Shown: in pieces, positions 1-64,000 of the stretch | Position numbering within the stretch: the first letter of the stretch is position 1 | How the letters are laid out: the number at the start of each line of letters is the position of its first letter | From: Trujillonella endophytica | GTDB taxonomy: Bacteria; Actinomycetota; Actinomycetes; Mycobacteriales; Geodermatophilaceae | Direction of reading: 5' to 3' | Length of the DNA stretch: 64,000 bases | NCBI RefSeq assembly: GCF_900110555.1 | Contig: NZ_FOEE01000002.1 | Span: 186,001 to 250,000, forward strand | The notes under the pieces: model-generated | Seen by the model: only the letters and a program-made list of their open reading frames with translations | Databases searched by the model: none | Told to the model about the DNA's origin: nothing | Position numbers and translations under genes: made by a program

Positions 1-552
1 CGTCGAGGCACTCGTGAACTCCGACGGCTTGATGACGACGGTGCACCCGGCGGCCAGCGCCGGTGCGAGCTTCCAGGCCAGGAGCATCAGGGGGGAGTTC
101 CACGGCGTGATGATGGCGACGACGCCGAGCGGCTCGCGCCGCGTGAACGTGAAGTAGCCGGGCTTGTCCATCGGGATGACGGTGCCCTCGATCTTGTCCG
201 ACAGCCCGCCGTAGTAGCGGAACCACTCGGGCAGGTACGCGACCTGTCCCCGCATCTCGGCCAGCAGCTTGCCGTTGTCGCGCACCTCGAGCTCGGCGAG
301 GCGATCGATGTTCGCAGCGATGCCGTCCGCGACCCTGTTCAGGACGAGCCCCCGGGCCGTATGGGTGAGCGTCGACCAGGGACCCCGAGTCAGGGCCTGG
401 TGCGCCGCCGTCACGGCGGCGTCGACATCCGACCCTCCGCCGCGCGCGACCTCGGCCCAGGCACTGCCCTGGTAGGGGTCCTCCGTCTCGAACCACTCCC
501 CCGAGGCGGGCAGCCGGTCTCCACCGTCGACGTGCATGGGAAATCTCTGCAT
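1..552 (-). CDS. Aldehyde dehydrogenase (N-terminal part, cut by window edge)
   Basis: NAD(P)-dependent aldehyde dehydrogenase superfamily, oxidising an aldehyde to its acid. Only the first 184 codons are inside the window; the catalytic Cys and Glu lie beyond it. Visible hallmarks are the ITPWNSP stretch of the coenzyme site and the following [14 protein letters not shown] segment, whose Lys contacts the NAD ribose. The ATG at 552 follows GGAGGAG closely; a second Met at 537 has no ribosome site. It lies 186 bases downstream of a SnoaL-like gene on the same strand and probably shares its promoter, so it would take an aldehyde made in the pathway of this cluster. The superfamily call is firm; the substrate is unknown. 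Confidence 0.9.
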
Positions 553-738
553 CACTCCTCCTTCACGCCGAGGCCGAGCCACTGTTCGGTCGTCCTCGCC
601 ACTGGTCTCGCGACCGGACCGACCGGCCGGCGCGGATCGCCGCTGCCGCCCGGCTGGGAGCAGCTGCTGGGACGGTCACCGACCTCCGCCGTCACGGCCG
701 CCCGCAGTCCGCCGAGCGGGGCGTTCCTCGACGCGTCG

Positions 739-1269
739 TCAGCGCCATTCGATCCACGAGCGGGCGAAGTCGATGGTCTTGATGTACCACCGCTGGTCGT
801 CCAGCCGCTCGTAGGTCTCGTGGTAGTACCCCATGCCGTGCATGAACCGAACGGGAGAGCCCTCCGGCCACCAGGCGTAGTCCTCCATCGGCCAGATCGC
901 CTTCGCGGAGGTGCTCGACGTCCGCTCGATCTCCGGCACGAACAGGTGGTGCACGGTGCGGTTGTTCACCGCGATCGTCTCGCCGAACGACTGGATGGCC
1001 TCTCGTCCGACCAGCGGCCAGTCGAAGGCGAACAGCTGATCGAGGTACTCGAGCGAGAAGCCCGGTACGGGAACGCGCTCGCCGGTGAAGGGGTCCCGTG
1101 CGACACCGGACTCGCTCTCGTCGACTCGCGCGTCCGTCGTGAACAGAGACGCCCACCGCTTCCAGTCCTTGTTGTCGACGCAGTAGGCGTAGGCCGCCTT
1201 CAGCTGCTTGATCTCCTCGATCGCCGCGAGATCGTCGGCGGAGAACTTGCCGTGGGTGGGGCCGGTCAT
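739..1269 (-). CDS. SnoaL-like / NTF2-fold protein
   Basis: A 176-residue protein of the SnoaL/NTF2-like cone fold, a family containing dehydratases, isomerases and hydroxylases acting on polycyclic or aromatic substrates. The opening helix (IEEIKQLKAAYAYCVDNKDW) followed by a threat of W..LF..DARVD is the usual N-terminal signature, and the pattern continues with a central TVHHLFVPEIE strand and an aromatic-rich C-terminus. No close enzyme can be named. It is the first gene behind the palindromic site at 1358-1371 and precedes the aldehyde dehydrogenase. Two further SnoaL-like genes occur at 4322 and 25788, so this fold is used repeatedly in the pathway. Confidence 0.75.
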   Translation of the reverse strand: MTGPTHGKFSADDLAAIEEIKQLKAAYAYCVDNKDWKRWASLFTTDARVDESESGVARDPFTGERVPVPGFSLEYLDQLFAFDWPLVGREAIQSFGETIAVNNRTVHHLFVPEIERTSSTSAKAIWPMEDYAWWPEGSPVRFMHGMGYYHETYERLDDQRWYIKTIDFARSWIEWR

Positions 1270-1357
1270 CCTCGCTCGCTTTCCGCCTCGGCGTGCAGCT
1301 CGAGACCCGGTGGACGGACCCCGAGCAGCAAGACCACACCGGGCCGACGATGCCTAG

Positions 1358-1371
1358 TTAGCGCTGGCTAG
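1358..1371. promoter_or_regulatory. Regulon operator, site 1
   Basis: TTAGCGCTGGCTAG, two mismatches from the consensus CTAGCGNTCGCTAG. It lies 89 bases upstream of the SnoaL-like gene starting at 1269 and downstream of the SDR gene ending at 1455, so it most likely controls the SnoaL/aldehyde dehydrogenase pair. Confidence 0.6.
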
Positions 1372-1454
1372 CATAGCCATCATCGGTGACCTGCGCTACA
1401 CCGTGGCCGCGCGAAGGCGTTCACCCCACGTCGTCGTAGAGGGCCTACTGCGGC

Positions 1455-2297
1455 CTACTTGATGGCCGCCCCCAGGTCGACCGGCAGAGCGACCCCGGTG
1501 ATGTACCGACCCTCGTCCGAGGCCAGGAAGAGCACGGCGTTGCTGATGTCGACCGCCTCCACATAGGGAAGTGGCCAGAGGTGCATCCCTGCCATGGCCA
1601 CCTCGGCGTCCGCCTGCGTGGGGTTCTCCAGGTCCGGGCGGAAGACGCGGTACAACTCGTCGTGCAGCAGCATCGGGGTCGGCACGTTGGTCGGATGGAC
1701 GCTGTTCACCCGGATCCGATGCCGGGCGAGCTGCGTGGCGTAGCCACGCATCATCCCGACGACGCCGTGCTTGGCCTCGACGTAACCCGCCGGACCGCCG
1801 AGGGTCCGCAGGGCGGCGAGCGAACTGGTGATGATGATGGACCCACCCTCACCGGTGTCGATGACGGCCCGCTTGGTCGCCTCGATCGTCCGGAAGACGC
1901 CGGACAGGTTGACCGCGACGACCTCGTCGAACCGCCGCACACGGAGCTCGGGGTCCCGGGAACCGTCCAGTCGGCCGCTGATCCCCGCGTTGGCGCAGAC
2001 GATGTCGAGCCGGCCGAACTGGTCGACCCCCTCGCTCACCGCTGCCTGCAGCTGCCCCAGGTCGCGGACGTCCGCCTTGCGGGCCACGATCCTGCGGTCG
2101 AGGGCCTCCACCGAGCGCACGGTCTCCCGGAGGTCCTCCTCCGTGGCGAGCGGATACGGCACGCCGTCGATCGGCTCGCAGATGTCGACGGCGACGATGT
2201 CGGCGCCCTCCTGAGCCAGCCGGATGGCGTGGCTACGCCCCTGGCCCCGGGCGGCGCCGGTGATGAAGGCGACCTTCCCCTCCACACGTCCGGCCAT
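1455..2297 (-). CDS. Mycofactocin-coupled SDR family oxidoreductase
   Basis: Short-chain dehydrogenase of the actinobacterial mycofactocin-coupled subfamily, 280 residues. The diagnostic opening is GRVEGKVAFITGAARGQGRSHA (nucleotide site TGAARGQG), then a longer-than-normal insertion after the ADIVAVDIC strand containing L.ETVRSVEALDRR and a KADVRD motif; the catalytic set is Ser in TSSLAA and YVEAK. Members are thought to hold NAD tightly and pass electrons to mycofactocin rather than to free NAD. The ATG at 2297 follows GAGGAG by six bases, a better start than the upstream ATG at 2318. It is the last gene of the seven-gene operon beginning at 7008, with homologues at 8154 and 24319. Confidence 0.9.
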   Translation of the reverse strand: MAGRVEGKVAFITGAARGQGRSHAIRLAQEGADIVAVDICEPIDGVPYPLATEEDLRETVRSVEALDRRIVARKADVRDLGQLQAAVSEGVDQFGRLDIVCANAGISGRLDGSRDPELRVRRFDEVVAVNLSGVFRTIEATKRAVIDTGEGGSIIITSSLAALRTLGGPAGYVEAKHGVVGMMRGYATQLARHRIRVNSVHPTNVPTPMLLHDELYRVFRPDLENPTQADAEVAMAGMHLWPLPYVEAVDISNAVLFLASDEGRYITGVALPVDLGAAIK

Positions 2298-2407
2298 GGC
2301 CACTCCTCTCGTAGACACGCGGGTCGGTCACCCGGCACCGGCTCGGTGCGGGACCGGACGACGTCCGGCCGGCTGACCGCCGCCGGCGGACGGCTGGTTC
2401 CGCAGGC

Positions 2408-3160
2408 TCAGGCCGACAGGCCGCCGTCGATCGACAGCGTCGCCCCGGTGATGTACGCCGCCGCCGAGCTGGCCAGGAAGGTGACGAGAGCGCTCATCTC
2501 GCTGAGATCGCCGAAGCGGCGCAGCGGGATCGCCGCGCTGATCTTGGCCTTCGCCGCTTCGCGCATGTTGTGCGCCATGTCCGTGCTCATCATCCCTGAT
2601 TCGATGATGTTGACGGTGATCCTGCGCGGAGCGAGATCATGTGCCGCGCCACGGGTGTAGCCCGCGACGGCGGCCTTGCTGCCGCAGTAGTCCGCCGCCC
2701 CCGCCGAACTCGCGCGAGTGCCGCTCAGCGATCCGATCGTGATGATGCGCCCGTCGTCGGACATGACATGCGCCGCCGCCCGGATGCTCGCGATCACGCC
2801 CATGGTGTTGATCGCCCACATCCGGTCGAGCGCGGCATAGTCATCGCCGTCGCCCAGGCGTTGCGTGACGGCCACGCCGGCATTGTTGATCAGGATGTCC
2901 AACCGACCGAAGTCGTCCATGACGGCAGCCACGAGAGGCTTCGCCGCAGCCGGATCGCCCTGATCGGACCGGTAGGCCTTGGCGCGCGCGCCCTGCCGTT
3001 CGACCTCGTCGGCCACGGCGTGCGCCTCGGCTGCGGACGAGTGATACGTGAATGCCACGTCTGCGCCGTGTTCGGCCAGCGCGAGGACCAGCGCTCGGCC
3101 GATGCCGCGCGACCCGCCCGTCACGAGGGCGCACTTGCCTTCCAGTTCGCGCTCGTTCAT
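2408..3160 (-). CDS. SDR family oxidoreductase (FabG-like)
   Basis: Classical short-chain dehydrogenase/reductase of 250 residues with TGGSRGIG for the cofactor, NNAGVA, Ser in GSLSG and the YCGSK catalytic pair; the C-terminal TGATLSIDGG is the usual end of FabG-like proteins. It would interconvert a hydroxyl and a keto group using NAD(P). Unlike its neighbour at 1455 it lacks the insertion of mycofactocin-coupled enzymes. It sits between the flavin monooxygenase (3247) and that SDR in the same operon, 86 bases from the former. Substrate cannot be read from the sequence. Confidence 0.9.
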   Translation of the reverse strand: MNERELEGKCALVTGGSRGIGRALVLALAEHGADVAFTYHSSAAEAHAVADEVERQGARAKAYRSDQGDPAAAKPLVAAVMDDFGRLDILINNAGVAVTQRLGDGDDYAALDRMWAINTMGVIASIRAAAHVMSDDGRIITIGSLSGTRASSAGAADYCGSKAAVAGYTRGAAHDLAPRRITVNIIESGMMSTDMAHNMREAAKAKISAAIPLRRFGDLSEMSALVTFLASSAAAYITGATLSIDGGLSA

Positions 3161-3246
3161 CTTCCAGACCTTCTCTAGGAGCGTCGGCCGATCCGTGAGG
3201 GCAATGGGCCTCTGGCCGAGAGATGACCGACCCTCGGTCGAGCGGC

Positions 3247-4260
3247 TCAGCTGATCGGAGGGGCCGTCAGCGGCTCGTTCTCCGGCCGATGGTCAGCCAG
3301 ACGTGGCGCCAGCTCCGTGCAGATCGTCTGCACATGACGCAGCCCCATGTCCTCGGACATCCCGGGCAGGGAGGCCCAGATGAACATGGTGTCCACCGGT
3401 GCGCCACCGGTGTACGTGCGGATGTTCGAGGCGATGGTCTCGGGCATCTCGCACCAGAAGTACTTCAACAGGACGGGCGGTCCCGCCCGGAATCGTTCCG
3501 GGTCCACCGGCCGCGGGAGCGGCCGGTCGGTCCCCACCACCATCTGTTCGTTGTAGGTGTCCAGCTGGTACGCCAGATGCGACCGGACCGTCTGCCAGTC
3601 CTTCTCGGGATCATCCGTGACCCACGCGTTCACGGATCCGGCCATCAGGCCCTGCGCCGGGTCGTGGCCGGCCTCGAGCAGTCCCTCGCGGTACGGCTCC
3701 CAGTTGCGGGCGTCGCCGGAGAGCAACCGCTCGCCGAGCAGACCCGCCCGTCGTGCACCTTGCGGACCCAGATAGCCCATCCAGATCGGCAGTCGGTCCT
3801 GCACCGGCCCGGGGGTGACGCCGCCGGTGCTGAGGAGCTCACGCACCTGCCTCGCCCGCTCGTCCGTCTGGGTGTTCCGCCGTTCGGGATCGGCCCCGTA
3901 GAGCTCGTACTCGGGCATGCGGTACTTCGTGCCGGCGCCCAGGCCCAGATCGAACCTCCCGTTCGAGAGCAGATCGATCATGACGCTCTGCTCCGCGAGC
4001 TCCGCCGCATGATGCAGCGGGGCGACGACGACGGCCGTACCGAGCCGCACCCGCGTCGTCCGAGCGGCTGCGGCCGCGAGGAAGGTCATGGGTGAGGCGA
4101 CGTGGTCGTCGGGGAACCGATGGTGCTCGGACACCCAGATCGAGTCGATGCCGAGCCGCTCCGCCTCCTCGATGAGTTCGAGGGTGAACGCGTGCAAGCG
4201 GACGGGATCCCGCCTCCACCGAGCCGGATTGCGCATGTCGAACTGCAGGCCGACCTTCAC
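3247..4260 (-). CDS. LLM class flavin-dependent oxidoreductase
   Basis: Luciferase-like monooxygenase of 337 residues that would use reduced FMN (or F420 in some subfamilies) for oxygenation or hydride transfer. The TIM-barrel signs are the opening strand KVGLQFDMRNP, the AERLGIDSIWVSEHHRFPDD segment that is strongly conserved in bacterial luciferases, TRVRLGTAVVVAPLHHA and the LGLGAGTK loop. A GTG start at 4260 is chosen because GAGGAG precedes it by seven bases; the frame is open further upstream without a ribosome site. It is the fifth gene of the operon that starts with the thiolase at 7008. With SDRs and esterases near it, a Baeyer-Villiger type step is possible but only an inference. 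Confidence 0.88.
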   Translation of the reverse strand: MKVGLQFDMRNPARWRRDPVRLHAFTLELIEEAERLGIDSIWVSEHHRFPDDHVASPMTFLAAAAARTTRVRLGTAVVVAPLHHAAELAEQSVMIDLLSNGRFDLGLGAGTKYRMPEYELYGADPERRNTQTDERARQVRELLSTGGVTPGPVQDRLPIWMGYLGPQGARRAGLLGERLLSGDARNWEPYREGLLEAGHDPAQGLMAGSVNAWVTDDPEKDWQTVRSHLAYQLDTYNEQMVVGTDRPLPRPVDPERFRAGPPVLLKYFWCEMPETIASNIRTYTGGAPVDTMFIWASLPGMSEDMGLRHVQTICTELAPRLADHRPENEPLTAPPIS

Positions 4261-4321
4261 GGACGACTCCTCGAGGTAGTGGAGGCCGATCCTGCGAGGA
4301 GCGGCTGGGCGATGTACCCGG

Positions 4322-4846
4322 TCAGCTGCCGCCGTCAGGCCACGAGAGGACATCCGCGGTCTCCGGATGCCCCACCTCACGACGCCGTCGTTCGTGGATG
4401 CGCCACCGTCCGTCGACGCGGCGGAACAGCCACCGGTTGACGCCGGCGCCCAGGGTGCGCACCTCCGCCCCGACCTGGTGCAGGAGGAGGGAGTAGGTCA
4501 AGGCGACGGCTTCGTCACCGTCGACGCGAATGGAGACGTTGTTGCCCTGGACGTGGAGGCTGTGCCCGTAGAAGCCCTCCATGTGGTGCCCCTGCTCGTC
4601 TTCGATGAAGGCGCGGAGCTCGTCCTTCCCGACCCACTCCACGATGCCCCGATAGGCAGGGCCCCGCTGGTCCGCGGTCGAGAGGTTCATCCTCCCGTCC
4701 TCGGTCCAGAGGTGGAGGTAGTCCTCGTCCCGGCCGGAGTCCGCGTGGTATCCGTAGGTCGACAGGAGTTCGCGGATCTCAAGTTCGTCCTCGAGCCGCT
4801 CGACCCGTCGGCGAAGTGCCGCGAGATCTGCGTCGTGGTCGGCCAT
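4322..4846 (-). CDS. SnoaL-like / NTF2-fold protein
   Basis: A 174-residue NTF2-fold protein starting with a short coiled-coil-like helix (residues about 5-22) and then LEIRELLSTYGYHADSGRDEDYLHLWTEDG, the standard SnoaL_4 opening. The mid part carries EGFYGHSLHV and ALTYSLLLHQ strands. It may be a dehydratase, isomerase or hydrolase; no catalytic role can be assigned. ATG at 4846 is preceded by AAGGGA. It lies 81 bases after the VOC gene and 61 bases before the flavin monooxygenase of the same operon. Confidence 0.78.
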   Translation of the reverse strand: MADHDADLAALRRRVERLEDELEIRELLSTYGYHADSGRDEDYLHLWTEDGRMNLSTADQRGPAYRGIVEWVGKDELRAFIEDEQGHHMEGFYGHSLHVQGNNVSIRVDGDEAVALTYSLLLHQVGAEVRTLGAGVNRWLFRRVDGRWRIHERRRREVGHPETADVLSWPDGGS

Positions 4847-4926
4847 ACTCGTCCCTTCCGTCACAACGGATCGGTCTCCGTGCTGACCGGCAGGCCGCCA
4901 CCCGCCGCTCAGGGCACTCAGGGCAC

Positions 4927-5364
4927 TCAGCCGTTGAGCATCGCGGCCGCGACGCTCGGCCCCTCGTACTCCAGGAGGCAGACGCGGATCCCGTACATGT
5001 CGTCGGCGTTGAAGATCGCCTCCTTCATGCCCCCGACCACGAATCGGCGCAGGAGACGCAGTCCCTTGCTCGACAACTCGGCGATCGCCTCGTCCATGTC
5101 GTCGACTCGGAAGTGGATGTTGCGGAAGCCCTCCTCCGCCCCGGCCACCTCGACGAGCTCGAAGACACCCGACTTGTCGAGGGCCAGCCGCATGCCCCCC
5201 TGAGGAGCCTTCGCATCGGGGAGGTCCCCTTCGGTGACCTGGATGTCGATCGTCGTGGTGTCGACGATGTCGAACTCGTAGCCGAAGACCTCGGAGAATC
5301 GCTGCACCCCCTCTTCGAGGTTGTCGACCACGACACCGATGTACTCCATGCGCTTCATGTCCAT
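4927..5364 (-). CDS. VOC family (glyoxalase-like) protein
   Basis: A 145-residue vicinal-oxygen-chelate protein: MEYIGVVVDNLEEGVQRFSEVFGYEF at the start, a second half beginning IHFRVDDMDEAIAELSSKG, and a final strand ending VCLLEYEG, which carries the usual last metal-ligand Glu. VOC proteins act as epimerases (methylmalonyl-CoA type), dioxygenases or lyases. The length and the VVDNLEEGV pattern are closest to the epimerase-like group, but this is not decisive. Start ATG 5364 has GAGGAG six bases upstream. Operon member between the DUF35 gene and a SnoaL-like gene. Confidence 0.8.
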   Translation of the reverse strand: MDMKRMEYIGVVVDNLEEGVQRFSEVFGYEFDIVDTTTIDIQVTEGDLPDAKAPQGGMRLALDKSGVFELVEVAGAEEGFRNIHFRVDDMDEAIAELSSKGLRLLRRFVVGGMKEAIFNADDMYGIRVCLLEYEGPSVAAAMLNG

Positions 5365-5456
5365 CACGCTCTCCTCTGATCGCTGTCGGATGATCGCCGC
5401 CGCTCTCGGGCGAACTCGAGCTCCGGTCCGCCGAGCCCCTCCCCCGGGGCTGATCG

Positions 5457-5846
5457 CTAGGAGTCGACCCCCAGAACCGGGAGCGGCTCGCCGTCGGCGA
5501 CCGCCGTGAAGGTGATCGACGCCCGCTGTCCCGCGACGAGCGCGACATCCGGGGCTCCGTGGACGTACATCCACGGCCCCTCGTCCAGCTGCACGATCGC
5601 CACGACGTAGGCCGCTGCCGTGGTCCCGTTCTCCCGGCGATGCGGGGTCGTCCAGGTGATGACCTCGCCCCTGCCTCCCGACTCGACCCAGGCGAGTTGC
5701 GTGGACGAGCAGAAACCGCAGTGTCGGGCCTGCGGCGCCGAGAACCGCTGACAGTTTCCGCACTGGAGGATCAGCAGCCGCCCCTCCCCTGCGGCGTCGA
5801 AGAACGGGGCCGACCAGGCGTCCCGCTGTAGGGCCAACAGGCTCAT
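5457..5846 (-). CDS. DUF35 / Zn-ribbon OB-fold protein, partner of the thiolase
   Basis: A 129-residue acyl-CoA-associated OB-fold protein with a rubredoxin-like zinc ribbon (Cys29, Cys32, Cys43, Cys46) followed by an OB fold beginning GRGEVITWT. In known systems such proteins bind thiolase-like partners: in actinobacterial steroid catabolism the aldolase Ltp2 needs the DUF35 domain of ChsH2 for retro-aldol cleavage. Here the gene starts four bases after the stop of the thiolase-like gene, with the ribosome site inside that gene's end, so the two are translationally coupled and very probably make one complex. Confidence 0.88.
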   Translation of the reverse strand: MSLLALQRDAWSAPFFDAAGEGRLLILQCGNCQRFSAPQARHCGFCSSTQLAWVESGGRGEVITWTTPHRRENGTTAAAYVVAIVQLDEGPWMYVHGAPDVALVAGQRASITFTAVADGEPLPVLGVDS

Positions 5847-5850
5847 GCCG

Positions 5851-7008
5851 TCACTCCGCGTTCGCGAGGATGAGAGTCGAGTGGTCGTCGAACGTGCCGC
5901 CGTTGCCACTGACCAGAGCGAGATCGTGGCGGGACACCTGTCGCTCGCCGGCCTGGCCGCGGACCTGCATCACGGCCTCGGACAGCGACGTCATCCCCCA
6001 CATGTAGTACCCCGACAGCTGCCCTCCACCGGTGTTGATCGGCAACCGGCCTCCCGGGCTCGCGGCCCCGGAGCGGAAGAACTCGCCACCCTCACCCTTC
6101 GCGCAGAAGCCGTAGTCCTCGGCGCTCACCAGGGTCGTGAACGTGAAGCAGTCGTAGAGCTCGGCGAACGCGATGTCCTCGGCGGTGACACCGGCCATCT
6201 CGTACGCCTGCCTGCCTGACTCCACGGCGCCGGTCGTCAGGCCGAACCTGCTCCGGCCGTCCATCGGGTAGTCGGGGTGCGACTGCCCCATGCCCGTGAT
6301 CGTGACGAGCGGCTGGGCGAGGTCCCGCGCCCGGTCGGCCGACGTGACGATGACGGCAACGGCTCCGTTGGAGACCAGGCAGCAGTCGAACAGCCGGAAC
6401 GGCTCGGCGATCATGCGCGCCTGCTGGTGGTCGTCGACCGTCAGCGGCTTGCGCATCTGCGCATGCGGGTTCATCACCGCCCACGACCGCGCGGACACCG
6501 CCACCTCGGCGAAGTCCAGGCTCGTCGTCCCGTAGACGGTCATGTGCCGGCGAGCGGCCATGGCGTACCCGGCCACGGCTCCCCGCAGCCCGACCGCGAC
6601 CGGGAGGGCGCCGAGACCCGACAGCTGATCGGCCTTTCCCGCGTACCTCGCACCGGTCGCGACTCCCTCGCTGAGCGGGTCGTCGGCGAAGACGCACGCC
6701 ACCGTGGTGGCCATGCCGGCGGCGATCGCGAGACAGGCCGTCTGCACCATGACGCCCGCCGAGGATCCGAAGGACTGCACGTCGGCTGCCAGTCGAAGGT
6801 CACGCAGTCCCAGCCGCTTGGACAGCCGGAGGTTGACCCCCTTCATCGCACCGGCGTTCACGAGCAGGCCATCGAGGTCGGAGAGGGCGAGCCCGGCGTC
6901 CTCGCACGCACTGGTCACGGCCTCGTCGGCGAAGTCCTCGGCCGACCTCCCGTAGACCTTGCCCATGGCCGTCATCCCCAGGCCGGCGATCGCACCGAAC
7001 GCGCTCAT
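5851..7008 (-). CDS. Thiolase-fold protein without the nucleophilic Cys (Ltp2/SCP-x-like)
   Basis: A 385-residue thiolase superfamily protein of the SCP-x/lipid-transfer group. The loop that normally carries the acyl-accepting Cys (CASG) reads SSAG here, with Ser near residue 82, so classical thiolysis is unlikely. Ltp2-type steroid side-chain aldolases share this loss and the motif FTFTTLVSAEDYGFCAKGEGG is very like theirs, as is SGNGG near the end. A retro-aldol cleavage of a beta-hydroxyacyl-CoA is therefore the best guess. Start taken at ATG 7008 by alignment with family N-termini; the frame is open to 7059. First gene of a seven-gene operon behind the palindromic site at 7168. Confidence 0.85.
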   Translation of the reverse strand: MSAFGAIAGLGMTAMGKVYGRSAEDFADEAVTSACEDAGLALSDLDGLLVNAGAMKGVNLRLSKRLGLRDLRLAADVQSFGSSAGVMVQTACLAIAAGMATTVACVFADDPLSEGVATGARYAGKADQLSGLGALPVAVGLRGAVAGYAMAARRHMTVYGTTSLDFAEVAVSARSWAVMNPHAQMRKPLTVDDHQQARMIAEPFRLFDCCLVSNGAVAVIVTSADRARDLAQPLVTITGMGQSHPDYPMDGRSRFGLTTGAVESGRQAYEMAGVTAEDIAFAELYDCFTFTTLVSAEDYGFCAKGEGGEFFRSGAASPGGRLPINTGGGQLSGYYMWGMTSLSEAVMQVRGQAGERQVSRHDLALVSGNGGTFDDHSTLILANAE

Positions 7009-7167
7009 CCGGCGCAGCCCTTCACCATCGTGGACACCGCTCAGCCCCTCTCGCAGCACGACGACCCGAGCAGCTCCGCACGTCTCGTCGCGCGAGCACT
7101 CACCTGTCCTGGACCGCCTCCGAGGCGATCACCCGACCGTAATGAGTAACGTAGGTCACCGCAATAG

Positions 7168-7192
7168 CGTACGATCGCTAGTCGTCGGTCAA
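7168..7192. promoter_or_regulatory. Regulon operator site 2 with divergent promoter
   Basis: CGTACGATCGCTAG at 7168-7181, part of the dyad TAGCG-N6-CGCTA (7165-7180). It lies between the leftward thiolase operon and the rightward crotonase gene. On the minus strand TTGACC (7187-7192) and GCTATT (7163-7168) form a sigma-70-like pair with an 18-base spacer that contains the dyad. Confidence 0.6.
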
Positions 7193-7252
7193 GACGGCGA
7201 TCGCGTCCCAGCGCCCGTGCTGCCGGCAGGACTTCTCCCGAAAGGACCAGAG

Positions 7253-8068
7253 TTGAACCCTCAGACGGAGTCCGACGTCGAGCCGGTGCTGATCGAAGAG
7301 CGTCGGGGAGGCAACGTGATCCTCACGTTGAACCGGCCCCGGGCGCTCAACGCCATGAACGCGGCACTCTCGGGCGCGCTCGGCGCCGCCCTCGAGCGAG
7401 CTGCACACGATCCGGGGGTCCGGGTGGTCATCGTCACGGGCGCGGGAGACCGAGCGTTCTGCGCCGGCGTCGACCTCAAGGCCGCGGCACGTGGGGAGTC
7501 GACCCACGCGTCGCAGGAGGAGTTCGACAAGTGGCATTTCGGTGGCTTCGTCAAGCACGTGATCAGCAAGCCGATCATCGCGGCGGTCAACGGGTTCGCG
7601 CTCGGCGGAGGCACGGAGATGGCCCTGGCCAGCGACCTCGTGGTGGCCGCCGACTCGGCCACGTTCGGGCTGCCTGAGGTCACGCGGGGACTCATGGCCG
7701 GGGCCGGAGGCGCGTTCCGCCTGCCGCAGCACCTCCCCAGGAAGATCGCCATGGAGCTGCTCTTCACCGGTGATGCGCTCAGCGCGCAGCGGGCCCTCGA
7801 ACTGGGCCTGGTCAACCGCGTGGTGCCCCGCGAGCAGCTGATCGATGCCGCGGTCGAGCTCGGCGATCGCATCGCCCTGAACTCCCCGCTGGCGGTCCAG
7901 GCGACGAAGCGGCTCGCCATGGGCATCGACGGCGACGAGATTCCGACGGACGCGGCGAGCTGGGAGCGATCCGCGCGCGAGTTCGCGGAGCTCCGCAAGA
8001 CCGAGGACTACCGCGAGGGGCCCCGCGCCTTCGCCGAGAAGCGCCGGCCCGAGTGGAAGGGCCGCTAG
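7253..8068 (+). CDS. Enoyl-CoA hydratase/isomerase (crotonase family)
   Basis: A 271-residue crotonase that hydrates or isomerises an enoyl-CoA. The oxyanion-hole stretch AFCAGVDLKA and NGFALGGGTEMALASDL are present, and both general acid/base glutamates of true hydratases are kept (Glu in GGGTE and in GLPEVTRG, followed by AGAGGAFRLP). The TTG at 7253 is the likely start because AAAGGA stands seven bases before it; no ATG fits. The gene is transcribed away from the thiolase operon from a shared operator region and ends against the SDR gene at 8154 with a hairpin between. Confidence 0.9.
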   Translation: MNPQTESDVEPVLIEERRGGNVILTLNRPRALNAMNAALSGALGAALERAAHDPGVRVVIVTGAGDRAFCAGVDLKAAARGESTHASQEEFDKWHFGGFVKHVISKPIIAAVNGFALGGGTEMALASDLVVAADSATFGLPEVTRGLMAGAGGAFRLPQHLPRKIAMELLFTGDALSAQRALELGLVNRVVPREQLIDAAVELGDRIALNSPLAVQATKRLAMGIDGDEIPTDAASWERSAREFAELRKTEDYREGPRAFAEKRRPEWKGR

Positions 8069-8085
8069 GTCGCACGCACGACGGC

Positions 8086-8119
8086 GCGGGCCGGGAGTCC
8101 TCTCGGAGTCCCGGCCCGC
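8086..8119. terminator. Bidirectional hairpin terminator
   Basis: An 11-bp GC-rich stem (GCGGGCCGGGA with TCCCGGCCCGC) between the convergent crotonase and SDR genes. Confidence 0.65.
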
Positions 8120-8153
8120 ACTCGTCGGTCCGCCGACCGGACCCGGCGACCGG

Positions 8154-9008
8154 TCAGGCCTGCGGCGGATGGGCCATCTTGTAGACCAGGGTGCCGCCGG
8201 CGTCGACTTTCAGCTTCGTCCCCGTGATGTACCGCGCCTCGTCCGAGGCGAGGAACAGGACGGCGTTGCTGATGTCGATCGGGTCGAGGTACGCGATCGG
8301 CAGCGCGTTCATCGCACGCACCGTCGGCAGCACCTCCTCCTCGGTGGCGCCCGCATGGCCGGCGAACAGGTCGAAGGTCGCCTGGTTCCGCATCATGAGG
8401 GTGTCCGTGGTCGACGGGTGGACCGTGTTGACGCGGATCATGTGCGGCGCCAGCTCGATCGCGAACGCTTCCATCAGCCCGACGAGCCCGGCCTTGGCGG
8501 CGCTGTAGTGGGCGGTGTTCCCGATGCCCGAGATCCCCGCGGTCGAGCTGGTCAGGACGATGGAGCCACCCTGTCCCCGCTCCAGCATCCCGGGGATGGT
8601 GGCGCGCATCGTCTTCCACACGCCCGTGAGGTTGATGCCGATCGTCTCGTCCCAGACCTCTTCGCTCATCAGGTGCCCGGGCACGAGCGTCGAGATGCCG
8701 GCGTTGGCGAGGACGATGTCGATGTGCCCCAGCTGGGAGAGGCCCTCGTCGACGACTGCCTCCAGCGCCGACAGGTCGCGGACGTCGGCCACCCGGGCGA
8801 CCATCCGCCGGTCGAGAGCCTCCACCTGCCGCACGGTCTCCGCGAGGTCAGCCTCGTCGGGCCCGCTGTAGGCCGCGGTCTCCAGGTCTCGACAGAGGTC
8901 GATCCCGATGATGTCGGCGCCCTCCTGGGCCAGCCGGACGGCGTGCGACCGCCCCTGGCCGCGTGCCGCGCCGGTGATGAAGGCGACCTTGCCCTCGAGT
9001 CGTCCCAC
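8154..9008 (-). CDS. Mycofactocin-coupled SDR family oxidoreductase
   Basis: A 284-residue SDR with the same diagnostic opening (GKVAFITGAARGQGRSHA) and long insertion as the gene at 1455; catalytic residues are Ser in TSSTAG and YSAAK. It probably oxidises a hydroxylated intermediate and passes electrons to mycofactocin. The GTG at 9008 has GAGGAG eight bases ahead. No copy of the regulon palindrome was seen in the 205 bases upstream, which makes this one of the few units of the region without it. Confidence 0.9.
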   Translation of the reverse strand: MGRLEGKVAFITGAARGQGRSHAVRLAQEGADIIGIDLCRDLETAAYSGPDEADLAETVRQVEALDRRMVARVADVRDLSALEAVVDEGLSQLGHIDIVLANAGISTLVPGHLMSEEVWDETIGINLTGVWKTMRATIPGMLERGQGGSIVLTSSTAGISGIGNTAHYSAAKAGLVGLMEAFAIELAPHMIRVNTVHPSTTDTLMMRNQATFDLFAGHAGATEEEVLPTVRAMNALPIAYLDPIDISNAVLFLASDEARYITGTKLKVDAGGTLVYKMAHPPQA

Positions 9009-9152
9009 TGCGATCTCCTCGTGTTCCGGGGTCTCTGTGCCGCGCGGCGTGTCCGCGTGGGGGGTGAGGTCTCTTCGTCGTGCTTCCCGGCCCTCTGCGG
9101 CGGCGCAGCTCGGCCGCTGCGCCGTCTGCCGACCCGCCGTAGGCGGCAGTGA

Positions 9153-9190
9153 GCTCCCCCGGGGTCAGATCGTCATGACCCCGGGGGAGC
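9153..9190 (-). terminator. Terminator of the ABC transporter operon
   Basis: Perfect 15-bp stem (GCTCCCCCGGGGTCA with its complement) and 8-base loop, 24 bases past the permease stop codon. Confidence 0.75.
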
Positions 9191-9213
9191 CGTCGAGTGC
9201 CACCCTCGGCCCT

Positions 9214-10323
9214 CTAGGCGGTCGTGCTGGCGACGGGCGTCGACGCCGCGACCTGACGCGCGGCCTGCGCGGCCCTGCGCACGGCACGACGCTCCTGGAC
9301 CCGCTTGACCATCAGCACCGCTCCGACAGCAACGATCAGCGCGATGCCGTTGAACAGGGCCGTGACCCAGATCGGCGCGCCCAACAGCTGCAGGCCGGCA
9401 ACACCGGTTCCCAGCAGGAGGATGGCGATCAGCGTCCCTCCCACGTTGAACCGACCCGGCTTGAGCTGGGTCGTGCCGAGGAAGACGGCTGCGAAGGCGG
9501 GCAGCAGGTACTCCGGCCCGATGGACTCGCTCACCGAACCCAGGGTCGAGGCGAGCAGCACGCCTGCCGCGGACGCGACGACGGCCGAGGTGACGAGCGA
9601 GAAGAAGACCAGCCGCTTCGTCGCCACACCCGACAGGTGGGCGGCTTCCGGATTCGCGCCCGTCGCGTAGATGCGGCGGCCCAGCGGGGAGTGCTCGATC
9701 ACGTACCAGGCGAGCAGAGCCAGAACGGCTACGTAGAGCACGATGATGGGCAGCGTGAAGACCTTCTGGTCCGTGATGGCCAGGAAGGAGTCGTCCAGGG
9801 GACCGATGAACGCCCCCTCGGCGAGGATCTGCGATCCCGCCAGCAACAGCGACGTGGTGCCCAGGGTCGCGATGAAGCTGTCGATGCCGATGACCGCCAC
9901 GAGGAAGCCGTTGAACGCCCCGATCACGCCACCGACGACGAGAGTGACGAGAATCGCCAGCGGTACCGGCAGGTCCTGCTTCGTGAGCAGGACACCGCAC
10001 AAGACCGCACTGAACCCGAGGTTCTGGGCAGCGGACAGGTCGAAGGCCCCTGCGGCGAGCGGGAAGAGCAGGCCGATCGCCAACACGGCCACGATTGCCT
10101 GCGTGGCGAGGATGGACCGCGCATTCGCCAATGTCAGGAACGTCTCCGGCCGCAGGAGCCCGAAGACGATGATCAGCGCGGCGAGGATCAGCAGTCCGCT
10201 GAACTTGTTCAGCTGCGCCCCGGCGAGCAGACGTGCCACGCCCGTCGGCCGGCGCGGAGACGTCGCAGCGTCGTCCTGGAGAGTCTCCCTGGCCGGCGCT
10301 TCCTGTGTTTCCAAGCTAGACAT
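9214..10323 (-). CDS. Sugar-type ABC transporter permease
   Basis: A 369-residue inner-membrane permease of the ribose/xylose family (RbsC-like), with a polar N-terminal tail of about 40 residues and then roughly eight to ten hydrophobic segments. The conserved ANPEAAHLSGV loop after the IYATGANPEAA motif, which contacts the ATPase, is clear. It starts at ATG 10323, eight bases inside the 3' end of the ATPase gene, so the two are translationally coupled. Together with the lipoprotein encoded at 12369 it should form an importer. Members of this family also import non-sugar substrates in catabolic clusters, so the ligand need not be a sugar. Confidence 0.9.
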   Translation of the reverse strand: MSSLETQEAPARETLQDDAATSPRRPTGVARLLAGAQLNKFSGLLILAALIIVFGLLRPETFLTLANARSILATQAIVAVLAIGLLFPLAAGAFDLSAAQNLGFSAVLCGVLLTKQDLPVPLAILVTLVVGGVIGAFNGFLVAVIGIDSFIATLGTTSLLLAGSQILAEGAFIGPLDDSFLAITDQKVFTLPIIVLYVAVLALLAWYVIEHSPLGRRIYATGANPEAAHLSGVATKRLVFFSLVTSAVVASAAGVLLASTLGSVSESIGPEYLLPAFAAVFLGTTQLKPGRFNVGGTLIAILLLGTGVAGLQLLGAPIWVTALFNGIALIVAVGAVLMVKRVQERRAVRRAAQAARQVAASTPVASTTA

Positions 10324-11851
10324 GGAGGCTGTCCTTACTGCGAGAACGGGAGATGGATTCCCCGAGGAGACGATCGGTCGTAGCCTCGGCGCGCGGCACG
10401 GAGGCACCCAGGACGCCGTCCCGGAGGACCAGGACGCGATCACACATCGACGCGGCTTCGTCGAAGTCCGACGTCATGAGGAGGATGGCGGAACCGCCGG
10501 CAGCGGCCTGGAGGATCGCGTCGTAGATCGCGCGCTTGGCCCCCACGTCGACACCGGCCGTCGGCTCTTCGAGCAGAAACACGTGCGCACCGCTGCGCAT
10601 CCACCGGGCGATGACCACCTTCTGCTGATTGCCGCCGCTCAGGGACGCCAGGCGCATCTCGGGATCCCTCGGGTGCACGCCGTACTTGGCGACATAGGGC
10701 GCCACGTCGCGCCCCTCGGCACGGCGGGACATCCACCTGAGCCGGCCCAGGCCCTTGAGCCGCGGCAGCGTGATGTTTTCGCGAACCGACCACTCCCCCA
10801 GCACCGCCAACCGCTTCCGCTCACCAGGGCTGAAGGCGATCCCGGCTCTGATGGAGGCGGCAGGGGCATCCGGCGGGACGTCCCGGCCGTCCACCCGAAC
10901 GACGCCTGCCGCTCGGGGCCGGGAACCGAACAGGAGGTGGGGGACGTCTTCGGCACCACTGCCCATCAACCCGACGACCCCGACGATCTCGCCGGCCCGG
11001 ACGGAGAGGGACAGGTCCTTGACGTTGCCACCGGCGAGGTGCTCGGCCTGCAACACCGCCACACCCGCCGACTCCTCGTGATCGGGATAGAGGGCTTCCA
11101 ACTTCCTCCCGAGGATCAGCTCGATGAGGGAGTCGTGGTCCAGTCCCGCCAGCGGACGGGTGGCGACGACACTCCCGTTCCGGAGGATCGTCACCCGGTC
11201 ACCAAGCTCGAACACCTCCTGGAGGAGGTGGGTGACGTAGAGGATGGTCTGCCCGCGGGCCTGCACCTCGCGGAGCAGCGTGAAGAGGAGTTGCTTGTCC
11301 GCCTCGGCGAGCGCCGCCGTCGGCTCGTCCAGGACGAGGATCGCGTCCTTCGCCGGGCCGAAGTGCAGGGCGCGGACGACTGCCACCAACGTGCGCGCCG
11401 CCAGGCTCAGTTCCCCGATCGTGGCCGCCGCATCCACCTTCACCCCGTACGAGTCCAGGATCGCCTGCGAGTGGCGGACGTGCTGTCTGTCCGACAGCCA
11501 GAAGCGCCCCGGGAAGGAGCCACCCAACGACATGTTGTCGGCGACCGAGAGACTGTCGATCATCCCGAGGTCCTGGTGGATGAACCGCAGTCCACTCTTC
11601 TCGGCCATGTGCGGCCCCACCTCGACCTCGGTACCGAAGACCGAGGCCTCGGAGCCGGGGTCCGGGGTGTGGTAGCCGGCGAGGATCTTGATGAGAGTGG
11701 ACTTGCCGGAGCCGTTCTGGCCCAAGAGGCAGTGGATCTCGCCGGGCTGGAGGTCCAGGGCGACCTGCCGTAGCGCCTGCTGGCCCTGGAACGTCTTCGA
11801 GAGTCCTCGGACACTCAGCGCCGCTGGTCTGTCGGCGACCGTGGTCGACAT
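10316..11851 (-). CDS. Sugar-type ABC transporter ATPase, two fused domains
   Basis: A 511-residue RbsA/XylG-like protein with two ABC domains. Domain 1 has an intact Walker A (GQNGSGKST) and Walker B (ILVLDEPTAAL) but its signature is LSLAA instead of LSGGQ. Domain 2 has a degenerate Walker A (GLMGSGAED) but an intact signature (LSGGNQQK) and LLEEPTAGVD. This asymmetric pattern is normal in the family and leaves one competent composite site. The ATG at 11851 follows AGGAG by seven bases. The promoter and the palindrome at 11899 lie directly upstream. Confidence 0.92.
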   Translation of the reverse strand: MSTTVADRPAALSVRGLSKTFQGQQALRQVALDLQPGEIHCLLGQNGSGKSTLIKILAGYHTPDPGSEASVFGTEVEVGPHMAEKSGLRFIHQDLGMIDSLSVADNMSLGGSFPGRFWLSDRQHVRHSQAILDSYGVKVDAAATIGELSLAARTLVAVVRALHFGPAKDAILVLDEPTAALAEADKQLLFTLLREVQARGQTILYVTHLLQEVFELGDRVTILRNGSVVATRPLAGLDHDSLIELILGRKLEALYPDHEESAGVAVLQAEHLAGGNVKDLSLSVRAGEIVGVVGLMGSGAEDVPHLLFGSRPRAAGVVRVDGRDVPPDAPAASIRAGIAFSPGERKRLAVLGEWSVRENITLPRLKGLGRLRWMSRRAEGRDVAPYVAKYGVHPRDPEMRLASLSGGNQQKVVIARWMRSGAHVFLLEEPTAGVDVGAKRAIYDAILQAAAGGSAILLMTSDFDEAASMCDRVLVLRDGVLGASVPRAEATTDRLLGESISRSRSKDSLHV

Positions 11852-11895
11852 AAGTTCTCCTGGGTCTTCGTGAAGCCCGTCACAACGGTGGTGTG

Positions 11896-11924
11896 ACGCT
11901 AGCGCTCGCTAGTGGCTTTGGCAA
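11896..11924 (-). promoter_or_regulatory. Promoter with embedded regulon operator, site 3
   Basis: The palindrome CTAGCGCTCGCTAG (11899-11912) is a perfect match to the consensus. On the minus strand TTGCCA (11919-11924) and TAGCGT (11896-11901) are spaced by 17 bases, so the operator fills the spacer and overlaps the -10 box; repression by occlusion is the natural reading. The ATPase start codon is 48 bases away. Confidence 0.75.
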
Positions 11925-12041
11925 TGGACCGTTGGCCCGGCCGCCGAGGTCTGGCCGGCCGGGAGAGATGTGCGGGTCGGCGATGCGTCGAGTGGCTCAG
12001 GACCAGCCTCCGGGCCCCACCGGGGTCGTGCAGGAGGGACT

Positions 12042-12086
12042 TCCCCGGGCCCGGCGTCGGCGGTGTGCAGACGCCGGGCCCGGGGA
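12042..12086 (-). terminator. Hairpin behind the binding-protein remnant
   Basis: Perfect 17-bp stem (TCCCCGGGCCCGGCGTC with its complement) and 11-base loop directly past the truncated binding-protein remnant, as expected for the terminator of the gene that once stood there. Confidence 0.6.
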
Positions 12087-12100
12087 CGCTCCGGTCGGAC

Positions 12101-12230
12101 CCCCCACGCCTCCGTGAAGGCGTGCACGTAGTTCGGCGGGTCGAACGCCTCCTCCGACGCGCTCTCCGGCGTCAGGGTCCGGAACTCGTTCGTCGGCGAC
12201 GGGTCCGCGATGGGGTCCCCGCGTGCGACC
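12101..12230 (-). pseudogene. 3'-end remnant of a second substrate-binding protein gene
   Basis: About 43 codons reading GDPIADPSPTNEFRTLTPES...FDPPNYVHAFTEAWGV match the last residues of the neighbouring binding protein (GDPIADPEPSNAFQLVTQEN...FDPPNYADAFQEAWGV). The stop codon is lost (TGA has become CGA) and nothing of the rest of the gene remains. The divergence indicates an old paralogue or an imperfect recombination rather than a recent copy. Confidence 0.75.
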
Positions 12231-12267
12231 TGCTGCCGTGCGCCCGCCGGTAGGCGATGACGCCCGA

Positions 12268-12297
12268 GGTGGCCCGGCCCGATCGGGCCGGGCCACC
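12268..12297 (-). terminator. Terminator of the substrate-binding protein gene
   Basis: A perfect 30-base palindrome (GGTGGCCCGGCCCGA and its complement), 72 bases past the binding-protein stop. Confidence 0.7.
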
Positions 12298-12368
12298 ATG
12301 ATGACCTTCCGGAGCGAACGTCGGTCACCCGCGCGGCGCACAGAGCGCGACCGCGCGGGCCAGTCCGA

Positions 12369-13481
12369 TCAGACGCCCCAGGCCTCCTGGAAGGCATCGG
12401 CGTAGTTCGGCGGGTCGAACCGCTCCTCCGACGCGTTCTCCTGCGTCACGAGCTGGAACGCGTTCGACGGCTCCGGGTCCGCGATGGGGTCGCCGACGGC
12501 CAGGCGAGCCATTCCGTCGACCTGCCGCCACTGGTGGGTGGTCTCACCTGCGACCACGCCGACCCACGCACCGTCCTGGATCGACTCCAGGTCCGTCGGG
12601 AACGGGAAGCCCATGACCAGCTTCACCGAGTCCGAGAGGCCGGCGGCTCGCAGGCCCTGGTCGATACCGGGGTAGAACGCGGTCCCCGCGAACGCGAGGT
12701 ACTTCGTGTCGGGGTTGGCCTTGAGGTAGTTGACGATCGCCGAGACGTTCGTCGCTGCCGGCTGGGCCAGGCTGACATCGATCCGCTCGAAGCCCGCATC
12801 GGCCTCTCCCAGACGGTCCTCCATTCCCTGGGACATGCCCACGAAGACGCCGTAGACGGGATCGAACGGCATCGCGACGTCGACGGGCTCACCTGCGTCG
12901 GCCAGGACGACGTCCGCCAGGTTCGTCCCCGCATCGATGAAGGCGTTCGGGCCGTTCACCATGAGCGCGATCCCCGGCGCGGTCTCCGCACCCGAAGCGA
13001 TGACCGGGATCCCCTCGGCCTGCGCCTGCTCGAGCTGCCTCGAGATTAGGTCCGGGCTGCCCGTGACGTTGATCGCCAGATAGTCCGGCTTGGAGGCGAG
13101 CGCCGCATCGACGGCACGCAGATAGTCCGGCGTGCCCTTGGTGATGTCGTAGTCGAAGCTCTCGAGCGTCCAGCCGAGGGCCTCGACCGGCTCCTGCATC
13201 GCGCCGGGCGTGCACTGCGGGATCGTGCAGTTCACCTGCGCCACCACCTTGCCCGGCGGGACCGGACCCGAGAGCGGCTCGACCGTGAAGTCCTCGGGGT
13301 TCGCGAGTGTTTCGACGTTGGCGGTCGCCTCATCGATGACCGCGTTGCCCTCGGACGACGAATTCCCGGACGAGGAATCCCCGGACGACTCGTCGTCGTC
13401 GGAACCACAGGCGGTGCCCAGCAAGGCGACGGTCATCGTGCACGCGATGACCGCGAGCCCGCGTCGGGTCGGCTTCAACAT
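12369..13481 (-). CDS. ABC transporter substrate-binding lipoprotein
   Basis: A 370-residue extracytoplasmic binding protein of the periplasmic-binding-protein (sugar-type) family. It has a basic start (MLKPTRRG), a hydrophobic signal and a lipobox ending LLGTAC, then an acidic/Ser-rich linker; Cys after GTA would carry the lipid anchor. Segments such as PDYLAINVTGSPDLI, GIPVIASGAE and LKANPDTKYLAFAG are the alternating strands of the two-lobe fold. It is the ligand-binding component for the ATPase/permease pair downstream, from which it is separated by a terminator and a remnant of a paralogue. ATG 13481 has GGAG eight bases upstream. Confidence 0.9.
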   Translation of the reverse strand: MLKPTRRGLAVIACTMTVALLGTACGSDDDESSGDSSSGNSSSEGNAVIDEATANVETLANPEDFTVEPLSGPVPPGKVVAQVNCTIPQCTPGAMQEPVEALGWTLESFDYDITKGTPDYLRAVDAALASKPDYLAINVTGSPDLISRQLEQAQAEGIPVIASGAETAPGIALMVNGPNAFIDAGTNLADVVLADAGEPVDVAMPFDPVYGVFVGMSQGMEDRLGEADAGFERIDVSLAQPAATNVSAIVNYLKANPDTKYLAFAGTAFYPGIDQGLRAAGLSDSVKLVMGFPFPTDLESIQDGAWVGVVAGETTHQWRQVDGMARLAVGDPIADPEPSNAFQLVTQENASEERFDPPNYADAFQEAWGV

Positions 13482-13534
13482 GGATTGTCTCCGATAAGTG
13501 AGTGGAGTGAGGGGGGTCACAGCGACGTGCCACG

Positions 13535-13569
13535 CTAGCGTTCGATAGGGATGCGAGGCAAGTAACAAC
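13535..13569 (-). promoter_or_regulatory. Promoter with embedded regulon operator, site 4
   Basis: CTAGCGTTCGATAG at 13535-13548. Read on the minus strand, TTGCCT is followed after 18 bases by TAGCGT, the same geometry as at 11896, with the palindrome against the -10 box. The binding-protein start is 54 bases downstream. Confidence 0.7.
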
Positions 13570-14142
13570 TTGGACTCACTCCACCGCCACCTGCGACGGG
13601 GCCTGTAACGGCGCGCATCGGGCCGTCTCGAGCCGGGGCACCTGCGGACGCCGCCATGCCAGGACCGGCCGGCACCCGTGCAAGCGGCCGGGTAGCCCGC
13701 GCCTCGGCCCACCGGCACCGACTGACCTGGCCCGCCGCCACACCTCGGAGGAGCACGTGACGTGAACTCGTCCACGTCAGCGTCGGCAGGCGCTCCCCGC
13801 CCGCGCCCCACGGGCGGTGGACATCGACCGACCTGCGCACTCAGCTGTCACGGCCGACCCGAGAAGGGCCCGGTCGCCGGCGCCTCACGAAGCGTGCGAG
13901 GGGGGCGCAGCACTGCCGGGCGGCGGGACCTCGATGGGTGCTCGCTGATGAACGCGCCAAGCGGGAGGCGCGGCTCTCGGGAGGCTCCGCCACAACCGGT
14001 CGTTCGTCGGGGCGATCACGCGATGATCCGGCCCCGGTGCGGCACTCGGACCGCCGAGCCACCAGCAGGTCGCATCGCCACCATCGCCCTCGACGGCGGG
14101 AGAAGGGCGCCGGGCGCCCGCCTCGACCATCAGACACGAACA
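13570..14142. other. Intergenic stretch without a recognisable gene
   Basis: About 570 bases between the binding-protein promoter and the esterase terminator. Open frames exist on both strands but none has a ribosome site or a protein-like sequence. Confidence 0.6.
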
Positions 14143-14179
14143 GCTCGACGGCCCGTTCCTCCGGAACGGGCCGTCGAGC
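14143..14179 (-). terminator. Terminator of the esterase gene
   Basis: Perfect 17-bp stem (GCTCGACGGCCCGTTCC) with a 3-base loop, 17 bases past the stop codon of the esterase at 14196. Confidence 0.75.
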
Positions 14180-14195
14180 AATGGACGAGAGCGGA

Positions 14196-15101
14196 TCAGG
14201 CGCCGGCGGCCACCACTCGCGCCGCCCACTCGGCGACCGACTGCAGGGCGTCGTCGGCCTCCGGGAGGTTCCCGGCGAACAACTGGAACACGTGCGGGAC
14301 GACGTCGAACTCCTGATAGGTGACGTCGACGCCGGCTTCCTCCGCACGAGAGGCGATGAGCCTGGCGTCACCGACGAGGACCTCTGCTGCACTGGCCTGG
14401 ATGATCAGCGGCGGGAGCCCCGCGAGCGCCCCCGCGAACGCCGGCGACACCCGCGGGTTCTCGTAGTCGCCGGTCGGGACGTAGTTCTGCCGGAGCGGGA
14501 CCATCATGGGGTGTGAGCACATCACGTCGGTTGCCGCGTTCGTCTCGTACGTCGCCGAGGTGAGCCGGAAGTCCGCCCACGGCGACATGAAGATGCCTCC
14601 GGCGAGCCGCACCCCGTCCCGGGTCTGGTCGATCAGCGTCGTGAGCGCCAGCGCGGCGCCGCCGCTGTCGCCGCTCAGGATGATCTGCTCGGCTGGCACG
14701 CCCTGATCCAGGAGCCACCGGACTGCGGCTGCGGTGTCGTCCGCGCCAGCGGGGAACGGGTTCTCGGGCGCCAGCCGGTAGTCGAGGTTGTAGACCTTCA
14801 TCCGGCTACGGGCCGCCAGATGCGCCGCGAGTCGGGTGTGCGACTCCGGCGACCCCAGGGTCAGGCCGCCGCCGTGCAGGTGCAGGATCACGCCGCTGCC
14901 GACCTGCTCGGGGGTGTGGACCAGCGCCCGGCGCCCACCCATGTCGATCTCTTCGACCTTCACGTCGGTGCGCTCGGCACCAAAGGTGCCCATCGCCTCT
15001 CCGCCGGCCCGGAGACCCTCAAGGGTCGGCTCCTGATCGGTCATGGACGCCGTCCACGCCCTCAGTTCTGCGTCCAGCTTCTCTGCCGCCGCACTCGCCA
15101 T
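14196..15101 (-). CDS. Alpha/beta hydrolase, HSL-family esterase
   Basis: A 301-residue carboxylesterase of the hormone-sensitive-lipase family. The oxyanion motif HGGG (in LHLHGGGLTLG), the nucleophile GDSGG, and a C-terminal VPHVF His are all present; DYRLAPENPFPA is the usual neighbour of the oxyanion loop. It would hydrolyse a short ester or lactone, possibly one formed by the flavin monooxygenases or one carried by the growth substrate. Its own promoter region carries the palindrome at 15222. Confidence 0.9.
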   Translation of the reverse strand: MASAAAEKLDAELRAWTASMTDQEPTLEGLRAGGEAMGTFGAERTDVKVEEIDMGGRRALVHTPEQVGSGVILHLHGGGLTLGSPESHTRLAAHLAARSRMKVYNLDYRLAPENPFPAGADDTAAAVRWLLDQGVPAEQIILSGDSGGAALALTTLIDQTRDGVRLAGGIFMSPWADFRLTSATYETNAATDVMCSHPMMVPLRQNYVPTGDYENPRVSPAFAGALAGLPPLIIQASAAEVLVGDARLIASRAEEAGVDVTYQEFDVVPHVFQLFAGNLPEADDALQSVAEWAARVVAAGA

Positions 15102-15221
15102 CTCTGACTCTCCTCTTCACCGTCGGGACTGGCCCCGGGAGGCGCCCCCAGTCGTCACAAACCGGACAGCGGACACGCCCTGATGATCGGTCCGCCGTCA
15201 TGCCGACTGGCTACCCGATAT

Positions 15222-15235
15222 CGAGCGAGCGCTAG
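15222..15235. promoter_or_regulatory. Regulon operator, site 5
   Basis: CGAGCGAGCGCTAG, i.e. CTAGCGCTCGCTCG on the other strand, one base from the perfect form. It is 121 bases upstream of the esterase starting at 15101. Confidence 0.6.
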
Positions 15236-15326
15236 GGAGACATGTTAGTCGGGTCACTCCTGGAGGCGTCAACAGCGGCGGTGCAATCACCGGATGGACA
15301 GGGCGAGCGGGCACCCGCCTCCGCGG

Positions 15327-16310
15327 TCAGGCGGCCAGCAGCCGGCGTAGCCACTCCAGCCGCACGGCGCGGGTCGCCCGGGAGATCTGCGTGGCCGGAG
15401 CCATCCGCGCGTATCCGTGAAAGCCGCCGGGCCAGACGTGCAGTTCGGCGATCCCGCCGACCTCCCAGATGCGCAGGGCGAAGGCCACGTCCTCGTCGCG
15501 GAACGTCTCCGCGGAGCCGACGTCGATGAAGGCCGGCGGCAGTCCGGAGAGGTCGGTCGCGCGCGCCGGAGCGGCGTACGGGGAGACGTCCGCGCCGCCG
15601 CACGCCTCCCCCAGCAGGGCCGTCCAACCGGTCTCGTTCGCCGTTCGGTCCCACACGCCGAGTCCGGCCATCTGCTGGACGGACACCGTGTCGTTCCGGT
15701 CGTCGAGCATCGGGCAGAGGAGGAACTGCCCCGCCAGCGCCGGACCACTCCGGTCCCGCGCGGCGAGCGCCACCGCCGCGGCCAGGCCGCCGCCGGCACT
15801 GAGGCCGGCGACCACGAGCCGGTCCGGGTCGATGCCCAGCTCCCGCGCGTGCTCCGCGGTCCACAGCAGCCCGGCGTAACAGTCGTCGAACGGGGCGGGG
15901 TGCGGATGCTCCGGCGCCAGCCGGTACTCGACGGACACGACCGCCAGCTCTAGGTCCTTCGCGTAGACGAGCACCTCGTCGAGGCCATCCCGGTTGTCCG
16001 CCACGATCATGCCGCCGCTGTGCATCCAGTACAGGGCCGCAACCGGCCCAGTCGCCGACGTCGGCCGGCAGATGAGCAGTGAGACTTCCGGCGAGCCCTC
16101 CGCTCCCGGTACCGATCGCTCCTCCACGGTGAAGGCACTGGTCAGTTCCTCGGGGATGGGTGGCGTCACCGCGGCCAGGTTCGCGCGCAGTGCGGGGATC
16201 TCATCCAGGGTCACCGACGGCGCGAGGAGCTCCCCGAGCTCGGCCAGAACGGCCCCGCACTCGGGGTCGAACGGAGGCGGCGGCCCTGCCGACGACGGGA
16301 TCGTCCGCAT
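15327..16310 (-). CDS. Alpha/beta hydrolase, HSL-family esterase
   Basis: A 327-residue esterase of the same family as the gene at 14196 but clearly diverged. The oxyanion loop is MHSGGMI rather than HGGG, the nucleophile motif is GLSAGGG, and the C-terminal FHGYA His is present. The start codon ATG at 16310 shares its A with the TGA stop of the ferredoxin reductase gene (a GTG at 16313 is the alternative), so it is the last, coupled gene of the P450 operon. It may open an ester or lactone made by the P450/monooxygenase steps. Confidence 0.88.
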   Translation of the reverse strand: MRTIPSSAGPPPPFDPECGAVLAELGELLAPSVTLDEIPALRANLAAVTPPIPEELTSAFTVEERSVPGAEGSPEVSLLICRPTSATGPVAALYWMHSGGMIVADNRDGLDEVLVYAKDLELAVVSVEYRLAPEHPHPAPFDDCYAGLLWTAEHARELGIDPDRLVVAGLSAGGGLAAAVALAARDRSGPALAGQFLLCPMLDDRNDTVSVQQMAGLGVWDRTANETGWTALLGEACGGADVSPYAAPARATDLSGLPPAFIDVGSAETFRDEDVAFALRIWEVGGIAELHVWPGGFHGYARMAPATQISRATRAVRLEWLRRLLAA

Positions 16311-17608
16311 CACGAGACCGCCGGCGTCGAGGTCGCCTTGGAGAGCAGGTCCTTGAGCGGGACGGCGGGGTCGGCCAGTTTCCCGGGATCGACGATGGCT
16401 CTCTGGTGGACCAGCTTCTTCGCGATCGCGAAGTCTCGGGGACTGGACACGATCTCGGCTGCACAGACCTCGTCGTAGCGGAGGTAGAAGACGGCGAAAC
16501 CGCGCTTCCGGTCGGGATCCCGGCGGACGATCACGACGTCACTCGGATTCGCCAGGCCGACGACCTGGAGTTTCATGTCGTACTGATCGGACCAGAACCA
16601 CGGCACCGCGTCGAACGGTTCTGTCCCGCCGGTAAGCGTCCGCGCCAGGGCGCGTGCCTGCTCCGTGCAGTTGGGGATGGACTCCAGCCGTCGGGTCTCC
16701 CCGGAGTCGCGGGACGGGAAGCGCGCGACGTCGCCGATCGCGAAGATCGCGGGGTCGCTGGTGCGCAGGGTGGAGTCGACGAGCACGCCGTCGCTGACCT
16801 CGAGTCCTGCGGCCTGAGCCAGTTCGGTGTCCGGTCGGAGGCCGATGCCGATGAGGCAGACGTCGGTCTCGATCGTCGTGTCGTCGTCGAGCACGACCGC
16901 CGTCAGCCTCCGGTCCGGGCCGACGCGGAAGCTGCTGACCGACCGACCCGTGCGGAGGACGACGCCCTCCTCGTCGTGAACCTGAGCGAAGAAGGCCGAG
17001 GTGACCGGTGAGGTCACGCGCGCCAGCAGTCGCTCCTCGCGTTCGACGACCGTCACCTCGAGACCGAGGCCCCTCGCCACCGCGGCCACCTCGAGCCCGA
17101 TGTACCCGCCCCCGATGACGGTCAGCCGCGCACCTGGCGTGAGGTGTCCGCGCAACCCGTCGGCATGCTCGGCGGCCCGCAGGTAGAACACGTTCGAGGC
17201 ATCGGCCAGCGAATCGTCCGGATAGGTCCGCGGCGAGCCGCCGGTCGCCAGCACGAGGGCGTCGTAGTCCACGATCCGGCCGTCGTCGAGGAGCACCCGC
17301 TTGTTCTCGCGCTCGATGGACACGACCCGGACACCGCGCTGCACGTCGATGTCGAAACGTTCGTAGGTCTCCTCCGGTCGGAGGAGCAGCTCGGACCGCG
17401 GCTTCTTCTCCCGGAGGAAGGTCTTCGACAACGGATGGCGCGAGTACGGATAGGAGTCCTCGCCGCCGATCATCGTGATGCGGCCCGCGAAGGACATCTC
17501 ACGCAGGCTCGCCGCCAGATCACCGCCCGCCTGGCCGGCACCCACGATCACGACGTGGTCGACGGCGTCCTCGGTCAGCGCGCCCTCGGGCCGGTCGACG
17601 ACGACCAT
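16310..17608 (-). CDS. FAD-dependent ferredoxin reductase
   Basis: A 432-residue NAD(P)H:ferredoxin reductase of the rubredoxin/putidaredoxin reductase type. The first Rossmann motif VIVGAGQAGGDLA binds FAD, the central VIGGGYIGLEVAA binds NAD(P)H, and IFAIGDVA is the late FAD-contact motif. It starts four bases after the ferredoxin stop. Its job is to reduce the adjacent 2Fe-2S ferredoxin, which feeds the two P450s, giving a complete class I electron chain in one operon. Confidence 0.92.
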   Translation of the reverse strand: MVVVDRPEGALTEDAVDHVVIVGAGQAGGDLAASLREMSFAGRITMIGGEDSYPYSRHPLSKTFLREKKPRSELLLRPEETYERFDIDVQRGVRVVSIERENKRVLLDDGRIVDYDALVLATGGSPRTYPDDSLADASNVFYLRAAEHADGLRGHLTPGARLTVIGGGYIGLEVAAVARGLGLEVTVVEREERLLARVTSPVTSAFFAQVHDEEGVVLRTGRSVSSFRVGPDRRLTAVVLDDDTTIETDVCLIGIGLRPDTELAQAAGLEVSDGVLVDSTLRTSDPAIFAIGDVARFPSRDSGETRRLESIPNCTEQARALARTLTGGTEPFDAVPWFWSDQYDMKLQVVGLANPSDVVIVRRDPDRKRGFAVFYLRYDEVCAAEIVSSPRDFAIAKKLVHQRAIVDPGKLADPAVPLKDLLSKATSTPAVS

Positions 17609-17612
17609 GTCG

Positions 17613-17939
17613 TCACTGGCTCTCGGGGATGTGCAGCACGATCCCGTCCGTCTCAGCGGTGCACGGGATCTGGCAGCTCAGCCGGCTGAACTCGGTGGGC
17701 TCCTCGGAGGTGGCCTCGAGCATGTCCCGCTCGTCGACACCGGGTGCGTCCAGCCGGTCGAACCACTCCGGATCGACGAACACGTGGCACGTGGCACAGG
17801 ACAGGTCGCCGCCGCACTCCCCGATGATGCCGCCCACCAGGTTGTCGGTGGCCGCATGCATCGCGGACGTACCGACCAGCACCTCCACCTCGGTCCGGTT
17901 CGCGCCGTTGACGAAGACGACCTTCGACTTATCGCTCAC
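17613..17939 (-). CDS. 2Fe-2S ferredoxin (adrenodoxin/putidaredoxin type)
   Basis: A 108-residue ferredoxin with the vertebrate-type ligand pattern C-x5-C-x2-C...C: Cys42, Cys48, Cys51 and Cys89 (in LSCQI). The short FVNGANRTEVEV opening and CATCHVFVDPEW are standard. GTG at 17939 is chosen as start; GGGAAG precedes it. It carries electrons from the reductase at 16310 to one or both P450s encoded just upstream. Confidence 0.92.
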   Translation of the reverse strand: MSDKSKVVFVNGANRTEVEVLVGTSAMHAATDNLVGGIIGECGGDLSCATCHVFVDPEWFDRLDAPGVDERDMLEATSEEPTEFSRLSCQIPCTAETDGIVLHIPESQ

Positions 17940-18025
17940 TATTTCTTCCCAGGGTGATCGTGCGGACTGGACGGATGTCCGGCCAGTTGGTGGTCGGTGG
18001 TCGGCGGTCGCCGACCACCGAGGGG

Positions 18026-19273
18026 TCAACCGACCGTCGCGGACACCGGGAGCTTGACCAGCGTGTTGACCACGTGATGGGCCCCGCGCTCCGCTTCGCC
18101 GTCCATGCTGAGGACGACCTTGCGCGCGTGCAGCTCCTCGAGCAGGATGCGGATCTCGAGCTTGGCGAGCATGTGTCCGACGCACCGGTGCGGACCGGCA
18201 CCGAACACCATCCCCGCGCCCCCGGTACCGACAGCCGGCTTGGGGCTCTCCCGGAACGGATCGAACTCGTCCGGACGCGGGAACACCTCGGGATCACGGT
18301 TCGCGGCCGAGAGCACGACCGTGACCACGTCGTCCTTCTTGATGGCCTGGCCGGCGATCTCGGTGTCGCGGGTGGCGACGCGCGCGAACCTGATGGCCGG
18401 CGTGATGTATCGCAGGAACTCGTCGACCAGTTCAGCCGACCTGCCCTCGTCCAGCGCGCGGGCCGTGGCAGCTCGGATCGCCGGATCCGTCGCTAGGAGG
18501 TGTCCGATGTGTGCGATGGTCGTATGCGACGTCTCGAAACCGGCGATGAGCAGCGTCACCGCGTACAGCTGGAACTCGACGGGGTCGAGCTCCCCGTTCT
18601 GGAGCGACTGCGCGAGGACCGTCGTCATGTCGTCTGCCGGATTCAGCAGCTTCTCCTCGCCCAGCTGGGTCAGGTACTCGCCGACCTGACCGGCGAGCCT
18701 CCCGAAGGTCTCGCCGCCGTCCTCCACGGACAGGCTCTTGAAGATCTCGATGGTCGCGTCGGCGATGTACTCGCGGCGATCGAGGGGAACACCGAGGACC
18801 TGGGCGATGACCCGGGAGGGGATGTACCGCGCGACCTGGAGGATCCAGTCGAAGCGCTCCTGTCGCAGCGCGTCGTCGAGCGTCTCGTCGACCACCTCGC
18901 GGATCCACGATTCGAAGTTGGCCACCACGCGGGGACCGAAGGACTTGGCTGCTGCTCGACGCACCCGGCCGTGCGCCGGGGGGTCCTGGTGGTTGATCTG
19001 CTTCATCATCGGACCGTCACCCGTCGGGTTCAGCAACGGGTACACGTTGCCGAACCGCGACGTGAACCGATCCGAGTCCTGCAGCACCTCGGCGACGTCG
19101 TCGTACCGGGTGGCCAGCCAGAAGCCGCCGGTCAGGGTTCCGTAGTCGGCGGGCTGCCACACGAGTCCGGGAAGCGCACGCATCCTCGCGAACGCCTCGT
19201 ACGGGACGCCCGCCTTGAACGTCTCCGGGTCGGCGAGATCCGGTACGTCGTTCAGCTCGGTCGTGACGGTCAT
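18026..19273 (-). CDS. Cytochrome P450
   Basis: A 415-residue bacterial P450. The I-helix oxygen-activation motif is AGFETS (Thr replaced by Ser at the usual threonine place), the K-helix EFLR motif is present, and the heme-binding loop FGAGPHRCVG puts the thiolate Cys at residue 364. Residues NHQDPPAHGRVRRAAAKSF (C-helix) are typical. Soluble, no membrane anchor. It is the second gene of the P450 operon and would hydroxylate the substrate using the co-encoded ferredoxin. The substrate is not deducible. Confidence 0.94.
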   Translation of the reverse strand: MTVTTELNDVPDLADPETFKAGVPYEAFARMRALPGLVWQPADYGTLTGGFWLATRYDDVAEVLQDSDRFTSRFGNVYPLLNPTGDGPMMKQINHQDPPAHGRVRRAAAKSFGPRVVANFESWIREVVDETLDDALRQERFDWILQVARYIPSRVIAQVLGVPLDRREYIADATIEIFKSLSVEDGGETFGRLAGQVGEYLTQLGEEKLLNPADDMTTVLAQSLQNGELDPVEFQLYAVTLLIAGFETSHTTIAHIGHLLATDPAIRAATARALDEGRSAELVDEFLRYITPAIRFARVATRDTEIAGQAIKKDDVVTVVLSAANRDPEVFPRPDEFDPFRESPKPAVGTGGAGMVFGAGPHRCVGHMLAKLEIRILLEELHARKVVLSMDGEAERGAHHVVNTLVKLPVSATVG

Positions 19274-19503
19274 GGGACTTCCCTTCTGTTCATGCGAGCG
19301 GTGCGGGTCTGTTGGCCCCTCGTCACGAGAGCCGTTCGCCGTCCTGAGCCTCCTGGTCGGCGGTCCAGGTACGGGAGAGCGTCCGTGGCCGCCGCAACCG
19401 GGACGATCGCAGTGGCCACCTTCATGCCGCAGCCTGCGGCCGGATCACGTCGTCACGTCGTCACCGAGCGGGTCGCTGTCGATCGACGGCTGCCGGCCGG
19501 CGC

Positions 19504-20775
19504 TCACGGGACCGTCGCCTGGCGGTCCGCCACCACGTCGACACGCATGGGCGCCTCCTCGAAGAGACTGATGAAGGAGAGGTCCGAGTTCCGGACGAGT
19601 TTCCCGGGATCGATCGAGTACGCCTCGACGCGCTCCAGCACGCCGCGGATGTCCGCCGCCACGATGGCCTGCGCCAGCGACGCACCCAAGCAGGAGTGGA
19701 TGCCGCCCCCGAACCCCAGGTGCTGCTGCGCGGGTCGCGCCATGTCGAAGGCCTCGGGCTCCTCGTACAGGGCGGGATCGAGGTTGCCCGAGGGCTGCAG
19801 CGCGAAGACGCGGTCCCCCCTGCGGATCTGCATCCCGCCGAGCTCGACGTCTCGCGTCGCGGTTCGTGCCACCCCCATCGCCACGTTGAAGTAGCGCAGC
19901 CCCTCGCGGATGAAGGCCGGGATCTTCTTCGGGTCGGCGCGGAGCTCGGCCTGCAGGTCGGGCCGCTCGGCGAGGAACGTGAGCGAGTGCGCCGTGAAGG
20001 CTGCTGTGGTGTCTGCGGCGCCGAAGATCACGTTCATGCACATGCCCTGGATGTCCTCGTCGGTGAAAGCCCCGTCGTCGGCCTGCACCAGGGCCGAGAT
20101 GACGTCGTCCCGCGGCTCCTCCCGGCGCGCCCGCGCGACCTCACCGAGGTAGGCCCAGCCCTCCTTGTAGGTCGTGACCACAGGGTCCTTGCTCGCGGGG
20201 TCCGCCACCTCCTCGGCCCGCTTCAGGGAGAACACGGCTCGGAAGAACGGCGCCGGGTCCTCGAGGCCGAAGCCCATGTGCTCGTTGACGATCCCCGCGG
20301 TGATGGGGGCCGCCAGGTCATAGACGATGTCGAACTCACGCTGCTCCACGACCCGATCGAGGACACGGCTCACCGTCGCCTCGATCAGGGGGGCCAACTG
20401 GGCGACCCGCCGCCGGCTGAAGTGCGGGTTCAGGGCGGCGCGCACCCTGTCATGGCGCTCTCCGTCGAAGAAGTTGAAGAGAGTCGTGTCGGGCTTCAGG
20501 AACGCGGCGCCCCGAGGCGCCGGGAGCAGGGTGCCACCCTCGCGAGCGCCATCGATCGTCTCGACCGTGAACGTCTCGGAGTCGTTCAGCACCTCGCGGA
20601 TGTGCACGTAGTCGGTCGCGACCCAGAACCCGCCGTAGGCCTCGCTCCACACGACCGGTCCCGCGTCACGCAGGTCCTTGAACATCTCACGGTTCTGCTG
20701 CGCGTACTCCGGCGAGTGGTGATCGAAGGGGCAGACCAGCCGACCATCCGCGTCCGGGGCGATCTCCAAGCTCAC
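19504..20775 (-). CDS. Cytochrome P450
   Basis: A 423-residue P450 only distantly like its neighbour. The I-helix reads FGAADTTAA with the oxygen-activating Thr, the K-helix motif is EGLR, and FGGGIHSCLGA carries the heme Cys at residue 362. The GTG at 20775 has AGAGGAAG seven bases upstream, better than the ATG at 20796. It is the first gene of the operon P450-P450-ferredoxin-reductase-esterase. Two different P450s sharing one redox chain suggests two successive oxygenations. Confidence 0.94.
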   Translation of the reverse strand: MSLEIAPDADGRLVCPFDHHSPEYAQQNREMFKDLRDAGPVVWSEAYGGFWVATDYVHIREVLNDSETFTVETIDGAREGGTLLPAPRGAAFLKPDTTLFNFFDGERHDRVRAALNPHFSRRRVAQLAPLIEATVSRVLDRVVEQREFDIVYDLAAPITAGIVNEHMGFGLEDPAPFFRAVFSLKRAEEVADPASKDPVVTTYKEGWAYLGEVARARREEPRDDVISALVQADDGAFTDEDIQGMCMNVIFGAADTTAAFTAHSLTFLAERPDLQAELRADPKKIPAFIREGLRYFNVAMGVARTATRDVELGGMQIRRGDRVFALQPSGNLDPALYEEPEAFDMARPAQQHLGFGGGIHSCLGASLAQAIVAADIRGVLERVEAYSIDPGKLVRNSDLSFISLFEEAPMRVDVVADRQATVP

Positions 20776-20971
20776 GTCTCTGCTTCCTCTCGTCATCGAA
20801 CGCGGGCACCCGACCGAGAACCGGCCTGGTCCGCACTCACCACCCAGCGGCGGGCCCGGGGATGTCACGCGGGGCGTGACCCCCGTCCTGCGTTCCCGAG
20901 GTGGCACGGACGCGAGCGCGAGCGGGTGTCACTGTGCTCAGTCTCTGAGTGACCGCCGCCACTGTCAAGCT

Positions 20972-20985
20972 CTAACGCTCGATAG
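20972..20985. promoter_or_regulatory. Regulon operator, site 6
   Basis: CTAACGCTCGATAG, upstream of the leftward P450 operon (start at 20775, 187 bases away). A second copy stands 145 bases further right for the divergent gene. Confidence 0.65.
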
Positions 20986-21102
20986 GTAGGCGTAAGCGCG
21001 AGCGGTCGCGTCAACCGACACGGGAGAGCGGGATGACGCCTCATCGGCGACGCCGGACCGTCGCGCGAGGGCGTCCAGGACCAAATCGCGGCAACACGGG
21101 GC

Positions 21103-21143
21103 TTGCGGCGTGGGTCACACCGAGGCAGTATATCGAGCGTTAG
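21103..21143 (+). promoter_or_regulatory. Promoter and regulon operator, site 7
   Basis: ATATCGAGCGTTAG at 21130-21143 (complement CTAACGCTCGATAT, the same variant as site 6). TTGCGG at 21103 and CAGTAT at 21126 with a 17-base spacer could be the promoter, putting the operator over the -10/start region. The molybdopterin gene begins 58 bases further on. Confidence 0.6.
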
Positions 21144-21200
21144 CCTTGGAGCTGGACGGCTTATCTCCGGGCAGATGTCTACGGAAAAGGTGGGGCCCCT

Positions 21201-23213
21201 GTGGTCGAGACGGTGCGCTTCAACTGCGAGCTCTGTATGGCCATGTGCGGCATGATCGCGACCGTCGAGGACGGTCGACTCGTGGACGTCAAGGGCGATC
21301 GTGACCACCCGACGTCAGCCGGCTACACGTGCGCCAAGGGTCGTGCGCTGCCCGAGCGACACCACGGGGACGGGCGACTGGACTTCCCACGACTGCGTGG
21401 CGAGCGGGTCAGCTGGGACACCCTCCTCGACGACGCCACCGGGGAGATCCAGAGGCTCATCGCCGAGGGTGGACCGAACAGTGTCGCGGGCTACTACGCG
21501 ACCGGTCAGGCCTTCAGCGGCGGCGCCTACCCCATGCTCGACCTCTTGGCCCAGCTGGGATCGAACCAGGTGTACTCCCCCATGACCCTGGACGTCGCCC
21601 CGAGGCTCCGCGCCGCCGAACTGGTCACCGGCATCCCCTTCCTGCACCCGAGCTGGTTCCCGGAGGAGGGACCCACGCTGTGCGTGATGCTCGGCACCAA
21701 CCCGACCACCTCGGGCGGTTGGATCGGGTCCGCCCGCGCCAACATGCCGCAGCGACTCCGTGGCTTCCGGGCACGCGGCGGCGAGCTGTGGGTGGTGGAT
21801 CCGCGACGGTCGTCCTCCGCGAAGCGGGCCGATCGCCACCTCGCCCCGCGCCCCGGCACCGACCACTTCCTGCTGGCCTGGCTCGCGCGCGAACTCCTCG
21901 ACAAGGGACACGACGCGCACGAGGTCGCCTCGGCGTGCGACCCGGCCGATGTCGAGCGTCTGCGCGCCGCCGTGGCGCCCTTCACCCTCGAGGTGGTCGC
22001 GGAACGGACCGACCTCGCGGCCGACGACCTCATCGAGCTCCTGGCGGCGATCAGGCGGCACGGCAAGGTCGTCCTCCTGGGCGGCACCTGCCTCGGGTTC
22101 CAGCCCGAGGGTGTCGTGGCCGAGTGGCTCGCGCTGGCAGTCATGATCATCACGGGGTCGCTCGACGTCGAGGGCGGGCTGAAGTACCTCTCCGCCGGCC
22201 ACGGGATGATCGACGGGCCGGCCTTCGCCTACCACGCGCCCGAGGACGGCAGCGCCTCCCCGGGGCCGGCCAGCCGTCCCGACCTCGACGGCCTGCTGGG
22301 ACAGTTCCCCGCTGTGACGCTGCCGGACGAGATCGAATCCGGACAGGTTCGGGCGCTCCTCGTCTTCGGGGGCAACCCGTTGACCTCGGTTCCCGATCCG
22401 GACAGGATGCGCGCCGCCCTGGCGAAGCTGGACGTGCTGGTGGTCATCGACCCCTTCGACGTCGAGATCACGAAGATGGCCACCCATGCCATGCCGTGCG
22501 CGTGGGTGACCGAACGGACCAGTTTCATCCACGAGCCCCTGCAGGGCCTCGACCGCTCGTACCTAAGCCCCCCCGTCGTTCCGCCCGGCGGGGAGCGGCA
22601 GCAGTCCTGGTGGATCATCGCGCAGCTGGCACGCCGACTCGGGAAGGACGTTCTCGACGGACTGGACCCGGACACCTCCGACGACGACACGGTGGTCCGG
22701 CATCTCGCCCGGGCGCGCGCGGACTTCGCCGAGGAGGTGTTCGCGGGAGGTTCCCACGGCGCTGCCGTCCCGACGGGGATCGGCTGGGTGCACGAGAAGA
22801 TGCTGCCCGGTGGGCGTTGGCGCCTGGCGCCGCGCGTGCTCCTCGACCGCCTGACGGCCGCGCTCGACCAGGAGAGCGGCGGCCTGCGGCTCGTCGCGGG
22901 CCGGCGGATGAACAGCCTCAACAGCAGGGTCTACGCCCTTGAGGACGGGACGCCGCCCATCGTGATCAGCGCCGCGGCCGCGCGTGACCACGCGATCAGC
23001 AACGGGGACCGGGTGCGGGTCAGCACGGCCTCCGGTGCTGTCGAGGGCCTCGTCGAGGTCGATGCCGCCCTCGGTGATGCAGCCGTCTACATCAACCACG
23101 GCTGGCTGGAGCAGAACGTGAACCGGATCATCGACCGGATGCCCGACCGGTTGACGCTGCAGCCGGTCTTCACGGGCATCTCCGTGCAGCTCGAACGCGT
23201 CGACGCCCAGTAG
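21201..23213 (+). CDS. Molybdopterin-dependent oxidoreductase (DMSO reductase family)
   Basis: A 670-residue catalytic subunit with a 4Fe-4S motif at the N-terminus (CELCMAMC then GYTCAKG), the FGGNPLTS and TERTSFIHEP stretches typical of molybdopterin guanine dinucleotide enzymes, and a C-terminal dinucleotide-binding barrel (RRMNSLNSRVYAL, NGDRVRVSTASGAVEG). No twin-arginine signal is present, so it should be cytoplasmic. There is no adjacent small Fe-S or membrane subunit; the electron partner is unknown. The GTG start has a purine-rich AAAAGGTGGGG upstream. Divergent from the P450 operon and sharing its operator type, it probably acts in the same pathway, for example on a hydroxylation or a reductive step. 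Confidence 0.88.
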   Translation: MVETVRFNCELCMAMCGMIATVEDGRLVDVKGDRDHPTSAGYTCAKGRALPERHHGDGRLDFPRLRGERVSWDTLLDDATGEIQRLIAEGGPNSVAGYYATGQAFSGGAYPMLDLLAQLGSNQVYSPMTLDVAPRLRAAELVTGIPFLHPSWFPEEGPTLCVMLGTNPTTSGGWIGSARANMPQRLRGFRARGGELWVVDPRRSSSAKRADRHLAPRPGTDHFLLAWLARELLDKGHDAHEVASACDPADVERLRAAVAPFTLEVVAERTDLAADDLIELLAAIRRHGKVVLLGGTCLGFQPEGVVAEWLALAVMIITGSLDVEGGLKYLSAGHGMIDGPAFAYHAPEDGSASPGPASRPDLDGLLGQFPAVTLPDEIESGQVRALLVFGGNPLTSVPDPDRMRAALAKLDVLVVIDPFDVEITKMATHAMPCAWVTERTSFIHEPLQGLDRSYLSPPVVPPGGERQQSWWIIAQLARRLGKDVLDGLDPDTSDDDTVVRHLARARADFAEEVFAGGSHGAAVPTGIGWVHEKMLPGGRWRLAPRVLLDRLTAALDQESGGLRLVAGRRMNSLNSRVYALEDGTPPIVISAAAARDHAISNGDRVRVSTASGAVEGLVEVDAALGDAAVYINHGWLEQNVNRIIDRMPDRLTLQPVFTGISVQLERVDAQ

Positions 23214-23260
23214 GGGCCCCTCCCCCGGACCAACCGATGCTTGCCCGGGCACGACGGCCG

Positions 23261-23304
23261 GTGTTCGTCGATGCGGCAACCTCCTCCGCCGCATCGACGA
23301 ACAC
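23261..23304 (+). terminator. Hairpin terminator after the molybdopterin gene
   Basis: Perfect 17-bp stem (GTGTTCGTCGATGCGGC) with a 10-base loop AACCTCCTCC, 48 bases past the stop codon. Confidence 0.7.
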
Positions 23305-23445
23305 CCGCGGTGCGCGTCGAGCCGGGATCGGGGTGGTCGGCAACGCCTGCACGCACCACGCAGGTCGACCCTCGAGCGCGCGCAGTGCACCCATCGGGCA
23401 CCGGCCAGAGGCCTCCCAGACCGAGCGAGGAACGTGGGGAACTCG

Positions 23446-23958
23446 ATGTCGCGCGACTCTCGGGAGCACGGGCCGTCCGACGAGCCCAGCCCCCCGCCGC
23501 TCAGTGACCAGCCCCGGTCGACTCCGGCGGACGTCAGCCGGCGACTCACCGCTGCGGACGTGATGGTGACGATCCCCAAGACGCTCGGCTATGAGTCGGA
23601 CGTGGGCGCCGTTCGTCGCGAACTGTACGACGACCACGTCCACATGGTCCTCGTCGTGGACGACCAGCAGCGGCTGTTGACCACGATCACCTCCTCGGAC
23701 CTCCCGTCAGCGGTCCCGAACTCCATGCGGGCGATCGAGGTCGGGCGGCTGGACGGGCGCACGACGCGGCCATCCACCCCGATCACCGACATCACCGCGA
23801 GGCTGGGCCGAAGCGGGGAACGTCGCCTGGCCGTCACCGACGACCACGGGAGACTGCTCGGTCTGCTCTGCCTCAAGCGGAGCCGGACCGGCTACTGCTC
23901 GGACGACGGCGTTGCTGCACGGGCTCGTGAGTCCCGGGCCACCACATCCGCATCCTGA
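23446..23958 (+). CDS. CBS-domain protein
   Basis: A 170-residue protein with one CBS pair: TAADVMVTIPKTLGYESDVGAVRREL...HMVLVVDDQQRLLTTIT and later TPITDITARLG...RRLAVTDDHGRLLGLLCL. Such modules bind adenine nucleotides and regulate partners. The N-terminal 30 residues are polar and probably disordered. ATG 23446 with GGGGA upstream is preferred over a GTG at 23434. It is a lone gene after a terminator, with no visible partner and no regulon palindrome; its role in the region is unclear. Confidence 0.8.
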   Translation: MSRDSREHGPSDEPSPPPLSDQPRSTPADVSRRLTAADVMVTIPKTLGYESDVGAVRRELYDDHVHMVLVVDDQQRLLTTITSSDLPSAVPNSMRAIEVGRLDGRTTRPSTPITDITARLGRSGERRLAVTDDHGRLLGLLCLKRSRTGYCSDDGVAARARESRATTSAS

Positions 23959-24318
23959 GGCGACGGCTGACCGAGCAGCGCCCGCGCGCTCTTTCACGGA
24001 CGACCCGATGGACCGGCCTCCGGACGGTTGCTGAAGGCGGATGGCGCACACGGCTGTACGAGCCACGGCATAGCGGGGCGCGGTCCGACGCCGAGAGTGG
24101 CGACGTGGTGTCCGACCTCGTGACCCGTGCCGTCAGGTTTCGTCAGTGACGGTCAGCGGCGGACCCTGCCGCGCCACCTGGCCTGTCCGTCCGTCGATCA
24201 CGGACGAAGAGATCCGGCCGGCCTCCAGCACGTGCGCTGAATGCCGGCCGGACCGTGGGGACCGTCGTGGTCGATCGGCTGCCGGAGCGCTCCCCGTGAC
24301 CCGGCGCCGATCAGCTAC
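23959..24318. other. Intergenic stretch without a recognisable gene
   Basis: 360 bases between the CBS gene and the convergent SDR gene; no ribosome site with a protein-like frame, no clear hairpin and no regulon palindrome seen. Confidence 0.55.
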
Positions 24319-25155
24319 TCAGGTGACGTTGGCACCCGCGGCGACGGGGAAAGTGACGCCGGTGATGTACCGCGCCTCATCGGAGGCGAGGTAGAGCAAC
24401 GCATTGCTGACGTCGATGGCCTCCACCCACGGCAGGTCGAGAGCATGTGCGAGCTTGGACGGCTCGGCCATGTCCTCCTGGGTCGGGTTCTCCAGGTCGG
24501 GGCGGAAGTTCCGATACATGGCCTCGTTGTGGATCATCGGAGTGGCGACCTGCGTCGGCAGCAGGGAGTTCACCCGGATGTTGTACTTCCCCAGCTCCAC
24601 GGCCATGGTCGCCATGAGGCCGACCACGCCGTGCTTGGCCGCGCTGTAGTGGCCGATGAACTGGTAGGTGCGCAGGGCGGCCATGGAACTCGTCAGCGCG
24701 ATGGATCCGCCCCGGCCACCTTCGATCATGTGCGGGATGGCCGCCTTGCAGGTGCGCCACTGGCCGGTCAGGTTGATGTCGACCATGTCCTGCCACTCCT
24801 CGTCCGGGATCTCCCAGGACGGGAACTGGTTGACGCCGATGGCCGCGTTGGCGGAGACGATGTCCAGCCGTCCCAGCTGCGCCACGCCGTCGTCCACAGC
24901 GGCCTTGAGCCCGGCGGAGTCCCGGATGTCGACCTTGTGCGTGACGATCCGCCGATCCAGCTGCTCCACCAGGCGCGCCGTCTCCGCCAGGTCGGCCTCG
25001 GTGGGGAAGTCGTAGTTCACGTTGCGCACGGGTTCGCAGATGTCGATGGCGATGATGTCCGCGCCCTCCTCTGCCAGTCGCACCGCGTGCGAGCGACCCT
25101 GGCCGCGAGCCGCGCCGGTGATGAATGCGACCTTGCCTTCAACACGTCCGGGCAT
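24319..25155 (-). CDS. Mycofactocin-coupled SDR family oxidoreductase
   Basis: Third member of the subfamily, 278 residues, beginning GRVEGKVAFITGAARGQGRSHA with the long insertion (CEPVRNVNYDFPTEADLAET) and catalytic Ser in TSSMAA plus YSAAK. It is closer to the gene at 1455 than to that at 8154 (shared CEP, YRNFRPDLENPTQ segment), pointing to a duplication inside the cluster. Single-gene unit with the palindrome at 25364 upstream. It probably oxidises an alcohol intermediate with electrons passing to mycofactocin. Confidence 0.9.
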   Translation of the reverse strand: MPGRVEGKVAFITGAARGQGRSHAVRLAEEGADIIAIDICEPVRNVNYDFPTEADLAETARLVEQLDRRIVTHKVDIRDSAGLKAAVDDGVAQLGRLDIVSANAAIGVNQFPSWEIPDEEWQDMVDINLTGQWRTCKAAIPHMIEGGRGGSIALTSSMAALRTYQFIGHYSAAKHGVVGLMATMAVELGKYNIRVNSLLPTQVATPMIHNEAMYRNFRPDLENPTQEDMAEPSKLAHALDLPWVEAIDVSNALLYLASDEARYITGVTFPVAAGANVT

Positions 25156-25363
25156 GGATGTCTCCAGTCGTTGAGGGATGGCCGGAGTCAGCTTGCGAAC
25201 ACCCGGTGGGGACGCTCGGGAACTGACTGCCTGCCTCGTTGATGTGTGACTGCACGTACGGCTACTCGTTGATCAGGAGGGGCCGACACCTGGCGACGGA
25301 GGTCTCCCCGCCGCGGTCGAAGATCACCGTTCCGACGCGACAGAGCCGGTCCACTCACGTTGT

Positions 25364-25377
25364 CGAACGATCGCTAG
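25364..25377. promoter_or_regulatory. Regulon operator, site 8
   Basis: CGAACGATCGCTAG. The right half is perfect and the left half is degenerate. It stands 209 bases upstream of the SDR gene starting at 25155 with no other promoter-facing gene nearby. Confidence 0.55.
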
Positions 25378-25787
25378 GGGGATGTTAGCCCGCTCACAGC
25401 CACCGTCGTCAAGGGGATGAGCTGCGCCCTCGTACGCGGCCCCGACCTGCGACGAGTCCGCCGAGCCGATGCCGAACAAGGCGGCGCAACATGCGGATGC
25501 AGGGCCGTCGACAGCGCGAGGACGTCGGGGCCGCAGACTCCCCCGCCGTCCCCGTCCACCCGTTCCGCGCCTGCGGCCGACAGAGTGAGCCCGGGCGCAG
25601 GTCGGTCGACTGGCTGCGCCCGCGGGCCTGGGCGTCACCGCAGTCAAGGGGTGGCGCAGGCCCCAGGTCCCGGAGCTGGCTCCCGAGGATGGAGATGCCC
25701 CGGAGCCGGGTGCCGGTCCGACCCAGGAAGGGATCACGCGCCGTGGCGGATACGGGCATGGCCCCGCCGACCGTCCGGGACAACCGA
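25378..25787. other. Intergenic stretch without a recognisable gene
   Basis: 410 bases; a 124-codon open frame exists on the minus strand but it has an Arg/Gly/Ser-rich composition typical of a non-coding frame and no ribosome site. Confidence 0.55.
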
Positions 25788-26237
25788 CTACGGCGCCACG
25801 TACCCCGCCTCGGCGATCATCTCGGCGACGATCTCCGGAGACTTGTAGAAGTTGTCCTGCTCGACACACAGTCCGTCGTCGAATCGGTAGATCTCGACCA
25901 CGTTCATCGTGGCCCGCCGACCGGACTTCCTGTTGACGAAGGTGGCCCCCAGGAAGCGCTGCACGACCAGGTCGTCGCCGAACAGTTGCGTCTCGACCTT
26001 CTCCACGTGGAGCTCGAAGTTCGCCGCCAGGCCGTCGATGATGCTCTTCATCCCGGCTGGGCCGTTCTTGGTCCCGCCGTATTGCAGAACGGGCGGATGG
26101 CTGATGACGCAGTCCGGATGGATGTAGTCGTACTGCTCCTCCGACCACTGCATCTGGGGGTCGACGAAACGCTGCCGAGCGTCTCCGGTCATCCTGTCTT
26201 CCCACTCGCTCTGCCGGTGTTCGAGTTGGTGGAACAT
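25788..26237 (-). CDS. SnoaL-like / NTF2-fold protein
   Basis: A 149-residue polyketide-cyclase-like NTF2-fold protein: WSEEQYDYIHPDCVISHPP, GMKSIIDGLAANFELHVEKVE and a final VEIYRFDDGLCVEQDNFY strand. It is the third SnoaL-like gene of the region. The start is either ATG 26237 or ATG 26192; neither has a strong ribosome site. It ends the operon with the CMD and 3-hydroxyisobutyrate-dehydrogenase-like genes. Function unassigned. Confidence 0.75.
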   Translation of the reverse strand: MFHQLEHRQSEWEDRMTGDARQRFVDPQMQWSEEQYDYIHPDCVISHPPVLQYGGTKNGPAGMKSIIDGLAANFELHVEKVETQLFGDDLVVQRFLGATFVNRKSGRRATMNVVEIYRFDDGLCVEQDNFYKSPEIVAEMIAEAGYVAP

Positions 26238-26324
26238 GAATGTGGTGACGAGGTTGTGCCGGAGAACCGGAGCCCGCGCCGGCGCCCAGCGGCCGTCGAG
26301 GAGGGGACGCCGACTCTCCAGGGC

Positions 26325-26738
26325 TCAAGGCGTGCCGTTGCCGCCCTCATGGACGGAGACGGTGGGCTCGAGTCCGTCGGCGCCGACGACCTCGCGCCAC
26401 GCCTCGACGCCGCCCTGGAAGGCGACGACCCCGGCCTCCGGCAGGGAGATCTCGATGGCCTCGAGGATCTCCTGGGAGGAGACGCCGAGGTCGAGCGCGA
26501 CGCGGATGTGGCTCTGGATGTGACTCTTCGGGGCCCGCATCACCGTGAGACTGACGATGAAGATCAGCTCCTTGGTCGTGCGGTCCAGCGTGCGCTGCTC
26601 GAGGTACGCGGCGGAGACCATGCCGTTGGCCGCCTGCAGGACGGCGAAGTCGTGCTTGGCCATCACCTTGTGGTAGTCGAGGACGTAGCCCCGACTGTGC
26701 GCCATGTCGTCGATGTACTGCTGCGGGTCGGTGCTCAC
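26325..26738 (-). CDS. Carboxymuconolactone decarboxylase family protein
   Basis: A 137-residue all-helical CMD/AhpD-fold protein. The core RTKELIFI-like helix (LDRTTKELIFIVSLTVMRA) followed by SHIQSHIRVALDLGVSSQEILEAIEISLPEAG is the family hallmark. The CxxC pair of peroxidase-type AhpD proteins is absent, so it belongs to the decarboxylase/hydrolase-like branch. It lies 40 bases after the dehydrogenase gene and 87 before a SnoaL-like gene, all in one operon. Confidence 0.85.
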   Translation of the reverse strand: MSTDPQQYIDDMAHSRGYVLDYHKVMAKHDFAVLQAANGMVSAAYLEQRTLDRTTKELIFIVSLTVMRAPKSHIQSHIRVALDLGVSSQEILEAIEISLPEAGVVAFQGGVEAWREVVGADGLEPTVSVHEGGNGTP

Positions 26739-26778
26739 ACGTCTCTCCCGATCGTCGATCTGTCGTGGCGGTCTGGGG

Positions 26779-27675
26779 TCAGGCGCCTGTCGCGCGGAAC
26801 GACACCTGGTTGATGTACTCGTAGTAGCGGGCGAGCTCGGTGTGGTCGAGGTCGTCCCGGGCGAGGGTCGCGCGGGCGTTCCCGGCCGCCTCGGCTGCGG
26901 CGTCCGTCACCGGGGTCTGCAGACCCTCTCCTCGGGCCAGCGACTGTGCGATGGCGACGTCCTTGAGCATCAGGTCCATCGCGAAGCCCGAGTCGTAGCA
27001 GCCGGTCACGACGTACTTCGGGTACTTGACCTCGGTGGCCTGCGAACGCCCCGTCGAGGCGTTGAGCACGGCGACCATCACGCCGGGATCGATGCCGAAG
27101 GAGCTGGCTACCGCCAGCACCTCCGCCGCGGCCGCGATGTTCGTCGCCGAAAGCAGGTTGTTCAGAGCCTTGGCGGCATGGCCGGCGCCGGAGGGGCCGA
27201 CGTCCAGGATCGTGGCCCCCATGGGCGCGAGGTGCGGACGGGCGCGGCTGGCGTCGGCCACCTCCCCGCCGACCATGATCGACAGCTGGCCGGTGACTGC
27301 CTTGGCGACCCCGCCGGAGACCGGCGCGTCGACGTAGCCGATGCCGCGCTCCCGCGCCGCCTCGGCCAGACGCCGGGTGCTGGTCGGCTCCGAGGACCCC
27401 ATGTCGATCACGAGTGCTCCGCCGGGCAGGCGATCGAGGAGGCCATCGGCTTCGAGGACCGATTCGACGATCCGACTGTTGGGCAGCATGAGGATCACGG
27501 TGTCGACGTCGTCCGGGAGCTCGGCCAGCGAGTCGAGTGGCCGAGCAGCAATGTCATCGGCGAGCGCCCGGGCAATGGCGGTGTCGACGTCGAAGAGCAC
27601 CGTGGCGGTCGTGCCCGCATAGCGGCGCACCATGGGCGCACCCATGCGCCCCAGTCCCACGAACAGGGTGGCCAT
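26779..27675 (-). CDS. NAD(P)-dependent beta-hydroxyacid dehydrogenase
   Basis: A 298-residue member of the 3-hydroxyisobutyrate/6-phosphogluconate dehydrogenase family. The dinucleotide motif GLGRMG, substrate motif DAPVSGGVAKA and catalytic Lys in GHAAKALNN (about residue 169) are all present. It would oxidise a beta-hydroxy acid to a semialdehyde or keto acid, or the reverse. First gene of an operon with a CMD protein and a SnoaL-like protein, with the regulon palindrome at 27811 upstream. Confidence 0.9.
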   Translation of the reverse strand: MATLFVGLGRMGAPMVRRYAGTTATVLFDVDTAIARALADDIAARPLDSLAELPDDVDTVILMLPNSRIVESVLEADGLLDRLPGGALVIDMGSSEPTSTRRLAEAARERGIGYVDAPVSGGVAKAVTGQLSIMVGGEVADASRARPHLAPMGATILDVGPSGAGHAAKALNNLLSATNIAAAAEVLAVASSFGIDPGVMVAVLNASTGRSQATEVKYPKYVVTGCYDSGFAMDLMLKDVAIAQSLARGEGLQTPVTDAAAEAAGNARATLARDDLDHTELARYYEYINQVSFRATGA

Positions 27676-27810
27676 GACGAGTTCACCTTCCGACGGATCC
27701 TGAGTAGCTGTCCGGCGGCAGGCCCGGAGACATCCGTGCCAGCGGCACGTGCGGCCTCGTGTGCTCGACTCTTGCGATCAGCGGTCGTCCGAGCGTGCCG
27801 TTCCGGGGCT

Positions 27811-27824
27811 TTAGCGATCGCTAG
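27811..27824. promoter_or_regulatory. Regulon operator, site 9
   Basis: TTAGCGATCGCTAG, one base from the consensus, 136 bases upstream of the leftward dehydrogenase operon starting at 27675. Confidence 0.7.
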
Positions 27825-27898
27825 CTGCGGGCAGCGTGCAGCTCGCGGCGCGGCTCCGTCAAGCTGAGGCCCAGGCCACTCTCGGCCCGGTCGATGCC

Positions 27899-27928
27899 TT
27901 GCACACGATATCTAGCGAGCGCTAGCAT
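27899..27928 (+). promoter_or_regulatory. Promoter with embedded regulon operator, site 10
   Basis: CTAGCGAGCGCTAG (27912-27925) lies inside a good promoter: TTGCAC (27899-27904), 18-base spacer, TAGCAT (27923-27928). The layout equals that at 11896 and 13535. It should drive the riboflavin kinase-RibBA-ArsR operon starting at 28066. Confidence 0.75.
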
Positions 27929-28065
27929 GAACACGCTCCTCACGATCCCGGCCTCGACGCAGTGTCGTGGGTGCGAGATCCAGGGAGCTTGCTGACGCAT
28001 TGAGTACACCAGCCCCAGCCGGGAGTCCCGCTGGGGATCGACTCGGCAGCCCGGAGGTTCTGAGG

Positions 28066-28506
28066 ATGTCCACTCCATCCGTTCGTGTCGTCGACCTGGC
28101 CCGTCGATCGACGGTCGGCGCCGGACTCCGGTTCCGTGGAACCGTCGTCCACGGCGATGCCCGAGGTCGACTGATCGGCTTCCCGACGGCGAACTTGGAA
28201 CTCGACGACGACAGTGCGTTCCCTGCAGACGGCGTCTGGGTCGCTCGCGTCGAGGTGGCGGACTGGGTCGCTGGCACCACGCTCACCCGACGGGCCGCAC
28301 TGTCCGTCGGCACCAACCCCACCTTCGACGGCACCGAACTCCGTGTCGAGGCACACCTGCTGGACTTCGACGGCGACCTGTACGGACGGCAGATGAGCGT
28401 CCAGGTACTCGAACACCTTCGGGGCACCCGACGATTCGACTCCGTCGCCGAGCTCGTCCGTGAGATCACCGCCGACGTCGACGCCACCCGCCGCTGGCGC
28501 CCATGA
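28066..28506 (+). CDS. Stand-alone riboflavin kinase domain protein
   Basis: A 146-residue protein equal to the C-terminal half of RibF: a six-stranded flavokinase barrel with the ATP-binding motif GRLIGFPTANL (residues about 34-44), VGTNPTFDG and VEAHLLDFDGDLYG, whose Glu/Asp region holds the catalytic acid. The FAD synthetase half is missing, so it should make FMN but not FAD. ATG 28066 has GGAGG eight bases upstream. Its stop overlaps the ribBA start by four bases (ATGA). Under the regulon operator, it would raise FMN for the flavin-dependent monooxygenases of the cluster. Confidence 0.88.
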   Translation: MSTPSVRVVDLARRSTVGAGLRFRGTVVHGDARGRLIGFPTANLELDDDSAFPADGVWVARVEVADWVAGTTLTRRAALSVGTNPTFDGTELRVEAHLLDFDGDLYGRQMSVQVLEHLRGTRRFDSVAELVREITADVDATRRWRP

Positions 28507-29771
28507 CCACCGACGGGCGGGGAGAGCCGCCGTTCGCCGACGCCGTGTTCCGGGCCGTCTCCGCCCTCTGTGCCGGAGAGATGGTGATCGTGGTCGACGA
28601 CGCCGACCGGGAGGACGAGGGCGATCTGGTCCTCGCCGCGGCGACGGCCACCGACGAGCAGGTGGCCTTCGTGGTCCGCCACAGCACGGGCATCCTCTGC
28701 GCCCCGATGACGGGCGCGCGGGTCGACGCGCTCCGGCTGCCGCAGATGGTCTCCGACAGCACTGATCCGCACGGCACGGCCTTCACCGTCTCGGTCGACG
28801 ACGCCCGCTGCGGCACCGGCGTGTCGGCGGCCGACCGTGCGCGGACCTTCCGCGCCCTGGCCGATCCCCAGACGCGCGCCCAGGACCTCCGTCGCCCCGG
28901 CCACGTGTTCCCCCTACGCGCCCGGTCCGGTGGGGTCCTCGTTCGGCCCGGCCACACCGAGGCCGCCATCGACCTGCTGCAGCTAGCCGGCCACGAGCCG
29001 GTTGCGCTGATCGGGGAGCTCGTCGGCGACGACGGCGTCATGCTCCGCGGCGAGGCGCTGCACCGGTTCTCGTTCGAGCACGACCTGCCGGTGTTGGCCA
29101 TCGCCGACCTCGTCCGCTTCCGGCAGACCACCGAGCAGCTGGTCGAGCACGTCGCCAGCGCGGCCATGCCCACGGACTTCGGTGCGTTCCGGGCCGTCGC
29201 CTTCCGCTCGACGCTCGACGGTACCGAGCACCTCGCCCTCGTCATGGGCGACGTCGCGGCCGCGGGCGCCAGCGATGCCGGAGCCCTCGTCCGGGTGCAC
29301 AGCGAATGCCTCACCGGCGACATCCTGGGATCTGCACGGTGCGACTGCGGCACCCAGCTCCGGCAGTCACTGTCGGCTATCGCTGCCGAGGGATGCGGCG
29401 CCGTCGTGTACCTCCGCGGGCACGAGGGACGGGGCATCGGGCTCGGCCACAAGATCCGGGCCTACTCCCTGCAGGAGACCGGCCTCGACACCGTCGACGC
29501 CAACATCGCCCAAGGGCTGCCTGTCGACTCCCGGAACTATGCCGTGGGTGCTCAGATACTGGCCGAGCTGGGCATCCGCCGGCTGCGGCTCATCACCAAC
29601 AACCCGTCCAAGTACGACGAGCTGGAGGGGTACGGACTGCACATCGTGGAGCGGGTGGCGCTGCCCGTGACCACGAACCCCCACAACGTGGAGTACCTCC
29701 TGACCAAACAGGAACGGATGGGCCACGCCCTGGCGGTGGCGGCCGGACCCCGGATCCTCAGCCGTGACTGA
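28503..29771 (+). CDS. ribBA: Bifunctional DHBP synthase / GTP cyclohydrolase II
   Basis: A 422-residue fusion catalysing the first committed steps of riboflavin synthesis. The RibB half (about 1-205) makes 3,4-dihydroxy-2-butanone 4-phosphate from ribulose 5-phosphate and shows DDADREDEGDL and RPGHTEA. The RibA half opens GTP and shows the zinc site HSECLTGDILGSARCDCGTQL and GRGIGLGHKI. Both active sites look intact. It is coupled to the upstream kinase gene and to the ArsR-like gene behind. The other riboflavin genes (ribD, ribE, ribH) are absent here, so this is likely an accessory copy that relieves the entry step. Confidence 0.94.
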   Translation: MTTDGRGEPPFADAVFRAVSALCAGEMVIVVDDADREDEGDLVLAAATATDEQVAFVVRHSTGILCAPMTGARVDALRLPQMVSDSTDPHGTAFTVSVDDARCGTGVSAADRARTFRALADPQTRAQDLRRPGHVFPLRARSGGVLVRPGHTEAAIDLLQLAGHEPVALIGELVGDDGVMLRGEALHRFSFEHDLPVLAIADLVRFRQTTEQLVEHVASAAMPTDFGAFRAVAFRSTLDGTEHLALVMGDVAAAGASDAGALVRVHSECLTGDILGSARCDCGTQLRQSLSAIAAEGCGAVVYLRGHEGRGIGLGHKIRAYSLQETGLDTVDANIAQGLPVDSRNYAVGAQILAELGIRRLRLITNNPSKYDELEGYGLHIVERVALPVTTNPHNVEYLLTKQERMGHALAVAAGPRILSRD

Positions 29772-30177
29772 CACACCTGCCCGACGACGACCAACGGCGG
29801 GGCATCGGCGGCGGGAGCGGACCGGACCAGAGCCCGCTCACCGGACGTTGCCGTCGGTCGCGTCCATCGGTCGGCGAACCTCGGTCACCCCGGAGGTCCT
29901 GCGCGCACTCGCCGACCCCATCCGTCGGCACATGCTGGAGCGACTGAGTGGGCACCCAGAGCTGACGTCCAGCGACCTCGAGGCGACACTGCCGATCTCG
30001 GGACCCACGATCTCCTACCACACCAAGATCCTCGTCCAGGCCGGCCTGATCACGTCGCGCACGCCGGGCCGCACCGTCGTGTATTCCCTCCGACGAGCGG
30101 TGCTGCGCGACCTCGTCGGCGAATTGGGGACACTCCTGCCCGCGCTCCACGGCTTGGACTCACCACCCACCTGCTGA
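29764..30177 (+). CDS. ArsR-family winged-helix regulator
   Basis: A 137-residue DNA-binding protein with an ArsR-type winged helix (about residues 43-110): VTPEVLRALADPIRRHMLERLSG, the recognition helix around GPTISYHTKILVQAGLI and a wing SRTPGRTVVYSL. No metal-binding Cys cluster is visible; the first 40 residues are basic and unstructured. The GTG start lies eight bases inside ribBA, so it is the last gene of the flavin operon. It may control that operon or another gene; nothing shows that it binds the 14-bp palindrome, which looks more TetR-like. Confidence 0.85.
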   Translation: MTDTPARRRPTAGHRRRERTGPEPAHRTLPSVASIGRRTSVTPEVLRALADPIRRHMLERLSGHPELTSSDLEATLPISGPTISYHTKILVQAGLITSRTPGRTVVYSLRRAVLRDLVGELGTLLPALHGLDSPPTC

Positions 30178-30204
30178 TGCATCGGTGGTCGAACTCTGCG
30201 CGTC

Positions 30205-31530
30205 TCACGTGACGCGCGGGTCCGGTCCGTACTGGCGGGGGACGCCGAGGTTGGCGCGCAAGGTCGTGCCCGGGTACTCGGTCGGGTAGATGCCGCGTTC
30301 CTGCAGGATCGGCACGACCTCGTCGACGAACGCGTCGATGCCGTCCTCGTAGATGTCGGGTGTCACCCAGAACCCGTCGGCAGCCCCGGCCTCGAACCAC
30401 TCCTGCAGGTGGTCGGCGTGCAGCTTTCCCGGGCCGACGACCGTGGGGTGGAAGTCGATGACGCCGTGGGCGAGGACGTCGCGCGCGGACCACCCCTGGC
30501 GCGCCACCTCGAGGGCGATCGAGGAGCGCGGATCCGTCGGTGCGGCACGGGCCGAGGCCAGCTGCTCCGGGGTCAACGGCTCGTCGATGCGAGCCGGGTC
30601 GATCCGGATGCCGAGCATCGCCCCGAGGTGCGGAAGCCGGGCCTCGAGGACCTCGCCGGCGTATCGCAGACGCCGGTCGAGCCCCTCGCGCACGGTCGGC
30701 GCGACGGTGGTCATGAGGCCGGCGATGTACTTGATCTCGTCGGGGTCGCGGCCGGCCTCCCGTGCCGCCTCCCGCACGAGCTCGCGCTGGGCGCGCGCCT
30801 CCTCGATCGTCCACACCTCGGCGATGAAGCCGCTCGCGTATCGGCCCGCGATCGACAGGAGGTGCGGGCTGGGGCCGCCGGACGTGAAGACGACGGGCTG
30901 GCCCTGTTCCGACGGTGGGATCGCCAGGGGCCCGCGGGACGCGACGTACTGCCCCTGCAGGTTGACCGGCTGCAGCTTCGTCGGGTCGATGAAGCGGTTC
31001 GCCGCCTGGTCCTTGATCCAGGCGTCCTGCTGCCAGCTGCCCCACAGCGCCTGGACGATCTGGATCGCCTCGTGCGCGCGCTGGTACCGCTCGGCGCGGT
31101 CGGCGACGGGCCGTCCGTAGTTGGCGGCGACCGCGGGATCGCTGGTCGTGACCGCGTTCCAGCCGGCACGGCCATGGCTCAGGACGTCCAGGGCCTTGAA
31201 CTGGCGTGCCGTGTTGAACGGCTCCTGGAAGGTCGTCGACCCGGTCGCGACGAACCCGATGTTCGTCGTCTCGCGGGCGACGGCGGTCAACTGGATCAGC
31301 GGGTCCATGAGGTTGCTTATCGTCGAGTGTTCGACGTCGCCACGCACGGCGGGGAAGTCGGGCGTGAAGAGGAACGCGAACTTGCCGCGCTCGGCGGCTC
31401 GCGCGTGGCGCACCGTGGCGTCGACGTCGGCGTAGGTGCCGGGGTTCACGTGCGGGGCACGCCAGGCGCCGTGCAGGCCGCCATAGCCATCGATCATCCC
31501 CATCCCGAGGACGAGCTTCTTGTCGGTCAT
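30205..31530 (-). CDS. NtaA/DmoA-type FMNH2-dependent monooxygenase
   Basis: A 441-residue luciferase-like monooxygenase of the NtaA/SnaA/DszA branch, recognisable by LGMGMIDGYGGLHGAWR, AERGKFAFLFTPDF, GFVATGSTTFQEPFNTARQF and LSHGRAGWNAVTTSDP. Such enzymes take free FMNH2 from a separate reductase and oxygenate thioethers, amines or sulfones. ATG 31530 with GAGGAG upstream is the real start; the frame continues upstream only because it runs through the flavin reductase remnant. The partner reductase next door is broken, so it must draw FMNH2 from elsewhere. No regulon palindrome precedes it. Confidence 0.9.
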   Translation of the reverse strand: MTDKKLVLGMGMIDGYGGLHGAWRAPHVNPGTYADVDATVRHARAAERGKFAFLFTPDFPAVRGDVEHSTISNLMDPLIQLTAVARETTNIGFVATGSTTFQEPFNTARQFKALDVLSHGRAGWNAVTTSDPAVAANYGRPVADRAERYQRAHEAIQIVQALWGSWQQDAWIKDQAANRFIDPTKLQPVNLQGQYVASRGPLAIPPSEQGQPVVFTSGGPSPHLLSIAGRYASGFIAEVWTIEEARAQRELVREAAREAGRDPDEIKYIAGLMTTVAPTVREGLDRRLRYAGEVLEARLPHLGAMLGIRIDPARIDEPLTPEQLASARAAPTDPRSSIALEVARQGWSARDVLAHGVIDFHPTVVGPGKLHADHLQEWFEAGAADGFWVTPDIYEDGIDAFVDEVVPILQERGIYPTEYPGTTLRANLGVPRQYGPDPRVT

Positions 31531-31545
31531 GCGTTTCTCCTCGTC

Positions 31546-32018
31546 AGACAGGGAGGGTGTGGGTGGCGCTGCCGAAGAACACCAGCGGGCGCTGGTCCTG
31601 TCGCGGGCGAGAGGCTCGACATCGAGCAGCACCAGGGTGTGATCGCCCGCTTCGATGGCCCGTCGCGGCGTGACCCTGGTCGTCGCGAGGGCCCCTCACA
31701 CGGAAGCGGCCCCCTCGTCGTTCCATCTCGACACCGTCGAAGCGCTCAGGAGTTGGACGGCGAAACGCCCGGAGGACCGCGGCGCCGGCCCGACCGAGCA
31801 CGCTGATGCCCCAGCGTCCTGGCGGTGCGCAGAACGGGCCATGTCGTCGACGTGCGCGCGAATGAGAGCGAGACGAGCGGCGGATCCAGAGACATGGAGA
31901 CCAGCGAGTTCGCCGGCATCCCGGCGATCCGCCCGTCGATCTCAGCCGCCACGACCGACAGGCGGATAGCGAACGGCAGTGCGTGTCGCATCTCCTGCGG
32001 CGGGATGGAGCAGGTCAT
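31546..32018 (-). pseudogene. Frameshifted flavin reductase (NtaB/DIM6 family)
   Basis: Three frames together give one flavin reductase: ADGRIAGMPANSLVSMSLDPPLVSLSFA..WPVLRTAR, then after a shift near 31805-31815 LGISVLGRAGA..RFDGVEMERRGGRF, then after a second shift GALATTRVTPRRAIEAGDHTLVLLDVEPLARD, then after a third shift DQRPLVFFGSATHTLPV and stop. The order matches the family exactly (SMSLDPPLV, RFDGV, GDHTLVL, PLVFFG). It should have supplied FMNH2 to the monooxygenase at 30205. Three shifts in 470 bases suggest true decay, though sequencing error cannot be excluded. Confidence 0.8.
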
Positions 32019-32032
32019 GCACCGATGCTCTA

Positions 32033-32054
32033 ACCTTCACATGGGTGAGAAGGT
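32033..32054. promoter_or_regulatory. Probable MerR operator
   Basis: Dyad ACCTTC-N10-GAAGGT between the divergent flavin reductase remnant and the merR-like gene, of the type bound by MerR proteins within a long promoter spacer. Confidence 0.55.
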
Positions 32055-32095
32055 CAAGCAGCTCGGCTGAGACCTTCCACACCGTTGAGGAGCGA

Positions 32096-32476
32096 ATGGT
32101 GCGCATCGGTGAGCTGGCCCGGAGGACCGGAGTGCCCCATCGCATGCTGCGCTACTACGAGGAGCAGGGACTGATCGCGCCCCGACGCCTCGACAATGGA
32201 TATCGCGAGTACGACGACCACCTGGTCAAGCGGGTGCAGAAGATCCGCGGCCTGCTGGACTCGGGTATCCCGACCCGGATCATCGGCAACATCCTCCCCT
32301 GTCTCGGGCAGGAGATCGTGGTCACGGACCCCGATCCAGAACTCCGGGCGATGCTCCTCGAGCAGCGCACCAAGATGGCCGAGCGCATCGCGTTCCTCGA
32401 GGCGAACCACGACGCGCTTACCCGGTACATCGCGGCCATGGATGGAGCGGGAGACGCCGTGAACGGGCCGAGGTGA
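32096..32476 (+). CDS. MerR-family transcriptional regulator
   Basis: A 126-residue MerR regulator: winged helix RIGELARRTGVPHRMLRYYEEQGLI (residues about 2-28), then YDDHLVKRVQKIRGLLDSGIPTRIIGNILPCL, and a C-terminal dimerisation helix (LLEQRTKMAERIAFLEANHDALTRYI). No Cys set for metals is seen; the short effector part fits small-molecule or drug-type members. ATG 32096 has GAGGAG five bases upstream. It is divergent from the flavin reductase remnant and monooxygenase and probably controlled them through the dyad at 32033. Confidence 0.9.
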   Translation: MVRIGELARRTGVPHRMLRYYEEQGLIAPRRLDNGYREYDDHLVKRVQKIRGLLDSGIPTRIIGNILPCLGQEIVVTDPDPELRAMLLEQRTKMAERIAFLEANHDALTRYIAAMDGAGDAVNGPR

Positions 32477-33541
32477 TGCACTCACTCACGGTCGTCTCCG
32501 TGGTCGGCGGTGTCGTCACCTCGGATCCTGCACTGGTGGCCTGCCCTCGGCACAACGCCGGGCTTGGGAGACCCTGAAGAGTCAGCGGCGGTTTCGGTGA
32601 CGACCACCTGCGCCCCCTCTCGGCCCACCCCTGGGATCCCGCAGCCGATTCCGGTTGGGCCTCTATGGCCGGCAGGCGATCGCCGAGGACCGCGTCGAGC
32701 TCACCGAGAGCGTCGTCGATCAGCTCCAGCCGGCGCAGCATGGTCCACGCCAGCTGAGCGTGCTGGTCAGTGAAGTCGCCGGGGAACGCCTCGAGGAGGT
32801 GCACCCAGAATTGCCACCTACTCGGCTAGCTCGACCAGCATTCGAGGCTCTCGCTCCCTTGATCAGCGCAGCCAGCATCGCCCGGGCCGAGACGCTCACG
32901 GGATCCTCGTCGGCAGAGGGATCGATCAAGATCAAGACCTTCACACCTCTTGCACCGCCGGACCTGGGCTTTCGCCCTGAACTAATCGGCGTGGACGCAC
33001 CGTCGGAACCTCGAGACCTCCTGCGCTAAGCCATCCTTCACGTGCTCCATCTGCATGTTTGATCACGCTCCAGCCTGAGGGCTCCGCAGTGCTTGAACTC
33101 TGCATGGACGTCGGGGTCAACCGCCCGTCTGCTTCCGGGTCAGGGAGGAAGTCGCCGGAGAAACTGGAGGTCTGGTTCCTAGCTTCCGCAGGCGTGATGT
33201 CGCTTCATAAATTGAGCGTTGGGGAATCGGCACTCACTCGAACCGATGCCCCGCGGCTGGCGCGGAGGGAGCCGTGCCCTCAGACAGAAGGACTGGAGAA
33301 GGACTGGAGGATCTGCTGGCTTTCCGAAGTCCAGTCGGCGATGCCTGGCGGTTCGCCGGAGGGTCTGACGAGACGCTCAAGGCATGAGCTACGCGACCAC
33401 TCTGGTGCGCCCCCGTCGCTGCCAGCCGGCGTCGAGCACCAGCCGTCACGGCGCCTTCCTCCCCGTCTCTGACCGAGATCAGCGCATCCCTGTCGCGGTC
33501 GGCCCACCCTGCTACCGACCGGACCGGGAGGTGCCTGCCAC
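32477..33541. other. Gene-poor boundary zone
   Basis: About 1.06 kb with no convincing intact gene. On the minus strand from 32944 a GTG behind AAGAGG opens a protein-like run (VKVLILIDPSADEDPVS...) that would continue in another frame from about 32804 as VHLLEAFPGDFTDQHAQLAWTML, so a small frameshifted gene is possible. The base composition looks less GC-rich than on either side. The tandem GGACTGGAGAAGGACTGGAG near 33290 is a minor local repeat. Confidence 0.45.
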
Positions 33542-33763
33542 GTGACGAAGTCCGGCGAGAGACTGGGCGCTGTCGAATCCAGCCCACACGATGAGCTGCT
33601 GACGATCGAGCAAGCTGGGAAGTACTTGGCAACGGGGGAGCGCTTCGTCCGACGACTGATCGCCGAACGGCGGATTGCCTACGTCAAGCTGGGCAAGTAC
33701 GTCCGCCTCCAGAGGTCCGCGCTCGATGCATTCATCAACGCGGGTCGTGTGCCCAGCGCCTGA
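33542..33763 (+). CDS. Excisionase-like helix-turn-helix protein
   Basis: A 73-residue protein of the excisionase/MerR-like HTH family: LLTIEQAGKYLATGERFVRRLIAERRIAYVKLGKYVRLQRSALDAFI. The pattern (IEQAGKYL, RLI.ER.I, K.G..VR....L..FI) is that of xis-like DNA-binding proteins that sit next to integrase genes. No integrase or replication gene is in view. With the tRNA-Asn 210 bases away it looks like the last remnant of an integrative element. GTG start with GGGAGG a little far upstream. Confidence 0.78.
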   Translation: MTKSGERLGAVESSPHDELLTIEQAGKYLATGERFVRRLIAERRIAYVKLGKYVRLQRSALDAFINAGRVPSA

Positions 33764-33971
33764 GCGATCTCGGGGAATGGTCCCAGCGCTACCGCTCGGT
33801 GAGGGGGCGTTCTCGGGTCTACAGGAGCGGGCGACTCGAGGAGTACCCATGTGGCAGACCGAGGCGACCGCCAGACCCGCGCCGCAGGTCCGCGCGGTAG
33901 GGCAAAGGTGTGGGTAAAGCGTGGCCCCGGGTCAGGCGGAAGGGATGCTCACGACGCTGACCTGGCGTTTT

Positions 33972-34044
33972 GCTCCCCCGACTGGACTCGAACCAGTAAC
34001 CCTGCGATTAACAGTCGCATGCTCTGCCAATTGAGCTACGGGGG
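33972..34044 (-). tRNA. tRNA-Asn (GTT)
   Basis: A 73-base cloverleaf on the minus strand: acceptor arm TCCCCCG/CGGGGGA, D-arm AGCTCAATTGGCAGAGC, anticodon arm GCGACTGTTAATCGC with anticodon GTT, TPsiC arm with GGTTCGAGTCC, discriminator G. CCA is not encoded. Its 3' end points towards the catabolic region, the side on which integrases insert elements. Confidence 0.95.
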
Positions 34045-34176
34045 ATCGGCGGGGCGACCCGCGCGCTCGACGAGACTACCTCACCGCCCCGCCGCCCCCG
34101 TGCAGGCACCCCCGTCGCGGTGCGGCCGCCGCGGCCTTACGGTGATCACCAACCCCTGACCATCCGGAGGTCCACC

Positions 34177-34386
34177 GTGGCGAAGCTGTCCCTCCTCGTC
34201 GGCTTCGGTGCCGGCTACGTCCTCGGCGCCCGCGCCGGGCGCGAGCGCTACGACCAGATCCGGCGCGCCTGGTCCCAGGCCAAGGAGGACCCGCGTCTGC
34301 AGGAGGTCGCGGGCATGGCCCAGGCGCACGCCGACTCGGTCGTCAACTCCGTGAAGGCGCGCATGGGGAGCGAAGCCCCGAACTGA
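34177..34386 (+). CDS. Small YtxH-like membrane protein
   Basis: A 69-residue protein: one short hydrophobic helix (LSLLVGFGAGYVLGARAG) followed by RERYDQIRRAWSQAKEDPRLQEVAGM and a polar tail. The GARAGRERY junction is typical of actinobacterial YtxH-like proteins, thought to be single-pass membrane proteins of unknown role. GTG 34177 has GGAGG seven bases before it. Confidence 0.75.
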   Translation: MAKLSLLVGFGAGYVLGARAGRERYDQIRRAWSQAKEDPRLQEVAGMAQAHADSVVNSVKARMGSEAPN

Positions 34387-34407
34387 GTCCGGCGGCCGCG
34401 CCGCTGC

Positions 34408-34989
34408 TCAGTCGGGGAGCTCCGCGGCGACCACGTCGGCCAGCTTCTGCCGCGCGATCTCCCGCGAGGTCGGGTCGTCGCGGTCGGCGTCGTCGTCGAA
34501 GACGACGGTCCACTCGCGCCCGGCCTGACCCGGCACCCGGCGTGCCACCAGAAGCACCGCTCCCCCGCTGGGCAGCGGGGATCGACGGCTGTCCAGCACG
34601 GTCTGGTCGACCCGCCGGCGCACCACGGCGGGCAGCTCACCGGCATCGGCCAGCACGTGCCGCTCGGCGGGCCGGCGGGCCTGCACCCCCGGCTCCACCT
34701 CGGTCAGCGGGACGACGGCGAAGCTGCCCCCACCGTCGGCCGTGGCCGTCCATCGCGCCGAGCCCACCTCGTGCCACGGCAGCACCGCGACCTCCGCGGC
34801 CGCGTCCAGCGCGAGCTCCGCCGGCACCCGGCGCAGCCCGCGGGAGGTCGCGACCAGCCAGCCCTCGGCGCGGACCAGCTCGCCCCAGGCCAGCACCCGC
34901 TCGTCGGGGTCGGGCGAGGCCAGGACGACGGCGCGCACGATCTCGGGCGGCCGGGCGAGCCGCCGGCGCAGCCACTCCGACAGGGTCAC
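34408..34989 (-). CDS. Conserved protein of unknown function coupled to dnaG
   Basis: A 193-residue protein, LSEWLRRRLARPPEIVRAVVLASPDPDERVLAWGEL then VATSRGLRRVP, a beta-rich middle and a basic C-terminal part. No enzyme motif recognised. The GTG start overlaps the dnaG stop by four bases (GTGA), so it is translated with dnaG. The layout (dnaG followed by such a protein) recurs in actinomycetes. Cytoplasmic, since no signal or membrane segment is seen. Confidence 0.72.
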   Translation of the reverse strand: MTLSEWLRRRLARPPEIVRAVVLASPDPDERVLAWGELVRAEGWLVATSRGLRRVPAELALDAAAEVAVLPWHEVGSARWTATADGGGSFAVVPLTEVEPGVQARRPAERHVLADAGELPAVVRRRVDQTVLDSRRSPLPSGGAVLLVARRVPGQAGREWTVVFDDDADRDDPTSREIARQKLADVVAAELPD

Positions 34990-37814
34990 GGGGTGAGCCC
35001 GCCCATCGCGCGCTCGCGCAGCGACCGGGCCTGCTGCTCCAGCGCGAGGAGCCGGCCGAACACCTTGGTGTACTCCTCTGCCTGCTCGACGGGGTTCATC
35101 CGCTGCAGCCGGCCCTTGAGCGTGGCCACCTGGCGCACGATCGCCATCTCCTGCAGCCGCGCGAGGACGGCGAGCACGTAGTGGGCGTCGGCCTCGCCGA
35201 CCGACCGCAGCGGCTCGACCGCCAGCGCGGTGAGCATGGCGCGGGCGGTCTCGCGGGGGCAGTGCTCGGCCACCTCGTCGAGCCACGCGGGCCCCGACAC
35301 CTGCGCGGCGGCCGCTCCCCCGGCCGCGGCCACGGCGGCGGCCACCGCCGCGTAGTCGGCGTCGGTGTAGGCCTCGGGCGCGACGGCGTCGAACGACGGG
35401 CCGGCCAGCTCCGGCACCTGCAGCGCCGCCTTGACCGCCTCCCGCTCGACCTGGAGCGCGGCGTCGTCCGCGGTGCGCTGCGGCGTCCGCGGCCGGCCGC
35501 GGGACTGCTCGTCGCCACCGCCCATGAGGCGGCGCACCCGGGACATGACCTCGGCCTCGTCGGTGTCGCCGATCATCGCGGCCAGCCGCCGGGCGTAGGC
35601 GGGACGCAGCGCGTGGTCCTTGACCTGGGCCAGCAGCGGCGCCGTCCGGTCCAGGGCGGCGAGCCGCCCCTCGACGGTCTCCAGGTCGTACTCGGCCAGC
35701 AGCGTGCGCAGCACGAACTCGATCAGCGGGGTGCGCCGGGCGACGAGGTCGCGGACGGCGGCGTCGCCGTGGGCCTGGCGCAGCTCGCAGGGGTCGCGGC
35801 CGTCGGGCTCGACGGCGACGAACGTCTGCGCGACGAACCGCTGGTCCTCCTTGAAGGTCTTCATGGCCGCCGCCTGGCCCGCGGCGTCGCCGTCGAAGGT
35901 GTAGACGACCTCGCCGCGGAACTCGTCCTGGTCCATGAGCAGCCGGCGCAGCACGCTGATGTGCTCCGCGCCGAACGCGGTGCCGCAGGAGGCGACCGCC
36001 GTCGTCACGCCGGCGAGGTGGCAGGCCATCACGTCGGTGTACCCCTCGACGACGACCGCCTGGTGCCGCCGGGCGATGTCCCGCTTGGCCCGGTCCAGGC
36101 CGTAGAGGACGGTGCTCTTCTTGTACAGCGGCGACTCGGGGGTGTTCAGGTACTTGGGCCCCGGGTCGTCGTCCATCAGCTTGCGGGCGCCGAAGCCGAT
36201 CACGTCGCCGGTGATGTCGCGGATCGGCCACACCAGCCGGCGGTGGAAGCGGTCGATCAGCGTGCCGCGGCTGGACTCCTTGGCCAGGCCGGCGGTGACG
36301 AGCTCGTCCTGGCTGTAGCCCTTCGCGCGCAGGTGCCGGGTAAGGGTGTCCCAGCCGCCGGGGGCGTAGCCACAGCCGTAGTCCAGCGCCACCTGCCGGT
36401 CGAAGCCGCGGTCGGCGAGGAACTGCCGGGCGGGAGCGGCCTCCGGCGTGCGCAGCTGCTCGGCGTAGAAATCGGCGGCCGCGGTGTTGGCGCCGACGAG
36501 GCGGGCGCGCTGCCCGGCGTCGCGCCGGTCGGGGGCCCCGGTGGGCCGGCCGCCGTCGTCCTCGTAGTGCAGCTGGATCCCGGTCTGCCCGGCCAGCCGC
36601 TCGACGGCCTCGCTGAAGGTGAGGTGGTCGACCTTCTGGATGAAGGAGATGACGTCGCCGCCTTCCCCACACCCGAAGCAGTTCCCGGTGAGGATGTTGT
36701 CCTCGAGGGTGAAGGCGTGGGTGCCGGGCACCTCGGCGCAGTAGACCTCCTCGACTCGCTCGCTCCACTCGACCGACTGCACGACCCAGTTCTTGCGCTC
36801 GTACTTCTTCGGGTCCCCCGCGATCCGCTCTCGATGCCGGCGCAGCAGGAAGAAGGACTCGGGCAGGCCCTTGGTCATGAACCGGACGTTGTAGATGTCG
36901 CTGGCCACGCCGTCGATTCCGACGCGGTTCTGCCTCGCGACTCCGAACGTGCCGATGCTCAGACGGGTGCAGAGGCGGCGGACGAACTCGAGGTCCTCGG
37001 GCCGCGCCGAGTTGAGGACCGCGTCACCGTCCTCCGCGACGCAGCCGTCGGCAGCGAAGTAGCCGGCCAGCCACCCCAGGAGGTAGGCCGGGTCGTCATC
37101 GAGGTCGGGGAGCTTGTCCGTGAAGTAGGCCGGCAGCCCGTAGAAGCGGGTGCCTCTCTCGTCCGTACTGCTCCGGCAACCTGCGAACCAGCCCGCCAGT
37201 TCGGCGTCCTTCTCTCCGTACAGGACCGCGATCGAGCCGGCGCCCGCCCTCGTGCCGTCCCCGTAGACCACTCCCCGCGGGATGCCGAACGGCGACGGCC
37301 GGGTCGCGGGATGCAGCACTCGGGTCGCCGGAAAGCTGTGCGACAACCGGTCCCCCGGCACGAGGTCCTTGGTCAGCTTCTCGCGACGGTTCTGCCGGAG
37401 GGCACCGGACGGGACGAACCAGCGGTGCTCGTCGGTCGCGTACAGCTCCTTGACGCGGCCGTTGCGGGTCAGCGTCACCCGCATCAGCGGCTGCACGCCG
37501 TAGGAGCGGAACGGCGCCTCGACCCAACCGGCGTCTCCGTTCAGGACCCGCACGGTACGGCCGGCGAGCTCGCGGATGGGCACGACGCCGTCCTCGGTGA
37601 GGACGCCGGTCTCGCCGGCGAGGCAGTGGTAGAGCCCGCGCGAGGGGGTGACGTGGAACGACGGCGACTTCTCGTCGTGGAACGGGCACAGCCCCTTCAG
37701 GCTGCCGCCGCCGGCCCGCTTCAGCTGCAGGTGCTCGCCGACGACCTCGTCGATGCGGCTGCGCTCGCGGACTGCGGCGATGTCGGCGGCCCGGATCCGC
37801 CCGCGGCCGGCCAT
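34986..37814 (-). CDS. dnaG: DNA primase with an intein in the zinc finger
   Basis: Precursor of 942 residues; 627 remain after removal of a 315-residue intein (residues 64-378), the normal DnaG size. The N-terminal zinc finger has Cys43 and His46 (LCPFHDEKSPSFHV), and after the intein Cys379 and Cys382 (CFGCGEGGD). The TOPRIM core shows VVVEGYTDVMA and YTFDGDAAGQAA, and the helical DnaB-binding tail ends near LEQQARSLRERAM. It makes RNA primers at the replication fork. The ATG shares its A with the stop of the upstream gene, and the stop overlaps the next gene: a tight operon of YdcF-like, unknown, dnaG, unknown. Confidence 0.95.
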   Translation of the reverse strand: MAGRGRIRAADIAAVRERSRIDEVVGEHLQLKRAGGGSLKGLCPFHDEKSPSFHVTPSRGLYHCLAGETGVLTEDGVVPIRELAGRTVRVLNGDAGWVEAPFRSYGVQPLMRVTLTRNGRVKELYATDEHRWFVPSGALRQNRREKLTKDLVPGDRLSHSFPATRVLHPATRPSPFGIPRGVVYGDGTRAGAGSIAVLYGEKDAELAGWFAGCRSSTDERGTRFYGLPAYFTDKLPDLDDDPAYLLGWLAGYFAADGCVAEDGDAVLNSARPEDLEFVRRLCTRLSIGTFGVARQNRVGIDGVASDIYNVRFMTKGLPESFFLLRRHRERIAGDPKKYERKNWVVQSVEWSERVEEVYCAEVPGTHAFTLEDNILTGNCFGCGEGGDVISFIQKVDHLTFSEAVERLAGQTGIQLHYEDDGGRPTGAPDRRDAGQRARLVGANTAAADFYAEQLRTPEAAPARQFLADRGFDRQVALDYGCGYAPGGWDTLTRHLRAKGYSQDELVTAGLAKESSRGTLIDRFHRRLVWPIRDITGDVIGFGARKLMDDDPGPKYLNTPESPLYKKSTVLYGLDRAKRDIARRHQAVVVEGYTDVMACHLAGVTTAVASCGTAFGAEHISVLRRLLMDQDEFRGEVVYTFDGDAAGQAAAMKTFKEDQRFVAQTFVAVEPDGRDPCELRQAHGDAAVRDLVARRTPLIEFVLRTLLAEYDLETVEGRLAALDRTAPLLAQVKDHALRPAYARRLAAMIGDTDEAEVMSRVRRLMGGGDEQSRGRPRTPQRTADDAALQVEREAVKAALQVPELAGPSFDAVAPEAYTDADYAAVAAAVAAAGGAAAAQVSGPAWLDEVAEHCPRETARAMLTALAVEPLRSVGEADAHYVLAVLARLQEMAIVRQVATLKGRLQRMNPVEQAEEYTKVFGRLLALEQQARSLRERAMGGLTP
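36681..37625 (-). other. Intein with LAGLIDADG homing endonuclease domain inside dnaG
   Basis: The intein starts with Cys (CLAGETGVLTEDG, block A), has the TxxH block B (TDEH at precursor residues 127-130), two LAGLIDADG-type motifs (GIPRGVVYGDGT at 177-188 and LLGWLAGYFAADG at 245-257), and ends TLEDNILTGN before the +1 Cys. The penultimate residue is Gly instead of the usual His. Joining H63 to C379 restores the motif GLYHCFGCG. The +1 Cys is at once the splicing nucleophile and a zinc ligand. Confidence 0.93.
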
Positions 37815-38347
37815 CAGCTGCCCCCCGCCGTGGCACCGCCGGTGGCGGCCACCGTCGCCCCGGTGATCGCGGCCTGGTTGCGCCGGCCGATGACCACCTC
37901 CAGCCACAGCAGGAAGACCTGGTGCTCCAGCGGCACGGTCCCGGCACAGGTCAACGTCGGGCGCGGCGACCAGCCGCCGGTCGAGCCGCTCTCCCCGACC
38001 GTCTTCCCACCGCTGGTGAAGCGGTGCGTCCCCTTCCAGACCGACAGGCTCGCCACCGCGACGGGCGTGCCCTCCAGGTCCGCCTCCCAGGTGCCCTTCC
38101 ACAGCGACACCTGGCGGGCGCGCAGCCGCGCGCTGCCCTCGGGATCGGCCGACCAGCGGCCGGTCAGCTCCCGCTTCTGCTTCGCGAACACCCACTCGCG
38201 CTCGCCGACGACCGCCGTGGCGGCCTCCTTCCAGTTCGAGGCCCGCAATTGCGCGACGACGACGCCGTCCCGCAGCACCGGGAGCACGCCCTTCGCGACC
38301 CCGGACGAACCCGCCTTGCCCAGCTCCAGCATGCCCGGCTCCACCAT
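37814..38347 (-). CDS. Conserved protein of unknown function upstream of dnaG
   Basis: A 177-residue protein, beta-rich with many W/K alternations (REWVFAKQKRELTGRW, VSLWKGTWEADLEG, SVWKGTHRFTSGG) and a short hydrophobic end HQVFLLWLEVVI. The pattern could be a tubby-like or scramblase-like barrel, but I do not recognise the family with confidence. It is coupled to dnaG (TGATG) and lies 8 bases from the YdcF-like gene. ATG 38347 chosen; ATG 38332 is possible. Confidence 0.65.
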   Translation of the reverse strand: MVEPGMLELGKAGSSGVAKGVLPVLRDGVVVAQLRASNWKEAATAVVGEREWVFAKQKRELTGRWSADPEGSARLRARQVSLWKGTWEADLEGTPVAVASLSVWKGTHRFTSGGKTVGESGSTGGWSPRPTLTCAGTVPLEHQVFLLWLEVVIGRRNQAAITGATVAATGGATAGGS

Positions 38348-38355
38348 GCCCGGCC

Positions 38356-38988
38356 TCAGCCGATCCCCGGCGCGCCCGAGACGCTCTCGCCCGTCGCGCG
38401 GTACACCAGGTACGCCGGCGTCTCGCGCAGGATGTACCAGAACTGGGTGGTCCGGGTCTGCACCGCCGGGCCCTGCCGGGTGGGCGAGCTCTCCGCGTCG
38501 ATGCCCGCGTCCTCGGCCATCCGCTCCGAGCGCATGGCGTGCCAGGGGTCGGTCACGAGCACCGCACTCCCCCATCCGCGCTCGTCGAAGACCCGGGCCA
38601 CCGCCCGCACGCTCTCCAGGGTGTCCGAACCCTCCGGGACCGCCAGCAGATCGCCGCGCGGCACGCCCCCCTCGCCGGCCAGGTACTCGACCCCGGCCTC
38701 GGCCTCGGTGGTCACGTCGCCGTCCGCTCCGCCCCCGACGGTGACGATGACCGGGGCGACGCCCTCCTCGTAGAGCTTGCGCGCGTGGTCGAGCCGGGCC
38801 TCGAAGATCGACGACGGCTCACCGTTGTACTGCGCCGAGCCCAGCACCACGATCGCGTCCGACACCGGCCGGGAGTCCTGCCGGGCCGTCCACCAGATCG
38901 CCGCGGCCGTGGAGACGAACAGCAGCAGCGACGCCACCACCGCGGCCCCGACCAGCCGCGCGACCAGGCTCCCGATCCGCACCCGCAC
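38356..38988 (-). CDS. YdcF/ElyC-like DUF218 envelope protein
   Basis: A 210-residue protein with one N-terminal membrane helix (LVARLVGAAVVASLLLFVST) and then a DUF218 domain: DAIVVLGSAQYNGEPSSIFEARLDHARKLYEEG, VTVGGGA, VTDPWHAMRSERMAEDAG. In this family SanA/ElyC/YdcF proteins affect the cell envelope; the enzymatic reaction is unknown. The GTG start at 38988 is in a run of alternative starts. Probably in the dnaG operon. Confidence 0.85.
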   Translation of the reverse strand: MRVRIGSLVARLVGAAVVASLLLFVSTAAAIWWTARQDSRPVSDAIVVLGSAQYNGEPSSIFEARLDHARKLYEEGVAPVIVTVGGGADGDVTTEAEAGVEYLAGEGGVPRGDLLAVPEGSDTLESVRAVARVFDERGWGSAVLVTDPWHAMRSERMAEDAGIDAESSPTRQGPAVQTRTTQFWYILRETPAYLVYRATGESVSGAPGIG

Positions 38989-39043
38989 GGGTCATGGGTA
39001 CCACGCGGCACCGACTCGGCGACGCACCCTGCACCGGCCCGCG

Positions 39044-41755
39044 TCAGCCGCCGGCCGGCTGCCCGCCCAGCGCCGCGCGGCCGGCCTCCAGCCGCGCCAC
39101 CGGGACGCGGAACGGCGAGCACGAGACGTAGTCCAGGCCCACCTCGTGGAAGAAGTGCACCGAGTCCGGATCACCGCCGTGCTCGCCGCACACCCCCAGC
39201 TTCAGCTCCGGCCGCGTGGCCCGCCCCCGCTCGACACCGAGCTCCACCAGCCGGCCGACGCCCGGCCGGTCCAGCGTCTCGAACGGTGAGACGCCGAAGA
39301 TGCCCTTGTCCAGGTAGGCGTGGAAGAAGGCCGCCTCGACGTCGTCGCGGGAGAAGCCCCAGGTCATCTGCGTGAGGTCGTTGGTGCCGAAGGAGAAGAA
39401 CTCCGCCGACGAGGCGATCTCGTCGGCGGTCAGCGCCGCCCGAGGCACCTCGATCATCGTGCCGATGAGCGGCCGCACCTCGATCCCGCGCGCCCGGCAC
39501 ACGTCGTCGATGACCCGCTCGGACTCCTCGCGGATCGCCTCCAGCTCCTGCACCGCGCCCACGAGCGGGATCATGATCTCCGGCCGGGGGTCGCCGCCGG
39601 AGGCCACCCGCTCGCAGGCCGCCTCGACGATCGCCCGCACCTGCATGGCGAACAGCCCCGGCACGACCAGCCCGAGCCGCACCCCGCGCAGGCCCAGCAT
39701 GGGGTTCTCCTCGTGCATGCGGCGCACCGCGGCCAGCAGCCGCAGCTGCCCCTCGTCGTGGTGCCCCTCGGCCTCGGCGACGGCGACCCGGACGGACAGC
39801 TCGGTGAGGTCGGGCAGGAACTCGTGCAGCGGCGGGTCCAGCAGCCGGACGGTCACCGGCTGCCCGTCCATGGCCTCGAGGATCTCCACGAAGTCCTGCT
39901 TCTGCAGCGGCTCCAGCGCGTCCAGCGCCGCCTGCCGGTCCTCGTCGCCCTCGGCCAGGATGAGCTTCTCCACCAGCCGCCGCCGGTCGCCGAGGAACAT
40001 GTGCTCGGTCCGGCACAGCCCGATGCCGCGGGCGCCGAAGCGGCGGGCCCGCGCCGAGTCCTCCGGGGTGTCGGCGTTGGTGCGCACCTCCAGCCGCCGG
40101 ACGGCGTCGGCGTGGGTCAGGATCCGGTGCACGCTGCGGACCAGCTCGTCGGCGTCGTCGGCGTCGGGGTCCAGCTCGCCCTCGAAGTAGCGGACGACGG
40201 ACGACGGCTCGACCGGCACCTCCCCGAGCCACACCCGGCCGGTGGACCCGTCGATGCTGAGGACGTCGCCCTCCCCGACCACGGTTCCGTCGGGAGCGGT
40301 GATCGTCCGTGCCTTCGTGTCGACCTGGAGCTCCTCGGCGCCGCACACGCAGGTCTTGCCCATGCCGCGGGCGACGACGGCCGCGTGCGAGGTCTTGCCG
40401 CCGCGGCTGGTGAGCACCCCCTGCGCGGCGATCATCCCGGCGAGGTCGTCGGGGTTGGTCTCCCGCCGGACCAGGACGACGGCCTCCCCCCGCTGCGCCC
40501 ACTCGACGGCGACCTCGGAGGAGAACACCGCGCGGCCCACCGCGGCTCCGGGCGAGGCGTTCATGCCCTGGGTGAGCTGGGTGGCGTCCCCGCCGGAGAC
40601 GAACCGCGGGAACATCAGCTGGGCCAGCTGGTCGCCGGTCACCCGCCGGACGGCCTCGTCCATGTCGACGAGGCCCTCGTCGACCAGCTGCGTGGCGATC
40701 ACGAAGGCCGCGGCCGCGGTGCGCTTGCCGACCCGGGTCTGCAGCATCCAGAGCTTGTTGCGCTCGACGGTGAACTCGATGTCGCACAGGTCCCGGTAGT
40801 GCGACTCGAGCCGGGACATGATGCCCATCAGCTCGTCGTAGGCCCCGCGGTCGATCTCCCCCAGGTCCACCAGCGGCACGGTGTTGCGGATGCCGGCGAC
40901 GACGTCCTCCCCCTGCGCGTTCTGCAGGTAGTCGCCGTAGACACCCTGCGCGCCGCTGCCCGGGTCGCGGGTGAAGGCGACGCCGGTCCCGGAGTCCATG
41001 CCGAGGTTGCCGAACACCATCGCGCAGACGTTGACCGCGGTGCCGGCGTCCGGGGGGATCCGCTCCCGGCGGCGGTAGATGACCGCCCGGTCGGAGTTCC
41101 ACGAGCCGAAGACCGCGTTGATCGCCAGGTCCATCTGCTCGCGCGGGTCCTGCGGGAAGTCGCGGTCGGTGTGCGCGCGGACGATCTCCTTGAACCGGTC
41201 GACGACCTCGCGCAGGTGCCCGGCGTCCAGGTCCAGGTCGGACTCGGTGCCCTGCGCCGCCTTGACCTCGTCGAGCGCCTCGTCGAACAGCTCGCCGTCG
41301 ATGTCCAGCACCGTCTTGCCGAACATCTGGATCAACCGCCGGTAGGAGTCCCAGGCGAACCGCTCGTTGCCCGACTGCGCGGCCAGCCCCTTCACCGACT
41401 CGTCGTTGAGCCCGACGTTCAGGACGGTCTCCATCATCCCGGGCATCGACGCCGACGCCCCGGAGCGCACGGAGACCAGCAGCGGGTCGCCCGGGTCGCC
41501 GAGCCTCTTGACCATCGCCTGCTCGAGCGCCGCCAGGTGCGCGTCGACCTCGGCGGTGAGGTCGGGCGGCGGGCTGCCGTGCTCCAGGTAGAAGCGGCAG
41601 GCGTCGGTGGTGATCGTGAAGCCCGGCGGGACCGGCAGCCCCAGGTTGGTCATCTCGGCGAGATTGGCCCCCTTGCCGCCGAGCAGGTCCTTCTGTTCCC
41701 TGCTGCCCTCGCGGAAGTCGTAGACCCACTTCGCGGGCGTCCCGGTCGTCGACAC
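39044..41755 (-). CDS. ppdK: Pyruvate, phosphate dikinase
   Basis: A 903-residue enzyme interconverting pyruvate, ATP and phosphate with phosphoenolpyruvate, AMP and pyrophosphate. The nucleotide-binding part starts VYDFREGSREQKDLLGGKGANLAEM; the swivelling His domain has the catalytic His in GGKTSHAAVVARGMGK; the PEP-binding barrel ends with the essential Cys in LGVCGEHGGDPDSVHFF. GTG 41755 has GGAGG nine bases upstream and gives the usual length. Stands alone in its unit; it links glycolysis and gluconeogenesis. Confidence 0.96.
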   Translation of the reverse strand: MSTTGTPAKWVYDFREGSREQKDLLGGKGANLAEMTNLGLPVPPGFTITTDACRFYLEHGSPPPDLTAEVDAHLAALEQAMVKRLGDPGDPLLVSVRSGASASMPGMMETVLNVGLNDESVKGLAAQSGNERFAWDSYRRLIQMFGKTVLDIDGELFDEALDEVKAAQGTESDLDLDAGHLREVVDRFKEIVRAHTDRDFPQDPREQMDLAINAVFGSWNSDRAVIYRRRERIPPDAGTAVNVCAMVFGNLGMDSGTGVAFTRDPGSGAQGVYGDYLQNAQGEDVVAGIRNTVPLVDLGEIDRGAYDELMGIMSRLESHYRDLCDIEFTVERNKLWMLQTRVGKRTAAAAFVIATQLVDEGLVDMDEAVRRVTGDQLAQLMFPRFVSGGDATQLTQGMNASPGAAVGRAVFSSEVAVEWAQRGEAVVLVRRETNPDDLAGMIAAQGVLTSRGGKTSHAAVVARGMGKTCVCGAEELQVDTKARTITAPDGTVVGEGDVLSIDGSTGRVWLGEVPVEPSSVVRYFEGELDPDADDADELVRSVHRILTHADAVRRLEVRTNADTPEDSARARRFGARGIGLCRTEHMFLGDRRRLVEKLILAEGDEDRQAALDALEPLQKQDFVEILEAMDGQPVTVRLLDPPLHEFLPDLTELSVRVAVAEAEGHHDEGQLRLLAAVRRMHEENPMLGLRGVRLGLVVPGLFAMQVRAIVEAACERVASGGDPRPEIMIPLVGAVQELEAIREESERVIDDVCRARGIEVRPLIGTMIEVPRAALTADEIASSAEFFSFGTNDLTQMTWGFSRDDVEAAFFHAYLDKGIFGVSPFETLDRPGVGRLVELGVERGRATRPELKLGVCGEHGGDPDSVHFFHEVGLDYVSCSPFRVPVARLEAGRAALGGQPAGG

Positions 41756-41845
41756 GGCTGGCCACCTCCGAGTTCTGGCTGGCGGGAGCCGGGAACCCCC
41801 GCGCACGGGCTGGCCGCCGATCGTGCCGCATGGTCGATCACCCCG

Positions 41846-41882
41846 CAGCGCCGCACTCCACGACACGTGGGGTGCGGCGCTG
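41846..41882 (-). terminator. Terminator of the membrane-protein gene
   Basis: A 16-bp stem with one T-G wobble (CAGCGCCGCACTCCAC), 5-base loop, 21 bases past the stop of the gene at 41903. Confidence 0.65.
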
Positions 41883-41902
41883 AGCGGGTGGGGGTCAGCG
41901 GC

Positions 41903-42553
41903 TCAGCTGACGTTGATCTCGCACACCCGCCACCCCTTGTCCTCCACGACGGTGACGGTGCCGGTGGCCTGGTTGCCCAGGTTGCTGGTCAGGGTGACCG
42001 GCACTGTCGCGGCCTCCTGACCCTCGAAGGTCGTGTCCGAGGCCTCGCCGACCTCGACCGACGCCCCGCGCTCCCCGCTGTCACCGGAGAGGCTGGCCTC
42101 GAGGTCGCCCTCGGTGATCTGCGAGGCCAACTGGTCACAGAGCAGGTCGTGCGCCCGCTCGGTGTCGCCGTCGACGATCGACGAGTAGAAGCCCTCGACG
42201 GCGCCCTCGGGACTGTTGGCGCCGCGGCCGCCGACGATGAGGAAACCGATCACCGCGAAGGCGATGGTGAGGACGACGACGACGGCCCCGACGATCTTGC
42301 CGGTCAGCCACGGCGGCGACGGCCGCGGCGAGCGGTAGTTGGGGAACCCGGAGGCGAGCGGCCCACCCTGCAGGCCCTGCGCCTGCTGCGGCGTCGGGGC
42401 GTACTGCGGCTGGGGCGCGAGCTGGACCTGACCCGGGAACACGACCTGGGTCGGTGCTGCGGGCGGCTGGCTTCCGCCGCCGGGTGCTGCGGGGGGCTGG
42501 CTCCCCCCGCCGGGTGCGGCAGGCGGCGGTGGCGGGAACGGCGGCTGGGACAA
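41903..42553 (-). CDS. Single-pass membrane protein with Pro-rich cytoplasmic tail
   Basis: A 216-residue protein: cytoplasmic Pro/Gly/Gln-rich tail (repeated AAPGGGSQPP), one membrane helix (IVGAVVVVLTIAFAVIGFLIVGG), then an external domain SPEGAVEGFYSSIVDGDTERAHDLLCDQLASQI of the DUF4878/NTF2-like kind, ending TVVEDKGWRVCEINV with a likely disulfide. TTG 42553 is the start, as AGAGGAAG precedes it. Similar in plan to the next gene (42670); function unknown. Confidence 0.72.
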   Translation of the reverse strand: MSQPPFPPPPPAAPGGGSQPPAAPGGGSQPPAAPTQVVFPGQVQLAPQPQYAPTPQQAQGLQGGPLASGFPNYRSPRPSPPWLTGKIVGAVVVVLTIAFAVIGFLIVGGRGANSPEGAVEGFYSSIVDGDTERAHDLLCDQLASQITEGDLEASLSGDSGERGASVEVGEASDTTFEGQEAATVPVTLTSNLGNQATGTVTVVEDKGWRVCEINVS

Positions 42554-42669
42554 CGGTCTTCCTCTCGCGCGGGCACCCGGGGACTCGAACCGTCCCGCGG
42601 GCGGCGCCATGCTCCCAGCCACCGAGCCCGGTGAGAAGGCAATCGGTCGCCGTCCGGCGCGGTGTTCGT

Positions 42670-43125
42670 CTAGCCGTTGATCCCGCAGACGCGCGGGCCG
42701 TCCTCGGCCACCACCGTGACGGTCGCGGTGCTGCCGTCGGCCCAGCGCACGGTCACGTGCCGGACGGTGTCGCCGTCCTGCTCGGCCTCGGGAGCGTCGT
42801 CGCCCACCTCCGGATCGGTGCCGAGCAGGTAGTCCTCGCCCGGCTCCGTCTCGCCCAGCCGGCTCCGCTCGGCGCTGCACAGCATCTGGGTCGCCGTGCC
42901 GAGGTCGCCGTCGCCCAGCGAGTCGTAGAAGACCTGGACGGCCGCGACGGACCGCTCCTCCGGCGAGCCCTTCACCAGCGGCATGAGCAGCACCATCGCG
43001 ACGCCGACCACGATCGTGCCCAGCATGATCCCCAGCAGCAGCCCGTTGCGGTTGCGCGGCGTCCCGGTGTGCGGGCTGGTCGGCCCGTCGTCGTACAGGA
43101 ACGGGCCCTCGGTCGCTGCGCTCAC
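42670..43125 (-). CDS. Single-pass membrane protein with external domain
   Basis: A 151-residue protein with a short N-terminal tail, one membrane helix (GLLLGIMLGTIVVGVAMVLLM) and an external domain VAAVQVFYDSLGDGDLGTATQMLCSAERSRL...VTVVAEDGPRVCGING. It shares with the gene at 41903 the FY.S..DGD..A..LLC motif and the final TVVE..G.RVC pattern, so the two are paralogues. GTG 43125 with GGAG eight bases upstream. Function unknown. Confidence 0.72.
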   Translation of the reverse strand: MSAATEGPFLYDDGPTSPHTGTPRNRNGLLLGIMLGTIVVGVAMVLLMPLVKGSPEERSVAAVQVFYDSLGDGDLGTATQMLCSAERSRLGETEPGEDYLLGTDPEVGDDAPEAEQDGDTVRHVTVRWADGSTATVTVVAEDGPRVCGING

Positions 43126-43171
43126 GGCTCGACTCCGATCTCGGTCCGCGCTTCGCCCGTCGTCCTCGCGG

Positions 43172-44332
43172 TCATCCGCCCCCCACCAGCAGTTCCGCCC
43201 CGGCCGGCGGCCGAGGATCGTCACGGTCGGCCAGCCAGCCCTCGGGCAGCGCGACCGGCCGCGGCTGGCTGGTCCGCCCGCGCGGCCCGCCCAGGACGAC
43301 GGTCGGATAGGGCTGGTCGGCGATCTGCGCGAGCAGGCCGGCGAGCTCGTCCAGCGAGGACACCATCGCCAGCGCCCGGCGGACGTCGGAGCCGACGGCG
43401 AACCCCTTGAGGTACCAGGCGACGTGCTTGCGGAAGTCGGTGCAGCCGTGCAGCTCGCCCTCCTCGGCGGACAGCAGCTCGGCGTGCCGGAGCATGACCG
43501 CGGCCACCTCGCGCAGCGTGGGCAGCTCGCGCCGCGGCGAGCCGGCGAAGGCCGCGGCGAGGTCCCCGAACAGCCAGGGCCGGCCCAGGCAGCCGCGCCC
43601 GATGACGACGCCCGCGCAGCCGGTCTCGGCGACCAGCCGGAGCGCGTCGTCGGCCTCCCAGACGTCGCCGTTGCCGAGCACGGGGATGTCGACGGCCTCG
43701 ACCAGGCGGGCGATGGGCGCCCAGTCGGCGGTGCCGCTGTAGAGCTGGTCGGCGGTCCGGCCGTGCAGCGTGATGCCGGCCGCGCCCTCGTCCTGGGCGA
43801 TGCGGCCGGCGTCGAGGTAGGTGACGTGCTCGGCGTCGATGCCGATGCGCGTCTTGATGGTCACCGGCACGTCCCGTGCCGCAGCCACCGCGGAGCGCAC
43901 GATGTCGGCGAGCAGCCGCCGGCGCCACGGCAGGGCCGAGCCGCCGCCCTTTCGGGTCACCTTGGGCACCGGGCAGCCGAAGTTGAGGTCGATGTGCGCC
44001 GGGCGCGTGCCGGCGACCTCCTCGTCGACCAACATCTCGACGGCGCGGCCCACGGTCGCGGGGTCGACGCCGTACAGCTGCACCGAGAAGCCGGCGGCGG
44101 CCTCCTCGGGGGTCGCGCGGACCATCTGCAGCGTCTTGGCGTTGCGCTCCACCAGGGCGCGCGTGGTGATCATCTCGCAGACGTACAGGCCCGCCCCGAA
44201 CTCCCGGCACAGGGTGCGGAACGCGGGGTTGGTGATGCCGGCCATCGGCGCCAGCACGACCGCGGGGTCGACCGCCAGCGGGCCGAGCCACAACGGCGGT
44301 AGCGCCGTCGTCGGCTCGAGCGTGGCGGTCAC
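43172..44332 (-). CDS. dusB: tRNA-dihydrouridine synthase
   Basis: A 386-residue FMN enzyme reducing uridines in tRNA D-loops. LAPMAGITNPAFRTLCREFGAGL opens the TIM barrel, NFGCPVPKVTRKGGGSAL holds the catalytic Cys, TIKTRIG and HGRTADQLYSG bind FMN and tRNA, and PVLGNGDV and GVVIGRGCLGRPWLF close the barrel. A helical C-terminal domain follows. The last 40 residues are a Pro/Gly-rich extension. GTG start at 44332. Confidence 0.94.
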   Translation of the reverse strand: MTATLEPTTALPPLWLGPLAVDPAVVLAPMAGITNPAFRTLCREFGAGLYVCEMITTRALVERNAKTLQMVRATPEEAAAGFSVQLYGVDPATVGRAVEMLVDEEVAGTRPAHIDLNFGCPVPKVTRKGGGSALPWRRRLLADIVRSAVAAARDVPVTIKTRIGIDAEHVTYLDAGRIAQDEGAAGITLHGRTADQLYSGTADWAPIARLVEAVDIPVLGNGDVWEADDALRLVAETGCAGVVIGRGCLGRPWLFGDLAAAFAGSPRRELPTLREVAAVMLRHAELLSAEEGELHGCTDFRKHVAWYLKGFAVGSDVRRALAMVSSLDELAGLLAQIADQPYPTVVLGGPRGRTSQPRPVALPEGWLADRDDPRPPAGAELLVGGG

Positions 44333-44510
44333 GGTCCCCAGCGTAGGCGGCGACGCAGGTCACCCCGGTCGACGGACCGTTGAGCCGGGTCACGGCACGG
44401 CTCGACGGTCGGCGGGGCGGCACGGGCCGATCCCCGTCCCCAGCCGGGCCCCCGTCCACAGATCGAGGTCGGCCCGCCGGTTCTCGGACTCGTCCCGGGA
44501 CGGTCGCACG

Positions 44511-44603
44511 GTGACCAGCCTCGCGGTGCCGCTCCTCCTCGCCGAACCCGCCCGGGGGCGGCTCGGCGTCTTCACCACGACCGACCTGGCCGCGCGAAGT
44601 TGA
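44511..44603 (+). pseudogene. Truncated AbiEi/wHTH-like gene fragment
   Basis: Thirty codons reading VTSLAVPLLLAEPARGRLGVFTTTDLAARS and stop, resembling the first helix-turn part of AbiEi-type or DUF559-type N-terminal winged helices (GVFTTADL). The stop lies inside the palindromic repeat at 44595-44665. A second copy of the same part (GVLTTTDLTARGVTEKEV) follows the palindrome at 44676 and also leads nowhere. Judged a broken gene interrupted by a repeat; low certainty. Confidence 0.4.
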
Positions 44604-44665
44604 TCATCGGCGACTGGCTGCCGCTCGCGGCGCGTCGACCAGCCATCTACCGATGATCAACTTCG
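44595..44665. repeat. Palindromic repeat element flanked by 31-bp direct repeats
   Basis: Inverted repeat CGAAGTTGATCATCGG (44595-44610) and its complement (44650-44665) enclose 39 bases that pair partly (GACTGGCTG with CCAGCCATC). The flanks 44566-44596 and 44676-44706 are direct repeats differing at two of 31 positions. Confidence 0.75.
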
Positions 44666-44824
44666 GGAGGGCGCGGCGTCCTCACCACGACCGACCTGAC
44701 CGCGCGGGGGGTGACCGAGAAGGAGGTGCCGCGACCGGCTTTACGGTCGACGGACCGGGTCGACCCGGCATGCTGCAGCGCGCCGGTGCCGCAGCCGGCA
44801 CCGCCGACCGCCGAGGAGACCTCC

Positions 44825-45652
44825 ATGAGCGACCTGCCCGACCTGCTGCAGCTGACCGAGGTGGGCGAGCGCCGCTACCACGTGTTCCAGCCGGCCGAGG
44901 CCGCCGAGGGCCGCGACGTCGTCTTCAGCGGCCAGCTGCTCGGCCAGATGATGATGGCCTCGGACCTGCACGCCGGCGGCAAGGACATCCGCTCGGTGCA
45001 CGCCGTCTTCGCCCGCGCCGGGTCCTACCTGGCGCCCATCGAGGTCGAGGTCGAGTCGCTGCAGGCCGGGCGCACGTGGGCCAGCGACACGGTCACGGCC
45101 CGGCAGAACGGCAAGCTGCTCGCCCGCGCGACCGTGCTCCTCACCGTCGTCGACGAGGACCTGATGCGGCACGGGCCGGCGATGCCCGTCGTCCCCGGGT
45201 TCGACGAGCTCGCCCCCGCGACCGGTCAGGCCTTCCCCGGCGCCGAGATCCGCCCCGTGCCCGGCGCACCGATGACCGGGGACGTGCCGGTCGAGTCGGC
45301 CTGGCACCGCTTCGACCGGTCCCTGGGGTCGCCCGCCGCGAACCGGGCCGTGCTCTCCTGGGCCACCTGCGGGCAGCTCATCGGGCTGGCCATGCGCCCG
45401 CACGCCGTCGACGTCCGTCAGGCGCACCGGACGCTGAACACCGGCGTCATCGGCCACACGCTGCACTTCCTGGACCGGTTCGACGTCGACCGGCCGCTGC
45501 TGATCACCCAGGAGGCCACCAAGGCGGCGACCGGCCGCGTGTACGGGCAGGGCTCGGTGTTCACCGCCGACGGCGAGCTCGTGGCGGCGTTCCACCAGGA
45601 CGCCATGGCGAAGGCCTCCCCCGCCGCGCTGGACCCGCGCACCGCGATGTAG
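44825..45652 (+). CDS. Acyl-CoA thioesterase (TesB-like, double hot-dog)
   Basis: A 275-residue thioesterase II-like protein with two hot-dog folds. First half: FSGQLLGQMMMASDLHAGGKDIRSVHAVFARAGS; second half: ANRAVLSWATCGQLIGLAM...TLHFLDRFDVDRPLLITQEA. It would hydrolyse an acyl-CoA to the free acid. ATG 44825 has GAGGAG seven bases upstream. Lone gene, convergent with glyS. Confidence 0.82.
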   Translation: MSDLPDLLQLTEVGERRYHVFQPAEAAEGRDVVFSGQLLGQMMMASDLHAGGKDIRSVHAVFARAGSYLAPIEVEVESLQAGRTWASDTVTARQNGKLLARATVLLTVVDEDLMRHGPAMPVVPGFDELAPATGQAFPGAEIRPVPGAPMTGDVPVESAWHRFDRSLGSPAANRAVLSWATCGQLIGLAMRPHAVDVRQAHRTLNTGVIGHTLHFLDRFDVDRPLLITQEATKAATGRVYGQGSVFTADGELVAAFHQDAMAKASPAALDPRTAM

Positions 45653-45658
45653 CAGGAC

Positions 45659-45703
45659 GGGCAATATGGCGGTTCTGCACGGTGCAGAACCGCCATATTG
45701 CCC
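45659..45703. terminator. Long perfect palindrome between convergent genes
   Basis: A 45-base element: 22-base arm GGGCAATATGGCGGTTCTGC..., one central base, and the perfect complement. It starts seven bases past the thioesterase stop and ends six bases before the glyS stop, so it can terminate both. Confidence 0.75.
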
Positions 45704-45708
45704 GGGGC

Positions 45709-47109
<1,401 letters not shown>

Positions 47110-47183
47110 GGGCTCTCAGGCTCCATCCGGCTGGCGGTCGGCGGTTGACCTGCCCACGGTAGTCGGCGGCCGGGGAGCCCCCG

Positions 47184-47591
47184 TCAGTCGGTGATCGACC
47201 CGGGCGCAGCGGCGGTCAGGGCGATCCGGATCTCCGCCTGCCGCACCAGGAACGCCCGCTCGTCCAGCCGCTTGCGCCGCAGCCAGCCGGTCACCTCGTC
47301 GTTGCACTTGCTGGCGTTGCAGCGACCGCACGCCGGGACGACGTTGTCCAGCGTGTACCGCCCGCCGCGGGAGATCGGCAGCACGCAGTCGCGCTGGAGC
47401 GCGCTCCCGGTGGCGCCGCAGTACGCGCAGCCACCCCATTCGTGCTGCAGGGCGGCCCACTCGTACGGGGAGAGGTCGTGCTCGACGGCGTCCATCCGGC
47501 GCTTGCGGCGGCGGGCGTACCGGGCGGTGCGGGTGCGGCTGACCACCGGCCGACCGTAGGCGCCGGCGGCCTCAGTCGAGGAGGTAGACAC
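47184..47591 (-). CDS. HNH-nuclease-like protein
   Basis: A 135-residue HNH-type protein with a basic N-terminus (RTRTARYARRRKRRM) and CAYCGATG...ISRGGRYTLDNVVPACGRCNASK, i.e. both zinc CxxC pairs and the Asn/Lys end. The first catalytic His of the DH pair is replaced by Cys (RDCVLP), so nuclease activity is doubtful. The exact start is uncertain: the GTG at 47591 overlaps the upstream gene by 20 bases; a later start is possible. Confidence 0.7.
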   Translation of the reverse strand: MSTSSTEAAGAYGRPVVSRTRTARYARRRKRRMDAVEHDLSPYEWAALQHEWGGCAYCGATGSALQRDCVLPISRGGRYTLDNVVPACGRCNASKCNDEVTGWLRRKRLDERAFLVRQAEIRIALTAAAPGSITD

Positions 47592-47844
47592 CCGGTTCGT
47601 CGACGGCGTGCACCCAGACCGGGGCCCCGGCGATCTTCACCTCGGCCGCCGACAGGGCCCGCCGGTAGGCCCCGACGCCGTCCCACAGGGTGACCAGCGC
47701 CCACAGCCCCGGCTCCTCGGCCGCCTCACCGGCGTGCCCGTCGCGGAACCCGGGCCGGGCGGCGAGGGCGGCCAGGAGCGCGGCCACGTGCGCCGCGAAG
47801 TCCTCGCTGCCCGCGGGCACCCGCAGCCGGGTCACGGCGAACAC
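47572..47844 (-). CDS. Small ABM-fold-like protein
   Basis: A 90-residue protein: VFAVTRLRVPAGSEDFAAHVAALLAALAARPGF then WALVTLWDGVGAYRRALSA, the pattern of the antibiotic-biosynthesis-monooxygenase (ABM) ferredoxin-like fold. Function unknown. GTG 47844 is preferred since GGGAGG stands just before it. Confidence 0.7.
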   Translation of the reverse strand: MFAVTRLRVPAGSEDFAAHVAALLAALAARPGFRDGHAGEAAEEPGLWALVTLWDGVGAYRRALSAAEVKIAGAPVWVHAVDEPGVYLLD

Positions 47845-47930
47845 CGACGGCCTCCCTCCCGGCCCGCGGACGCGCGCCCGCGGCATCGTCGCAGACCCGC
47901 GCGCAGCAGCCCGGAACGGCCGACGGCCGG

Positions 47931-47958
47931 CCCCCGCGGGTGCGGGGACCGGCCGTCG
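47931..47958 (-). terminator. Hairpin terminator
   Basis: Stem CGACGGCCGG with CCGGCCGTCG and inner GC pairs, 14 bases past the stop of the gene at 47972. Confidence 0.6.
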
Positions 47959-47971
47959 GGAGGAGCGGACG

Positions 47972-48772
47972 TCAGAGCGTGCCGAAGTCCGAGACGAGCA
48001 GGTCCTCGTTCACGAACACCGCCGCCTGGACGCTGCCGCCGCCCTCGAGGATCACCTCGATGACGATGACGTCGCACTGCGTCTCCTCGTCGAACTCCAC
48101 CGTCACGAGCGAGGCGTCCGTCGGCGCCTCACCCTCGAAGACGTTCGCGTAGACGTAGGAGACCAGGTACTCCTGGGGGTCCGCACCGGCCTCGGTGGCC
48201 GCCTCGCTCGCCGCGGCCTGGAGGCTGGGGTCGGTCAGCGCCCACGCCGTGGAGGTGTCGGCCCCGGCGACGGCGCCCAGCCACTCCGCGGCCAGTTCGA
48301 TCGACCCGGTGTAGGTCTCCTCGCCGCTCTCCCCGCCGCTGGGCGGGTCGTCGACGTCCATCGGCACCTCGGCGCCGGTGGGCAGGTCCGACGGCGGCGG
48401 GTCGTCGTCCTCCCCCATCTCCGAGCCCATGTCCTGGGCGGCGACGGAGGTGGAGGCGGACGTGGAGGAGGAGGCGGTCGAGCTGCCGCCGTCGTCGTCG
48501 TCCTTGAGAAGGAAGAACAGCAGGACGCCCACGCCGGCGAGGACGACGACGGCCGCCGTGATCACCCACGGCAGCACGCTCTTCTTCTGCGGGGGCTGGC
48601 CGTAGCCACCGGGCCCGAAGCCGGGGCCGCCGGGGGGGCCGTAGCCACCCGGCTGCCCGTAGCCACCCGGCTGCCCGTACTGGCCGGGAGCGGGCTGGCC
48701 GTACTGACCGGGCGGGCCGTACTGACCCGGCTGGCCGTACTGGCCGCCGTACTGACCTGGAGGTTGGCTCAT
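47972..48772 (-). CDS. Single-pass membrane protein with GQYGQP-repeat tail
   Basis: A 266-residue protein. Residues 1-62 are a low-complexity Gly/Gln/Tyr/Pro tail (repeats of GQYGQP and GGYGPP), then one membrane helix ([25 protein letters not shown]), an acidic/Ser linker, and an external domain of about 110 residues ([27 protein letters not shown]) of the DUF4878-like kind. Divergent from the kinase gene at 49062, whose linker has similar GGYGPP repeats, so the two may act together at the membrane. Function unknown. Confidence 0.72.
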
Positions 48773-49061
48773 GGTGCTTCTCTCGTCTCGGTGGCCGGGG
48801 AGGCGACCCCGGAGCGGAGAGCAAGGTAGCCACGCACCGGGCCGGCGCATACCGGTTCGCGCGCGCAGGTTGTCACAGGTGCGTCACGAACCGTTCTGCT
48901 TCCCTCACCTGGGGGACGGGACGTCGCAGGCTGGGAGGAAGCTGTCCGCGGCCAGGTCGCTGGTCGGCACCCGGCTCCGTCCCTACACTCCGCCGACGAC
49001 CGCCTCCCGGCGCCGGCGCGGACGCGCGGCCGGGGAGCGGCACACGGAGGGACGTCAGCAC

Positions 49062-51059
49062 GTGGATCTGGAACAGTTCGGCCCGTACCGCATCGAGGCC
49101 ATGCTCGGCCGCGGCGGGATGGGTGAGGTCTACCGGGCCTTCGACACCGAGCACGACCGGGTGGTCGCGCTCAAGGTGCTCTCCCAGGCCCTGGCCAGCG
49201 ACACCGGATACCGCGAGCGGTTCCGCCGCGAGGCCCACCTCGCCGCCCGGCTGAACGAGCCGCACATCGTGCCGATCCACCGCTACGGCGAGATCGAGGG
49301 CCGCCTCTTCCTCGACATGCGCCTGGTCCCCGGCCGCGACGTCGCCGCGGTGCTCGCCGAGGAGGGTCCGATGGACCCGGCCCGGGCGGTGTCCATCGTC
49401 AGCCAGACCGCCCGCGCGCTGGACTCCGCGCACGCCGACGGGCTCGTCCACCGCGACGTCAAGCCGTCCAACGTGCTGGTCACCGGCTCCGGCGACGACG
49501 AGTTCGTCTACCTCGTCGACTTCGGCATCGCGCGGTCCACCACCGACGCCGCCGGGCCCGCGCTGACCCAGACCGGCGCCGCGCTCGGCTCGTTCGACTA
49601 CATGGCACCCGAGCGGTTCCTGGAGAAGCCGATCGACAAGCGCGTCGACGTCTACGCGCTCGCCTGCGTGCTGTTCGAGTGCCTCACCGGCCGCCGTCCC
49701 TTCACCGGTGACGGGCTGGCCACCCTCATGTACGCCCACCTGAACACCGAGGCCCAGGCCCCCTCCGCCGTCCGCCCCGGGCTGCCGAGGAAGCTCGACG
49801 AGGTCGTCCGCAAGGGCCTGGCCAAGGACCCCGACGAGCGCTACGCCAGCTGCGGTGAGCTCGCTGCCGCCGCCCGCGCCGCGCTCCGCGACTCCGGCGT
49901 CGCCGAGGCGATCATCCCCGCCGCCCCGCCCACCTCGGTCACGCCGCTGCCCCCGCCGCCGCAGACGGTCGGCTTCTCCGAGCCCGGCCCGCCCGGTGGC
50001 TACGGTCCGCCGTCCTCCCCCGGTGGCTACGGTCCGCCGTCCTCCCCCGGTGGCTACGGCCCGCCGTCGCACCCCGGGACCGGTGGCTACGCCCCCGCCG
50101 CCGGCACGGGACACCCCTCGCCGCCCACCGGCGGCTACGGCCCGCCGTCGCAGCCCGGTACCGGCGGCTACGCGCCGGCCGGCGGCACGGGGCGCCCGTC
50201 CCCCACGGGCGGGTACGGCCCGCAGTCCCACCCCGGCCCGCCCGGGCTGCCCCCGCAGGGGCCCGGCGGCGGTACCGGCTACGGCCTCGTCGGTCCCGGC
50301 ACGTCCGGCTTCGGCCCGGGCGGCCCGGGCGGCCCCGGCGGCCCGGGCGGCCCCGGCGGTCCGGGTGGCCCCGGCGGCTTCGGCTCCTCGGCGTCCGGTG
50401 CCGGGCGGAAGTCCACCAAGCTGCCGCTGATCCTCGGGGGCATCGCCCTGCTGGTCGTGCTGGCCGTGGTCCTCGTGATCGCGCTGGCCGGCGGCGACGG
50501 TGACAACACCGCCGACGATCCCCCCACGACGCCCGTCAGCACCACGCCGACCACGACGACGCCGACCACCACCACCTCGACCCCGCCGGAGGACCCGGAG
50601 GACACCCTCCGGGCGATCCTGCCCGCGGACTACGACGCCGACGTCTGCGTCACCAAGCCGCCGGCCGGCGACGGCGACCTGGCGGCGCTGGAGTGCGGCC
50701 CGGCCAACACGCAACCCGGCCCGCAGATCTCGAACTTCTTCCTCTACGAGGACGGCGACGCGGTCGACGAGGTGTTCCTCACCGACATGGGTCGCCAGAG
50801 CGTCCGCGAACTCGACGTCAGCGGCGGCGAGTCCTGCCCGGCCCAGCAGGGCTACGGCTACTGGCGCAACGCCGACGGCGAGACGGCCGGCCGCGTGGCG
50901 TGCTGGGTCGACGCCGACAACGACGCGAACATGTACTGGACCCAGGACGAGTACGGCGTCGAGGGCATCATCGTGATCGAGGGCGGCGGCCCGGAGGCTC
51001 TCCAGACCCTCTGGACCTGGTGGCAGGACCCGGACAACAGCGACTTCGTCGAGAACTGA
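49062..51059 (+). CDS. Membrane Ser/Thr protein kinase with Cys-rich external domain
   Basis: A 665-residue Hanks-type kinase. Kinase domain 1-280: [11 protein letters not shown], Lys38, Glu57, HRDVKPSN with Asp132, DFG at 153-155, APE loop, all intact. A Gly/Pro/Tyr-rich linker (about 320-450, repeats of GGYGPPSSP and a run of GGP) leads to one membrane helix ([22 protein letters not shown]), a Thr/Pro spacer and an external domain with four Cys ([37 protein letters not shown]). No PASTA repeats. The GTG start is inside the same CGTCAGCAC context as the next gene. Confidence 0.93.
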
Positions 51060-51169
51060 CCGTCGACGGCGCGGGTCCCCTGCCCTCGGGCGGGAGGCCC
51101 GCGCCTCGTGCCGCGCCGGACAGTCGCCGTCCGCGACGTCGCAGGAGCACCAGAGGGGGACGTCAGCAC

Positions 51170-52522
51170 GTGCAGTCGGATCGGTTCGGCCCGTATCGCA
51201 TCGAGGCTCCGCTCGGCCGCGGTGGCGCGGGCGAGGTCTACCGCGCGCTCGACACCGAGCACGACCGGGTCGTCGCGCTCCGACTCCTCCCCCAGGCCCT
51301 GACCGCCGACGCCGGCTACCGCGAGCGGCTGCACTCCGCGGCCGCGCTCGCGGCCGCGCTCGACGAGCCGCACGTCGTCCCCGTCCACCGCTCCGGGGAG
51401 ATCGAGGGCCGGCTGTTCCTCGACACCCGGCTGGTCGCCGGCCGCGACCTGGCCGCCGTCCTCGCCGAGGAGGGCCCGATGGACCCCGCCCGCGCGGTCG
51501 CCCTGGTCGGCCAGACCGCCCGCGCGCTGGACGCCGCGTCCGCCGGCGGCGTCGTCCATCCCGGCCCGCTGCCCTCCGACGTCGTGCTCTCCGGCTCCGG
51601 CGACGACGAGTTTGTCCACCTCACCGGCCTCGGTCTCCCCGCCGAGCCGGGGCGCCCGGCCGACGGGCGCGGGCACGTCCGCGCGCTCGCCGGCCTGCTG
51701 GTCGCGTGCCTGACCGGCCGTTCGGCCGACGCCGCCGCGGCCGGGCCGGCCGCCGCCCCCGCCGACCTGCCCCCGGGGCTCGAGGAGGTCGTGCGCCGCG
51801 GGCTGTCCGACGATCCCGGCGAGGGCTTCGCCACCTGCGGCGAGCTCGCCGCCGCGGCGGAGGACGCCCTGCGCGACGCCGCCCCCGGGCCGGGCAGGGC
51901 GGGGTGGTTGCCGCTGGTGCTCGGCGCCCTCGCCGTCGTCGCGGTGCTCGCCGTGGTCCTGGTACTCCTCCTTGGCGGCGGGGACGACGACGAGGCCGGC
52001 ACCGAGGGGCCGACGACGACGGCGCCGGTGACCCGCACCCCGTCGACGCCGCCGGAGGACCTCGCCGAGGAGGCGCTGCGCCGGGTCATCCCGCTGAACT
52101 TCACCAACGTGGAGTGCGACACCGGTGAGCCCACGCCCGACGGCGCGGTCGCCGTCCTGGGCTGCGGATCGGCGCAGAACCAGCCCGGCCCCGAGGACTC
52201 GATGTTCTTCCTCTACACCGACCAGGCGACCGCCGACGCGGCCTTCCTCGCCGACATGGAGCGCAACGGCCTGGCTCCGCTGCCGGAGGGCGCGCAGTGC
52301 CCCGGGACGCAGGGCCACGGCGTCTACACGCTCGACGACGGCGAGCGGGGCGGCCGGTTCGCGTGCTGGATCGACGAGGACAACAACGCGATCTGGGCCT
52401 GGACCCAGGACGACCTCCCCGTGGAGGGCCTCGTCGTCATCGTGGACGGCGGCACGTTCGGTCTCGACGTCCTCAACACCTGGTGGAACGCCCAGGAGCT
52501 CAGCGAGTTCGTGCCCCACTGA
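51170..52522 (+). CDS. Membrane pseudokinase paralogue with the same external domain
   Basis: A 450-residue protein aligning without gaps to the kinase at 49062 through the N-lobe and catalytic loop, but with every catalytic motif lost: Lys38 is Arg, Glu57 is Ala, HRDVKPSN has become HPGPLPSD (Asp132 to Gly, Lys134 to Leu, Asn137 to Asp), and DFG is GLG. The C-lobe is shortened and there is no long linker. The frame is open, the membrane helix (WLPLVLGALAVVAVLAVVLVLLL) and the four-Cys external domain are intact. It begins 111 bases after the kinase stop; the two are probably co-expressed. Confidence 0.9.
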   Translation: MQSDRFGPYRIEAPLGRGGAGEVYRALDTEHDRVVALRLLPQALTADAGYRERLHSAAALAAALDEPHVVPVHRSGEIEGRLFLDTRLVAGRDLAAVLAEEGPMDPARAVALVGQTARALDAASAGGVVHPGPLPSDVVLSGSGDDEFVHLTGLGLPAEPGRPADGRGHVRALAGLLVACLTGRSADAAAAGPAAAPADLPPGLEEVVRRGLSDDPGEGFATCGELAAAAEDALRDAAPGPGRAGWLPLVLGALAVVAVLAVVLVLLLGGGDDDEAGTEGPTTTAPVTRTPSTPPEDLAEEALRRVIPLNFTNVECDTGEPTPDGAVAVLGCGSAQNQPGPEDSMFFLYTDQATADAAFLADMERNGLAPLPEGAQCPGTQGHGVYTLDDGERGGRFACWIDEDNNAIWAWTQDDLPVEGLVVIVDGGTFGLDVLNTWWNAQELSEFVPH

Positions 52523-52531
52523 GCCCGCGCA

Positions 52532-52575
52532 CGCGACGGGCCCCTCCTCCCGGTCGGGAGGAGGGGCCCGTCGCG
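52532..52575. terminator. Bidirectional terminator
   Basis: Perfect 20-bp stem (CGCGACGGGCCCCTCCTCCC) and 4-base loop between the convergent pseudokinase and soluble kinase genes. Confidence 0.8.
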
Positions 52576-52586
52576 CACGGAGCGCC

Positions 52587-53432
52587 TCAGGCGGGAGCCG
52601 CCCCCAGCGCGGCGGCGGCCAGCGCGTCGAGCCGCTGCGCGACCTGCTCGGCGGTGGCCGGGCGCTGCCCGATGGGCGCCAGGCAGTCGCTGACGAGCGC
52701 CGCCTCCTCGTTGGTGAGCCCGGGGGCCAGCGCCGGCTCGGCGCTCATGACCCGCCGGATCGCCAGCAGCGGCTCGCTGTCGGGCAGCTCGCCGTAGAGG
52801 CCGTTCCCGGTCAGCGCCCGGTGCAGCGTGGCGCCGAGCGCGAAGACCTCGGTCGCGCGGGAGGGCCGGTCGCCGCGCAGCAGCGCCGGGTCCAGGAACT
52901 CCACCGAGGCCGCGCTGGCCATGCCGGTCAGGGTGACGCCCGGGGTGAGGAAGCGCGCCAGGCCCAGGTCGGAGAGCTTGCCCCCCTCGTCGGTGAGGAG
53001 GATGTTCGCCGGCTTCAGGTCCCCGTGGGTCAGGCCGGCCTCGTGCAGGGCGTGCAGCGCGTGGGCCGCGTGGCCGACCGCCCGCAGCACCTCTCCCCGG
53101 CTCAGCGGCCGCGCGGGCGCGGCGAGAGAACCGAGCGGGCAGTACTCCATGGCGTACAGGAAGCTGTCCTGCAGCACCGCGTCGTAGACCCGGACCAGGT
53201 ACGGGGAGTTGACCTGGGCGAAGGCGCGCAGCTCGCGCACACCGCGCTGGTAGGCCTGCTCGCTGTGGCTGCCGGTGAAGACCTTGACCGCCACGTACTC
53301 GTCGGGCAGGCCGAGGCGCGCCGGCGGGCGGGCCAGGTAGAAGCGTCCGTTGTTGCCCTCACCGAGGACCCGGATCACCTGGTAGTCCGCGATCGTGGCA
53401 GGCGCCGCGCCTGCCAGGCCGACGGCATCCAT
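52587..53432 (-). CDS. Soluble Ser/Thr protein kinase-like protein
   Basis: A 281-residue protein kinase without membrane segment. The glycine loop is GEGNNGRFY, the Lys is in YVAVKVF, the catalytic loop is HGDLKPANIL (Arg of HRD replaced by Gly, Asp kept) and DFG is DLG; APE is replaced by DPA. These changes occur in some active bacterial kinases, so activity is possible. It begins with about 15 residues before the domain. It is convergent with the pseudokinase gene and divergent from the antiporter gene. Confidence 0.85.
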   Translation of the reverse strand: MDAVGLAGAAPATIADYQVIRVLGEGNNGRFYLARPPARLGLPDEYVAVKVFTGSHSEQAYQRGVRELRAFAQVNSPYLVRVYDAVLQDSFLYAMEYCPLGSLAAPARPLSRGEVLRAVGHAAHALHALHEAGLTHGDLKPANILLTDEGGKLSDLGLARFLTPGVTLTGMASAASVEFLDPALLRGDRPSRATEVFALGATLHRALTGNGLYGELPDSEPLLAIRRVMSAEPALAPGLTNEEAALVSDCLAPIGQRPATAEQVAQRLDALAAAALGAAPA

Positions 53433-53711
53433 CGTTTACCTCCTGGAACTGTGGTGCACCCGGTCCGGCCGGGCCGCCGCAGGCGCGGCAGCGCGTCAGT
53501 GTGCCCCCGCCCGGCCTGCGCGGGAAGGCGATCGCTCCCGGTGGGATTGGTCGGAGCGCCCGTGCGGCGGAATCGGCCACGGGGCCGACAGCCCGACTAG
53601 CATCCGCGCCCGCACGGCGCCTGCTGCGGCGACCGTCGGCGGCTGCGCCCGTCGTTCCTCTGCACTTCGCGGATCCGGCAGCACGGATCCACCCGTCCCT
53701 CCGGAGCGACC

Positions 53712-55799
53712 GTGGAACACCGTGAGATCGCCGAAGTCATCGCGTACGTCTTCGTCGACCTGGCCGTGATCATCGTGCTGGCCCGCCTCATGGGCCGACT
53801 CGCCGTGAAGCTCGGCCAGCCGGCCGTGGTCGGCGAGATCATCGCCGGCATCATGCTCGGCCCCACCCTGCTGGGCGCCCTACCGGGAGACCTCGACGCC
53901 AAGCTGTTCCCGCCCGACATCAAGCCGTTCCTGAACGTGCTCGCCCAGCTCGGCCTGGTGCTGTTCATGTTCCTCGTCGGCCTCGAGGTCGACCTGTCGT
54001 TCATCAAGGGCCGCGAGCGGGTGGCCGCCTCGGTGTCGATCGCGTCGATCCTGCTGCCGTTCTCCCTCGGCATCGTGCTGGCCCTCTACCTCTGGAACGA
54101 CCACAACGTGGTCGGCGGCGAGGAGGTGGACCGCCTGGGCTTCGCCCTGTTCATCGGCGTGGCCATGTCCATCACCGCGTTCCCGGTGCTGGCGCGCATC
54201 CTCACCGAGCGGAACATGCACCGGATCCCGATCGGGGCGCTCGCGCTGGCCTGCGCGGCCGTGGACGACGTCCTGGCCTGGTCCCTGCTGGCCGTCGTCG
54301 TCGCGATCGTGGCGGCCAGCTCGTTCGGCGGCGTCATCGCGATCCTGGGGTGGTCGATCGTCTTCGCGCTGGTCATGTTCCTGGTCGTCAAGCCGATGCT
54401 GCGGATGCTCGTGACGTGGCACGAGCGGTTCGGTCGGTTGACGCCGGACATGCTGGCGGGGGTGCTGGTCGGGATCCTGCTCAGCGCGTGGATCGCCGAG
54501 GAGATCGGCATCCACTTCATCTTCGGGGCGTTCCTCTTCGGCGTGATCATGCCGCGGCACAACGCGGCGAAGCTGACCCACGAGGTCACCGAGCGACTGG
54601 AACAGGTCAGCGTCCTGCTGCTGCTCCCGGTGTTCTTCGTGATCACCGGGTCCAACGTCGACGTCGGCGCCATCACCCTGACCGGCCTCGGCGAGCTGGC
54701 GCTGATCCTGCTCGTCGCGATCTCGGGGAAGTTCGTCGGCGCCTACTTCGCCGCCCGCGCCCAGCGCGTGCCGAAGCGGCAGGCGACCGCGCTCGGGGCG
54801 CTGATGAACACCCGCGGCCTCACCGAGCTGGTCATCCTCAACGCCGGCCTGATGCTCGGTGTCCTGGACGGCAGCATGTTCACGCTCATGGTGATCATGG
54901 CCGTCGTCACCACGATCATGGCGGCGCCGCTGCTCAACGTCATCTACCCGCAGCGGATCCTGGACCGCGACATCGCCGCGGCCGAGCGCGCGGAGATGGG
55001 CCTGGTGGACGCCTACACCGTCCAGGTGGTCGTGGACGACCCGGAGCGGGACGCCGGCCTGGTCTCGCTCGCCTGCGACCTCGTCGGCCGCGAGACGCCG
55101 GCGCAGGTCGTGCTGACCCGGGTGATGCGGCGCACCCAGCCCAAGCCCGAGGTCGCCAGCGGCCTCGGTGCCGACCTGCTCCTCATGGCCACCGCCAGCG
55201 AGGAGCTGCGGCAGCTGGCCCGCCAGATCGAGGCCCGCGGGCTCAAGGCGTCGATCACGTCCCGCTTCAGCGACGACCCGTGGGCGGAGGTGGCCGACCT
55301 CGCCGCCAGTTCCGCCTCCGACGTCGTCGTCGTCCGCAGCGGCTGGGGCGTCCGGGAGGGGTCGAAGGAGGCCACGCCGTGGCCGGCCGCGCTCAACGGC
55401 ACCGTCGTCGTGGTCAGCGGCGAGCTCGGCGAACCCGGGCTCGCACCCCACGGCCCGGTGGCCGTGGTGCAGGACGAGGAGGCCAACGGCCGCGCCGCCC
55501 TGCGACTGGCGGCCCAGGCCTCGATCGGCCGGGCCGTGCCGCTGCAGCTGCAGGCCGGGGACGGACGTCGCGCGGAGCGGCGCGCGGCGGGCGTCGGCGA
55601 GTCGCTGCGCCGGGCAGGGGTGCTGGTCGCCGACGACGAGCAGACGGCCATCCCCTCGCTGGTCGTCACGCCGGCCGGGGTGCCCGTCCCGCCCTCCGAC
55701 GAGCTGACCCCCGTCCTCGTGGTGCACGCCAGCAACGCCGACCGTGACCGCGACATGGACGAGACGCTGGCCAGCATCGGCGGGTCCGCGCAGGCCTGA
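53712..55799 (+). CDS. CPA2-family cation/proton antiporter with USP-like tail
   Basis: A 695-residue membrane protein. Residues 1-410 form about 12 membrane helices with GQPAVVGEIIAGIMLGPTLLG, LVLFMFLVGLEVD, SITAFPVLARIL and AAVDDVLAW, the core ion-binding motif of KefB/NapA-like antiporters. Residues about 430-695 are a cytoplasmic tail with two universal-stress-protein-like halves. It would exchange Na+ or K+ for H+. GTG 53712 has GGAG seven bases upstream. Confidence 0.9.
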   Translation: MEHREIAEVIAYVFVDLAVIIVLARLMGRLAVKLGQPAVVGEIIAGIMLGPTLLGALPGDLDAKLFPPDIKPFLNVLAQLGLVLFMFLVGLEVDLSFIKGRERVAASVSIASILLPFSLGIVLALYLWNDHNVVGGEEVDRLGFALFIGVAMSITAFPVLARILTERNMHRIPIGALALACAAVDDVLAWSLLAVVVAIVAASSFGGVIAILGWSIVFALVMFLVVKPMLRMLVTWHERFGRLTPDMLAGVLVGILLSAWIAEEIGIHFIFGAFLFGVIMPRHNAAKLTHEVTERLEQVSVLLLLPVFFVITGSNVDVGAITLTGLGELALILLVAISGKFVGAYFAARAQRVPKRQATALGALMNTRGLTELVILNAGLMLGVLDGSMFTLMVIMAVVTTIMAAPLLNVIYPQRILDRDIAAAERAEMGLVDAYTVQVVVDDPERDAGLVSLACDLVGRETPAQVVLTRVMRRTQPKPEVASGLGADLLLMATASEELRQLARQIEARGLKASITSRFSDDPWAEVADLAASSASDVVVVRSGWGVREGSKEATPWPAALNGTVVVVSGELGEPGLAPHGPVAVVQDEEANGRAALRLAAQASIGRAVPLQLQAGDGRRAERRAAGVGESLRRAGVLVADDEQTAIPSLVVTPAGVPVPPSDELTPVLVVHASNADRDRDMDETLASIGGSAQA

Positions 55800-55812
55800 C
55801 GCCCGGCGCACG

Positions 55813-55851
55813 CGACGGCGCCTGTCCCCCCACCGGGGACGGGCGCCGTCG
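55813..55851 (+). terminator. Terminator of the antiporter gene
   Basis: A 17-bp stem with one wobble pair (CGACGGCGCCTGTCCCC) and 5-base loop, 14 bases after the stop. Confidence 0.75.
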
Positions 55852-55956
55852 TCGTCGGGGGGCGGCGACGCTCAGGTCACCTGATCGTCGAGCGTCCTCC
55901 CCGGCCGTGGACCGTGTGGGAGGACGCGCTGCGGTGAGGGAGGACCGACACGACGA

Positions 55957-55996
55957 CGGCGCCCGCGCCCCCCGGGACCGGGAGGTGCGGGCGCCG
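55957..55996 (-). terminator. Hairpin terminator of the FHA operon
   Basis: Stem CGGCGCCCGC with GCGGGCGCCG, 20-base loop, just past the stop of the FHA gene. Confidence 0.55.
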
Positions 55997-56007
55997 TTGC
56001 CGTCGGC

Positions 56008-57558
56008 TCAGTAGCCGCCGTGCGGGGACTCGAAGGCGAACTGCCGCCCGCCCATGCGCACCGTCATCCCCGGGGTCAGCTGCACCGGCTGGCCGGGGAT
56101 CAGCGAGGTCCAGGCCAGCTCGCCGCGGCGGGCGAACAGGGTGCCGTTGGCCGACCCGATGTCGGTCAGGACGACGTCCCACCCCTCCAGCCGGATCTCG
56201 GCGTGGTGCCGGCTGACGCCGCCCGTCTGGTCGACGACCAGCAGGGGCCGGTGGTTGCCGGTGCGGACGCGGTCGTCGGTCTCGGGCTCGCGGCCGAGCA
56301 GGTAGTCCGCGTCCAGGCTCACCGTGGCGCCGTTGTCGAAGACCAGCAGGCCCAGCGGGGGTCGCACGCCCTCGACGAACACCGCGGTCTGCTGCGTGGT
56401 GCGGATGCCGCACTGCGCGCAGAACAGCACCCGCGGGTCGTTGAGGTGGCCGTTCTTGCAGAGGATGCCCTTGACCTTCGGGCGGGTGTCGCCCTCCTCC
56501 TGGGCGGCCAGCGCAGCCGGCGGCTGCTCCTCGGAGACCACCGGCAGCGGCTCCCGCGGGGGCTCCACCTCGTCGGCGGGCGGCGGCTGCAGGAACGACA
56601 CCGACTTGGCCGGGGCGGGCAGTTCCACGGGCGGCGGCGGGACGACCGGGGCCGGCGGCTCCGGCACCGCGTGCGCGGCGTGGTCGTGGCCGTCGTGGTC
56701 GTGGTCGTGCCCCGCGTGGTCGTGGGCGTGGCCGTCGGGCGCGCCCCCCGCCGGAGCCGGCGCATGCGCGGGCGGCGCGGGCGGAGGCGGCGGCGCGGGA
56801 ACCGGCGGCGGGACCGGCGGGGTGGTGACCCGCCCACCCACAGGGATGGGCGGCAGCTGCGCGATGACCGTGCCGCCCGGCGCCGGCGGGGCCGGCACGA
56901 CAGGGGTGGCCGGCACCGGGGCCGGCGAGAGCACCGCCGCGGCGCCCGGCACGACACCGGCCTCCAGGTCGGCGAGCGGGTGGGAAGCCATGTCGTCGGG
57001 CGCGCCGACGGACAGCCGCAGGGCCGCCGGGGGCCAGTCGACCAGCCGGTCCAGGTACGTGCGCCCGTCGGGCAGCGGGTCCTCCCCCTGCGCGCTGGTG
57101 AGCCGCAGGCCGAGCTCGGGCACCTCGGCCACGCCGTCGCCGAGCAGCGCGAGCGCCAGCCCCTCCTCGGTGGCGCTCGCCACCGCGAACGACGGCACGC
57201 CGGTCGCGGTCGGCAGCCACGCCCGCAGTTCCTCGTGCAGCCGGCGCCCCGGTGCCCGGCGACCGGCGGCGGAGACCCGGCGGCACAGGCCGACCAGCTC
57301 CCCGAGGAAGCGGTCACCGGCGGGGCTGGCGGCGGCGGGGGTCGCCGGGGCAACACCCCAGCCGCCGAGGCCGCTGCTGGCCGCCGGAGCCGGCGGTGTC
57401 GTCGTCGCCTCGACGGCGACCACGAGCACGATCCCGGGCAGCCGGACGACGAGGTCCTCGCCCGGCGTGACGGCGACGCCGACCTGGTCGAACGGCGGGA
57501 CGCCGACCGCCGCAGCGGGCGACGCGGCGGGGGCGGGCGGAACGACGGGAGTCGACAT
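56008..57558 (-). CDS. FHA-domain protein with zinc ribbon and His-rich linker
   Basis: A 516-residue cytoplasmic protein. The N-terminal half (about 1-215) is a globular domain with no name; a Pro-rich linker follows with a His/Asp cluster near 290-320 (HAHDHAGHDHDHDGHDH), then a zinc ribbon CKNGHLNDPRVLFCAQCG, and a C-terminal FHA domain (LLGREPETD, SRHHAEI, SANGTLF) that reads phospho-Thr. His/Asp runs can bind metals. The ATG shares its A with the stop of the membrane-protein gene. Partner of an STPK such as that at 59816, transcribed divergently. Confidence 0.87.
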   Translation of the reverse strand: MSTPVVPPAPAASPAAAVGVPPFDQVGVAVTPGEDLVVRLPGIVLVVAVEATTTPPAPAASSGLGGWGVAPATPAAASPAGDRFLGELVGLCRRVSAAGRRAPGRRLHEELRAWLPTATGVPSFAVASATEEGLALALLGDGVAEVPELGLRLTSAQGEDPLPDGRTYLDRLVDWPPAALRLSVGAPDDMASHPLADLEAGVVPGAAAVLSPAPVPATPVVPAPPAPGGTVIAQLPPIPVGGRVTTPPVPPPVPAPPPPPAPPAHAPAPAGGAPDGHAHDHAGHDHDHDGHDHAAHAVPEPPAPVVPPPPVELPAPAKSVSFLQPPPADEVEPPREPLPVVSEEQPPAALAAQEEGDTRPKVKGILCKNGHLNDPRVLFCAQCGIRTTQQTAVFVEGVRPPLGLLVFDNGATVSLDADYLLGREPETDDRVRTGNHRPLLVVDQTGGVSRHHAEIRLEGWDVVLTDIGSANGTLFARRGELAWTSLIPGQPVQLTPGMTVRMGGRQFAFESPHGGY

Positions 57559-57992
57559 CAGACGAGCCTCCCGCCGTTGATGCGCCAGTGCACGAAGGGC
57601 ACGCGCATCGGGCCGTTGGCGACCAGCCAGACGAGGATCCACGTCGTCGCGAACGCGATGACGAACGCTGGGCCCGTGATGCCGTCGCTCCACGGGATGA
57701 CCCCGCCGGCGAACAGGAACCACACCAGCAGGCCCTCGTTGATGCCGGTCAGGAAGCCGAAGAGCGTGGGCCAGTCCTTCTCCCACCGGAACTGCTGGAT
57801 GGCGTGGTAGAGCAACTCCCACAGCACCCCGAGCACGGTGGTGACGAGCAGGACGGAGAAGGTGGCGCCGTAGGAGGCACCGATGCCGACACCGGTCGGC
57901 AGGATCGGCGTGATGATCAGCAGCCACAGGCCGCCGACCACGACCAGCAGGAAGATCCTGGTCTGGATGCGGCCGTTCAGGGTGGGGAGCAC
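57558..57992 (-). CDS. Four-helix membrane protein
   Basis: A 144-residue protein with four hydrophobic segments: IFLLVVVGGLWLLIITPILP, SVLLVTTVLGVLWELLYHAI, FGFLTGINEGLLVWFLFAGG and PAFVIAFATTWILVWLVANG. No family recognised. The gene is coupled to the FHA gene (TGATG) and follows the flavoprotein gene by 49 bases, so the three form one operon and probably one membrane-linked complex. Confidence 0.75.
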   Translation of the reverse strand: MLPTLNGRIQTRIFLLVVVGGLWLLIITPILPTGVGIGASYGATFSVLLVTTVLGVLWELLYHAIQQFRWEKDWPTLFGFLTGINEGLLVWFLFAGGVIPWSDGITGPAFVIAFATTWILVWLVANGPMRVPFVHWRINGGRLV

Positions 57993-58041
57993 GGTGGTCT
58001 CTCTCGGGTCGTGAGGTCGGGCGGTCGGGTCGCGGGCGGCG

Positions 58042-59583
58042 TCAGATCTGCCTGTTGCGGACCCACTTCCACCACTGGCCGGTCGAGCGGCCCGGGCCCA
58101 GCTTCTTCGCGAAACCCTGCTTGATCAGGTCGTCGGCGATCTCCTGCGCGGCGATCTGCAGGCCGAAGAAGGTGTCCACGCCGGGGAACGGACCGCCGAG
58201 CGTGGCGCTGCCGGAGGCGTAGATCTTCCCGCCGTTCTGGGTGCCCAGGAGCTCGAAGTTCGTGCCGATGTCGAGGCGGCCGACGGGGTTGCGGCCGGCT
58301 CCGGAGTGGTCGAGCAGGTCGGCGAGCACGCGGTGCTCGCGGATGTCGGCCTCGAGGCCGGTGCAGTCGAGCACGAAGTCGAACGTGCCCAGCTGCGGAC
58401 CCTGGTCGCTGCTCACCGCGACCTCCACCAGGTTGCCGACCGGCCGCATGTTGTCGATCTGGCCGATCATCACGCGGTACCAGCCCTCGCGGCGGCCCCG
58501 GTCGAGCTGCTCCAGCCAGTCGTTGCGCAGCGGGGTGTTGGTGCCGCCCATCTCCTTGTAGAGCTTCGCGCGCTCCTCGCCGTGGCTCTTGCGGACCTGC
58601 TGCTTGAGCTGGCCGCCCCACACGGACTTGGGGTAGTTGAACCCCTGGTAGGCCCAGCCGTCGGCGCCGCGGCGGCGCTTGAAGATGCTCGGGCCGTGGG
58701 CCTTGTCCACGTAGCCGCGGAACAGGTGCACGATCTGCGTCTGCAGCCCCCGCTGGTCGCGGTCGTCGATGATCCGCTGCAGCACCCGCGAGGCGACGAT
58801 GCCGCCGCCGCGGATGAGGATGGTCACGGGGCGCTTGTACGCGGTCTCGTACAGGTGCTCGTGCGGCTCGTAGGCGTTCACGACCTTGGCGAAGTCGTTG
58901 TACTCCTGCCGGTACTTCTGCAGGTCGGGCAGGAACTTCAGGCCGGGGTAGCCCACGGCGACGTGCACCCACTGGCTGCGGTAGGCGATGCGTCGCGTGG
59001 CTGCGGCGCCCTCGGGCGGGGTGAGGATCGTGAAGTAGCCCCCGCCCACGCGGCGCCGGACCATGCGGACCTGGCCGTGCACGACCATCTCCGGGTACCG
59101 GATCCGGTGCATCTCCTTCTCCATGGAGATGAACGCGTGCCCGGCCTTCGGCGTGTAGTAGCGGGTGAAGATGGGCTCGAGGAAGACGTTCCACCACTGC
59201 TTGGGGCCCTCGCGGAACGCGTAGCTCGGGAAGCCCCAGATGTTGTCCGGGGTGGACGCCGAGTCCGACCGCAGGCGCTCGGTGCGCGGCACCTGGGAGA
59301 CCGTGGTCAGGTACTCGTAGCTCTCCCACGGCGTCTTCAGGGGCGTGAGGACGCGGATCGCGCTGGTCGGGACGCCGCAGATGCGCAGGTAGTCCACCGT
59401 CACGAAGGACCCGATGCCACCCCCGAAGGTGACGAACGGGACGTCGATGATCGGGATGCCCGCCTCGGCGAGCATCTGGTCGGTCCAGAAGTCGTTGGCG
59501 ATCAGGTGGTCGTTGAGGTCACCGGGCTGAGGTGGCCCCGACGGCGGCTGGGCGTGCTGGGGCGCGATCGTGCTCTCGCTCAC
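58042..59583 (-). CDS. FAD/NAD(P)-binding Rossmann protein of unknown reaction
   Basis: A 513-residue protein with dinucleotide-binding motif VTFGGGIGSFVTVDYLR near residue 50, VHVAVGYPGLKFLPDL and VTILIRGGGIVASRVLQRIIDD as a second site, and a flavin-type DCTGLEADIR and SGSATLGGPFPGVDTFFGLQ at the end. It is monooxygenase-like in outline but no substrate can be proposed. First gene of the operon with the membrane and FHA proteins; 230 bases of intergenic DNA separate it from the divergent kinase gene. Confidence 0.78.
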   Translation of the reverse strand: MSESTIAPQHAQPPSGPPQPGDLNDHLIANDFWTDQMLAEAGIPIIDVPFVTFGGGIGSFVTVDYLRICGVPTSAIRVLTPLKTPWESYEYLTTVSQVPRTERLRSDSASTPDNIWGFPSYAFREGPKQWWNVFLEPIFTRYYTPKAGHAFISMEKEMHRIRYPEMVVHGQVRMVRRRVGGGYFTILTPPEGAAATRRIAYRSQWVHVAVGYPGLKFLPDLQKYRQEYNDFAKVVNAYEPHEHLYETAYKRPVTILIRGGGIVASRVLQRIIDDRDQRGLQTQIVHLFRGYVDKAHGPSIFKRRRGADGWAYQGFNYPKSVWGGQLKQQVRKSHGEERAKLYKEMGGTNTPLRNDWLEQLDRGRREGWYRVMIGQIDNMRPVGNLVEVAVSSDQGPQLGTFDFVLDCTGLEADIREHRVLADLLDHSGAGRNPVGRLDIGTNFELLGTQNGGKIYASGSATLGGPFPGVDTFFGLQIAAQEIADDLIKQGFAKKLGPGRSTGQWWKWVRNRQI

Positions 59584-59815
59584 GGGGGTGGTCCGTCCTT
59601 GCTCGGGGAGCCGCCACTGTCGGGCGCTGCCGCCGTCCGTGTCAACGGGATCCGCCGCGATGATCGCAACCGTGCCCCGGTCGTGCCGTCGCCGCCGTGG
59701 CCGGGTCCCGACGGGCGCCCGTCCCGGCCCGTGAGCAGGGCCGCTGGCCCTAGACTCGCGACGTCGGTGATGCCGCGGGACGGCGGGGGATACGCAGGTC
59801 TGCGGGAGGTCGTCG

Positions 59816-61570
59816 GTGGAGTTCGGTGAGTTCGGTCCCTACCGGCTCGAGAGCCTGCTCGGCCGGGGCGGCATGGGCGTCGTCTACGAGGCCTTCGACA
59901 CCGAGCACCGGCGCCGGGTGGCACTCAAGGTGCTGGCCGAGGACCTCGCCTCCGACGCCGCCTACCGGGAGCGGTTCCGGCGCGAGGCCTACGCCGCGGC
60001 GCGACTGAGCGACCCGCACATCGTCCCGATCCACCGCTACGGCGACATCGACGGCCGGCTGTTCCTCGACATGCGACTGGTCCGCGGCAAGGACCTGTCG
60101 GCGGTGCTCGCCGAGCGGGGCCCGCTGCCTCCGCGGCAGGCGGTCGGGATCGTGTCGCAGGTGGCGCACGCGCTGGACTCGGCGCACGCCGACGGCCTGG
60201 TGCACCGGGACGTCAAGCCGTCCAACGTGCTGGTGAGCTCGCCGGCGCCCGATGCCGACGACGACGAGGAGGAGTTCGTCTACCTCGTCGACTTCGGCAT
60301 CGCGCGCATGCTCATGCCCGAGCCCGGCCAGCCCAACCTGACCAAGGTCGGCTCCGCGGTCGGCAGCTTCGACTACATGGCCCCGGAGCGCTTCCTCGAG
60401 CAGCCCGCCGACGCGCGCGCCGACGTCTACTCCCTGGCGTGCGTGCTCTTCGAGTGCCTCACCGGGCGCCGGCCCTTCCCGGTCGCGGGGCTGGCGCCGC
60501 TCATGTGGGCGCACGTCAACGAGGCGGCCCCGCTCGTCTCCGCGCTGCAGCCGGACCTGCCCCGCGGGCTCGACGAGGTCGTCGCCCGCGGCCTGGCCAA
60601 GGACCCTGGGGGGCGGTGGCCCAGTGCCGGCGCGCTGGCCGCGGCCGCCCGCCGGGTGCTGACGTCGACCGCCCGACTCCCGTCCGTGGCGCCGCCGACC
60701 CCGCCGGTCACCGACCTGTCCCCGGGGTCTACCGGGGCCCGGCCGGACGGCGGAACCGGCGGCGCGGCGGTCGGCGGCGGAGGGGTTGGCGCGACGACCG
60801 GCGGCGGAAGGGTTGGCGCGACGACCGGCGGCGGAGACGCGGCCGGGGCGGCCGCCCCGGCCGGCGGGGTTCCGGGCGCCGGCGCACCCGGCCGGCCGCA
60901 GCCGCTGGTCCTGTCGTTCGACCCCGTGCCCACGCCCGCGGCGAGCGAGCCCGCACCGGCGACCGGCGGTCGCGGCGGGCGAGGTGGGCGACGCCGGACG
61001 GCGACGGTGCTCGTCTGGGCGGCGGCGCTGCTGGTGGCCGCGCTGGTCGGCGTCCTGGTGCTGCTGGACGGCGGGGAGCAGCCGCTGGACCGGCCGGAGC
61101 CACCCGTCGCGGGACCGCAGCACGAGGACCTGCTGGCGATCCTGCCGCCGGACTACGACGCGGCGGACTGCCGCCCGGCCCCGGCGGCCGACGACGGCGA
61201 GGTGGCGGCCGTCGACTGCGGCGCGAGCGCGAGCCGGCCCGGGCCGGTCCTCTCCCGCTTCTTCCTCTACCCCGACGCCGACACCGCCGAGGCTGCCTTC
61301 CTCGACGACGTCGCGCGCGTGGAGCTGGAGGAGCAGCCATCCGGCACCTCCTGCCCGGCGACGCAGGGCCACGGCACGTGGGAGGACGAGGGCGTGGGCT
61401 CGGGCCGGGTCGCCTGCTACGTGAACCGGGACAACGACGCCGTCCTGATCTGGACCGAGGCCGAGGACGCCGTCGAGGCCGTGGTGCACATCCGCGGCGG
61501 CGGCACCGAGGGGCTGACCGCGCTCACCGAGTGGTGGCGCGACACCGAGGTCGCCGTCTTCGGGGAGTGA
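59816..61570 (+). CDS. Membrane Ser/Thr protein kinase, third paralogue
   Basis: A 584-residue kinase aligning with that at 49062: Lys38, Asp132 in [11 protein letters not shown] and APE intact. The linker is Gly/Ala-rich with GGGVGATTGGGRVGATTGGG repeats; one membrane helix (TATVLVWAAALLVAALVGVLVLL); the external domain again has four Cys in the same places (ILPPDYDAADC, DCG, SCPATQGHGTW, ACYVNRDNDA). Divergent from the flavoprotein/FHA operon, whose FHA protein may be a substrate. GTG start with GGGAGG seven bases upstream. Confidence 0.93.
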   Translation: MEFGEFGPYRLESLLGRGGMGVVYEAFDTEHRRRVALKVLAEDLASDAAYRERFRREAYAAARLSDPHIVPIHRYGDIDGRLFLDMRLVRGKDLSAVLAERGPLPPRQAVGIVSQVAHALDSAHADGLVHRDVKPSNVLVSSPAPDADDDEEEFVYLVDFGIARMLMPEPGQPNLTKVGSAVGSFDYMAPERFLEQPADARADVYSLACVLFECLTGRRPFPVAGLAPLMWAHVNEAAPLVSALQPDLPRGLDEVVARGLAKDPGGRWPSAGALAAAARRVLTSTARLPSVAPPTPPVTDLSPGSTGARPDGGTGGAAVGGGGVGATTGGGRVGATTGGGDAAGAAAPAGGVPGAGAPGRPQPLVLSFDPVPTPAASEPAPATGGRGGRGGRRRTATVLVWAAALLVAALVGVLVLLDGGEQPLDRPEPPVAGPQHEDLLAILPPDYDAADCRPAPAADDGEVAAVDCGASASRPGPVLSRFFLYPDADTAEAAFLDDVARVELEEQPSGTSCPATQGHGTWEDEGVGSGRVACYVNRDNDAVLIWTEAEDAVEAVVHIRGGGTEGLTALTEWWRDTEVAVFGE

Positions 61571-61597
61571 CCGACCCCGTCCCCTCCCCCGCGCCTC

Positions 61598-62380
61598 CTA
61601 CGCGGAGCCGAAGCGGCGCTGGCGCGAGGCGTACTCCTCGCAGGCGGCCCACAGGTGCCGGCGGTCGAAGTCCGGCCACAGGGTGTCGAGGAAGACGAAC
61701 TCGGCGTACGCCGACTGCCAGAGCAGGAAGTTGCTGGTCCGGTTCTCGCCGGAGCTGCGGACGAACAGGTCGACGTCGGGCATGTCCGGCTCGTCGAGGT
61801 AGCGGGCGACGGTGTCCTCGGTGACCTTGCCGGGGTCCAGCCGGCCGGCAGCCACCTCCCGGGCGATGGCGGCCGCGGCGTCGGCGATCTCGGCGCGGCC
61901 CCCGTAGTTGACGCACATGGTCAGCGTGAGGACGTCGTTGTCCTTCGTGAGCTCCTCGGCGATCTCGAGCTCCCGGATGACGCTGCGCCACAGCCGCGGG
62001 CGGCGTCCGGCCCACCGGACCCGGACCCCGAGATCGTGCATCTCGTCGCGGCGGCGGCGGATGACGTCGCGGTTGAAGCCCATGAGGAAGCGGACCTCGT
62101 CGGGGCTGCGCCGCCAGTTCTCGGTCGAGAAGGCGTACGCGGACAGAGCGCCGATCCCCAGCTCGATGGCGCCCTCGACGCAGTCGAACAGGGAGGACTC
62201 CCCCGCCTCGTGCCCCGCCGTCCGGGGCAGGCCGCGCTGCTTGGCCCAGCGGCCGTTGCCGTCCATGACGACGGCGACGTGACCGGGCACCTTGTCCGCC
62301 GGGATCTCCGGGGGCCGGGCACCGGTGGGGTGCGGGGTCGGCGCCTTCACCTCGCGCCGCCGGGCGGACCTCCTCACCAT
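61598..62380 (-). CDS. uppS: Polyprenyl diphosphate synthase (cis-prenyltransferase)
   Basis: A 260-residue cis-prenyltransferase making the long-chain undecaprenyl or decaprenyl diphosphate lipid carrier for wall synthesis. [26 protein letters not shown] (catalytic Asp), [21 protein letters not shown] and [21 protein letters not shown] are present. Its N-terminal 25 residues are basic/proline-rich. It lies 67 bases after recO and belongs to the era-recO-uppS group common in actinomycetes. Confidence 0.93.
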
Positions 62381-62447
62381 TCGCTCCCGCGGGGCGTTCC
62401 GCTCCTCGCTCGCCGGCGCTCGCTGCGATGCTCGCGCCCCTGTCCGC

Positions 62448-63194
62448 TCACGAGCGGTCGACGAGGGCCAGCGAGCGCAGCCCGCGCTCGAGGTGCCACT
62501 GCAGCAGCGCGGCGACCAGGCCGCTGCCCTCCCGCCGCTGTGCCGCCTCGCTGGCCTCGGCGCGGGCCCAGTCCCCGGCCAGCAGCGCCTCGAGCAGCTC
62601 GAGGGTGACCTGGCTGGGCATGCCGGAGCCGGCCGGCCGGCACTCGCGGCAGACCGAGCCCCCGGCGGGCACGGAGAAGTGCCGGTGCGGACCGTCCTCC
62701 CCGCAGCGCGCGCAGGCGGTGAGCGCCGGCTCCCAGCCGGCGACGGACATGGCCCGGAGCAGGAAGGCGTCGAGCACCAGCGGCGCGGGGTGGCTGCGCT
62801 CGGCCAGCGCCCGCAGCGCGCCGATGACCAGCAGGAACATCCGCAGCGACGGCTCCTTCTCCTCGGCGGTGAGCCGGTCGGCGGTCTCGAGGACGGCGGT
62901 GCCCGCGGTGTAGCAGGGGTAGTCCGACACCACCGCCTGGCCGTAGGAGCGGATGGACTCGGCCTGGCTGACCACGTCGAGGTTGCGGCCGGTGTACAGC
63001 TGCAGGTCCACGTGGCTGAACGGCTCCAGGCGGGCGCCGAACTTGCTCTTGGTCCGGCGCACGCCCTTGGCGACGGCCCGCACCTTGCCGTGCCGGCGGG
63101 TGAGGACCGTGATGATGCGGTCGGCCTCCCCCAGCTTCTGGGTGCGCAGGACGACGCCCTCGTCGCGGTAGAGCGACTGCGGTGTGGTGCTCAA
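62448..63194 (-). CDS. recO: DNA repair protein RecO
   Basis: A 248-residue recombination mediator loading RecA with RecF/RecR. The OB-fold start ([57 protein letters not shown]) and the zinc CARCGEDG...CRECRP are typical. A TTG at 63194 overlapping the era stop (TTGA) gives the usual length; the frame is open to 63233. Confidence 0.93.
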
Positions 63195-64000
63195 TACCCC
63201 AGCCTGTTCAGCTTCTTCGGATCGTCCTGCCACTCGCCGAGGACGGTGACGTGCAGGTCCAGGTGCACCCGGCCACCGAGCAGGACCTCCATGCCGGCCC
63301 GCGCCTCGCTGCCGATGGCCTTGATCGTCTGCCCGCCCTTGCCCAGCAGCATCGGCTTCTGGCTCGCCCGCTCGACGTGCAGCAGCGCGTGCACCTCGGT
63401 GAAGACGGCCTCGGCGTCGCGCGGGTCGGGCTTGCGGACGATCTCCTCGATGCTGACGGCCAGGGAGTGCGGCACCTCCTGGCGGACCTTCTCCAGGGCC
63501 GCCTCGCGCACCAGTTCCGCGAGCTGCCGCTCCACGTCCTCGTCGGTGGTCTGCTCCTGCGGGTACAGCGGCGGGCCCTCGGGCAGCATGCCGACCAGCA
63601 GCTCGGCCAGCAGCTCCACCTGGTCGCCGGCCACGGCGCTCACCGGCACGACCTCGCGGGCCTCCACCAGCTGGCTGGCGGCGACCAGCTGGGCGGTGAT
63701 CGCCTTCTTGCTCGCGACGTCGGTCTTGGTGACGACGAGGACGACCGGCGTGGTCACGTTCTTCAGCTGGCGCGCGATGTAGGCGTCACCGGCGCCGACG
63801 GGCTGATCGGCGGGGATGCAGAACACGATCACGTCGACGTCGGAGAGCGTGTCCCGGACGACGTCGTTCAGGCGCTGACCCAGCAGGCTCTTGGGCTTGT
63901 GCAGGCCGGGGGTGTCGACGAGCACGAGTTGCCCCGCCGGCCGGTGGACGACGCCGCGGATGGCGTGCCTCGTGGTCTGCGGGCGGTTGCTGACGATGCC
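63191..64000 (-). CDS. era: GTPase Era (N-terminus beyond the window)
   Basis: The last 269 codons of the ribosome-assembly GTPase. Visible are SNRPQTTRHAIRG (switch I), DTPG (G3), TKTD (G4) and a KH domain with GKGGQTIKAIG that binds 16S rRNA near its 3' end. The G1 P-loop is outside the window. The stop overlaps the recO start by four bases. Confidence 0.95.
   Translation of the reverse strand, partial: GIVSNRPQTTRHAIRGVVHRPAGQLVLVDTPGLHKPKSLLGQRLNDVVRDTLSDVDVIVFCIPADQPVGAGDAYIARQLKNVTTPVVLVVTKTDVASKKAITAQLVAASQLVEAREVVPVSAVAGDQVELLAELLVGMLPEGPPLYPQEQTTDEDVERQLAELVREAALEKVRQEVPHSLAVSIEEIVRKPDPRDAEAVFTEVHALLHVERASQKPMLLGKGGQTIKAIGSEARAGMEVLLGGRVHLDLHVTVLGEWQDDPKKLNRLGY

Follow-up and report, generated by a model that had tools for sequence, protein, structure and literature searches.

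A Palindrome Shared by Gene Units of a tRNA-Asn Island as the Probable Operator of an Island TetR-Type Regulator

Operator Sites

The window analyzed here, a stretch of 64,000 nucleotides (C20:186001-250000), raises the question of whether a palindrome recurring ahead of its catabolic genes marks one regulon and, if so, which protein reads it. An earlier note had described a single 14-bp palindrome at ten positions. All ten copies are present where they had been placed, and the motif is real at each, but it is a consensus with a 16-bp form at part of the sites, and not one string copied ten times, because mismatches range from zero to three. Relative to CTAGCGNTCGCTAG on the better strand, the sites at 11899 and 27912 are exact, those at 13535, 15222, and 27811 have one mismatch, and those at 1358, 20972, and 25364 have two, which places eight of the ten within two mismatches; the remaining sites, at 7168 and 21130, have three. 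The copies recorded at 7168 and 15222 are portions of 16-mers starting at 7165 and 15219. The site letters used here are TADCGnnCGHTA. The predicted operators of the window are as follows.

1358..1371, operator, 96 bp upstream of the SnoaL gene 739-1269 (-), after which comes the aldehyde dehydrogenase gene C20:185074-186552 (-)
7165..7180, 16-bp operator, flanked by the thiolase/ChsH2-type operon 5851-7059 (-) and the crotonase gene 7253-8068 (+)
11899..11912, operator overlapping TTGCCA-N17-TAGCGT, upstream of the genes for the ABC ATPase, 10316-11851 (-), and the permease, 9214-10323 (-)
13535..13548, operator overlapping TTGCCT-N18-TAGCGT, upstream of the binding-protein gene 12369-13481 (-)
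15219..15234, 16-bp operator, 128 bp before the esterase gene 14196-15101 (-)
17926..17945, weak candidate, possibly an eleventh operator, at the start called for the ferredoxin gene 17613-17939 (-)
20972..20985, operator, 204 bp upstream of the P450 gene 19504-20775 (-)
21130..21143, operator, 64 bp upstream of the molybdopterin oxidoreductase gene 21201-23213 (+)
25361..25377, operator in the 16-bp form (earlier 25364), 216 bp upstream of the SDR gene 24319-25155 (-)
27811..27824, operator, 143 bp upstream of the 3-hydroxyisobutyrate-dehydrogenase-like gene 26779-27675 (-)
27912..27925, operator overlapping TTGCAC-N18-TAGCAT, upstream of riboflavin kinase (start 28066, +) and RibBA 28503-29771 (+)

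That the ten sites are intergenic holds once two gene calls are checked: the binding-protein gene starts at 13481, the gene finder's start upstream of the 13535 site not being upheld, and the 62-codon ORF beneath the 27912 site is a weak gene call (score 11.9). The TTGC-N17/18-TAGCnT promoters read earlier at 11899, 13535, and 27912 are exact in all three cases. Among 68 oriented pairs, TTG-N16..19-TANNNT with the operator's last TA as the -10 start occurred in six, against 0-1 at each of five control spacings, an excess in favor of the operator reading; two of the six come from one repeated Arthrobacter unit. The other 62 pairs lacked that -35/-10 overlap, and a general rule that the operator overlaps the -10 box was rejected. 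TANNNT alone at the operator's last TA was found in 17 of the 68, not far above the expectation from base composition.

Within two mismatches of CTAGCGNTCGCTAG, the window holds 14 strand matches against 1.33 expected, a number reached by none of 100 shuffles. Three mismatches gave 30 matches against 20.7 expected, with 8 of 100 shuffles equaling this; the bulk excess is not significant, and matching at this level was dropped as a criterion because chance yields nearly as many. The exact core TADCGNNCGHTA occurs at six places in the window (0.03 expected, maximum of one among 200 shuffles), and the 16-bp form TADCG-N6-CGHTA occurs at two, 7165 and 15219 (0.015 expected, shuffle maximum of one). 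Across the 13.9 kb of intergenic DNA of the genomic island described below, there are nine exact cores against 0.014 expected (maximum of one in 1000 shuffles) and four 16-mers against 0.021. The first matrix, built by iteration, drifted until it had 109 hits and gave way to EM on intergenic sequence. The EM consensus of 20-22 letters has variable flanks and was trained on the island itself, and for these reasons was not adopted as the core. In total, 23 sites were retained, spread over 77 kb and lying mostly in the region continuing left of the window. The earlier proposal of one regulon with promoter-proximal operators is thus supported by the sequence evidence, but its span of about 27 kb was understated.

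Confinement to a Genomic Island

Over the 4.87-Mb genome, the exact core TADCGNNCGHTA was found ten times, always inside one 91.3-kb island, with four matches for the backward control. Four of the five genomic matches to the 16-mer TADCG-N6-CGHTA are in the island (backward control, six), and the single one outside is at C31:2964. In eight genomes from the same genus or family, core matches number zero to two per genome and nine together. The island and its borders are as follows.

C20:128690-220009, island of 91.3 kb, of which the window holds 1..34009
33971..34009, right att copy, a 39-bp direct repeat that is the 3' part of tRNA-Asn (33972-34045, -)
C20:128690-128728, left att copy, a perfect match (100%) to the 39-bp right copy

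An integrase gene adjoins the left att copy (Phage_integrase, 4.8e-18), and the median third-position GC is 0.905 in 78 island genes vs 0.96 in 84 genes outside; by border repeat, integrase, and deviating composition, this is a tRNA-integrated genomic island. Seven relative loci were compared for an empty site: all conserve the right flank, and in none was the left flank found. An integrase of its own occupies that place in one of them, and a 73-codon gene at the right end of the island recurs in one at 97%. A Pfam scan of 82 proteins (gene calls scoring >50) found no relaxase or type IV secretion genes.

The Candidate Regulator and Its Relatives

The earlier note had found no TetR gene in the window, and none of the genome's 76 TetR_N matches lies within C20:186001-250000. 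The island holds one.

C20:181664-182290 (+), TetR gene, 208 aa, on the island, ending 3.7 kb left of the window

Its product has TetR_N (59.2 bits) and TetR_C_24 (86.9 bits) domains, both over the cut-off, and a predicted structure of nine helices (pLDDT 82), and thus is of TetR family architecture, an N-terminal helix-turn-helix with an all-helical C domain. The next most similar protein in the genome is 27% identical. Two weak sites, neither matching the core exactly, lie upstream of its gene at 181382 and 181612. The earlier reading of a TetR-type regulator encoded beyond the window is supported by this TetR gene, with its two weak sites, about 4 kb outside. The TetR gene C20:127927-128520 falls beyond the left att copy, off the island, and was on that ground rejected as the regulator.

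In four other genera, the same palindrome is clustered around the genes of island TetR relatives that share 47-61% identity with it. Arthrobacter sp. B6 has 12 matches genome-wide, 8 of them within 72 kb around the relative, and in Gordonia asplenii 5 of 11 fall within 8 kb; the corresponding figures are 2 of 6 within 4 kb in Rhodococcoides kyotonense and 3 of 13 on the contig carrying the relative in Nocardia aurantia. Across 44 relative loci, which are not independent because several are from related species and some genomes were counted twice, an exact core lies within 1.6 kb of the TetR gene in 19 (backward control, 2) and within 300 bp upstream in seven, and 25 have none near it. In five relative regions, 25 of 26 palindrome sites are intergenic, several before related genes. 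With a matrix built from 29 sites of other genomes, the 18 best hits in the 184 kb around the window were intergenic island sites, the backward control giving one hit at 17.5 bits. The 7165..7180 and 11899 operators score only 7.1 and 8.2 bits on it, and the candidate at 17926..17945, which has no exact core, scores 11.7 bits on it and 13.9 bits in another scan. These hits, like the confinement of the exact cores, are contrary to the motif being equally frequent inside genes or elsewhere.

Of 394 genomes of the class, 16 carry a member of the TetR clade at 1e-40, as do 21 of 397 of the order at 1e-35, the window's own genome being counted in both; six of the eight genomes of the same genus or family are among those listed for the order, all six without a match at 1e-35. 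Plasmid relatives are distant (≤37.4% identical among the best 20 of 197 records).

We conclude that the palindrome is very probably the operator of the island TetR-type repressor C20:181664-182290. An improbable alternative is that it serves another regulator: the island encodes a LysR (C20:175309-176295, -) and a MerR (window 32096-32476, +), and a palindrome site at 175296 adjoins the LysR gene. That site, however, lies beyond the 3' end of this minus-strand gene, and none of the five relative regions (40-120 kb each) with TetR and palindromes contains LysR or MerR relatives at 1e-20. Were the regulator chromosomal, sites beyond the island would be expected, but no exact core lies outside it. 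Because the palindrome is multi-copy and restricted to one inserted island, it might instead be another element of the mobile island, for example a site for partition or for a nucleoid protein, or a short mobile repeat lodged between genes; this is less probable still, as Pfam scans of 82 proteins named no partition genes, several copies overlap -35/-10 elements, and other genera have the same palindrome upstream of related catabolic genes and beside TetR relatives. The flanks vary among sites, so it is not a dispersed repeat. Chance palindromes of GC-rich intergenic sequence, a reading favored in that the bare 14-mer at three mismatches is not commoner than in shuffles, are refuted almost beyond doubt by the intergenic excess of cores and 16-mers, the island confinement, and the prediction from other genomes.

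Comparison with Known Regulators

The arrangement under the island TetR would appear to be a regulon of the KstR-like type. KstR (Rv3574/MSMEG_6042) is described as a self-repressing TetR repressor of a lipid-degradation regulon, with a 14-bp palindromic operator, TAGAAC-N2-GTTCTA, partly over the -10, and 16 and 31 intergenic motif instances in large catabolic regulons (PMC1995591). By that description, both regulators are TetR-type with 14-bp palindromes of equal length and spacing, but the island letters are TAGCG-N2-CGCTA, and the island's exact cores are restricted to one tRNA-inserted island. The KstR letters TAGAACnnGTTCTA are not found at the island sites. Judged by sequence and fold ranking, the island TetR does not appear to be an ortholog of KstR or KstR2, the latter being third by sequence and 22% identical in the fold match.

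Solved structures nearest by fold include PfmR and the acyl-CoA-responsive AibR, KstR2, and FadR; by sequence, the order is 3vpr (3.7e-21), 3dcf, and then KstR2 (4.7e-14; fold rank 9). The reported effector of KstR2 (PDB 4w97, 4w1u) is HIP-CoA (PMC6593523). As far as its regulon is described, KstR2 resembles the island system in controlling acyl-CoA catabolism, with ligase, acyl-CoA dehydrogenase, SDR, crotonase, and thiolase genes. Its operator, AnCAAGnnCTTGnT, is unlike the island palindrome. PfmR/TTHB023 of Thermus thermophilus (3vpr) is the best solved relative by both sequence and fold, at 28% identity. Its probes are given as of the CTGACCG-cT-CGGTCAG type with a 16-bp consensus, sharing the central CG-N2-CG with the island but not the outer letters, and the targets listed are fatty-acid genes of the main genome, unlike those of the island (PMC7022988). 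BkaR (Rv2506/MSMEG_4718) is likewise presented as an autoregulated actinobacterial TetR repressor of neighboring acyl-CoA genes, but with the core GTTA-N-T-N4-A-N-TAAC and a far smaller regulon, 10 genes in M. smegmatis (PMC3920632). A literature search for the exact operator strings returned only unrelated plant work, and one for a TetR-operator regulon on a genomic island with F420 and catabolism found no report.

Proposed Regulation and Significance

Because ten gene units share the likely site of one TetR repressor, the island looks wired as one switchable unit. The scheme we infer comprises binding, repression, a ligand, and autoregulation: a TetR dimer would bind the 23 operators, which extend over 77 kb and lie at or close to core promoters, and would block RNA polymerase until an inducer frees the operator. 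Kinship and gene content suggest that the inducer would be an acyl-CoA intermediate of the pathway. The repressor would act on the promoters of this acyl-CoA pathway and on those of linked genes for F420, molybdopterin, and flavin. The island has two AMP-binding ligases (C20:137990 and C20:182364), and its cofactor genes include MoaE. Operators of the 16-bp form, whose half-sites are 4 bp wider apart, may accommodate two overlapping dimers and so give a graded response. Pfam and NCBIfam names fit only loosely a steroid- or terpenoid-like acyl-CoA pathway.

The analysis links a previously anonymous palindrome to a candidate regulator, a pairing that can be tested and that spans most of a mobile catabolic island, and it supplies an operator code for the TetR clade. 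With exact cores absent from the remaining host genome and predicted from other genera, the island offers a clear example of regulation that has moved horizontally. The operator set marks cofactor genes as well as pathway genes and so narrows the search for the substrate. The chances seem to us evenly balanced that this mobile catabolic island is a self-contained regulon, with one private repressor and 23 private operators over both the pathway and the genes that supply its cofactors (a second CofGH gene for F420, the molybdopterin genes, and riboflavin kinase/RibBA). If that is true, a new host would gain the pathway and its cofactors together, under one substrate signal.

Palindrome sites in the window

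The earlier note had described ten intergenic copies of a 14-bp palindrome over ~27 kb, and a pattern match of the window found every one where it had been placed. The 14-bp pattern itself, as written there, held only in part: two sites match it exactly, three at one mismatch, another three at two, and 7168 and 21130 at three. With up to two mismatches, there were 14 strand matches in the window versus 1.33 expected, a count reached in 0 of 100 shuffles; with up to three, the excess was slight (30 versus 20.7). The window holds six exact copies of a tighter core, TADCGNNCGHTA, versus 0.03 expected, and two of a 16-bp form, TADCG-N6-CGHTA, whose half-sites are spaced 4 bp wider. All ten sites are intergenic once two gene starts, checked by eye, are set at window positions 13481 (binding protein) and 28066 (riboflavin kinase).

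Island and regulator candidate

The features referred to below are on contig C20, which carries the window.

Features of the island and the window
128690-220009: tRNA-inserted island, 91.3 kb, right end at window 34009
128690-128728 and 219971-220009: identical 39-bp direct repeats corresponding to the 3' part of tRNA-Asn
128880-130022: phage-type integrase gene, adjoining the left repeat copy
144625-145155: GreA/GreB-type elongation factor gene, flanked by molybdopterin genes and a ferredoxin gene
145859-146068: dodecin (flavin-binding protein) gene; riboflavin kinase and RibBA are also on the island
149664-152264: full-length CofGH (FO synthase) gene
181664-182290 (+): TetR gene, candidate repressor
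219542-219763: last small gene of the island
412654-415215: second full-length CofGH gene of the genome, outside the island
window 34986-37814 (-): DnaG primase gene

The tRNA repeat, the integrase gene and third-position GC together define the island. Median third-position GC is 0.905 in 78 island genes versus 0.96 in 84 outside genes, with some overlap (two island genes at 0.96 or more, six outside genes below 0.94). At seven relative loci, the right flank of the insertion is kept and the left flank was not found, so these loci revealed no empty insertion site. At one of them, in a same-genus genome (G398), a different integrase gene, 46% identical, adjoins tRNA-Asn, which suggests that the tRNA is a hot spot for insertion in both genomes. 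At another, also of the same genus (G399), the island's last small gene has a 97% identical counterpart in the same position; the right end of the island may therefore be older or composite. Separately, the DnaG primase of the window has ~380 extra residues between its zinc ribbon (10-67) and catalytic core (449-577), with a LAGLIDADG match at residues 244-287, and the extra stretch is thus a probable intein.

As the earlier note had said, the window has no TetR gene: the genome has 76 TetR_N matches, none of them in the window. One match lies on the island and has weak candidate sites 46 and 276 bp upstream; the note had proposed a search nearby for a TetR or GntR gene with the same site. The protein (208 aa, TetR_N and TetR_C_24 domains) has as its best solved sequence relatives 3vpr (PfmR), 3dcf and KstR2; its predicted fold (pLDDT 82) is nearest PfmR, with acyl-CoA-bound AibR, KstR2 and FadR also listed. 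The next most similar protein in its own genome is 27% identical.

Extent across the genome

Over the 4.87-Mb draft genome, of which the window is C20:186001-250000, the exact core has 10 matches, all within C20:136791-213924; an equal frequency elsewhere in the genome, which the note had named as a refutation, was thus not seen. The reversed pattern, our backward control, has 4. The 16-mer has five matches, of which only that at C31:2964 lies outside this region (backward control, 6). The 13.9 kb of island intergenic sequence contains nine exact cores versus 0.014 expected; the count is nine rather than ten because the tenth falls inside the wrongly started binding-protein gene. Expectation maximization (EM) over the 62 intergenic stretches of the island found the palindrome again, with ~20-21 sites. 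The final list, chosen by hand, holds 23 sites and one weak site.

Genes behind the sites (among others)
Acyl-CoA: thiolases, tandem class III CoA-transferase, acyl-CoA dehydrogenases, crotonases
Cofactors: MoaE (213 bp away), island CofGH (operator 48 bp upstream), riboflavin kinase/RibBA
Other enzymes: 2-oxoacid:ferredoxin oxidoreductase, pyruvate carboxylase, SDRs, acetoacetate-decarboxylase-like gene, esterase, P450, molybdopterin oxidoreductase
Transport: ABC transporter, binding protein

The palindrome in other genomes

A scan of reference genomes gave the TetR relatives below; two further matches, of 44 and 47 residues only, were left out.

Exact cores around TetR relatives
Arthrobacter sp. 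B6 (59-60%): 8 of 12 in the whole record lie in 72 kb around the TetR gene; backward pattern, 16; site 32 bp before crotonase
Nocardia aurantia (59-61%): the contig with the TetR gene holds 3 of 13; backward pattern, 53; site 27 bp before thiolase
Rhodococcoides kyotonense (50%): 2 of 6 in 4 kb; backward pattern, 62
Gordonia asplenii (47%): 5 of 11 in 8 kb; backward pattern, 42; sites 36 bp before tandem CoA-transferase, 49 bp before ligase and 23 bp before TetR

Without the own locus and one duplicate, there are 44 relative loci, which are not independent; in 19 an exact core lies no more than 1.6 kb from the TetR gene, versus 2 for the backward pattern, and in 7 it lies within 300 bp upstream. 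Of 26 sites in five assembled relative regions, 25 fall between genes, and several precede genes that share 32-70% identity with those behind the sites described here. Two Arthrobacter sites belong to copies of a repeated unit (G001:C1:490249-492393 and 558214-560358, ~68 kb apart): the operator flanks are identical and the genes downstream are equal in length.

A matrix trained only on 29 sites of seven other genomes was run over C20:66001-250000, about half of which is island, itself 80% coding. The first 18 separate matches were all on the island and intergenic, as were 24 of the first 26. Sixteen matches reached at least 15.0 bits; the backward matrix gave one at 17.5 bits and its next at 13.1. 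The sites at 11899 and 7168 scored only 8.2 and 7.1 bits. Eight same-genus or same-family genomes have 0-2 exact cores apiece (9 in total); six were listed without a TetR match at 1e-35, and the other two were absent from that listing.

Promoter overlap and proposed mechanism

Three window sites do lie in a -35/-10 spacer, as the earlier note had it, the last TA of the operator starting the -10 box (TTG-N17/18-TANNNT). The operator fills the spacer in the same way at two sites in Arthrobacter and one in Rhodococcoides, which makes 6 of 68 oriented site-gene pairs versus 0-1 at five control spacings. For KstR, a partial overlap with the -10 region has been reported (PMC1995591). Because of the kinship with PfmR, KstR2, AibR and FadR and the acyl-CoA gene content, we propose that a repressor on the operator would block the promoter sterically, and that, by analogy, an acyl-CoA intermediate would relieve repression.

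Relation to known systems

Six exact operator strings, sought in an open-access library, turned up in a single paper, an unrelated one on plants. The predicted island regulon would work like those of KstR, KstR2 and BkaR; its operator letters differ from KstR's and its TetR protein is distant from KstR2. What is unusual is that the predicted regulator, the exact operators, and the pathway and cofactor genes are all together on one tRNA-inserted island.
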